A DNA stretch of 32,646 nt from Nitrospirota bacterium (GTDB lineage Bacteria > Nitrospirota > Thermodesulfovibrionia > Thermodesulfovibrionales > UBA1546). The position numbers and the translations under genes were made by a program. The notes beneath the pieces were generated by a model that saw nothing but the letters and a program-made list of their open reading frames with translations, had not been told where the DNA came from and ran no database searches. Below, in pieces: positions 1 to 32,646 of this stretch. How positions within the stretch are numbered: position 1 is the stretch's first letter; each line of letters opens with the position of its first letter. Location: assembly GCA_009773185.1 (NCBI GenBank), contig WPIF01000029.1:1-32646 (forward strand). The letters run 5' to 3'.

Positions 1-62
1 ATAATCAAATACGTGAAATGGCAGGAAAGCCAGGATTCAGGTCAAGCGAAGCTTGTTCTGTG

Positions 63-88
63 AAAAAGTGCCACGGGCTTGCCCGTGG
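63..88 (-). terminator. Rho-independent terminator after the 93-2174 gene
   Basis: Read on the minus strand just past the stop codon, the sequence forms a 7-8 bp GC-rich stem (CCACGGG pairing with CCCGTGG, positions 71-77 and 82-88) followed by CAC and a run of five T. This is the textbook layout of an intrinsic terminator for the gene ending at 93. The remaining bases 1-62 hold nothing I can recognise. Confidence 0.75.
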
Positions 89-92
89 GTAT

Positions 93-2174
93 CTACATTC
101 CTAAAGGATTCTCTCTGTTTGCCCCTATCTTTTCTTTTATGTTCGTAAAATTCCAAGCGACAATCTTTCGTTCGTCATGTGATTGTCTCATTTGCGGATA
201 ATATACTCCCACTGAAATAAGAGCGCAAACTCGATTTTTGATTTTTAAATTTAAAACCTCCAAGCGTTGTTCTGACATAGCATCATACGCAATATTAGGT
301 ATCGCAACTGTATTGTCAGAAATTCCTAAAGTAGTTCTATTCTTGGAATCTTCCAACCATTTAACTATGGTATTAAACTCTTGTTCAGATTTTGTTTTAA
401 GGCTATTAACAGTAAATTCGGAATAGACGCAACCAGTTAACATTTGTGCAATACCTAATGTAGCGGGTCCGCTTATGCCGCTTATGACTATTATCCAGTT
501 ATCACTGCCATGTGGGCGAGGAAAGGGATTTTTCGCAACAATTAATTGGCCTAATAGAATATGTACGCCTTCTGCAACAATTTCATCAGGGAAAAAATGA
601 TCTTCAACAATTTGTTGTTCATTTTTTCTATTCCCTTGTCTTAGTAAAAAGCCCCGCTGGGGTGCAGGATTGGTTTCATACCTGAAAAAGGCAGATGGCG
701 GCATAGGCTTAACATCCTTCTTATAACTCTTAAAAGCAATAAAGTCATTGAAATTGGCATCATTATCATCAAGTGATTTAAAAGGTTCTTTGCCCCATAA
801 AGCAGCAAGAGCAATCTCTGTAAGATCATTAACATCTGAGCTAGCGACAATGATGCAGTTCTTATTTTCCAACTGCTTTTCTAGCCACTCTCTATGATCT
901 GCGCTTGGAACTTTTTGAACCTTCTGGATTGGACTTTCAAGCGTGACTTCCATTGTCTCCTTAGCACTAGATAGAAAGCTTGTTAGCTCTGCTGCAGTTC
1001 TGTAATCCCAATCACCAATAGTATTCCTTCCAAGTTCTGGAATGTTAACAGAACCTAGGAAAATTGAAACTTTATTATGCTTAAGTATTTTTTTCCAAAA
1101 GTCATCACGATTCAAATATTTTGATTTCTCAATAAATACAAACTCCAATATATCTTTTAAGGATGATACTAACTCGCTGGGATTATCTTTATTAAAATAA
1201 ATATGCCATAGTGCTCTAATGTCAAAAGCAAGCCGTCGTTCATCAGTTTCTTTCTTATCAGTTTTATCAGTGATATTAATTGGAATTGCAAAGCCTCCAA
1301 TTGCATGTATATAGCCCAACCAAAAATATGCTGCCGGAAAGTCTGAACTCGTATCAATCAGCACACAAAAAGATTCTTTTAGTGTAGTCACAATCTTGTC
1401 AAAATCAGATGTCCTTAGGTTTATATCAATTATATTTTTATATGGGTTAATATCGGAATATCTTCTCAATTCGGGATGTTGCTTAAGATTACTATCGCTA
1501 AAAATTTGGTCAATCGCTGTACCAGCTGCAGATTTGCATAATGATGCAAAACTGTATTTGAGGTCCTGCTTGAATTTATAATCTGCTTCTATTTCTTTTC
1601 CATCATGTAAAACAAGCAGCGATTTGCCTAGCAAATCAAAATCACTAAATAGAGAATAATCGATTAAATTTGTAGAAATTTCGCCTTCTAGGAACCCGAA
1701 ACTTGGACACGCTAGTGTTTTATTAATATTAAAATACTGCTTTAGATCGTTATCTCTTTGACTTTTGTTATGATCGATACATAATGGAAGGATTGGCTTC
1801 CGCAAGGCAATACTAATGCCCAACTCATAAAAGACATTAGGATTATTATACGACAAATCAGCGGCAATTAAATTAGCTTCCTGGATCTTTCTGCATATTT
1901 TTTCACAAATTATGTAACCTATCTGTCTAACATCATCCGCCCTTTCAGGAACGCAAATAAAATCAGTTTCCTCTCTCTTGCCACCCTTTTGCAAAAATGG
2001 AACAAGCTGCCATTGATACAGTGCATCCATATAAGGTGCGAATGGCATAAGCACAAATGCCTTCTTTTCACCTTTCCCCGCTTTGATTTTGGCAATTCTT
2101 TCATCGATTATTCTTTCGTAGATGCAACTCTTTCCATTCATAAAACATTTGATCATCTTTCGATGTTGTACCAT
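93..2174 (-). CDS. Protein with three tandem nucleoside-deoxyribosyltransferase/TIR-like modules
   Basis: 693 aa. The start is fixed by a strong ribosome site (GGAAGGAG, six bases before ATG). Module 1 (about residues 38-135) has VLMPF near its start and ADLSYNNPNVFYELG at 105-119, the signature of nucleoside 2-deoxyribosyltransferase/TIR-like Rossmann folds; Glu117 sits at the catalytic position. Module 2 (about 245-300) has PAAYFWLG, with Trp285 where the Glu should be, so it is probably inactive. Module 3 (about 368-462) has VNDLTEIALAAL with Glu453 restored. A C-terminal part (535-585) carries an NPF motif and a GISGPATLG stretch, perhaps a sensor. Two cysteines (C10, C17) near the N terminus could bind metal. 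Such proteins act on nucleotides and often occur in defence loci. The substrate is unknown, and a defence role is my inference from the accessory context. Confidence 0.8.
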   Translation of the reverse strand: MVQHRKMIKCFMNGKSCIYERIIDERIAKIKAGKGEKKAFVLMPFAPYMDALYQWQLVPFLQKGGKREETDFICVPERADDVRQIGYIICEKICRKIQEANLIAADLSYNNPNVFYELGISIALRKPILPLCIDHNKSQRDNDLKQYFNINKTLACPSFGFLEGEISTNLIDYSLFSDFDLLGKSLLVLHDGKEIEADYKFKQDLKYSFASLCKSAAGTAIDQIFSDSNLKQHPELRRYSDINPYKNIIDINLRTSDFDKIVTTLKESFCVLIDTSSDFPAAYFWLGYIHAIGGFAIPINITDKTDKKETDERRLAFDIRALWHIYFNKDNPSELVSSLKDILEFVFIEKSKYLNRDDFWKKILKHNKVSIFLGSVNIPELGRNTIGDWDYRTAAELTSFLSSAKETMEVTLESPIQKVQKVPSADHREWLEKQLENKNCIIVASSDVNDLTEIALAALWGKEPFKSLDDNDANFNDFIAFKSYKKDVKPMPPSAFFRYETNPAPQRGFLLRQGNRKNEQQIVEDHFFPDEIVAEGVHILLGQLIVAKNPFPRPHGSDNWIIVISGISGPATLGIAQMLTGCVYSEFTVNSLKTKSEQEFNTIVKWLEDSKNRTTLGISDNTVAIPNIAYDAMSEQRLEVLNLKIKNRVCALISVGVYYPQMRQSHDERKIVAWNFTNIKEKIGANRENPLGM

Positions 2175-2223
2175 TTGACTCTCCTTCCACTGATAATGAT
2201 TTTCCAGGAATGCCTACTATTCC

Positions 2224-2330
2224 CGATAACGTTTTGGATTGGCGAAGTCGGCTGGCTTTTTTCTTTAGAAATATGACAAATAAAGCCTGCCGATTTCCAG
2301 AAGGATGTCAACGCCAATCCATTGTTAGGC
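2224..2330 (-). repeat. attC-like recombination site (integron cassette end)
   Basis: A 107 bp imperfect palindrome lies 48 bases after the stop of the SIS-domain gene. On the minus strand it begins GCCTAAC (2330-2324, matching the attC R'' consensus RYYYAAC), then AA, then TGGATTGGCG. It ends CGCCAATCCA, AAAC, GTTATCG (R', 2230-2224; only GTT and the next A fit GTTRRRY). The 10 bp arms 2235-2244 and 2312-2321 are perfectly complementary, and an inner arm (2248-2259 with 2282-2293) pairs with one mismatch. Size, order and spacing are those of integron attC sites. The degenerate R' tail would come from whatever DNA lies beyond the cassette. Confidence 0.7.
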
Positions 2331-2378
2331 GAAGGGGCATTACCCATTTTATTGACCAAACTTTTTCCCTCAAAATTA

Positions 2379-2927
2379 TCACCAATACTCAAGATTCGCA
2401 TGATTACTTAACATTGTTTCATATGTAATGTGTATTTTCTCCATAAGTAAAAGCACGAATGATTCGCACAGCATAAATACAGTATCTTCGAATAACGTTC
2501 CATGATCATATAAGTTATTTGTGAAATCTTTCGCTGGAATATAAACCATAGTTGAGGCAAGTTGGCTTATTGATGATTCACGTGTAGCTGAAAACAGCAA
2601 TACTTTAACTCCCTCTTTATGTGCACGTCTGGTTACGGATAACGTGCTCTCTGTTTCACCAGATGCGGAGGAAACAACTAAAACGTCTCCTTTATTTGCG
2701 GAAGGAACCGTTGTTTCCCCAACAACCCATACAGGCAATTTCATATGTGATAATCTCATAGCAAAGCACTTCAAAACCAAACTACTACGACCAAGGCCCA
2801 AGAAAAAAATGCGTTTTGCTGAAAGCATTTGGAACAGCATCTCGTTGATTTCATTTTCATTAATCTCAGCAAGAACAGATTGGAGCCTAGATAAAGTTTT
2901 CTTATAACTTTCGCTGAAGCTCGCCAT
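2379..2927 (-). CDS. SIS-domain sugar-phosphate isomerase, HxlB (6-phospho-3-hexuloisomerase) family
   Basis: 182 aa from the ATG at 2927, chosen because GAGGAGGT lies just upstream; a longer in-frame reading to 3056 has no such site and would overlap the upstream gene far more. The SIS fold is seen in FFLGLGRSSLV, followed by FAMRLSHM, VWVVGETTVPSANKGDV and SSASGETESTL (phosphosugar-binding Ser loop), and HGTLFEDTVFMLCE, which matches the GTLFE helix of HxlB. HxlB converts 3-hexulose-6-phosphate to fructose-6-phosphate in the ribulose monophosphate pathway. The usual partner HxlA is absent here, so the real substrate is uncertain. The gene overlaps the 3' end of its upstream neighbour by 26 bases, suggesting translational coupling, and is followed by the attC-like site. 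Confidence 0.75.
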   Translation of the reverse strand: MASFSESYKKTLSRLQSVLAEINENEINEMLFQMLSAKRIFFLGLGRSSLVLKCFAMRLSHMKLPVWVVGETTVPSANKGDVLVVSSASGETESTLSVTRRAHKEGVKVLLFSATRESSISQLASTMVYIPAKDFTNNLYDHGTLFEDTVFMLCESFVLLLMEKIHITYETMLSNHANLEYW

Positions 2928-3798
2928 AATGTACCTCCTCAAGAGGGGCTGCAAAATAATCCCAAACAGTCGTAAACCAGTTAACAAATGAGGAAAAGAT
3001 TTCTCTCTCTGCAATAGGTCCGTTCGGTTCAAGCTGGATGAGATGAGTACGTTCACCGTAGTAATCCCATATTATTTTTTCCTCTCCTCTTATAAGACGA
3101 CGGGCATTCATAATCGAATATATATTCCAGAAAGCTCTGCTTCCATTTATTACCACACCCTTAAAAAGAGGCTCAAACGGATGTAATCGCACCTCAAATT
3201 CGATATCTATGTGTGGACAATTATCTTTTATTTGATTTATATCGGCTTTGAAGTCATCAATAAACTTCTTATTTCGGCTCACGGTTGCCTCGCGGTAGGC
3301 CTCGTCTTCCTTGATATTTCCATCACATGGTACTATAAAAGGGCGTCTATAGTCTCTGACTAGCAAACAAATGTGGAGTTGCTTAATATTGAGCTGCCTA
3401 TTTAGGATACGTTTAAAGAAAGGTGCAAGAATACCATGAAAAGTTTCCGAAGAATATGCGCAGATATCAAGAATGACTCGCTGAGAAGAAAATGCAGGTT
3501 CTAGTTGAGAAACCATTTCTTGAGGATGTTCAAGAACTAAACCGGTTGCACGCAAGTCCCTAGAACTTTTGGTCGCAGAAAATAATATTTCAAACGCAAG
3601 AAATCCCAATGCCACTATCAATGGCAACGCAATAGACGGGACTCCAAAAATAAAAGCCCTCGCACCAGGGATAAGTGCTGATATGAAGATTCCTATGAGG
3701 GCTATACGAAATGCAATCAACTTTGTTTGATGCCAGTAACGTGAAAGTAAATCGACTATCTTTGCACCAGTCATTTTATCGCCATGTTTGCTAATCAT
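2902..3798 (-). CDS. Membrane-anchored protein of unknown function, first gene of the cassette
   Basis: 298 aa from the ATG at 3798, which has AGGAGG six bases before it; an earlier in-frame start at 3819 lacks one. Two hydrophobic segments at about residues 24-70 form a membrane hairpin. The rest is a soluble domain of about 220 aa with VILDICAYSSETFHG, LHICLLVRDY, FEVRLHPFEPLFKGVV and FWNIYSIMNARR. I do not recognise the family. The alternating hydrophobic strands and the late Arg/His-containing strand resemble phospholipase-D-like or other effector folds, but no HKD motif is present, so no activity is assigned. It overlaps the SIS gene, so the two are probably made and work together. Confidence 0.7.
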   Translation of the reverse strand: MISKHGDKMTGAKIVDLLSRYWHQTKLIAFRIALIGIFISALIPGARAFIFGVPSIALPLIVALGFLAFEILFSATKSSRDLRATGLVLEHPQEMVSQLEPAFSSQRVILDICAYSSETFHGILAPFFKRILNRQLNIKQLHICLLVRDYRRPFIVPCDGNIKEDEAYREATVSRNKKFIDDFKADINQIKDNCPHIDIEFEVRLHPFEPLFKGVVINGSRAFWNIYSIMNARRLIRGEEKIIWDYYGERTHLIQLEPNGPIAEREIFSSFVNWFTTVWDYFAAPLEEVHYGELQRKL

Positions 3799-3865
3799 CC
3801 GTGGCCTCCTTAGACCCAAACTGTTGTGCCCTTTCGCCTAACTTGTTCACATCAGCACATAGTGA

Positions 3866-4009
3866 GGATATTTTCATTTTTACAACCTCACTTACTCTCA
3901 ATCCTGAAGAATAAGCAATCATTAAAATTGCCCGATGCTTGATATTATCAACTGATTAGAGGATTTTTGCAATATCTTCTTTGCTTGGGAAAACATTGGC
4001 TTGTGCTTT
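3866..4009 (-). pseudogene. Tyrosine recombinase (integrase) fragment
   Basis: Read on the minus strand, the frame gives ANVFPSKEDIAKIL, a stop (TAA), then SVDNIKHRAILMIAYSSG followed by LRVSEVVKMK. This is the start of the catalytic domain of XerC/D-type and integron-type tyrosine recombinases, where the Arg of LRVSE is the first catalytic residue. The N-terminal DNA-binding domain and the C-terminal HxxR and Tyr motifs are missing, and one internal stop is present, so it is a relic. Similarity fades at about 3866, some 25 bases before the cassette edge at 3842. It points in the same direction as the cassette genes, unlike a classical intI. Confidence 0.7.
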
Positions 4010-4049
4010 TTAATTTGCATGAGTATTATAAAATCACAAAGGGTTACAA

Positions 4050-5033
4050 ATGCCGATAATTAAAGTTGAAAATCTTGTAAAGAAGTTTGGAAATGTCACA
4101 GCTGTAAATGACGTATCCTTTAACGTTGAAGAGGGCACGATATTCGGTTTTCTCGGGCCCAATGGAGCGGGAAAGACAACAACGATAAACATCCTCTGCG
4201 CCCTGCTTTCGCCGACTTCAGGAAAGGCATCTATAGACGGGCATGACTGCGCAAAAGAATCAGCGTTGGTGAGGAAATCCATCGGTATAGTCTTTCAGGA
4301 CACAACACTGGACAAAGACCTCACGGCAGAGGAGAACCTGATATTCCATGCATATCTTTATAATGTTGAAAAGAGCGAACGTCAAAAAAGGGTTGATGAT
4401 GCACTGAAATTTGTTGATCTGTTTGGCAGGAAAGATGACCTTGTAAAGAAATTCTCAGGAGGCATGAAACGAAAGCTTGAGGTTGCAAGGGGTTTGATAC
4501 ACAGGCCTAAAGTACTTTTTCTTGATGAGCCTACCTTGGGGCTTGACCCTCAAAGCAGGACAAACCTGTGGGAATTTATAACAGAGCTTCCTAAAAAACA
4601 CAATGTAACAATTTTTATGACAACCCATTATATGGAAGAGGCAGAGGTCTGTAACGATATAGCTATCATAGACAATGGAAAGATTATCGCAGGCGGCAGC
4701 CCCGCAGAACTTAAAAAAATAATTGGCGGTGATGTCATATATCTGAAGACAAAGGACAATCTAAAGGCAGTGGATGAGGTTAAAAAAGCCTTGAATGTTG
4801 ATGCCTCGGTGAAAGACGGAGAGATTTTTATATCTACGATAAAAGGAGATGCATGCATTCCTGATATTATACGTACACTGGGCGATAGTGTTTTGTCAGT
4901 CAGGCTTCAGAGGCCGACCCTGAATGATGTTTTTTTGAAACTTACGGGCAAGGCGATAAGGGAAGATGAGAGTTCCGGTGCGGATACAATAAAAGAGGAA
5001 GTCAGGGCGTACAGAAGGAGGCATCAGTCGTGA
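4050..5033 (+). CDS. ABC exporter ATP-binding subunit (DrrA-like)
   Basis: 327 aa. All nucleotide-binding-domain motifs are intact: Walker A GPNGAGKTT (36-44), Q-loop Gln83, signature FSGGMKRK (135-142), Walker B VLFLDE (155-160), and the switch His in TTH (191-193). The C-terminal extension of about 100 aa ending with LQRPTLNDVFLKLTG is typical of the DrrA/CcmA-type daunorubicin-resistance and drug or lipid exporters. It powers the permease encoded at 5190. The ribosome site is weak (AAAGGG). The 156-base gap to the permease is unusually long for this operon type and is filled by a palindrome (separate entry). Confidence 0.92.
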   Translation: MPIIKVENLVKKFGNVTAVNDVSFNVEEGTIFGFLGPNGAGKTTTINILCALLSPTSGKASIDGHDCAKESALVRKSIGIVFQDTTLDKDLTAEENLIFHAYLYNVEKSERQKRVDDALKFVDLFGRKDDLVKKFSGGMKRKLEVARGLIHRPKVLFLDEPTLGLDPQSRTNLWEFITELPKKHNVTIFMTTHYMEEAEVCNDIAIIDNGKIIAGGSPAELKKIIGGDVIYLKTKDNLKAVDEVKKALNVDASVKDGEIFISTIKGDACIPDIIRTLGDSVLSVRLQRPTLNDVFLKLTGKAIREDESSGADTIKEEVRAYRRRHQS

Positions 5034-5046
5034 TCACAAGCGTAGG

Positions 5047-5160
5047 GGCAGTGCATAACATTTTCGCTCATTCTCGCTCCGCTCCGAGGTATCATCACTC
5101 TTTATTTTTAAATTATGAGAATCTTGTGATGATAAAACCGCTCAAATATCATGCCCTGCC
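5047..5160. repeat. Imperfect palindrome between the two ABC transporter genes
   Basis: Outer arms 5047-5056 (GGCAGTGCAT) and 5151-5160 (ATGCCCTGCC) pair at 9 of 10 positions, with scattered pairing continuing inward. Inner arms 5090-5098 (TATCATCAC) and 5126-5134 (GTGATGATA) are perfect. The whole would fold into one long hairpin. It could be a miniature mobile or REP-like element dropped into the operon, or an mRNA element that sets the ratio of ATPase to permease. Confidence 0.6.
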
Positions 5161-5189
5161 TTTCACGTATCAAATGAGGGTTAGAACCT

Positions 5190-5954
5190 ATGGAATTTAA
5201 TGCTATATATGTGATTGTTGCAAGGGAATTCAAAAAGTTTGTAAGGGAAAAATCGAGGCTTATCTCGGCAATAGCAAGGCCGTTGGTCTGGCTTTTCCTT
5301 GTCGGAGCAGGCATGTCAAGGCTTGTGGCCCCTGTGGGCGGGGTCTCATATATGCAGTTCATATTTCCCGGTATTCTGGGCATGACAATTCTTTTCAGCT
5401 CGATGTTTTCATCCATCTCAATTATCTGGGACAAGGAGTTCGGTTTCATGAAGGAGATTCTTGTTGCGCCGGTATCCCGGACTTCGATAGTAATGGGAAA
5501 GGCATTAAGCGGGACAATCATTTCAACTATTCAGGCTGTTATTGTACTTGCGCTTTTTCCTTTCCTGGGGCTGAAGCTGGGTATATTAAATATCATAGGC
5601 GTTATTCTGATATGCACTACCGTATCTTTTTCAATATCTGCATTCGGGATTGTGCTTGCAACTTTTTATGAGAGCTATGAGAGTTTCAGCGTAATAATGA
5701 ACTTTATAATTATGCCGATGTTTTTCCTTTCCGGCGCGATGTACCCTGTGAAACTCCTGCCTGAGATTTTGAAGTTTATTGCAAAGCTAAATCCTCTCAC
5801 TTACGGCGTGGATGCCCTGAAACATGCTATATCTCCACTGGCAACCGGGCCTATGGGCCCTGATTTCAATGTGTTCATTGATATAGGGGTTATAATTGCT
5901 ATGTCTGTTGTTTTTGTTCTTATGGGGGGAAAGGCATTTGAAAGAAAAGGGTAG
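5190..5954 (+). CDS. ABC-2 type exporter permease (DrrB-like)
   Basis: 254 aa with about six membrane-spanning segments. The N-terminal amphipathic stretch (YVIVAREFKKFVREKSRL) and the late motif NPLTYGVDALKHAI are characteristic of ABC-2 permeases. VWLFLVGAGMSRL, FPGILGMTILFSSMF and FFLSGAMYPVKLLP fit the DrrB/NodJ subgroup. It forms the membrane channel for the ATPase encoded at 4050; the cargo (drug, lipid or polysaccharide) cannot be told from the sequence. The start has GAGGG nine bases upstream. Confidence 0.9.
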   Translation: MEFNAIYVIVAREFKKFVREKSRLISAIARPLVWLFLVGAGMSRLVAPVGGVSYMQFIFPGILGMTILFSSMFSSISIIWDKEFGFMKEILVAPVSRTSIVMGKALSGTIISTIQAVIVLALFPFLGLKLGILNIIGVILICTTVSFSISAFGIVLATFYESYESFSVIMNFIIMPMFFLSGAMYPVKLLPEILKFIAKLNPLTYGVDALKHAISPLATGPMGPDFNVFIDIGVIIAMSVVFVLMGGKAFERKG

Positions 5955-5981
5955 GACAGAAACGTAAGCAGGGAATAGTAT

Positions 5982-6023
5982 TCGGCTTATTTTGCCGATA
6001 GTCAGACAACCCCTGTTCGGCAA
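5982..6023. other. Competing short hairpins between ABC permease and tRNA-Asn
   Basis: TCGGC (5982-5986) can pair with GCCGA (5994-5998), while the overlapping TTGCCGA (5992-5998) can instead pair with TCGGCAA (6017-6023). The gap lies between converging transcripts, so these may serve as termination structures, but neither is followed by a clear T-run. Low confidence. Confidence 0.3.
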
Positions 6024-6038
6024 GGCGCTTGAAAGATT

Positions 6039-6114
6039 TGGCTCCCGGGGAGGGATTCGAACCCCCGACAGGGTGGTTAACAGCCACCTGCTCTGCCGGC
6101 TGAGCTACCCGGGA
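6039..6114 (-). tRNA. tRNA-Asn (anticodon GTT)
   Basis: A 76-base tRNA on the minus strand. The acceptor stem TCCCGGG/CCCGGGA, D arm with GCTCAGCCGGCAGAGC, anticodon arm GGTGG-CTGTTAA-CCACC, and T arm with GGTTCGAATCC are all intact. The anticodon GTT (plus-strand 6079-6081) reads Asn codons. The discriminator is G and the CCA end is encoded. Confidence 0.97.
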
Positions 6115-6136
6115 AATTTCTCATTTTGGAGCTAAT

Positions 6137-6167
6137 ATTATACTACAAAAAAGCGATGTTCTGTCAA
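6137..6167 (-). promoter_or_regulatory. Sigma-70 promoter of tRNA-Asn
   Basis: On the minus strand a perfect TTGACA (6167-6162) is followed by 19 bases and a perfect TATAAT (6142-6137). Initiation would fall about 15 bases before the tRNA 5' end. The spacing is slightly longer than the ideal 17. Confidence 0.7.
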
Positions 6168-6229
6168 ACACTCCTTATTCTTTATGATTTCATATTATTC
6201 AATGCTCATTGCTTAAAAAATCTTTTATC

Positions 6230-6258
6230 CTGACAATAATTTTTTTTTTTGATATTAT
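6230..6258 (+). promoter_or_regulatory. Predicted sigma-70 promoter of transketolase
   Basis: CTGACA (6230-6235, five of six consensus bases), a 17-base T-rich spacer, then TATTAT (6253-6258, five of six). It lies about 30 bases before the ribosome site of the transketolase gene. Confidence 0.55.
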
Positions 6259-6291
6259 TCTATATATTAAAATCGAAAGGTGAACTTAAAT

Positions 6292-8127
6292 ATGAACGAC
6301 AAAGTAAAGCTGGAAAAAATAGCAAAACTTACCAGATACTTTATTCTTGTTTCAACTACAGAAGCAGGTTCAGGACATCCGACATCTTCCCTTTCAGCAG
6401 CTGACTTGATGACAGGCCTGATGTTCAGCGGGATTTTCAGGTTTAATACTGAACAGCCGGGCCACCCCAATAATGACCGCATTATTTTTTCCAAGGGGCA
6501 TGCCTCGCCGCTGCTTTATGCATTGTGGGCGGCAGGAGGAAAGATTACTGAAGAGGAATTGCTGACTCTGAGAAAATTCGGAAGTCATTTGGAAGGCCAT
6601 GCAACTACAGCCTTTAAATATGCCGAAGTATCCACCGGCTCTCTGGGACAAGGGCTTTCCATAGGCCTTGGGATGGCCTTGAATGCAAAGTATGTTGATA
6701 AACTGCCTTACATAACTTATGTGCTTCTGGGAGACAGCGAGATGTCGGAGGGTTCCCAATGGGAGGCAATGCAGATAGCGGCGCACTATAAGCTTAACAA
6801 TCTTGTTGGAATTGTTGATGTGAACCGTCTGGGACAGAGAGGAGAGACTATGTACGGGCATGATATAAATGCCTATGAAAAACGTATTTCCTCTTTTGGA
6901 TGGGAAACAATCGTGATAGACGGCCACAATATTGACGAGATTATTGGCGCTTATGAAAAAGTATCTCATGTTAATGACAGGCCCGTGATGATTATCGCTA
7001 AGACCATTAAGGGGAAAGGGGTTTCATTTATCGAAGATAAAAATGGCTGGCACGGCAAGGCGCTTAACAGGGAACAGCTTGGGCAGGCGCTTAAAGAAAT
7101 GGGAGAGATAGATAAATCAGTGCGCGGAGATATGGCAAAACCCGAAGACCTGAAACCTGAAACACGCACTCCTCAGGCAACCCAAAAAATTCTCTATCTT
7201 GCTGATACGCCTGTTGCAACCCGAAAGGCTTATGGAAATGCAATTGCAAGAATCTTTCCCAAATATCCGGACATCGTAGCCCTGGATGCAGAGGTAAGCA
7301 ATTCAACGCATGCCGATATATTCAGGGAGAAATATCCCGAGCGTTTTTTTGAGATGTATATCGCAGAACAGAATATGGTCGGCGCTGCCCTTGGGTTATC
7401 ACAGCGCAACAAAATCCCGTTCATTTCGACCTTTGCTGCATTTTTCACGCGTGCCTTTGACCAGATAAGGATGAGCCGGTATTCAGATGCCAACATAAAA
7501 TTCATAGGCTCTCATGCAGGAGTATCAATAGGTGAGGACGGCGCGTCACAGATGGGGCTTGAAGACATAGCCATGTTCAGGACGATACTGGACAGTGTTG
7601 TTTTGTATCCCTCTGATGCAGTGTCAGCGGAAAAGCTGGTTGAAGAGGCAGCCAGGCATAAGGGAATGGTATACGTTCGCACCACAAGGAATGCTACGCC
7701 GATTATCTATAAGACAAACGAGGAATTCCCGATTGGCGGGAGCAAGGTATTAAGACAGAGCGATAAGGACGTTATCACAGTTGTTGGAGCAGGCATAACA
7801 GTTCATGAGGCATTGGGCGCATACGGGGAGCTAAAGAAAGAAGGAATTTTCATCCGCATAATTGATCTTTACAGCATTAAGCCTGCCGATATGACTAATC
7901 TCAGGAAGGCGGCAAATATTACTCAGGCGATAATCACCGTTGAAGACCATTTTGCGGAAGGCGGCATAGGAGAAGCAGTAAGGAGCCTGATGGCTGATGT
8001 TGATGTGCCTGTCCATTCGCTCTCAGTGCAAAAAATGCCCAGAAGCGGAAAGCCGGGAGAGCTTCTTGATTACGAGGAAATATCAAGAAGTGCAATTATT
8101 AAAAAAGTGCGGGAATTAATAAATTAA
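6292..8127 (+). CDS. tkt: Transketolase, full-length single chain
   Basis: 611 aa from the ATG at 6292, preceded by AAAGGTG; an in-frame GTG 12 bases earlier has no ribosome site. It moves two-carbon ketol units between sugar phosphates using thiamine diphosphate, linking the non-oxidative pentose phosphate pathway (or Calvin-type cycles) to glycolysis. Visible are SGHPTSS with the catalytic His (residue 29), the thiamine-binding segment from GDSEMSEG (147) to IVDVNRLGQ, the pyrimidine-binding domain from about 305 with the catalytic Glu in YIAEQNMVG, and a C-terminal domain with EDHFAEGGIGEAV. All three domains are in one chain of the shorter type seen in thermophiles and animals, not the split form. 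The phosphohexomutase that follows may be co-transcribed. Confidence 0.95.
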   Translation: MNDKVKLEKIAKLTRYFILVSTTEAGSGHPTSSLSAADLMTGLMFSGIFRFNTEQPGHPNNDRIIFSKGHASPLLYALWAAGGKITEEELLTLRKFGSHLEGHATTAFKYAEVSTGSLGQGLSIGLGMALNAKYVDKLPYITYVLLGDSEMSEGSQWEAMQIAAHYKLNNLVGIVDVNRLGQRGETMYGHDINAYEKRISSFGWETIVIDGHNIDEIIGAYEKVSHVNDRPVMIIAKTIKGKGVSFIEDKNGWHGKALNREQLGQALKEMGEIDKSVRGDMAKPEDLKPETRTPQATQKILYLADTPVATRKAYGNAIARIFPKYPDIVALDAEVSNSTHADIFREKYPERFFEMYIAEQNMVGAALGLSQRNKIPFISTFAAFFTRAFDQIRMSRYSDANIKFIGSHAGVSIGEDGASQMGLEDIAMFRTILDSVVLYPSDAVSAEKLVEEAARHKGMVYVRTTRNATPIIYKTNEEFPIGGSKVLRQSDKDVITVVGAGITVHEALGAYGELKKEGIFIRIIDLYSIKPADMTNLRKAANITQAIITVEDHFAEGGIGEAVRSLMADVDVPVHSLSVQKMPRSGKPGELLDYEEISRSAIIKKVRELIN

Positions 8128-8166
8128 TTAAATAGGTGGAGCAGAATATAGTATTTTCGTGCGTAA

Positions 8167-8338
8167 TAAGCAGGACTGGCTTTCGCTTGCTGCGAGATTT
8201 TTCGACAGTTCTAAAGCTCTTTACGCTACATCCTCGAAACTCGCCCTTCGGGCTCAGACAGTCGAGGCTGTGGACGCTCCAATTCGCTAAGAACTGTTAC
8301 CGAAAAATCTCTGATGCCGCTCAAGCCAGCCCTGCTTA
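8167..8338. repeat. Long imperfect palindrome between transketolase and phosphohexomutase
   Basis: The end arms 8167-8182 (TAAGCAGGACTGGCTT) and 8323-8338 pair at 15 of 16 positions. Further in, GAGATTTTTCG and ACAGTTCT on the left are matched by their complements on the right with a small bulge. The centre carries a nested stem, CCTCGA/TCGAGG around GCCC-TTC-GGGC. It looks like a MITE or large REP-type element, or a strong mRNA structure. It also fills most of the 230-base gap, where I see no gene. Confidence 0.7.
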
Positions 8339-8358
8339 TACTACCTTTAGGAGGATTA

Positions 8359-10014
8359 ATGGAACGCGAATTTAAAGACGCTGCTTCCTGCTGGAAAGAG
8401 ATAATGTCTGATGTTTCAAAAAACAAAGGACTTTTATCAGTTATAGAAAAGTTTGCAAGGGAGAATATGTCCCCTGCAAAAATTGTATTCGGGACATCAG
8501 GCTGGAGGGGAGAGATTGGCACTGACTTTACATTCAACAACCTTCGTATTGTTACCTCAGCCATAATCGAGATGCTCAGGAGCAATGACAAGCCTGTGAT
8601 GCAGGCAATGGGAGTATCGGGGGTCGAAGAGGTAAAAAGACGCGGCATCATTGTGGGGCATGACAACAGATTTCTCGGCCCTGAATTTGCGGCGGAAGTA
8701 ATAGGGCTGCTTCAGAAAAACGGGATAAGGACATGGTATGCAGGCGAGGCAGTCACGCCGGAGTTTTCAGCCGGCATAGAGATGCTGGATGCTGCATGTT
8801 CGATAAACCTTACGCCTTCACATAATCCTGCAAATTACGCAGGTTTTAAATTCAACCCGGCAGACGGTGGCCCTGCAGGAGCAGAGATAACGGCCAAGAT
8901 TGAAGAGATCGCTAACAGGATGTCGTTGCGACCCGAAGCCGGGATAAAAGAAGGGTTAAAGGTCAAGGGTCAAGGGTCAAAGGTAGTTCTTGAAAAGATA
9001 GATTTAACAGAACTCTACATAAAATATATAAAAGAGCGTAAGACACTGGACATCGAAAGGATAAAGGATTTTATAAACAAGGAGGACTGCATTATCTGTA
9101 TTGACAATGTCCATGGTGCAACAAGAGGGAAAATACAGAGGATTCTTGGCAATAGCGATAAGATCACATATCTGAGAACAGAGGATGATTTCCTCTTTGG
9201 CGGCGTAGCTCCTGAACCTTCTGAAAAAAACATGCAGGGCGTCGAAAAAGCCTTAAAGGAAAGCAGGGCGGGATTTCGTCTCGGTGTTATCATGGACCCT
9301 GACGGTGACCGCATAAGGTTTGCTGATGCAAAGATGCAGATACCCATGAATTACTTTGGCGCTATGGCATTTCATTTTCTGCATGTTCATAAAGGGATTC
9401 AGGGGATAGGGGTAAAATCTGTCGGCACAAGCAACCTCCTGAATGCCATAGCAGGAAAATTAGAAATACCGGTAAAGGAAACCAGGGTAGGATTTAAGAA
9501 TTTCAGGCCGTATCTTTTAAAAACAGCCAAAGAAAGGGCAGTGGTTGCCTTTGAAGAATCAGACGGCATAACAGGATATAACCATACGCTCGAGAAGGAT
9601 GCTATTTTCGGCCTGTTGCTGGCCATAGAAATGGTGGCAGTCACAGGTAAAAATCTGAGCGAATATATCGGGGATATAATGGATGAGTTTGGACTTTATT
9701 ACCCTGACCGCTCGGGGATAGCAGTTGGCCGCTCGCTGGCAGGTGAACCTCTGATAAAAAAGCTGTCAGTTATCAGCTCTCAGTATAAGGCAGGGACTGA
9801 AGTGATTATTGGAGCAAATAAAAGGACTGTAAAAAATGTAATCACTGTTGACGGCACAAAGCTTGTTTTTGACGATGGTTCATGGCTGATGATAAGGCCT
9901 TCCGGCACAGAGCCGAAGGTCAGATTTTATATCGAGGCAAGGACAGAGCAGGGCAAAAAGGCTGTTTTCGAGACAGCGGAGAGGATAACAAAAGAAGCAC
10001 TGGGGATGGTATAA
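8359..10014 (+). CDS. Phosphoglucomutase/phosphomannomutase family enzyme (alpha-D-phosphohexomutase)
   Basis: 551 aa from the ATG at 8359, four bases after AGGAGG; a longer in-frame reading from 8314 would run into the palindrome and lacks a ribosome site. It interconverts the 1- and 6-phosphates of glucose or mannose through a phosphoserine. The four signature loops are all present: TPSHNP with catalytic Ser154, the metal loop DPDGDR (313-318), the sugar-specificity loop EESDG (399-403), and the phosphate-binding RPSGTEPK (513-520). The specificity loop EESDG is nearer to phosphoglucomutase than to the GEMSG of mannose/glucose enzymes. Residues about 200-208 are encoded by a short DNA repeat (separate entry). 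Confidence 0.93.
   Translation: MEREFKDAASCWKEIMSDVSKNKGLLSVIEKFARENMSPAKIVFGTSGWRGEIGTDFTFNNLRIVTSAIIEMLRSNDKPVMQAMGVSGVEEVKRRGIIVGHDNRFLGPEFAAEVIGLLQKNGIRTWYAGEAVTPEFSAGIEMLDAACSINLTPSHNPANYAGFKFNPADGGPAGAEITAKIEEIANRMSLRPEAGIKEGLKVKGQGSKVVLEKIDLTELYIKYIKERKTLDIERIKDFINKEDCIICIDNVHGATRGKIQRILGNSDKITYLRTEDDFLFGGVAPEPSEKNMQGVEKALKESRAGFRLGVIMDPDGDRIRFADAKMQIPMNYFGAMAFHFLHVHKGIQGIGVKSVGTSNLLNAIAGKLEIPVKETRVGFKNFRPYLLKTAKERAVVAFEESDGITGYNHTLEKDAIFGLLLAIEMVAVTGKNLSEYIGDIMDEFGLYYPDRSGIAVGRSLAGEPLIKKLSVISSQYKAGTEVIIGANKRTVKNVITVDGTKLVFDDGSWLMIRPSGTEPKVRFYIEARTEQGKKAVFETAERITKEALGMV
8961..8981 (+). repeat. Heptanucleotide tandem repeat inside the phosphohexomutase gene
   Basis: Three copies of GGTCAAG (the last ends in A) occur head to tail and encode VKGQGSK. 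The unit is not a multiple of three, but three copies are, so the frame survives. Gain or loss of one unit would shift the frame. Confidence 0.85.
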
Positions 10015-10067
10015 TAAATATATCTTTGATTTATAATCTCATATCTTCACCATAGCTGTATCTACAA

Positions 10068-11609
10068 ATGAAAAAAACTTTGATATACAGATTTTCAATG
10101 TCTATCCTAATAGCAGTTATCATTATTGTCTCATCACTTTATCTCCTAAGACCCATAAACGACCCTGATTTCTTCTGGCATCTTAAGACTGGCGAATGGA
10201 TTTGGCAATATAAGAAGCTACCATCAGAAGCCCTTTTTTCATACACACCACCACCATTACTTGCTATAAGAGAATATTTTACATTGACGGAATATTGGCT
10301 TAGTCAGTTAATCTACAATTTTTTTTATCTATCTATTGGAATAGATGGTATAGTGTTTTTGAGATTTATCATTGTAGCTGCAATTGTTTACTTTATGATA
10401 AAACGGCAGCATGGAGATAGCATGCTATATTATGGTCTTCTTATAATATTTATTATCTCTCTTCTGGAAATATATCCTATAGAGAGGCCACAGGCATTTT
10501 CTTTTCTTTACTTTGCAATACTCCTCTTTCTTTTGGAAAAGGTTGAGGATAAGGTTGGGCGCTACACAATCCCTTTATTGATGCTTGTCTGGGCAAATTC
10601 CCATGGCGGCTATCTTATCGGACAAGTAACTATAGTTCTCTATGTACTGCTGGAAGGAATTAAGTTTACACATCCGTCATTAAGACCGATGAAAAAGGCG
10701 GGATATAAAAGGCTGCTGGTTACAGGATTTTCAGGCATTGTTTTTTCTCTCATAAATCCCAATACATATCATGCATTAGAAATGGTAATAACTATGCCTG
10801 CATATCACTCATACGCTAACGTGGAGTACGAATCAACCTTAGAGTTTTTTAGAAGATTCAATGCGCAGAGCATCATTTTATACTGGTTTATTATGATTTT
10901 TACATTCATAGGTATCATTATCAGTTTAAAAAGAGCAGATATAACACAGATTATGCTCCTTGCAGGGACTGGATTTTTTTCTTTTATACAGGTAAGATAT
11001 GTTGCTTTTTTTCTGATTGCTGCTCTTCCTGTAATGAGCAGGTGCTATTCTAAAGAAGATATCAAGAAGTGGGGAAAGGCTTTAGTTATCCTTATAGTAC
11101 TTATTGCTATTTTGTTTTTTATGTTGAATGAAATCCCTAATATAGAGAACATATATACGGGCAGATGGATTGATAAACGTCTGTTCCCTGTAGATGCGGC
11201 AGAATTTATTATTGCTAATGACATAAAAGGGAATATGTATAACCACTTTGATTGGGGGGGATATCTCATATGGCGGCTTAGCCCTGAAAGAAAGGTATTT
11301 GCTGATGGAAGATCTCTTAATGATAATATCTATTGGCAATCATTGGCTATTAATATGGCTGATGCAAAAGAAGATGCAGGGGTACCAAGGTGGAAAGCAT
11401 TACTTAAAAGTTATGATATCCGGTACATTATAACCAGTCCTTTCTGGATTTCTGGGCATGCAATTCCACTCGTTAATGAATTAATGAAGGACAAAGACTG
11501 GATACTGGTGTTTTCGGATTCTAATTCTGTGGTATTCGTCAAAGACTTACCTGAAAACTATCATATAATAAAAAAATGCTCGATTCCAAAAAAAATCTTA
11601 TATCGGTGA
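10068..11609 (+). CDS. Multi-spanning membrane protein, GT-C glycosyltransferase-like
   Basis: 513 aa. About ten hydrophobic helices fill residues 8-355, with a soluble C-terminal part of about 150 aa. Just after the first helix is NDPDFFWHLKTGEWIW, an acidic-plus-His motif in the first outer loop that recalls the catalytic Asp position of GT-C lipid-linked-sugar transferases. The C-terminal FDWGGYLIWRL, KVFADGR and YDIRYIITSPFW recur in this poorly described family. A role in transferring sugars to a lipid or surface polymer is likely from the fold, but donor and acceptor are unknown. No clear ribosome site precedes the ATG. Base use looks AT-richer than its neighbours. Confidence 0.75.
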   Translation: MKKTLIYRFSMSILIAVIIIVSSLYLLRPINDPDFFWHLKTGEWIWQYKKLPSEALFSYTPPPLLAIREYFTLTEYWLSQLIYNFFYLSIGIDGIVFLRFIIVAAIVYFMIKRQHGDSMLYYGLLIIFIISLLEIYPIERPQAFSFLYFAILLFLLEKVEDKVGRYTIPLLMLVWANSHGGYLIGQVTIVLYVLLEGIKFTHPSLRPMKKAGYKRLLVTGFSGIVFSLINPNTYHALEMVITMPAYHSYANVEYESTLEFFRRFNAQSIILYWFIMIFTFIGIIISLKRADITQIMLLAGTGFFSFIQVRYVAFFLIAALPVMSRCYSKEDIKKWGKALVILIVLIAILFFMLNEIPNIENIYTGRWIDKRLFPVDAAEFIIANDIKGNMYNHFDWGGYLIWRLSPERKVFADGRSLNDNIYWQSLAINMADAKEDAGVPRWKALLKSYDIRYIITSPFWISGHAIPLVNELMKDKDWILVFSDSNSVVFVKDLPENYHIIKKCSIPKKILYR

Positions 11610-11919
11610 CTGTATAGCCAATGCGACCATATCCTGCTTGAGTTGTATAGGATGTAATCCAGTGTTCTGTTAAAGGGGAATCAAAAATTTTCAAAGACGC
11701 TACTTTTTTTAAAAATAGTTTTAATAGAAAGTTAGGGATGCTAAGATGCCTTTAAAGGAAATAGAACTTTTATTTCTACCCGAGGTGATGGATATGTTGT
11801 CGCGACAATGTGCGTGTGATTGTGTGCAGACTAACCGTAGGATAGAGTGGATGTCCCGGTGAACATGCATTTATATTCAAATAGTTGCATTTTTACATAG
11901 CATTAACTAAAATCAAATC
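11610..11919. other. 310-base gap with one possible small ORF and a palindrome
   Basis: No strong gene is visible. An ORF at 11746-11862 (plus, 38 aa) would encode MPLKEIELLFLPEVMDMLSR then QCACDCVQ, with a Cys-x-Cys-x-Cys cluster, but its ribosome site is poor. Inside it is the perfect 12-base palindrome TTGTCGCGACAA (11797-11808), which could be an operator for the metal-chaperone gene downstream. Both are tentative. Confidence 0.3.
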
Positions 11920-12126
11920 ATGACTGAAATTAAGATAAAAATAGAAGGCATGAGCTGCATGCACTGTGTCGGAAGGGTGAAACAGGCGCTTGGCGCACTT
12001 GCAGGCGTTTCAGAGGCAAATGTTGAGGTCGGAAGCGCTTCGGTTAAATTCGACGAGACAAAGCTCAGCAGGCAGGATATTGAAACTGCCATTAAAAAAG
12101 CAGGATATAAGACAGCAGCCCCTTAG
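11920..12126 (+). CDS. Heavy-metal-associated (HMA) domain protein, CopZ-like metallochaperone
   Basis: 68 aa, a single ferredoxin-like HMA domain with the metal site GMSCMHC (Cys13, Cys16) and the usual later elements VSEANVEV and AIKKAGY. Such proteins carry Cu(I) or a similar soft metal to P-type ATPases or metal sensors. No copper ATPase or regulator is adjacent, so the partner lies elsewhere. It runs toward argJ, ending 24 bases from its stop. The ribosome site is not evident. Confidence 0.9.
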   Translation: MTEIKIKIEGMSCMHCVGRVKQALGALAGVSEANVEVGSASVKFDETKLSRQDIETAIKKAGYKTAAP

Positions 12127-12150
12127 ATTTTGGTTAGGGTAACAGAAAGA

Positions 12151-13353
12151 CTATGTCCTGTAGTCTGCATTAACCCTGACATATTCCTCTGACAGGTCGC
12201 ATGTCAGGACCTTTGCAGAGGCCTTGCCGCTGTTAAGGTTTATGAGAATTTTAATTTCCTTATTGTTTTTAAGATATTTGCTTGCCTCAATATCTTTTCC
12301 TGTTCCTGTGCCTCTTTCAGTTACCCTGATACTGCCAAGCTGAATAGCGGCCTTATTTTCAAAAAAATCTATTCCTGAATATCCGAGTGCAGCCATAATA
12401 CGCCCCCAGTTTGCATCATTCCCGTAGATGGCTGTTTTTACCAGGCTTGAATTTGCAACTGCAAAAGCAGCCTTTTCTGCTGCTTTCTCGCTGGCTGCGC
12501 CTTTAACCTCTATCTCGATTAATTTTGTAGCTCCCTCCCCATCCTTAACAACCAGCATTGCTAACTCGCAGGTAATCTCATCCAGGGCCTTCTTGAAGGT
12601 TTTATACGAGGCTGAACTTTCTTTCAGTTCATGGTTGCCAAGCATTCCATTTGCCATTATCAATGTCGTATCGTTTGTGGACATGTCCCCGTCTATTGTT
12701 ATCCTGTTGAATGATTTTTTAACGGAATCCCTGATGGCCCTGTTAAGAGTCGCTTTATTAACTGCTATATCTGTGATTATAAAGCAGAGCATTGTTGCCA
12801 TATTCGGGCATATCATGCCTGCTCCTTTGCATATCCCGGCTATTATGCCTGTTTTATTTTTAATCTTTACTTTTTTCTTTACAATCTTTGGAAATGTATC
12901 CGTGGTCATTATCGCAGCCGCAACCTTATCAAGGTTTGATTTGCCTAAATTTGCCGGGAGATTGGCAACCACGGGCCTTATCCTTTCCATAGGCATTGGC
13001 GTTCCGATAACTCCTGTTGAGCAGACATAAACAAGGGAAGGCTTAATTTCCAGATTTCTGGCAACAAGCAAGGCTGTCTCACCGGCGTCTTCCATCCCTT
13101 TTTTGCCTGTGCACGCATTAGCATTTCCGCTGTTAATGATGATTGCCTGTCCTTTGCCGGAGCTGATTTTTTCAATGTCAAGCCTTACCGGCGCAGCCTT
13201 TACCCTGTTTGAGGTAAAAGCGCCTGCCATATTTGCCTCGACTGCGGAATATATCAGGGCAATGTCTTTTCTCCCTGGTTTTTTAATTGCAGCCTCTGCA
13301 ACGGAAAAAAGAAAGCCTTTCGGGATGCCTGCATTGGATTTGTTTTTCATCAT
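12151..13353 (-). CDS. argJ: Bifunctional ornithine acetyltransferase / N-acetylglutamate synthase
   Basis: 400 aa, the normal length. ArgJ moves the acetyl group from N-acetylornithine to glutamate in the cyclic arginine pathway. The family also includes bifunctional forms using acetyl-CoA, and sequence alone does not separate the two. GQAIIINSGNANACTG, the oxyanion segment CSTGVIGTPM (111-120), and the self-cleavage site GAGMICPNMATML with nucleophile Thr187 are all present; the precursor splits between Ala186 and Thr187. The C terminus EYVRVNADYRT matches the family end. Two ATG codons are adjacent at the start, no ribosome site is visible, and a promoter lies only about 10 bases upstream, so the message may be nearly leaderless. 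Confidence 0.95.
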   Translation of the reverse strand: MMKNKSNAGIPKGFLFSVAEAAIKKPGRKDIALIYSAVEANMAGAFTSNRVKAAPVRLDIEKISSGKGQAIIINSGNANACTGKKGMEDAGETALLVARNLEIKPSLVYVCSTGVIGTPMPMERIRPVVANLPANLGKSNLDKVAAAIMTTDTFPKIVKKKVKIKNKTGIIAGICKGAGMICPNMATMLCFIITDIAVNKATLNRAIRDSVKKSFNRITIDGDMSTNDTTLIMANGMLGNHELKESSASYKTFKKALDEITCELAMLVVKDGEGATKLIEIEVKGAASEKAAEKAAFAVANSSLVKTAIYGNDANWGRIMAALGYSGIDFFENKAAIQLGSIRVTERGTGTGKDIEASKYLKNNKEIKILINLNSGKASAKVLTCDLSEEYVRVNADYRT

Positions 13354-13362
13354 AGGATGTAT

Positions 13363-13413
13363 TTTATACTTTTATTCTATTGATTTTGCAAGACATTTAT
13401 TTAAAAATAATAT
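13363..13413. promoter_or_regulatory. Divergent promoter region of argJ and the YihY-cNMP gene
   Basis: The self-complementary hexamer TTGCAA (13386-13391) can act as -35 for both directions. Toward argJ it is 17 bases from TATAAA (minus, 13368-13363). Toward the YihY gene it is 16 bases from TAATAT (13408-13413) or 19 from TATAAA (13411-13416). The argJ arrangement fits best. Confidence 0.45.
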
Positions 13414-13430
13414 AAAATTTTGAGGATAAG

Positions 13431-14630
13431 ATGAGGTTTAACATTAAAGATAGGCTTAGCCAGGCTTTTACTGTGCTCTGGCAGTCCATAAAATCATTTG
13501 CAAAGAACAATAATTCATCTGTTGCGGCATCTCTTGCCTATTATTCTCTTTTTGCATTAGTCCCTTTGCTTCTTTTGCTGTTTTTTACCCTGAGCTTTTT
13601 TATAACCTCGTCAAGGGCGGTTATGAACAGGCTTACCCTGCTCATATCCCAGTTTATCCCCTACTACAGCGATACGATACTGAAAGAGGTTTATGCGCTG
13701 GCAAGGCATAAGGGCATATGGGGACTGCTAAGCATGTTAGCGCTTTTATGGGCGTCTATGCCGCTGATGGGAACTTTACGGACTGCTTTTTTTGATATCT
13801 TCAAGGTAGAAGAAAGGCCGTCTTTTTTGAAAACCAAACTTTTGGATATGAGCATAATACTTCTGACATTATCCCTGCTTGTTGGCGTCAGTTTTTCCAA
13901 TGTTACATTTAAAAAATTCCTTATCCTTCAGGGCAGTGCCGTTCTTTATGACATTACATCATATTGCCTTACTGCTGTAATAATGTTCCTGTTCTATCTT
14001 GTTTTTGCGCCTGCAAGGGTTTCGTTGTTTTATATACTTGCGGGCTCTGTTGTTACGACTTTCTTGTGGAGCATAATCAGGCCTGTATTCGGCCTTTTCC
14101 TTTCCTACAATCCGCAGTACGGCCTTACCTTTGGCTCATTAAAAGCTCTTTTTATAATTATTATATGGATTTATTACTCTTTCATTGTGCTCCTTTTCGG
14201 CGCAGAGGTGATTGCCAACCTGAGGAGGAAGGATGTCCTTATACTTCGGGGGCTGTTTTATGAAGTGCGCACTGACAGGGCTTCGAGAAAACTCAAGAGC
14301 AGATTCGGGAAAAATTACAATGCCGGAGAATTTATATTCAAAGAAGAAGAAAAGGGCAATGATATGTTTTATATTATGTCAGGCAGCGTAAGGCTTGCAA
14401 AAAAAGGGCAGGTGCTGGGAATTATGCAAAAGGGCGAATACTTCGGGGAGATGGCATTATTAATCGGGACCCCGAGGACCACAAGCGCGCAGGCAGAAGA
14501 GGACAACACGGTTGTCATTGACATAACACCGGAGAATTTTGAGACGCTCCTGAGAGAAGAACCGAGAGTGGCTGTATTGTTTTTAAAAGAATTTGCCCAC
14601 AGACTGAAAAAGGCAGATGAATCCTTGTAG
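13431..14630 (+). CDS. YihY/BrkB membrane protein fused to a cyclic-nucleotide-binding domain
   Basis: 399 aa. Residues 10-285 are a YihY/BrkB (formerly 'RNase BN') membrane domain with six predicted helices; SVAASLAYYSLFALVPLLLL and FGSLKALFIIIIWIYYSFIV are family signatures. Residues about 290-395 form a CRP/cAMP-type beta-roll: YNAGEFIFKEEEKGNDMFYI, MSGSVRL, and the phosphate-binding cassette GEYFGEMALLIGTPRTTSA, with the Glu and Arg that hold cyclic nucleotides in place. Most YihY proteins lack this domain. Transport function in the family is not settled; gating or regulation by a cyclic nucleotide is an inference from the fusion. The start has GAGGA upstream. Confidence 0.9.
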   Translation: MRFNIKDRLSQAFTVLWQSIKSFAKNNNSSVAASLAYYSLFALVPLLLLLFFTLSFFITSSRAVMNRLTLLISQFIPYYSDTILKEVYALARHKGIWGLLSMLALLWASMPLMGTLRTAFFDIFKVEERPSFLKTKLLDMSIILLTLSLLVGVSFSNVTFKKFLILQGSAVLYDITSYCLTAVIMFLFYLVFAPARVSLFYILAGSVVTTFLWSIIRPVFGLFLSYNPQYGLTFGSLKALFIIIIWIYYSFIVLLFGAEVIANLRRKDVLILRGLFYEVRTDRASRKLKSRFGKNYNAGEFIFKEEEKGNDMFYIMSGSVRLAKKGQVLGIMQKGEYFGEMALLIGTPRTTSAQAEEDNTVVIDITPENFETLLREEPRVAVLFLKEFAHRLKKADESL

Positions 14631-14660
14631 TAATTTCAAGCGATTGTTTCCTGAAAAAAC

Positions 14661-14689
14661 TTGACATTACTTGCTTCTTCTGGTATTTC
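14661..14689 (+). promoter_or_regulatory. Predicted promoter ahead of the envelope gene cluster
   Basis: A perfect TTGACA (14661-14666), 17 bases, then TATTTC (14684-14689, four of six consensus bases). It lies about 95 bases before the first gene of the 14783-32646 cluster, in a gap without coding sequence. Confidence 0.45.
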
Positions 14690-14782
14690 TTTAACTATAA
14701 GAAAATGTCTGTAACCCTTGGATTTTTTATGAAAAAGGGATAGATTAAATTTTGTCATCATGACAGATTGGAGATATTTTAA

Positions 14783-15964
14783 GTGGAAAAATATAGCGTA
14801 AAATTCAAGAGTGCTTTTTGGGGCGTATCCCTTCTGGTCAGTTTGGCAATGCCTTTTATTTCAGAGGCAGGTGTAAAGTGTATTGATGCAGAGGGCGAGG
14901 CTGTCATAGTGAACAATGATGTTCCGTCTTCTAAAGCTGAGGCAATAGCAAGGGCGAAATGGTCTGCAATCGAGCAGAGTGTCGGGGTCGAGGTCAAGGC
15001 CCAGACCGTAGTCCAGAACTTTGCCGTTGTTGATGATGCGATAAGCAAAAACATCAGGGGTCTTGTGACAGGCTATAAACTTATCCTTGAGGATAACCGG
15101 AAGGATACGTTCTGGGTCAGGATAAACGCATGTATTGAACCGACAAAGGCGCAGGATGCCCTGATGTCGCTGGCCTTAAATAATTCACTGGCAGTCTTTA
15201 TTCCTGCAAGAAAACCAAAGGTCGTAAGCGAGCATACCGGCAAGCATGGCACTTCCCTGCAGACAACCGATGAATATGACGAGACAAACGTACTGTCAGA
15301 AAAATTAATAGGAAAACTTATAGAACAGGGTTATCAGGTTGTTGATGTGGCTCCGACCCATGCAATGGACGCCGCTGATATTGAAAGGGCAGTCAAGTCA
15401 GGGAATAATATGACGGTAAGGTCTTTGATGTATAAGTTTCTTTCAAATGTCCTGTTAATCGGAAAGATTGACTACGCCATCTCTACTAAAAAAGGAGAGG
15501 ATGTCGGTTATGGCATTTCCATGCCGTTTCATAATGTCACTGTCAGGCTTACTTACAGGCTGATTACCAGAGATAAGTCGTCAGGCAAGAATATTATTCT
15601 TCAGGCAGGCGCAGAAGAGGCAAAGGGACTGGCGATGAGCGTGGAGGACGCAACCGAAAAGGGCTTGCAGGCGCTTCAGGGAAAGATTACGCCGATTGTA
15701 TTAGAAGCCCTGTCAAAGCACATAGCTGGCGCTTCAAAGAAAATATCATTTACAGCAAAGGACGTATCAGATATAAGCACAAACTTCCAGATAAAGGAGA
15801 TATTGCAGAACACTGCGTGGGTCACCTCGGTCGAGGAAAAGAAACTCGGGGAATTTTTGGTTGGTTATCCTGAAAATATAGTTTATCTTATAAACAGCCT
15901 TGTCCAGAAAGGATTCAGGCTCACGAACTTTACTAATTACTCTGTGACTATGGAATACAGGTAA
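14783..15964 (+). CDS. Secreted protein with FlgT-N-like domain
   Basis: 393 aa from a GTG start with GGAGA upstream. A signal peptide ends near residue 29 (ISEAG). Residues about 30-135 resemble the FlgT N-terminal/LPP20-type fold: DAEGEAVIVNNDVPSSKAEA, then AIARAKWSAIEQSVGV, VVQNF, GLVTGYKLI and FWVRINACI. FlgT forms part of the outer-membrane H-ring around the sodium-driven flagellar motor in Vibrio. The remaining 250 aa (for example LSEKLIGKLIEQGYQVVDV and LIGKIDYAIS) repeat the strand-helix pattern of FlgO/FlgT middle domains. No flagellar gene is near, so a flagellar role is not assumed. It is the first gene of the cluster. Confidence 0.75.
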   Translation: MEKYSVKFKSAFWGVSLLVSLAMPFISEAGVKCIDAEGEAVIVNNDVPSSKAEAIARAKWSAIEQSVGVEVKAQTVVQNFAVVDDAISKNIRGLVTGYKLILEDNRKDTFWVRINACIEPTKAQDALMSLALNNSLAVFIPARKPKVVSEHTGKHGTSLQTTDEYDETNVLSEKLIGKLIEQGYQVVDVAPTHAMDAADIERAVKSGNNMTVRSLMYKFLSNVLLIGKIDYAISTKKGEDVGYGISMPFHNVTVRLTYRLITRDKSSGKNIILQAGAEEAKGLAMSVEDATEKGLQALQGKITPIVLEALSKHIAGASKKISFTAKDVSDISTNFQIKEILQNTAWVTSVEEKKLGEFLVGYPENIVYLINSLVQKGFRLTNFTNYSVTMEYR

Positions 15965-16005
15965 TTCATAAACTTAAAGGCCTGATTTAATTAAGGGGGA
16001 ATTAT

Positions 16006-16977
16006 ATGAGAAAAGTATTCGCAAGCTTTCTGGTTGTTGCCGCTATATTAGTTGGTGCTTTTACATCCGAGGCGGCGAAGAAAAAAGTAGCGGTTTTGGA
16101 CTTTGACTACGGCACAATAAGGGACCGGTGGTGGCCCGGAGACTGGGATATAGGCAAGGGCATAACAGATATGATGGTGACGCAGCTTGTAAAGGACGGC
16201 ACTTTTTCAGTGATAGAGAGAAAACAGCTTGAAAAAGTAATCAGCGAGCAAAGACTCGGGGCCAGCGGCCTCGTTGACGCTTCAACTGCGGCCCAGATAG
16301 GTAAAATTCTCGGTGTTAAATATGTGATTATGGGCAGCATTACCCAGTTCGGCATTGACACTAAAAACATTGATACCGGCGGCTTCGGCAGGATGCTGGG
16401 CCTTGGGGCAGACGTGGGCGTATCAACTGCTGTTGCCACTGTATATATTGATGCAAGGATGATTGACACTACAACTGCCGAGATAGTTGCTGTAGCAGAG
16501 GGCAAGGCTTCGGAAAGCAAAAGCAACGTGAAAGTCTCCGCAAGTGATCGTTACCAGGGATATGGCCATGTAGCAATAGGCGGTTCGGGATTTGACGAGA
16601 CCATACTCGGTCAGGCCACGCGCAAGTGTGTGGGAGACGTAGTAAAGCAGCTTTCAGGGAAAACAACCGGCACAGGAGGAAGCGCCGGAGGAGCAATAAA
16701 AACAAAAGTGGCAGATACTGATGCCGGGTCCGGGACAGTTTATATAGCCGCGGGCAGCGGTGAAGGCATAACAGTCGGCCAGACTCTGTATGTTGTTAAG
16801 GTAAAGAAAGAGATAAAGGACCCTGAAACAGGAGAGGTTATAAAAAGAGTGGTAGAGACAGCAGCAGAGCTGAAGGTGACCGAGGTTGACAATAAATCCG
16901 CAACTGCTACAATTGTAAAAGGAAACATAAATAATGTAAAGATAGGGGACAATGTAAGTTCTGCCCCGTCTCTTTAA
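16006..16977 (+). CDS. CsgG-family periplasmic/outer-membrane protein
   Basis: 323 aa with ribosome site AAGGGGGA and a signal peptide cleaved near residue 23 (SEA-AKKK); no lipobox Cys. Residues 25-225 are a CsgG domain: KKKVAVLDFDYGT, TDMMVTQLVKDGTFSVIERK, QLEKVISEQRLGASGLVDAS, AQIGKILGVKYVIMGSITQF. CsgG makes the nine-fold outer-membrane pore that exports curli. The variable stretch VSTAVATVYIDARMIDTTTA lies where CsgG forms its transmembrane hairpins. Residues about 240-323 add a beta domain (GTVYIAAGSGEGITVGQTLY and IGDNV) like the C-terminal domain of FlgT. CsgG plus FlgT-C in one chain links the two themes of this cluster. Confidence 0.88.
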   Translation: MRKVFASFLVVAAILVGAFTSEAAKKKVAVLDFDYGTIRDRWWPGDWDIGKGITDMMVTQLVKDGTFSVIERKQLEKVISEQRLGASGLVDASTAAQIGKILGVKYVIMGSITQFGIDTKNIDTGGFGRMLGLGADVGVSTAVATVYIDARMIDTTTAEIVAVAEGKASESKSNVKVSASDRYQGYGHVAIGGSGFDETILGQATRKCVGDVVKQLSGKTTGTGGSAGGAIKTKVADTDAGSGTVYIAAGSGEGITVGQTLYVVKVKKEIKDPETGEVIKRVVETAAELKVTEVDNKSATATIVKGNINNVKIGDNVSSAPSL

Positions 16978-17004
16978 AGAAATGAAATAACAAAGGAGGT
17001 ATAT

Positions 17005-18213
17005 ATGAAAAATTGTATCAGGTTTTTGTTTGTGGTTTTTATTTTTATGTTTGTTGCTGCCTGCGCAACACAGCAGGCAAAGTGTACCTCTCCAGAAGAT
17101 AATCCGCAGCACCATTACTTAATGGGCATGGAGGCGCTGGAGAAAGGTAATCTGGATGTTGCAAAAGAGAAATTTGAAAGGGCCTTGTTTTGCGATGCGA
17201 AGTTCGCCATTGCTTACAGCGGGCTTGCAATTACTACGGCTGGAAAGGCAAAGACACTTACGGATGCAGCTTTCAGAAGTGTAGAAGCCGGAAGGGCCTT
17301 TGACCACCTGAAGAAGGCTGATAAATTATCCGAGAGCGAGGAACAGAAGTTTGATTATTATGTTGCTGTTATAAGAGTCAATACGCTGCTGCAGCCCAAA
17401 GACTGGCTTGAAAACGCAGAAAACGCATTTGGTGAGGCAAGAAAACTCAAGGCGGATGAAAAGAAGCTGATTTACTATCAGGGGACAGAGGCTGCCAATT
17501 ATTTTCTGGGCCTTGCATATCTGGATGCCAGGGAATTTCAAAAGGCAAGGGACAAGTTTGCTGATGTGCTGAACATGAAGAGAGAAGGAAAATGGAATGA
17601 AAAGGCTGACAGGGCATGGAAACGCGTAGACAAGATAGTTCGCGCCATGGCTGGTTTAACAGTAGGTGATGTCGGCAAACAGATAGCAGTCAAAAATTCT
17701 GTTACAAGGGCTGACCTTGCAGCGCTGCTTGTTGATGAACTTAAACTGGATAAGCTTTTTGCAGGCCGCCTGGCTGGCCAGTCACAGGCAGACAAGATGA
17801 AGGCTGAGTTCACGCCTGCGGATATGCTTAATCATCAATTTAGGGAAGAAGTGCTTACAATCATGAAATGGAAGGTAAGGGGGCTTGAACCAAAATATGA
17901 TGAGGCTACAAAGGCATATCTCTTTAAACCATCAGAGACTGTGCTGAGGGGCGAGATGGCATTGATTATTGAAGATGTGCTCATAAAAATAACAGGCGAT
18001 GAAAAGATAGCAACTGCATTTTTTGGGCATGAACAATCTCCATTTCCTGATGTAAGGAAGACCTCTCCGTTTTATAATGCGGTTATGAATGTGACGACAA
18101 AAGGCATAATGGAAGGAGAGATTTCCGGAGATTTCAGGGTGGATTCTGTTGTTGACGGCGCAGAGGCCATTCTTGCAATCAGGGTATTAAGACAGAAAAT
18201 GAATATATATTAA
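17005..18213 (+). CDS. Lipoprotein with TPR repeats and S-layer-homology-like domain
   Basis: 402 aa, preceded by AAAGGAGG. Lipobox FVAAC puts lipidated Cys at residue 20. Residues about 32-205 are TPR-like helices (MGMEALEKGNLDVAKEKFER and YFLGLAYLDAREFQKARDKF). From about 230, VTRADLAALLV, RGEMALIIEDV, FPDV, FYNAVMNVTTKGIMEGEISG and AEAILAIRVLR match the spacing of S-layer-homology (SLH) repeats. SLH domains bind cell-wall polymers, so this could tie the outer-membrane complex to peptidoglycan. It lies 27 bases after the CsgG gene. Confidence 0.82.
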   Translation: MKNCIRFLFVVFIFMFVAACATQQAKCTSPEDNPQHHYLMGMEALEKGNLDVAKEKFERALFCDAKFAIAYSGLAITTAGKAKTLTDAAFRSVEAGRAFDHLKKADKLSESEEQKFDYYVAVIRVNTLLQPKDWLENAENAFGEARKLKADEKKLIYYQGTEAANYFLGLAYLDAREFQKARDKFADVLNMKREGKWNEKADRAWKRVDKIVRAMAGLTVGDVGKQIAVKNSVTRADLAALLVDELKLDKLFAGRLAGQSQADKMKAEFTPADMLNHQFREEVLTIMKWKVRGLEPKYDEATKAYLFKPSETVLRGEMALIIEDVLIKITGDEKIATAFFGHEQSPFPDVRKTSPFYNAVMNVTTKGIMEGEISGDFRVDSVVDGAEAILAIRVLRQKMNIY

Positions 18214-18236
18214 TAATAGACTAAACAGGCCAAATA

Positions 18237-18277
18237 GGGTAAAAAGTTTCAAAGCCTTTTAACCTTTTTGCACTGCT
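18237..18277 (+). terminator. Weak terminator-like hairpin
   Basis: GGGTAAAAAG pairs with CCTTTTAACC at eight of ten positions and is followed by TTTTTG. It lies in the 100-base gap between two cluster genes and could end or attenuate the first transcript. Confidence 0.35.
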
Positions 18278-18313
18278 TAAACTTTTGAAATTTATTTAAA
18301 AGGAGGTAATGTT

Positions 18314-19270
18314 ATGAAAAAAGTATTTGTGTTAGTTGTATTGCTGAGTTTTTTTGCAGCAGCAGCTGCGATTGGTGAGGACCAGCCTGCAGCGACGCAG
18401 CCTTCGATGGCAGCGCCGGCTTCTGATTCCCAGGTTGATGAGAAATTTAAAAAGGCAAACGAATACCTGAGCCAGCAGCACCTTGCTGTTACGCAGTCTT
18501 CCTCGGATGCCTTTGTAAACGGCTATATCCTTGTTGCTGCTGAAGGGCTTCCAAAAGCTGATGCAATCAGCCCGGGCCAAAAGAGGCTGACTGCAGAGAG
18601 GGCCGCCGAGGTGTTGGCCTACAGGAAGCTGGCTGAATTTTTGGACGGGGTAGCTGTTGCCGGAGACTCGCTGGTAAAGGATGCCGCGCTTCAGTATGAC
18701 CTTGTCAGGGTAGCTGTGGCCGGTTTTGTGAAAGGCGCAAGGGTAGTCCATAAGGAATACAGCAAGGAAGATGAAATAGCCCTTGTTATAATGAAGATAG
18801 GCATGACAGGCCCTGGCAGCTTTGCGGATGCCCTTTATGCAAAGATATTAAAACCCGATGTAAAAAAAGAATTAATAGAGCCTGCGCAGCCAACACCTCA
18901 GTACAAGCATAAACCTGTGCCGCTCGATGAAAAATATGACGGCCTTGTTATTGATGCCACAGAGCAGAGTTTCAGGCCTGCCCTGATAAACAGGATATTT
19001 ACACAAAAGGGCGAAGTGCTCTATGACCCGTCAAAGATAAGCCAGAAAGTCCTTGTTGAACAGGGCTGCGGGGAATATACAAACAGTGTTGATAAGGCAA
19101 AGGCAGCCCTTGATCAGAGAGGCGCAAAGAATCCATTGATTATAAAAGCCTCTGGTTCTGTAAACCCTTCAGACCTTCAAATCTCGGATGATGATGCAGT
19201 AAAAATATTTTCTGCAAATCAAAAGGCTGGCTTTCTTGCAGCTGCAAAAGTAGCTTTTGTGCTGAAATAG
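18314..19270 (+). CDS. Secreted LPP20-like protein
   Basis: 318 aa, preceded by AAAAGGAGG. The signal peptide ends near residue 20, with no lipobox. Residues about 75-160 show the LPP20/FlgP pattern: LTAERAAEVLAYRKLAEFLD, GVAVAGDSLVKDAALQYDLV, VAVAGFVKGARVVHKEYS, then a conserved-looking IVMKIGM-type strand. FlgP is the outer-membrane lipoprotein partner of FlgO and FlgT. The C-terminal half (DGLVIDATEQSFRPALINRI, LIIKASGSVNPSDLQISDDD) is a second alpha/beta domain often attached to LPP20 proteins. An envelope structural part is likely. Confidence 0.75.
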   Translation: MKKVFVLVVLLSFFAAAAAIGEDQPAATQPSMAAPASDSQVDEKFKKANEYLSQQHLAVTQSSSDAFVNGYILVAAEGLPKADAISPGQKRLTAERAAEVLAYRKLAEFLDGVAVAGDSLVKDAALQYDLVRVAVAGFVKGARVVHKEYSKEDEIALVIMKIGMTGPGSFADALYAKILKPDVKKELIEPAQPTPQYKHKPVPLDEKYDGLVIDATEQSFRPALINRIFTQKGEVLYDPSKISQKVLVEQGCGEYTNSVDKAKAALDQRGAKNPLIIKASGSVNPSDLQISDDDAVKIFSANQKAGFLAAAKVAFVLK

Positions 19271-19281
19271 ATTTATCAACG

Positions 19282-19313
19282 AGTGACGGGCAACCCATGA
19301 ATTGCCCGTCACT
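19282..19313 (+). terminator. Perfect 12 bp hairpin after the LPP20-like gene
   Basis: AGTGACGGGCAA (19282-19293), an 8-base loop, and its exact complement TTGCCCGTCACT (19302-19313). The 3' side lacks a T-run, so it may act as an RNA processing or stability element inside the cluster, not as a full terminator. Confidence 0.55.
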
Positions 19314-19346
19314 TATCCTTAAAAATATTATCCAGGGGGGATAGGG

Positions 19347-20384
19347 GTGCGCACTGTCAGGTTATTTTTGTTAAGCTTTGTTGTTCTTGCTGCATCCTGC
19401 GCACCGCCTGCTGTAAAAACAACCATGCTTGTACCTGCCAGGCATCACGAGGCGTCAAGGCTGAGAGAAGTTGCGGTCCTGCCCTTTGACGGCAAGGGCG
19501 GGCAAGAGTTTGCTGCAGAGATAGAAGGAACTATTGCAGGCATAAACATAGGAGACAAGCAGTATTTTAATCTCGTTGACAGGGTAAGGCTTGAAAAGCT
19601 TATAAGCGAGATGAAACTTTCACAGAGTGCGCTTGTTGATTCAAATACTGCTGCCAGGGTCGGCAGGCTTGTTGGCGCCAAAGGTATTTATACCGGCATT
19701 ATAACTGCATCAGATGTCAGCGATTCGGCTTACCGTGAGGAGCGTACGCGCTGCGCTCAGACAGTCACAAAACATGACAAAAAAGGAAGGGCATACGAAG
19801 AGTGTGCGAAGTATGAAAAATATGCGGTCCACTGCACAAAAAGGACTGCGGTCTTTGCCTTTACCCCAAGGCTGGTTGAAGTAGAAACAGGGATGGTTGT
19901 CTATTCCAGTAATATAGGGAAAAGCGTTGAGAGGTCAGTTTGTTCTGACAGCCAAAAACCGCTTCCCGGTGAGCGAGAGCTTATAGAACAGGCAAAGCAG
20001 TACGGAAAAGAGATTTTCAGGACGGATATAGCGCCTTATTATGTGACAGTAGAAATTGAGCTTATGGATTCAGACGACGGCATTATCTCTGACACGGCTA
20101 AAGCGAAATTAGCCCAGGGGATAGATTTTGCAAAAAACAGCAGGCTTGACAGGGCCTGTGAACTCTGGGGAGAAGCAAGAATTCTTGCGCCAGATGCGTT
20201 ATCTGTTCTTTATAATCTGGGTATATGTTCTGAGGTTACAGGGGAGTTTGAACAGGCACTGGAATTATACAGGAAGGCGGACAGGATGCTTATGAAGCCT
20301 GATGATAAGGTGAATGCGGCGCTTGCAAGGGTTCAAAAGCGGATACAGGAGCAGAAAAAGCTAAAAGAACAGATTTTAAATTAG
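19347..20384 (+). CDS. CsgG-family lipoprotein with C-terminal TPR
   Basis: 345 aa from a GTG start with a G-rich ribosome site upstream. Lipobox LAASC places the lipidated Cys at residue 18. The CsgG domain (about 34-240) has REVAVLPFDGKGG, YFNLVDRVRLEKLISEMKLS, QSALVDSNTAARVGRLVGAK and GIYTGIITAS. The usual membrane-hairpin region holds an insertion rich in Cys (Cys at CAQTV, ECAKY and HCTKR), unusual for CsgG and possibly disulfide-bonded. Residues about 255-345 are TPR helices. It has the lipid anchor expected of a true CsgG pore subunit. Confidence 0.85.
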   Translation: MRTVRLFLLSFVVLAASCAPPAVKTTMLVPARHHEASRLREVAVLPFDGKGGQEFAAEIEGTIAGINIGDKQYFNLVDRVRLEKLISEMKLSQSALVDSNTAARVGRLVGAKGIYTGIITASDVSDSAYREERTRCAQTVTKHDKKGRAYEECAKYEKYAVHCTKRTAVFAFTPRLVEVETGMVVYSSNIGKSVERSVCSDSQKPLPGERELIEQAKQYGKEIFRTDIAPYYVTVEIELMDSDDGIISDTAKAKLAQGIDFAKNSRLDRACELWGEARILAPDALSVLYNLGICSEVTGEFEQALELYRKADRMLMKPDDKVNAALARVQKRIQEQKKLKEQILN

Positions 20385-20385
20385 A

Positions 20386-22110
20386 ATGAAATATCCCATG
20401 AAAAATTGCAACAAGCCGGAAATAAGAACCCTTGTTTTATTTATATTCATATCCATAATTATTATGTTATCGCCGCTACCGTGTTTGGCCAAGACCCTTA
20501 TCCTTGACGGAGGGTTGGAGAGCAGGATAAAAACAACCCAGCGCATCAATTTCGATGTCCAACAGGATGTAAGGTCGCTGACCTTCAGGTTTGCAGTCCC
20601 GACCACATTTTCCAATAAGATAACCTCTCAGGACTTAAGCGGATTGGATATCAGATTTTCTCCGGAGCCTGCATCTGTAGTGGATGATATGGACAAATTC
20701 GGCAACAGATTTAAAAAGGTAAGATGGGAGAACCTGAAACAGAATATCAGCGTCACAATATCGTATAACACTGTAATAAAAGCCGAGCTGCTTGCAATGG
20801 AAAGTGTATCATCATTCCCTCTCAGGGATATTCAAAAAGATGACGCGGTGTTTCTTAAGCCGACATCCATGGTTCAAAGCGACAGCGGAGATATCGTGTC
20901 CCTTTCACGAAAGCTCACAGAGGATGCAAAGACAGAAAATGATGCTGTGAATGCAATATTAAATTGGGTTTCTGACAATGTAAAATATACCTACAACCCT
21001 CCGCAGTATGATGCATTGTATACACTTAAAACAGGAAAGGGGAATTGCCAGAACTTTGCGCATCTATCGATGGCCTTGCTCAGGGCAGCAGGCATCCCGG
21101 CCAGGATAGTCGGCGGTATCAGCCTTAAGCGGCAGTGGAAGGTTCCTGTTGAAAACGGATATCTTGTGCAGGACATGGGGCAGGGCGGGCATGCATGGAT
21201 GGAGATATTATTTTCTGACCTGGGCTGGCTTTCTTACGACCCACAGCAGTCCAGGCAGTTTACATCAACCAGGCATATCAAACAGACACATGGGCTGGAT
21301 TCAAAAGATATTAATGACTCGTGGTCAGCATCACCGTATCTGCCAAGGTATAGCGAAGATATAGAGGCGGTTTTTAATAATGATGATGTCAACATAAAAC
21401 TGAGGGCCTCAAAGGACGCGCCGGTATCATATATAATGAGCAATAACCTTACGGCAAAGGCTGCTGCTCCTGAAAAAATATTGCCTCCATCAGTAAAGCC
21501 GGCGCCACCGGCTCCTAAACCCGCGCCTGTGATAACTCCTCCTCTCAGGCCGGTGCCTCCGCCAAAAAAAGGTACTGTTGAATTCGGTAATACGGAATTT
21601 CCAACTCTTGTTGATGTATACCAGATTATCGGCAATGCGGCTACCAGGGTATTTGATAAGGAGACCGCTGAACATGTGACATCCCGTTATGTATACGCTC
21701 AGGCATTCACCATTGAAAGTGCAATGACCTTGCAGGGCATCTCGCTTGCCATGCACAAATTCGGCGGTGACGGTACGCTATATATTGATGTCGTGAAAGA
21801 TGAGAATGGCAAGCCGGGCTTATCAGGAGAGAGGTCCTTGCTTGTTTCATTGGGCAGTATAAAGTTCCGTCCCGGTTATTACTGGATAGATTTTGTGTTT
21901 GCGAAAGAAAAAGAGCCATTGCCTGTTCTTGGCCCGGGAAAATATTGGATAATAATGAGGCATTCAGGAGAGGCAATAGTTAACTGGTTTTATATTCCTG
22001 GCAATCCATACGGTGACAGCGATGATACAAGGTCAACGCTGAAGGGGTACAAATGGGAAGACCTGTTAAATTATGATTTTGTATTCAAGGTCAGGGGCAG
22101 GGTGCAATGA
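20386..22110 (+). CDS. Secreted transglutaminase-like cysteine protease with Pro-rich linker
   Basis: 574 aa starting one base after the previous stop. A signal anchor covers residues 14-35. After a beta-rich N-terminal domain (38-160), the transglutaminase core has KGNCQNFAHLSMALLRAAGI (Cys221), GQGGHAWMEI (His269) and GWLSYDPQQS (Asp285), a complete catalytic triad. A proline-rich linker (about 365-395, PAPPAPKPAP) leads to a C-terminal beta domain (400-574) of jelly-roll type, with FTIESAMTLQGISLAMHKFG and GPGKYWIIMRHSG. Bacterial enzymes of this fold cleave or cross-link proteins or peptidoglycan peptides. Placement in the CsgG cluster suggests it processes a surface or secreted substrate. 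A second ATG at 20398 is an alternative start. Confidence 0.85.
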   Translation: MKYPMKNCNKPEIRTLVLFIFISIIIMLSPLPCLAKTLILDGGLESRIKTTQRINFDVQQDVRSLTFRFAVPTTFSNKITSQDLSGLDIRFSPEPASVVDDMDKFGNRFKKVRWENLKQNISVTISYNTVIKAELLAMESVSSFPLRDIQKDDAVFLKPTSMVQSDSGDIVSLSRKLTEDAKTENDAVNAILNWVSDNVKYTYNPPQYDALYTLKTGKGNCQNFAHLSMALLRAAGIPARIVGGISLKRQWKVPVENGYLVQDMGQGGHAWMEILFSDLGWLSYDPQQSRQFTSTRHIKQTHGLDSKDINDSWSASPYLPRYSEDIEAVFNNDDVNIKLRASKDAPVSYIMSNNLTAKAAAPEKILPPSVKPAPPAPKPAPVITPPLRPVPPPKKGTVEFGNTEFPTLVDVYQIIGNAATRVFDKETAEHVTSRYVYAQAFTIESAMTLQGISLAMHKFGGDGTLYIDVVKDENGKPGLSGERSLLVSLGSIKFRPGYYWIDFVFAKEKEPLPVLGPGKYWIIMRHSGEAIVNWFYIPGNPYGDSDDTRSTLKGYKWEDLLNYDFVFKVRGRVQ

Positions 22111-22559
22111 AGATATTCAGGGGCTGTTTTGTCCTGATATTTATATTATTTTTATCTTCCATCCCTGCCCTGGCAGATGACAAAAGCCTTGAAAGACAAC
22201 CCGCTTTGCCACAAGAACATGTCAGGAAATTAAAGAGGATAGCCTCATTTATTGCAGCTGAGCTGCAAAGAAGGCCTGTAAAAAGCGTGACTGTGGAGGA
22301 TTTTACAGATTTTTACAAAAGGCCCTCGGTAACAGGAACAAGGATGGCCAGAGAATTTTCAAGGCAGCTTGCAGCGCTAGGCGATAAAAAATTCATGGTT
22401 GTAGAGGCCGGCGCTGAAGCCATTGTGGCAGGAACCCTGGTCCCGTTTAAAGATGGCGGAAAATGGAAACTCGATATAAAGGTTGTATCAGCAGATAAAG
22501 GCAAAATTATTACAACCTATACAGGAATCCTTAAAAAGGCAAAAACAGTAAAAAAATAA
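22107..22559 (+). CDS. Small secreted FlgO-like protein
   Basis: 150 aa. Its ATG overlaps the stop of the transglutaminase gene (ATGA), so it is translationally coupled. The signal peptide ends near residue 23 (ALADD). The body fits the FlgO fold: IAAELQRRPVKSVTVEDFTD, GTRMAREFSRQLAALG, FMVVEAGAEAIVAGTLVPF and LDIKVVSADKGKIIT. FlgO is an outer-membrane protein that supports flagellar stability in Vibrio. Here it is shorter and has no lipobox. Confidence 0.75.
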   Translation: MKIFRGCFVLIFILFLSSIPALADDKSLERQPALPQEHVRKLKRIASFIAAELQRRPVKSVTVEDFTDFYKRPSVTGTRMAREFSRQLAALGDKKFMVVEAGAEAIVAGTLVPFKDGGKWKLDIKVVSADKGKIITTYTGILKKAKTVKK

Positions 22560-22627
22560 AACTGCCTGTTGCACCTTTATGGTGAGTGAATTTTAAGGCG
22601 CTCTTAGGCTATAATGATGGATTAAAA

Positions 22628-23845
22628 ATGGATAAATTACAATTCAGGACAATTCTGTTAAAACGCGTTACATTCTGCGCTGTTTTGGTGGGGTGTATTT
22701 TTATTTTCTCCGGCCTTTTATATGCAAGCAAGGCGGAATATATTGAGGCTGAAGGTTATGCGGTAATTTCAGGCGACAGAAAAGATATTGCAAGGGAGAG
22801 CGCACTGAATAATGCCTTCCGCAGGGCTGTGGAGCAGGCTATTGGCGTGCTGGTTGAATCGGAAACAATGGTCAGGAATTTTGAGCTGCTGAATGACAGA
22901 GTTTATTCCAGGAGCGCCGGTTATGTTAAGAAATATTCAATTACAGGAGAGAAAATCGAAGGCGATACATTCAGAATCAGGATAAATGCAATGGTCTCAA
23001 AGGTACGGCTGGAAAAGGATCTGGACGAGATAGGGCTTTTGATAAAAAAGGCCGGCAAACCAAGGCTTATGCTTTTAATCTCGGAGCAGAATATAGCTGC
23101 AGATAAACCAAGCTATTGGTGGGGGTCCGGCAGTAGTGTAAGTATTGGAGTTGCTGAAAACACTCTTATGGAAAAATTTATGGGAAAAGGATTTATTTTT
23201 GTGGATAGACAGGTTGTGCTTGCCGGAATGAAAGAGGACATAAAAGCCCCTGTTTTTTCGGCGCCTCCCGGCTTGAGCAATGAGACAGCCCTGAAACTTG
23301 CATCACTGGGAGAGGCCGAGGTCGTGATAATAGGGCAGGCAGTAGCAAAGGCAGGCCCCATGCTTATGAATACGTCCATCCGTTCCTGCCAGGCAACTGT
23401 TTCTGTACGTGTGCTGAATGCAGACAGCGGCGAACCTCTTGCAACTTCCTCTGCCAGCGCTACGGTTGCTCATGTGGACCCTGTCACAGGCGGTTCCGAA
23501 GCACTGAAAAAGGCATCTACTGAGATATCGGACAAGCTGATGTCTCAAATCCTTGCAAAGTGGAAAAAAAGGGTAAACGGAGCGCATTCGGTAAAGCTTT
23601 CCGTGTCAGGCGTGAAATTTGACAGTATGAAAGCCTTCAGGGAATTCCTTAAGGATAAGATTGAAAATGTAGAAGAGATTTATGACCGCAGTTATAAAGA
23701 CGGGATTGCCAGAATGGATGTAGAAATAAGCGGCAGCACCAAGGAGATGGCCGAGGAATTAAGCGGCAAAAGGTTTAATAATGGATTGCTGGAAGTAACG
23801 TCATTTACCAGCAACGTGATTGAATTAAAACTAAAGCAGAGATAA
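22628..23845 (+). CDS. Secreted protein with FlgT-N-like domain, paralogue of the 14783 gene
   Basis: 405 aa from the ATG at 22628, which gives a normal signal peptide (hydrophobic 12-29, LLYASKA); an in-frame GTG at 22586 would add 14 non-signal residues. The FlgT-N-like domain (about 32-125) has YIEAEGYAVISGDRKDIARE, ALNNAFRRAVEQAIGVLVES, MVRNFELL, GYVKKYSI and FRIRINAMV. The middle shows KPRLMLLISEQN, ENTLMEKFMGKGFIFVDRQV and AEVVIIGQAVA, the same order as the first FlgT-N-like protein but with a different sequence. A third domain (330-405) follows. Duplication then divergence is likely. Confidence 0.78.
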   Translation: MDKLQFRTILLKRVTFCAVLVGCIFIFSGLLYASKAEYIEAEGYAVISGDRKDIARESALNNAFRRAVEQAIGVLVESETMVRNFELLNDRVYSRSAGYVKKYSITGEKIEGDTFRIRINAMVSKVRLEKDLDEIGLLIKKAGKPRLMLLISEQNIAADKPSYWWGSGSSVSIGVAENTLMEKFMGKGFIFVDRQVVLAGMKEDIKAPVFSAPPGLSNETALKLASLGEAEVVIIGQAVAKAGPMLMNTSIRSCQATVSVRVLNADSGEPLATSSASATVAHVDPVTGGSEALKKASTEISDKLMSQILAKWKKRVNGAHSVKLSVSGVKFDSMKAFREFLKDKIENVEEIYDRSYKDGIARMDVEISGSTKEMAEELSGKRFNNGLLEVTSFTSNVIELKLKQR

Positions 23846-23924
23846 ACCTGTCCGTTGCTTTAGGTCTAAGGTTAACGGAGGACAGACAAGTAAATAAATG
23901 AATAAATTTGCGGGGAGGCTTATT

Positions 23925-25907
23925 ATGAAAAGAGGGTTGGTTTTATTTTTTGTTTCTGCACTTTTTATATATGGATGCGCATCAAGCGGCAAGCAGACAT
24001 TTGAACAAGGGCAGGAGCTTGCAAAAATTAACCGGCTGGAAGAGGCGGTCTCGCTTTATGAAGATGCTGTCCGTCAGGAACCGGATAATCAGGAATATAG
24101 TGACATCCTGAAGCAGGCCAGGGAACTTCTGGCCAAAAAACATCTGGACAAGGCAAAGTCTTTTATGGACACAAGGCCTCTTACCTTTGATATTCTGCGA
24201 AATGCGCAGAATATGGCAGATAAATCATTAAAAATATCCCCTGATAACGAAGACGCCACCAAGCTGTCAGCCGGCATAAAAACTGAGATGGACGCGTTAA
24301 CAAAAAAGGCAGAATTACTCTATTCTTCCGCGACAAAGGCGATTGAAACTAACGACTGGATTGCTGCCATAGAGAAGCTCAGGGAAATCAAAACGTTTTA
24401 TCCTGCTTACCTTGACCTGGCCGTGAAGCTGAGCCTTGCTGAAAATGGCAGTGTGGAGTATTACGTGAAAGAGGCTGAGAAGTGCAAAACATCAGAAGAC
24501 TGGGGAGGCGTTATAAAGATGCTTGCTTTAGCCAGGAAGATACAGCCGGATAACGCTGAACTTGAAACCCGCGCGAAGGAGGCACAGGGAAAACATACGC
24601 CTGAGTATTATCTTTCCATGGCTGATGCGGCGGCAAAAAATAATGACTGGGAAAATGTAATGAACTGTATTAACAAAGTGAAGGTTTTTCCTTTAAGCAG
24701 TGAAACAACCAGGAAGACTGAACAGTTAAAACTGCAGGCATCGGCATTTTTTATAAACAGGGCTGAAGAAAACTTTTCAGGGAAGCGCCTCTACGCTGCG
24801 TATGTAAATTTACAATCTGCCCTGAATCTCAGGCCCGAGATAAGGAAAGACCCGAAAATATCCGAGCTCATTGAACAGATGCTTAATGCCATAATAGCCG
24901 TAGCAGAGCCTTATGAGGCCGGCGGGCAGCTTGGTAATGCATTTGTATGGTATGAAAAAGCCATGAAGCTCTCCTCAGGGCGCCGGGAAATTTTATTAAA
25001 AACACAGGCGCTTAAAGACATTATAAAGCAGAAAGTTGTAAGAAAGATTGCGATTATGGATTTCACCTCTCCCAGCAATAGCCCTGATGCAGGCCGTGTT
25101 ATGACAGACAGCCTGCTTTCATATTTGACAAAGAATTCTTCAGGCGATGTTAAGATACTTGCAAGAGACGTCCTTGGGGCATTATTGAAAGAAATAGAGC
25201 TGGGGCAGGCCGGACTATATGATATCGAAAGCGCCAAAAAAGCAGGCAAGCTAAAGGGGACAGATGTGTTCATCTTCGGGAGCGTTCTCCAGTACAATGT
25301 TGAAAAAAATGTTGATGAGGGATATAAGGTTGTCAGCGCTGTCGTAGGAAAGAAAACCCACCCAAACCCTCTCTATCAGGACTGGGTTTCTTCACACCCG
25401 CAACCTGATGCAACAGAACTGAAAACTGCACCACCTCAGTATATTGACGAGGAAATCCGTGAAACAATCAAATATAAGGTTGCAAACCATAAAAAGACAG
25501 CCAGCGTGAATGTTTCTTTTCGTGTCATTGATGTGGAAGAGGGGGAAGTAGTAATAACAAAAACCCTAAAGAACAAGAAAGAAGCTGAAGATACCTACTC
25601 CGAAGGTGTTGACTTTGCGAACATCGCATATAAGGCGCTCAAGCTGCCATCAGATACAGAACTCCTCGACCAGGTTGTTGAATCAAGCGTGGCTGAGCTT
25701 GGGTATGAAGTCCTCTCCCGTTTTCAGAACCTTCAGGTCTTATACTCAAACAGCGCTGAAATACTTAAAAAGAAGGGTGAATTGTTGCGTGCCATAGAAA
25801 AATATGTAGACGCAATTCATGTGGAAGAGCTGAAAAATATCTCCAGTCCTGTTTCCGAAAACGCAAGAAAAGAAATAGAACAGATGTTGATAGCACTTTC
25901 AATATAG
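23925..25907 (+). CDS. Lipoprotein with TPR array and C-terminal CsgG domain
   Basis: 660 aa from the ATG at 23925, chosen because GGGGAGG lies five to six bases upstream and a clean lipoprotein signal follows (Cys18 in FIYGC); the ATG at 23898 would add nine odd residues. Residues 20-365 are repeated TPR-like helix pairs (ELAKINRLEEAVSLYEDAVR and later units). From about 369 comes a CsgG-type domain: VVRKIAIMDFTSPSN, VMTDSLLSYLTKNSSGDVKI, LLKEIELGQAGLYD, KLKGTDVFIFGSVLQYNV. A further helical tail (610-660) closes it. The order TPR then CsgG is the reverse of the 19347 protein. Confidence 0.82.
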   Translation: MKRGLVLFFVSALFIYGCASSGKQTFEQGQELAKINRLEEAVSLYEDAVRQEPDNQEYSDILKQARELLAKKHLDKAKSFMDTRPLTFDILRNAQNMADKSLKISPDNEDATKLSAGIKTEMDALTKKAELLYSSATKAIETNDWIAAIEKLREIKTFYPAYLDLAVKLSLAENGSVEYYVKEAEKCKTSEDWGGVIKMLALARKIQPDNAELETRAKEAQGKHTPEYYLSMADAAAKNNDWENVMNCINKVKVFPLSSETTRKTEQLKLQASAFFINRAEENFSGKRLYAAYVNLQSALNLRPEIRKDPKISELIEQMLNAIIAVAEPYEAGGQLGNAFVWYEKAMKLSSGRREILLKTQALKDIIKQKVVRKIAIMDFTSPSNSPDAGRVMTDSLLSYLTKNSSGDVKILARDVLGALLKEIELGQAGLYDIESAKKAGKLKGTDVFIFGSVLQYNVEKNVDEGYKVVSAVVGKKTHPNPLYQDWVSSHPQPDATELKTAPPQYIDEEIRETIKYKVANHKKTASVNVSFRVIDVEEGEVVITKTLKNKKEAEDTYSEGVDFANIAYKALKLPSDTELLDQVVESSVAELGYEVLSRFQNLQVLYSNSAEILKKKGELLRAIEKYVDAIHVEELKNISSPVSENARKEIEQMLIALSI

Positions 25908-25916
25908 GTGGCAGCA

Positions 25917-28160
25917 ATGCAAAAAAGACTTAAGGAAGCATTGATAATATCGTTTGTATTGCTCTTTTTATTTGTATTGCTCTTTTTAATTGTTATAGCT
26001 GCGGGCCCGGTGGATGCCGGACTGAAGCATAAGCTGGCTGTTTTTCCGTTTGTTGCAAAAAATATGGAAGCAATGACGCTTACCGAAAGCCTTTCTTCTC
26101 TCCTTTTAAATAGTATTGACCGGGCAGGTTATTTTGAGATTCTGGAGAGAAAAAAAATAGAAAATATCATAGAGCTGGAAGGCCTCAGGCTTGAGAGCCT
26201 GTCAAAAGAAGACATTTTAAAGATAGGCGCCAGAAACAACATTGATTTTCTCCTGTGCGGCACTGCAACAAGGGTTGGCAGAACCGTGGCGATAGAGATA
26301 CAGCTTTTTAGCGTAAGGGAAAATAAAGTCTGCGCCAGAGATACTATACGGACTTCCGAAGGAGAACTTGCAAGCAATCTGTACAATACAGCGCGGGATA
26401 TAGTAAAGAGCGCTCAGAAATGTCTTTCTCCTGATTCTATGGCAATGCCTGTTCAGAGGCCACTGACGGTTCCTGAGAATATCAAGATAAGCGGGACATC
26501 AAAGAGCATAAGAATAAACTGGACGCATCAGGAGATGTCCAATCTGATAGGTTTTAAAATATTCAGGTCAAATAATGGAGATGGCCCCTTTACACAGATT
26601 GCAACTACAATAGAGAATTTCTATATAGATGAAAACCTGAAGCTGAACGAGACTTTTTACTATAGGGTTAAAGCAATAGACAAAAAGGGAACAGACAGCG
26701 AATTTTCATTGTCTGTTGTAGGCAAGACATCAATAGCCCCTCAGCCTCCCATATTCCTGAACATACAGGACAATGTCAAGGGAGCATACCTCCAGTGGCG
26801 TTCCCGCCCTCAGAGCGGAAAGGAATCCGACAATGTCGAAGCAGGATACAAGGTCTTCAGAAAAGCCCAGACGGAGAAGGAATTTAAAGAAGTTGCAGTT
26901 GTCCCTGCAGATAACACTACTTATACGGACCATGGGCTCAAAGACAATACTGCATACGCCTATACCCTGACAGCCTTTAATGCTCTCAATACCGAGAGCG
27001 ATTTTTCTGCAATCCTTGAGGTCACTACGCCTCAGGGAGTATCGGGCTTAAAGGTAGAAAGCGGGAAAATAAGGCGGGTGCCTTTAAGATGGGATGTCAG
27101 TATTAATGATGTTGTTGAAGGATACCGGGTTTACAGGGCGCAGGGAGAAAACGATGAATATAAAAAGATAGCTCAGACTCCGGACCGACATTCCATATCG
27201 TATATCGACATTGGACTGGAAGATAACAAAACATACTGGTACAGGGTAACTGCCTGCAATAAGAATAATGTTGAGACAGATATGTCGGAACCTGTTTCTG
27301 CAACAACCAGGACTAAACCTTCCATGCCTGCCGGCCTTGCTGCTAAAAGCGGAGAGGCGAGAAAGGTTTCTCTTAAATGGGAACCCATAAAAAGCCCTGA
27401 GGATGAGATAAGGGGATACAAGATTTACAGGGCAGCAGAAGAAAAGGGCGAATATAATAAAGTAGCAGAGGTTGACGCGGGAAAGGATCAATTTTCAGAT
27501 AATAACACTCCGCTTAAAGATAACACCGTTTATTACTACAGGATAAGCTCATTTAACTCCGCAGGCGCTGAGAGCCAGCAGACAGAATCCGTGTCTGCTA
27601 CCACAAAGGCCCTGCCGCAAGTGCCTGGCGGGCTTAAGGCTGTATCAGGCGATGTAAAAAAAGTAGCACTCAGCTGGGACAAAAATCCGGAACCGGATAT
27701 AAAGGCGTATGTGATTTACAGGAAAACGAAGGATGAAAAAGACTTTGACAGGATAAAAAGCACGAAGGAAGCTTCTTACGCTGATTCCAGGCTCAGGGAC
27801 GGCGTTGAATATGAGTTTGCTGTTCAGGCTGTTGATAGCGATAATCTTTTTAGCCCTGTGTCTTCTCCTGTTGCCGCAAAAACAAAGCCTCTGCCTCAAA
27901 GACCTTCAGGATTAAAGATAGCTGCCCAGGACGGCAAAAAAAGGATATCATGGGATGCAAATCCTGAAAAAGACATAAAAAAATATAATGTGTACAAGAA
28001 GGGTTTTCTTGGCATCTCACAGAAAGTAGGTTCAGTTCAGGATAATTACTGGGAGGTGGGTGAACTGAGAGGGAAAACGGAGTTGTTTGTCACTGCCCAG
28101 GATGAAACAGACCTTGAAAGCGAGGCATCTGAGACAATTGTTTTAGCAGAAACGAAATAG
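25917..28160 (+). CDS. CsgG-like protein with six Fn3 domains
   Basis: 747 aa from the ATG at 25917, with AGGTGG five bases upstream. The signal segment is long and contains an exact repeat (FVLLFL twice). Residues about 35-170 are CsgG-like: KLAVFPFVAKN, LLLNSIDRAGYFEILERKKI, IGARNNIDFLLCGTATRVG. Then come six fibronectin type III units of about 90 aa (starting roughly at 184, 273, 369, 463, 561 and 654), each with a W near its start and a YRV/YAY/YRI-type strand. Fn3 strings act as spacers or adhesive arms. The protein may be the reach-out element of the complex. It begins nine bases after the previous stop. Confidence 0.85.
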   Translation: MQKRLKEALIISFVLLFLFVLLFLIVIAAGPVDAGLKHKLAVFPFVAKNMEAMTLTESLSSLLLNSIDRAGYFEILERKKIENIIELEGLRLESLSKEDILKIGARNNIDFLLCGTATRVGRTVAIEIQLFSVRENKVCARDTIRTSEGELASNLYNTARDIVKSAQKCLSPDSMAMPVQRPLTVPENIKISGTSKSIRINWTHQEMSNLIGFKIFRSNNGDGPFTQIATTIENFYIDENLKLNETFYYRVKAIDKKGTDSEFSLSVVGKTSIAPQPPIFLNIQDNVKGAYLQWRSRPQSGKESDNVEAGYKVFRKAQTEKEFKEVAVVPADNTTYTDHGLKDNTAYAYTLTAFNALNTESDFSAILEVTTPQGVSGLKVESGKIRRVPLRWDVSINDVVEGYRVYRAQGENDEYKKIAQTPDRHSISYIDIGLEDNKTYWYRVTACNKNNVETDMSEPVSATTRTKPSMPAGLAAKSGEARKVSLKWEPIKSPEDEIRGYKIYRAAEEKGEYNKVAEVDAGKDQFSDNNTPLKDNTVYYYRISSFNSAGAESQQTESVSATTKALPQVPGGLKAVSGDVKKVALSWDKNPEPDIKAYVIYRKTKDEKDFDRIKSTKEASYADSRLRDGVEYEFAVQAVDSDNLFSPVSSPVAAKTKPLPQRPSGLKIAAQDGKKRISWDANPEKDIKKYNVYKKGFLGISQKVGSVQDNYWEVGELRGKTELFVTAQDETDLESEASETIVLAETK
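25953..25988 (+). repeat. 18 bp perfect tandem duplication in a signal-peptide coding region
   Basis: The 18-base unit TTTGTATTGCTCTTTTTA occurs twice head to tail and encodes FVLLFL twice, lengthening the hydrophobic core by six residues. The frame is kept. Confidence 0.9.
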
Positions 28161-28190
28161 CTTGCGGCATAGAAAGGAGGAGTGGCAATT

Positions 28191-28493
28191 ATGGCAAAGT
28201 ATTTCATAAATATTATATGTTTTATTCTTTTAACGGGCACCATTGTCTGCGCAGAAAATCCTGTTCCAAAGGACACATTATATGATATTGGGAGATACCA
28301 GCTTTTTCAGGGAACTTATACGACATTTGACCTTAAAAACGGCCAGAGCGTTACCTCAAACGGAGTATTTCTGCTTGATACCAAAACCGGCTCAGTTAAA
28401 CGTTATCTGAACAAGATAGATGAGGACGGAAGCTATATAGAGACATGGATACCTACCGAAGTCCAGACAAAGAAAAAACAGGAAGGCAAATAA
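28191..28493 (+). CDS. Small secreted protein of unknown function
   Basis: 100 aa from the ATG at 28191 (AAAGGAGG about ten bases upstream); an in-frame GTG at 28182 is too close to that site. The signal peptide ends near residue 22 (VCAEN). The mature part is beta-rich: IGRYQLFQGTYTTFDLKNGQ, VFLLDTKTGSVKRYLNK, then a Lys-rich tail. The stretch LLDTKTGSVKRY recalls short beta-propeller-like or quinoprotein-like strands, but no family is recognised. It lies between two large envelope genes and is probably co-transcribed with them. Confidence 0.75.
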   Translation: MAKYFINIICFILLTGTIVCAENPVPKDTLYDIGRYQLFQGTYTTFDLKNGQSVTSNGVFLLDTKTGSVKRYLNKIDEDGSYIETWIPTEVQTKKKQEGK

Positions 28494-28542
28494 CAATGGC
28501 CATTAATTCTATAATGTTTTTCCCTTATAAAGGAGAAGATTT

Positions 28543-30822
28543 ATGAAAAGGTTACTGTTGTCCCTATTTGTATTGCTGTTAATTGCTTCATGCGCATCAA
28601 TAGAGGAAATGACAAAAGGTAAGCCTGGGGCGCCGGAAGTCTCTGACGAAGAACTTCCAAGAATGGTTGCAATCATGCCTTTTCAGAATGAGACAGATGA
28701 AAGGGGCATAGCAAATCAGGTAAGAAAGGCTTTCTACAATCATTTCAGCCCTAAACCGTACAGGGACGTAGAGCCTTATATTGTTGATGAAAAAACAATT
28801 CAGATCGAGAAATCCAGCGGCAAGACCATCCTTGAATTAAAGCCAGATGAGATATGCCAGTCCATCGGCTGTGACGGAATAGTTTATGGCAGGATCACTG
28901 ATTTTAAAAAAGTATATGCTGCAGTTTATTCCCAGCTTGGAGTAGAGGCTGAGGTCTGGATGATAAATACAAAAACAGGCAAAGAGGTCTTCAGGATGAA
29001 AGATTCTGTAAGATACCATGAGGGCAGTGTTCCAACGTCTCCATTGGGAGCTGTAATGACTGCCGTATCAACTGCAATAAATCTCAGAGAGATTCAACAG
29101 GTCAGAATGGTGAATGAGCTGGCATATAAATTCAATGAGAAGATCCAGTCTCCAAAAGGAATGACAACAGAGGACAGGCCATTGATCAAGGAAGTTTTAA
29201 CCAATGCAAAAGAAAGTCCGTTGGGAAAAGGAAAAATCGTAAGGGTAGGGCTGGATGGCGAACCCGGCGCAGTCGCAGTGTTTGATATCGGAAGCTTTAA
29301 AAAAGGTGTTCTGATGAAAGAGACAAAACCCGGTATTTATATGGGGGAATATCTTGTGATGTCCGGAGACAATGCGAATGATATGCCTGTTGTCGCATAT
29401 CTGAAAAGGCCGGGAGGGCTTGAGAGCCAGTGGATTGATGTGAGTGGTTTTATGACAATTGACACAACTCCTCCTCCTCCGGTAAAAAGTTTAAGGGCCA
29501 AGGGATTTCAGGACAGGATAGAAGTTTCATGGGATACTGTAAAAAACACCCCTGACCTCAAGGGATATTCAATTTTAAGAAGTGAACAGCCTTTAAGCGG
29601 ATATGTTGAACTGGCAAAGGTTGAACTCAATCTGTTTGAAGATAAAATGGCAAAGCCTGACATTATTTATTATTACAGGGTTGTGGCTTATGACCAGGCC
29701 GGCAACGAATCAGGGCTGCAAGACCCCCTCAGAGCATCCCTGGTCTCAAAAGACCCGGTGATGATTTCAGGCGAACTCAGAAAGGACACGGTTCTTTCCG
29801 GGGTATTTCTGGTCAAGGGAGATCTGGTTGTGCCGAAAGGTCTATCGCTTACTTTAGAGCCTGAAACAAGGATGATGTTTGACGAGAATGCATCCTTGCT
29901 TGTTTACGGTAAGATGGTAATAAATGCAAAGGATTCCCCTGTTGAGTTCACTCCTTCGGGCGATAAAAAGTGGAAAGGTGTATCTGTTGACGGCGGCACT
30001 ATTGCCTTAAATGGTTTTCGTGCTAGCGGTGCGCTTACTGCAATGTTTCTGCAAAACACAGAAGGCACAGTAGAGAATGGCGTAATAACAGAAAGCAATA
30101 CAGGCATCTCAATATCCGGCACTCCATCTGTTACAGTAAAAAATTCAACAATTTCAAGAAACAAAGCAGGCATTGAACTGCAAAAGACAGATGCAAGGAT
30201 TATCATGAGCAGCATCTTCCAGAATGCTAACGGTATTGTAATTAAGGGTTTTTCCGGAGAGATTAAGGACAATAATATCTTTGATAATGAGAAAAATGCA
30301 TCTTCTGAAGCCGGCGTAAAGCTTGGCGCTAACTATTTTGGCACAATAAATACGGATGAAATGAAAATCAGCGGAGTCAGCTTAACAAAGGTTTATGACA
30401 ATAAATTGCCTGACGGCAAGATTGTTGACGCTGTTTCAAATCCTTACACAAACCTGGGCCAGGAAGACCGCCAGAAAAAGGCATCTGAAATTTTAATTGA
30501 GGCAGGCAATTATTTCAGGCAGAGGAATTACGGCAAGGCAGTAGTGCTTCTTGAAGAGGCATTGAAGGCATATCCGACTGCGGACATTTATTATTACCTC
30601 GCTATCTGTTATCAGGAGATGAAGGAAGATGATACGGCATTGAAATACTTAAAAGAAGGCGCTGAGAAGTTTCCCAGGGATTCGACTTTGCAAAAATCGC
30701 TCGGCATGATGTATTACCAGGGCGGCAAGGAGGCCGAAGCGAAAAAGGCATTCGAGGAAGTAATGAGGCTGAGCCCGGAAGACAGGCAGGTAAAGTTCCT
30801 TCTTGAGAGAATAGGCAAGTAG
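28543..30822 (+). CDS. Multidomain lipoprotein: CsgG/GNA1162-like, Fn3, beta-helix, TPR
   Basis: 759 aa with AAAGGAGAAG upstream. Lipobox IASC gives lipidated Cys17. Residues about 38-210 resemble the GNA1162/CsgG lipoprotein fold: PRMVAIMPFQNETDERGIAN, VRKAFYNHFSPKPYRDVEPY, IGCDGIVYGRITDFKKVYAA. An Fn3 unit follows at about 307-402 (PPPPVKSLRAKGFQDRIEVS). Residues about 403-610 form a right-handed parallel beta-helix with short turns such as GVITESNTGISI, TVKNSTISRNKAGIEL and KDNNIFDNEKN. Residues 644-759 are TPR helices. The beta-helix may bind polysaccharide. No catalytic residues can be picked out. Confidence 0.83.
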   Translation: MKRLLLSLFVLLLIASCASIEEMTKGKPGAPEVSDEELPRMVAIMPFQNETDERGIANQVRKAFYNHFSPKPYRDVEPYIVDEKTIQIEKSSGKTILELKPDEICQSIGCDGIVYGRITDFKKVYAAVYSQLGVEAEVWMINTKTGKEVFRMKDSVRYHEGSVPTSPLGAVMTAVSTAINLREIQQVRMVNELAYKFNEKIQSPKGMTTEDRPLIKEVLTNAKESPLGKGKIVRVGLDGEPGAVAVFDIGSFKKGVLMKETKPGIYMGEYLVMSGDNANDMPVVAYLKRPGGLESQWIDVSGFMTIDTTPPPPVKSLRAKGFQDRIEVSWDTVKNTPDLKGYSILRSEQPLSGYVELAKVELNLFEDKMAKPDIIYYYRVVAYDQAGNESGLQDPLRASLVSKDPVMISGELRKDTVLSGVFLVKGDLVVPKGLSLTLEPETRMMFDENASLLVYGKMVINAKDSPVEFTPSGDKKWKGVSVDGGTIALNGFRASGALTAMFLQNTEGTVENGVITESNTGISISGTPSVTVKNSTISRNKAGIELQKTDARIIMSSIFQNANGIVIKGFSGEIKDNNIFDNEKNASSEAGVKLGANYFGTINTDEMKISGVSLTKVYDNKLPDGKIVDAVSNPYTNLGQEDRQKKASEILIEAGNYFRQRNYGKAVVLLEEALKAYPTADIYYYLAICYQEMKEDDTALKYLKEGAEKFPRDSTLQKSLGMMYYQGGKEAEAKKAFEEVMRLSPEDRQVKFLLERIGK

Positions 30823-30829
30823 GAGTTTT

Positions 30830-31369
30830 ATGGCAGAAGAAAAAAAGGAAAGATGGCTGAACTATCTTGCGCTCACCACAGTAATATTTGCTGTGTGCGC
30901 GACGCTTTCTACATTTAAGGGCGGAGGTTATTCAACACGCTCGGTGCTGTCTCAGTCACAGGCTTCTGACCAGTGGGCCTATTTTCAGTCCAAAAGCATT
31001 AAGGGATACCTTTATGAGCTGCAGAAGGAGAAATTTGAGGTAGAACTCAAGTCGCAAAAAGCGAATACTTCCCGTTCCCTCTCAGGGGATTATCAGAAAA
31101 AGATAGACACGTATTCGCAGAAGATTAAAAAATACGAGGAAGAAAAATCCAGGATAGAACAAGAGGCAAGGAAACTCGAAGGCATACGTGATGAGGCTCA
31201 GAAGCATTCTCAGGCATTCGGAATGGCCGTGATATTCCTCCAGATAACGATATTGCTTTCATCCATTGCAGCGCTCATGAAGAAAAAGATTGTGTGGATA
31301 CTGGGGATGGTTCTTGGGGTTTTCGGGATGGTATATTTTGCGAATGGTTTTTTCCTTTTCATAAAGTGA
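30830..31369 (+). CDS. DUF4337-family membrane protein
   Basis: 179 aa, seven bases after the previous stop, with TAGGAG upstream. It starts KERWLNYLALTTVIFAVCAT, then STFKGGGYSTRSVLSQSQ and ASDQWAYFQSKSIK, the highly conserved core of DUF4337. One membrane helix lies near residues 10-28, a charged coiled coil at about 55-125, and two more helices at about 128-178. Function is unknown in the literature I know. Its inclusion suggests an inner-membrane partner for the cluster, though the family also occurs alone. Confidence 0.9.
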   Translation: MAEEKKERWLNYLALTTVIFAVCATLSTFKGGGYSTRSVLSQSQASDQWAYFQSKSIKGYLYELQKEKFEVELKSQKANTSRSLSGDYQKKIDTYSQKIKKYEEEKSRIEQEARKLEGIRDEAQKHSQAFGMAVIFLQITILLSSIAALMKKKIVWILGMVLGVFGMVYFANGFFLFIK

Positions 31370-31401
31370 TTCCTTACTCTCTTTTCAAAAGGGAGGTGTT
31401 T

Positions 31402-32646
31402 ATGAAGAAATTAGCATTAGGTTTTCTATTAATTTTTCTTGCCTCGTGTGCGGCGACTGTAATCCCGGAAATTTCTTTGAATCAAAGTGATATAAAAATG
31501 GAGTTGAAACAAGAGGCCTTTGGTATCGAGGGACTTACTATTTCCAGTGACGGACAATATCTCCTGACGAGTGATAATGGAGGTTCGGTAAGGTTTGATT
31601 CTGGAGAACCAGCGCTAAGGCTATGGGACCTGACACAGGGATTGCAAATTTTTAAGCTCAAATATGACAAGAAGTATTCCGGGAAAATAATGTCAGTGGC
31701 AATTTCACCCGATAATAAATATGCCGTGACAGGCGGATATGTCTTCAGCAGCTTCGGCCAAATAGGATCCCATCCGCTAAACATATGGGATATCACTAAA
31801 GGACAGCTACTCAAGGCATACAAGACCTTTAAAGGCTTCAGGGGGGATGAATTCAATAGCATCAGCTTTTCTCAGGATGGGAGGTATTTCCTTGCTGCTG
31901 ACTGGACTAATATTTATATCTTTGATGCTAAGACATGGAATCTTATCAAGACCTTGACCCTTGAAGGTTATAGCCCACCTGTTATGGCCCCCTATAAGAG
32001 TTTGGTTGCGACTTTCTCTCCCAATAATAAATATGTCCTTTCTGGAGGCCCTGATGGCATAGTCCGTTTGCTGGACATTGAAAGTGGCAGGGAAATTAAA
32101 CAATTTCATGGGCATAAAGCCGGTTCGATGTATGGCGGAATATGTTCAATCGAATTTTCTCCGAACGGCAAGTATGCCGTGACAAATTCTATTCAGGACA
32201 GCAATGTAATACTTTGGGATATTGAGAAAGGTGTTGAGGCCAGAGTTTTTTCGGATTTTGAAGGCATACTTGGCTGGTACTTCTCGCCCCAAACGGTCTC
32301 TTTTTCTCCGGATGGCAAACAAGTGTTTATCTATGGTTTGCCGTCAAAGACATTTGATATTAATACTGGAAAGGGATTAATTGACTTTCCACGCGCATGG
32401 CAGGGGAAAGGGATGTATGTGGCAGGCAGAAATATGGGATGGGCACAGTATCATCCCAATGGAAGACATATTCTGTTAAATTCGAATGATGCTTCTGTAA
32501 GAATTTACGATGCTAAAACAGGACAGGAAGTGGCAATTCTTATCGGGTTTGAGGATGGCGAATGGTTAACCATTACAAGCGAAGGCTACTACAACTCCTC
32601 CGAAAAGGGCGCTCAATATCTCAGTGTTAAAGTAGGTGAGACTTCC
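31402..32646 (+). CDS. WD40-repeat lipoprotein, 3' end beyond the window
   Basis: At least 415 aa, open to the last base, with GGGAGGTG upstream. Lipobox LASC gives lipidated Cys16. WD40-type blades recur: LTISSDGQYLLTSDNGG, SVAISPDNKYAVTGG, ISFSQDGRYFLAADW, ATFSPNNKYVLSGGPDG and IEFSPNGKYAVTNS, most followed by a WD or LD pair such as LRLWD, LNIWD and VILWD. The last visible segment, DGEWLTITSEGYYNSSEKGA, is the linker often seen between WD40 repeats and a caspase-like (peptidase C14) domain in bacterial proteins, so such a domain may follow outside the window. That is an inference. Confidence 0.85.
   Translation, partial: MKKLALGFLLIFLASCAATVIPEISLNQSDIKMELKQEAFGIEGLTISSDGQYLLTSDNGGSVRFDSGEPALRLWDLTQGLQIFKLKYDKKYSGKIMSVAISPDNKYAVTGGYVFSSFGQIGSHPLNIWDITKGQLLKAYKTFKGFRGDEFNSISFSQDGRYFLAADWTNIYIFDAKTWNLIKTLTLEGYSPPVMAPYKSLVATFSPNNKYVLSGGPDGIVRLLDIESGREIKQFHGHKAGSMYGGICSIEFSPNGKYAVTNSIQDSNVILWDIEKGVEARVFSDFEGILGWYFSPQTVSFSPDGKQVFIYGLPSKTFDINTGKGLIDFPRAWQGKGMYVAGRNMGWAQYHPNGRHILLNSNDASVRIYDAKTGQEVAILIGFEDGEWLTITSEGYYNSSEKGAQYLSVKVGETS

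Follow-up and report, generated by a model that had tools for sequence, protein, structure and literature searches.

A flagellum-independent cluster of FlgP-, FlgT- and CsgG-like envelope genes in a groundwater Nitrospirota bacterium and its linkage to an MCE transporter operon

Introduction

FlgP, FlgT and FlgO are known as accessory parts of the flagellum. A groundwater Nitrospirota bacterium without flagella (no FlgH) carries FlgT- and FlgP/LPP20-like genes in one cluster with CsgG, TPR-SLH, Fn3, GNA1162 and transglutaminase families, raising the question of what such proteins do there. The cluster is apparently undescribed; a literature search of open-access PMC found no paper describing it. 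We analyzed the contig that carries it (G000:C24), which is the whole stretch of 32,646 nucleotides called the window here, and compared it with related genomes.

Results

Gene content and boundaries of the cluster

A first-pass annotation had proposed fourteen codirectional genes with nearly all products exported. This was borne out: positions 14783-32646 are filled by 14 tightly packed ORFs with intergenic gaps of -4 to 100 bp, and nearly all products are exported (Table 1). The BrkB/YihY gene is a conserved upstream neighbor, the same family being found near the cluster in 10 loci. At the other end the region runs to the contig end, which lies inside a WD40-caspase gene, and g14 is therefore cut. 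A perfect palindrome, TGTCATCATGACA, located 31 bp 5' of g01, was considered as a candidate Crp site and dropped because it is confined to the genus. An Rfam scan of the window and seven relatives for c-di-GMP-type riboswitches matched tRNA alone.

Table 1. Features of the locus and the evidence for their assignment
Feature	Coordinates	Strand	Evidence
argJ, boundary of locus	12151-13353	-	
BrkB/YihY membrane protein, C-terminal cNMP-binding domain	13431..14630	+	Pfam BrkB 5e-42, cNMP 2.5e-19
g01, FlgT-like exported protein	14783..15964	+	FlgT_N sub-threshold (17.6 bits); AF2 fold
g02, CsgG-family protein, FlgT_C-like C-terminal extension	16006..16977	+	CsgG 1.2e-39, FlgT_C 2.4e-8 (Pfam)
g03, lipoprotein, TPR and C-terminal SLH domain	17005..18213	+	SLH 2.4e-11 (Pfam)
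g04, FlgP/LPP20-domain protein fused to Tp0624-D2-like domain	18314..19270	+	profile, AF2
g05, lipoprotein, CsgG/LpoB-like domain and TPR	19347..20384	+	CsgG 5.4e-9 (36 bits), TPR
g06, exported transglutaminase-like protein	20386..22110	+	Transglut_core 1.7e-28
g07, small exported protein	22107..22559	+	no Pfam match
g08, second FlgT_N/LipL46-like exported protein, first gene of module B	22586..23845	+	FlgT_N 1.6e-8
g09, lipoprotein, TPR and CsgG domain, module B	23898..25907	+	CsgG 4.9e-13 (49 bits)
g10, CsgG/FlgO-like N-domain and five Fn3 repeats, module B	25908..28160	+	fn3 2e-30 in 5 stretches
g11, small exported protein, module B	28182..28493	+	kept after g10 in L079, L080, L103, L105
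g12, lipoprotein, GNA1162-like domain, beta-helix, C-terminal TPR	28543..30822	+	Pfam
g13, DUF4337 membrane protein	30830..31369	+	DUF4337 9e-58
g14, WD40 lipoprotein, truncated by contig end	31402..32646	+	WD40

Most family assignments of the first-pass annotation stood. The three proteins called clear CsgG members are g02, g05 and g09, all above the Pfam cut-off, and the fourth, CsgG/GNA1162-like one is g12; the SLH-like lipoprotein (g03) and the secreted transglutaminase (g06) likewise exceed their cut-offs, as do FlgT_C in g02, the Fn3 repeats of g10, DUF4337 in g13 and WD40 in g14. Of the two proteins called FlgT-N-like, g08 passes the cut-off and g01 does not, though its predicted fold matches FlgT. 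No gene of the window makes more than a weak FlgO-like member; the N-domain of g10 is below the Pfam cut-off (CsgG 0.0017, FlgO 0.0025); in relatives, a clear FlgO protein (F26) lies inside the cluster.

Several genes were characterized further. The g05 family is present in a minority of relatives only (7 loci). The predicted catalytic triad of g06, C221-H269-D285, is invariant (23/23). The g07 family occurs in 11 loci and that of g12 in 13, with Pfam matches of the latter above the cut-off to GNA1162 (1.2e-7), Beta_helix (2e-9) and TPR_2 (1e-12). By inspection, g09 has a lipobox-like ...FIYGC stretch. g13 lies outside the conserved core, and a PADLOC scan of ten proteins gave a weak LeoC match to this DUF4337 protein alone; a role in anti-phage defence was not supported and was dropped.

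g03 and g04 carry an SLH and a FlgP domain

g03 is the most conserved core gene, with 45 loci in genome contigs. An SLH domain is present in 8/8 orthologues and a lipobox in 41/48. The proposed peptidoglycan attachment part has a counterpart in this cell-wall-type SLH domain. The single SLH match is accompanied by two further likely repeats, seen by eye only. A profile search with g03 for a solved structure found none.

g04 alone has no Pfam match. A 40-member profile matched the FlgP structures of Campylobacter (6e-16) and Vibrio (2.4e-10), which agrees with the earlier LPP20/FlgP-like call. The FlgP/LPP20 domain comprises residues ~60-190 of the AF2 model (pLDDT 77.6), and the alignment is gapless through the ring-type hairpin insert. 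Strands are predicted there at 116-122 and 125-132; the hairpin (116-132) is highly conserved (0.70) and has a pLDDT <50 in the monomer model. Residues 196-318 match a domain otherwise known from Treponema pallidum Tp0624 (D2), with Z 15.2 and an rmsd of 2.2 Å across 120 residues at 21% identity. In g04, unlike in Tp0624, a clear FlgP domain precedes this one, and the OmpA-like domain D3 is lacking. In the FlgP family ring formation goes with the hairpin insert, according to a 2025 Campylobacter motor structure paper (PMC12222027). Judged by profile and model, g04 is a true FlgP-domain protein with a predicted ring-forming insert.

FlgT-like and CsgG-type proteins

The AF2 model of g01 (pLDDT 72.7) shows an SHS2/FlgP-type N-domain with an insert and a CsgG/TolB-N-like middle domain. 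It matches FlgT 3w1e (E 1.5e-7; structural Z 10.9) and the FlgT of the LPHT ring (Z 10.8). g08 resembles Leptospira LipL46 across most of its length (44-396, 3.3e-10) and g09 resembles Myxococcus TraC in part (1.4e-13); both NCBIfam matches are below the curated cut-offs, and neither protein is an equivalog. Structure comparison showed that many envelope proteins (LptE, PqiC, PelC, TraT) have folds of the SHS2 and TolB-N/CsgG type, and the function is therefore not fixed by the fold alone.

The CsgG match of g02 (136 bits) is near full length, spanning 6-202 of 210, and LpoB is also above the Pfam cut-off. Together with the three to four CsgG-type proteins of the cluster and the Fn3 and beta-helix domains, this could point to a secretion or export channel, in which g02 would be the outer-membrane pore for some substrate, g01, g04 and g08 periplasmic gating rings, and the Fn3, beta-helix and transglutaminase proteins would lie at the surface, with any MCE genes merely adjacent. 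The alignment to E. coli CsgG extends through the first transmembrane hairpin region; however, only the window's family retains the hairpin regions, which are shortened at orthologous positions elsewhere, and the pore is therefore the least secure part of the reading. Moreover, g02 has a type I-like signal peptide and, by inspection and pattern search, no lipobox, unlike E. coli CsgG. CsgE and CsgF were not found, whereas both controls were detected in E. coli, and no candidate secreted amyloid was seen. We regard such a channel as unlikely.

The cluster is conserved without flagellar or curli genes

FlgH is absent from all 16 genomes of the window's family and present in 5 of 18 g03-bearing genomes of the wider sample. 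Since FlgH is missing from the family, and CsgE and CsgF are absent, the locus belongs neither to a flagellum nor to a curli system; both candidates were rejected. This agrees with the stand-alone set that the first-pass annotation had described, and beyond the window edge, as read through a synteny-supported join, neither flagellar nor curli genes turned up. Its ring-type parts are also present (FlgP with hairpin insert, FlgT-like fold, CsgG).

The core consists of the FlgT-like, CsgG-type, TPR-SLH lipoprotein and FlgP-like genes; it was found again in Thermodesulfovibrionales and Geobacterales as well as in further deltaproteobacterial lineages. The TPR-SLH gene is directly followed by the FlgP-like gene in 42 of 45 testable loci, and genes 8-11 (module B) recur as a unit. 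A neighborhood survey thus showed that the set stays together, with an order conserved between phyla far above chance. Clusters in Geobacter sp. OR-1 and Geomonas sp. Red32 are partial.

Many relatives have FecR and cyclase genes within the cluster, the cAMP-type regulators being Crp, FecR and CHASE2-cyclase. The working part might thus be a sensing or regulatory island of WD40-caspases, DUF4384, FecR-TPR, CHASE2-cyclase and Crp, with the CsgG, FlgT and FlgP families as envelope-stress sensors expanded in parallel rather than one machine. The genome itself has ten C14 caspase matches, six of them at one locus adjoining a FlgT_N protein. However, the conserved core of the delta loci showed no caspases, and the g03-g04 adjacency is stricter than the presence of any one signalling family (<=13 loci). 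We hold this explanation as very unlikely.

An MCE operon probably lies beyond the contig edge

The WD40 domain reported for g14 is present; the gene is incomplete, and contig C21 probably carries the rest of it, coding for a caspase-like (C14) protein (match at G000:C21:36642-37325). The synteny-supported join of C24 to C21 would give one continuous 877-aa frame (WD40 and caspase) and has shared flanks, argJ and trmD-rplS-rnhB; the overlap is just 7 bp, close to a motif that recurs in both WD40-caspases. Past the edge, the joined region would contain WD40-caspases, a DUF4384 protein and the operon of an MCE lipid transporter, with MlaE permease, ABC ATPase, MCE protein and TPR lipoprotein (Pfam in relatives; C21 in the own genome). 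The MCE protein has ~310 aa and a conserved C-terminal WPI motif.

The order was surveyed with a profile of this locus-type MCE. Ten genomes, spread over four families, have this MCE <=25 kb from g03, and it is found 16-19 kb downstream in three genomes from the family of the window. The MCE genes are downstream on the same strand in 6 delta loci and divergent in 5 Nitrospirota loci. The linkage is not universal: the distance is 111 kb in G071, the genes are on separate contigs in G034 and G097, no clear locus-type MCE was found in G043 and G079, and none lies within 10 kb of the Geobacter loci. No MlaA or MlaC partners were recognized by eye in the cluster.

This repeated linkage with an ATP-driven operon, as well as the transglutaminase and caspases, argues against a passive envelope-stabilizing scaffold without transport, in which a FlgP/FlgT-type disk and SLH/TPR tether would brace the outer membrane, e.g., around a pilus or an apparatus for gliding or adhesion whose genes lie elsewhere. 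The SLH anchor would suit such a scaffold, the FlgP disk of Campylobacter has been regarded as a support of the outer membrane (PMC5758724) and Tp0624 has been proposed to stabilize the envelope (PMC5104382). We consider it rather unlikely.

Discussion

Since, by synteny, the MCE transporter and WD40-caspases lie past the edge, the likely function changes from the stand-alone pore or ring of the first-pass annotation. Our tentative explanation, which we hold as possible though somewhat short of even, is a flagellum-independent envelope assembly, i.e., a stand-alone, wall-anchored outer-membrane ring or disk scaffold working with an MCE lipid transporter; its ring assembly and lipid transport we infer from gene content. 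The FlgP- and FlgT-like proteins would polymerize into a ring or disk beneath the outer membrane with CsgG/GNA1162-type oligomers at its center, and the SLH lipoprotein would hold it to the cell wall. The MCE transporter, whose outer-membrane end or support the ring may form, would move lipid or other hydrophobic cargo between the membranes. Processing, crosslinking or control of the assembly may fall to the WD40-caspases, the transglutaminase and the cAMP-type regulators.

The locus shares with the Vibrio H-ring (FlgO/FlgP/FlgT) and the Campylobacter FlgP basal disk the FlgP domain with ring-type insert, the FlgT-like fold (g01, g08) and, in relatives, a FlgO-like protein. In contrast to these, it has no flagellum, g04 has its extra D2-like domain, and the partners are TPR-SLH, CsgG and MCE. 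With curli it shares full-length CsgG (g02) and three more CsgG/GNA1162-type proteins, whereas its partners are FlgT/FlgP-like and g02 bears a FlgT_C extension. As in Mla/Pqi systems, the linked operon has MlaE permease, ABC ATPase and MCE protein, but it differs in the size and WPI motif of the latter, in its TPR lipoprotein and in its linkage to FlgP/FlgT/CsgG genes. The CsgG-type proteins plausibly correspond to outer-membrane lipoproteins of the PqiC/LptE-like fold class.

A more far-reaching claim, which we find doubtful, is that of a new trans-envelope machine, in which an MCE transporter has a FlgP/FlgT/CsgG ring or disk as its outer-membrane end, tied to the wall by SLH, with a distribution untied from flagella and as a possible source of flagellar H-ring and basal-disk parts. 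The data suggest that the ring parts serve a separate purpose outside the flagellum. If true, outer-membrane ring parts would have an independent role and would be a potential origin of the flagellar ones, and the cluster would give partner genes to Tp0624 D2, a domain described as uncharacterized.

Gene content and conservation of the cluster

The window is a complete contig (C24) of a genome of 2.79 Mb. The fourteen codirectional genes of the first-pass annotation (g01-g14) form one uninterrupted run (see table). Pfam matches above the cut-off were obtained for CsgG in g02, g05 and g09 and for a GNA1162-like domain in g12, in agreement with the three CsgG proteins and one GNA1162-like protein described there. 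The protein g02 also matches FlgT_C and LpoB, and further matches above the cut-off are FlgT_N (g08), SLH (g03), a transglutaminase core (g06), five Fn3 domains (g10), beta-helix and TPR (g12) and DUF4337 (g13); g14 contains WD40. TPR matches of g03, g05 and g09 and FlgO/CsgG matches of g10 were sub-threshold. Two FlgT-N-like proteins had been claimed: g08 is one, and g01, with FlgT_N below the cut-off, is FlgT-like in its predicted structure. Inspection of the sequences revealed lipobox signals in g03, g05, g09 (assigned by inspection, since the pattern search missed it), g12 and g14, and type I-like signals in most of the other genes. The SLH domain of the lipoprotein g03 was present in 8/8 scanned orthologues and the triad of the putative secreted transglutaminase g06 is invariant (23/23).

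Features of the window and, in order, features past its edge after joining contigs C24 and C21
Feature	Position	Strand	Remark
Lowest-GC stretch	10001-12000		GC 0.354
513-aa open reading frame	10068-11609		No Pfam match; within the lowest-GC stretch
Palindrome TGTCATCATGACA	14753-14765		Perfect; 31 bp before g01; conserved within the genus only
g01-g14	14783-32646	+	To contig end; intergenic gaps -4 to 100 bp
g04	18314-19270	+	Relative of Tp0624 D2 fused to FlgP domain
g09	23898-25907	+	Resembles Myxococcus outer-membrane-exchange lipoprotein TraC, below NCBIfam cut-off
Nucleotidyltransferase-like ORF			After the 877-aa WD40-caspase; by eye
Second WD40-caspase
GspE/PilB-type ATPase-like gene		antisense	By eye
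FlgT_N/DUF4384 protein
MlaE, ABC ATPase, MCE, TPR lipoprotein
trmD-rplS-rnhB			Recognised by eye

The relatives of the window genome are Nitrospirota of the Thermodesulfovibrionales. The nearest genome has the genes from g01 to g08 in unchanged order, with 86-100% identity, as far as its contig end. Three further genera of the family, represented by G004 and G009, by G006 and by G008, retain the core g01-g02-g03-g04-(g05)-g06-g07, with a divergent CsgG (25%) at the g02 position of G009. Since g12 directly follows g07 and g08-g11 are missing in G004, G006 and G009, the latter genes constitute a separable module (module B), which occurs as g08-g09-g10 in L079, L080, L081, L090, L093 and L103, inverted in L105, and in several of these loci together with g11; in G005 these three genes stand apart and g08 is only a short fragment. 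Altogether, scanning genome contigs with the g03 profile detected 45 loci in Thermodesulfovibrionales, Geobacterales, Syntrophorhabdales and other deltaproteobacterial MAGs. The neighbourhood survey proposed by the first-pass annotation showed that the set stays together: g04 directly follows g03 in 42 of the 45 testable loci, a CsgG-type gene lies at most 4.5 kb upstream of g03 in 27 of 41, and chance grouping of the cluster genes is excluded. Other families of the order contain a sister cluster without g03 (L040-L045; G027, G032, G020, G038, G056, G059), encoding a g08-type FlgT-like protein (34% identical), several short FlgP-like proteins and a CsgG protein.

The locus is neither flagellar nor curli-type

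A flagellar locus was rejected because FlgH is absent from 16/16 genomes of the window's family. FlgH was detected in 5/18 g03-bearing genomes of a wider sample versus 21/43 others; therefore g03 does not go with flagella. A curli locus was rejected because CsgF is missing from 20 of the 21 genomes covered, including that of the window, and CsgE from the window genome. The parts occur there without FlgH, CsgE or CsgF, in line with the claimed absence of flagellar and curli genes. The FlgP-type g04 and FlgT-like g01 resemble components of the flagellar LPHT ring. The distribution of g03 is not tied to flagella; the CsgG-family protein g02 recalls curli, but its partners CsgE and CsgF are missing from the window genome.

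The contig end (...GACTTCC) cuts g14, and reversed contig C21 starts with GACTTCC. Joining both on these 7 shared bases yields a single open frame of 877 aa with WD40 followed by a caspase domain. The 7 bp overlap alone is weak because both caspase genes have a common motif at the junction, and synteny in relatives is the stronger support: G004 and G009 each carry, on one contig, the core to g12, WD40-caspases, DUF4384, the MCE operon and then trmD-rplS-rnhB; G006 has a 1052-aa TPR-type protein in place of the WD40-caspases. Instead of the flagellar or curli genes considered possible past the edge, the joined contig shows WD40-caspases, DUF4384 and the MCE operon. The window genome has ten caspase hits altogether; locus L062 on its contig C8 contains six C14 caspase hits within about 17 kb, plus a FlgT_N protein.

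Structural likenesses of the core proteins

On its own, g04 has no Pfam match. A 40-member g04 profile matches Campylobacter FlgP (9hmf, 6e-16) and FlgP of the Vibrio LPHT ring (2.4e-10), confirming the proposed LPP20/FlgP-like protein. In its AlphaFold2 model (pLDDT 77.6) the SHS2 pattern is extended by two additional strands, 116-122 and 125-132, inserted between helix and strand 2, where pLDDT is largely <50; the insert (0.70) and the SHS2 helix (0.68) are conserved to the same degree. According to the Campylobacter motor study, oligomerisation into rings is associated with such an insert in this family (PMC12222027). Over residues 196-318, g04 matches the D2 domain of Treponema Tp0624 (Z 15.2, 2.2 A, 120 residues, 21% identity), termed previously uncharacterised by its authors (PMC5104382). 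In g04 this region is fused to a FlgP domain, which suggests that D1-D2 of Tp0624 may likewise be a FlgP-D2-like tandem.

The g01 model (pLDDT 72.7) is similar to Vibrio FlgT, with E 1.5e-7 and Z 10.9; its residues 133-365 are similar to the FlgT component of the LPHT ring, with Z 10.8. The next likenesses are to the broad class of CsgG, PqiC, PelC, LptE and TraT. Most of the length of g08 resembles LipL46. The protein g02 covers nearly the entire CsgG model and aligns to E. coli CsgG as far as and including the first hairpin region, as expected if the locus encoded an export pore; however, the hairpin regions are shortened at orthologous positions in other families, and we consider this reading unlikely.

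Linkage to an MCE transporter and regulatory neighbours

In six delta loci (L089, L091, L092, L100, L109, L110) the MCE operon (MlaE permease, ABC ATPase, MCE protein, TPR lipoprotein) comes after g04 and shares its strand; in five Nitrospirota loci (L050, L071, L076, L077, L101) its orientation is divergent. A profile search for locus-type MCE placed it 5.5-23 kb from g03 on one contig in 10 g03-bearing genomes and 111 kb away in G071; it is on contigs other than that of g03 in G034 and G097 and on a separate contig, with one flank short, in G033, and no clear copy was found in G043 and G079. The remaining g03-bearing genomes are non-informative on this distance, their contigs being too short or g03 lying near a contig end. 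A binomial estimate gave 7e-13 (16 informative genomes, p = 50 kb/2 Mb); since genomes of the same family are not independent, the stronger point is linkage in at least three different arrangements. That the locus is a passive scaffold is unlikely in our view. Locus MCE proteins (alignment A5) share a C-terminal motif K..WPI following a long, probably helical tail, and the Nitrospirota copies terminate in ...DSYE.

A Crp-type gene lies immediately upstream of g01 in Nitrospirota relatives; in the window BrkB-cNMP precedes g01, and no Crp gene was found there. Geobacterales and some Nitrospirota have FecR-TPR and CHASE2-cyclase genes inside the cluster. In Burkholderia, a FecR gene has been described next to a CHASE2 histidine kinase (PMC5192318). 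We regard it as improbable that the locus is a sensing island.

A conserved envelope locus

Taken together, the locus is conserved and non-flagellar; it encodes a bona fide FlgP-type protein, an SLH lipoprotein and proteins of FlgT-like and CsgG type, and an MCE transporter is genetically linked to it. Of the stand-alone pore or ring complex proposed initially, the non-flagellar, non-curli set stands; the core proteins would build a ring or disk anchored to the wall, which may serve lipid transport, a combined model that we favour tentatively, at rather less than even probability. The combination of parts was not found in the literature searched (open-access only): the parts are of known kinds, and, as far as that literature shows, it is their combination that is new.
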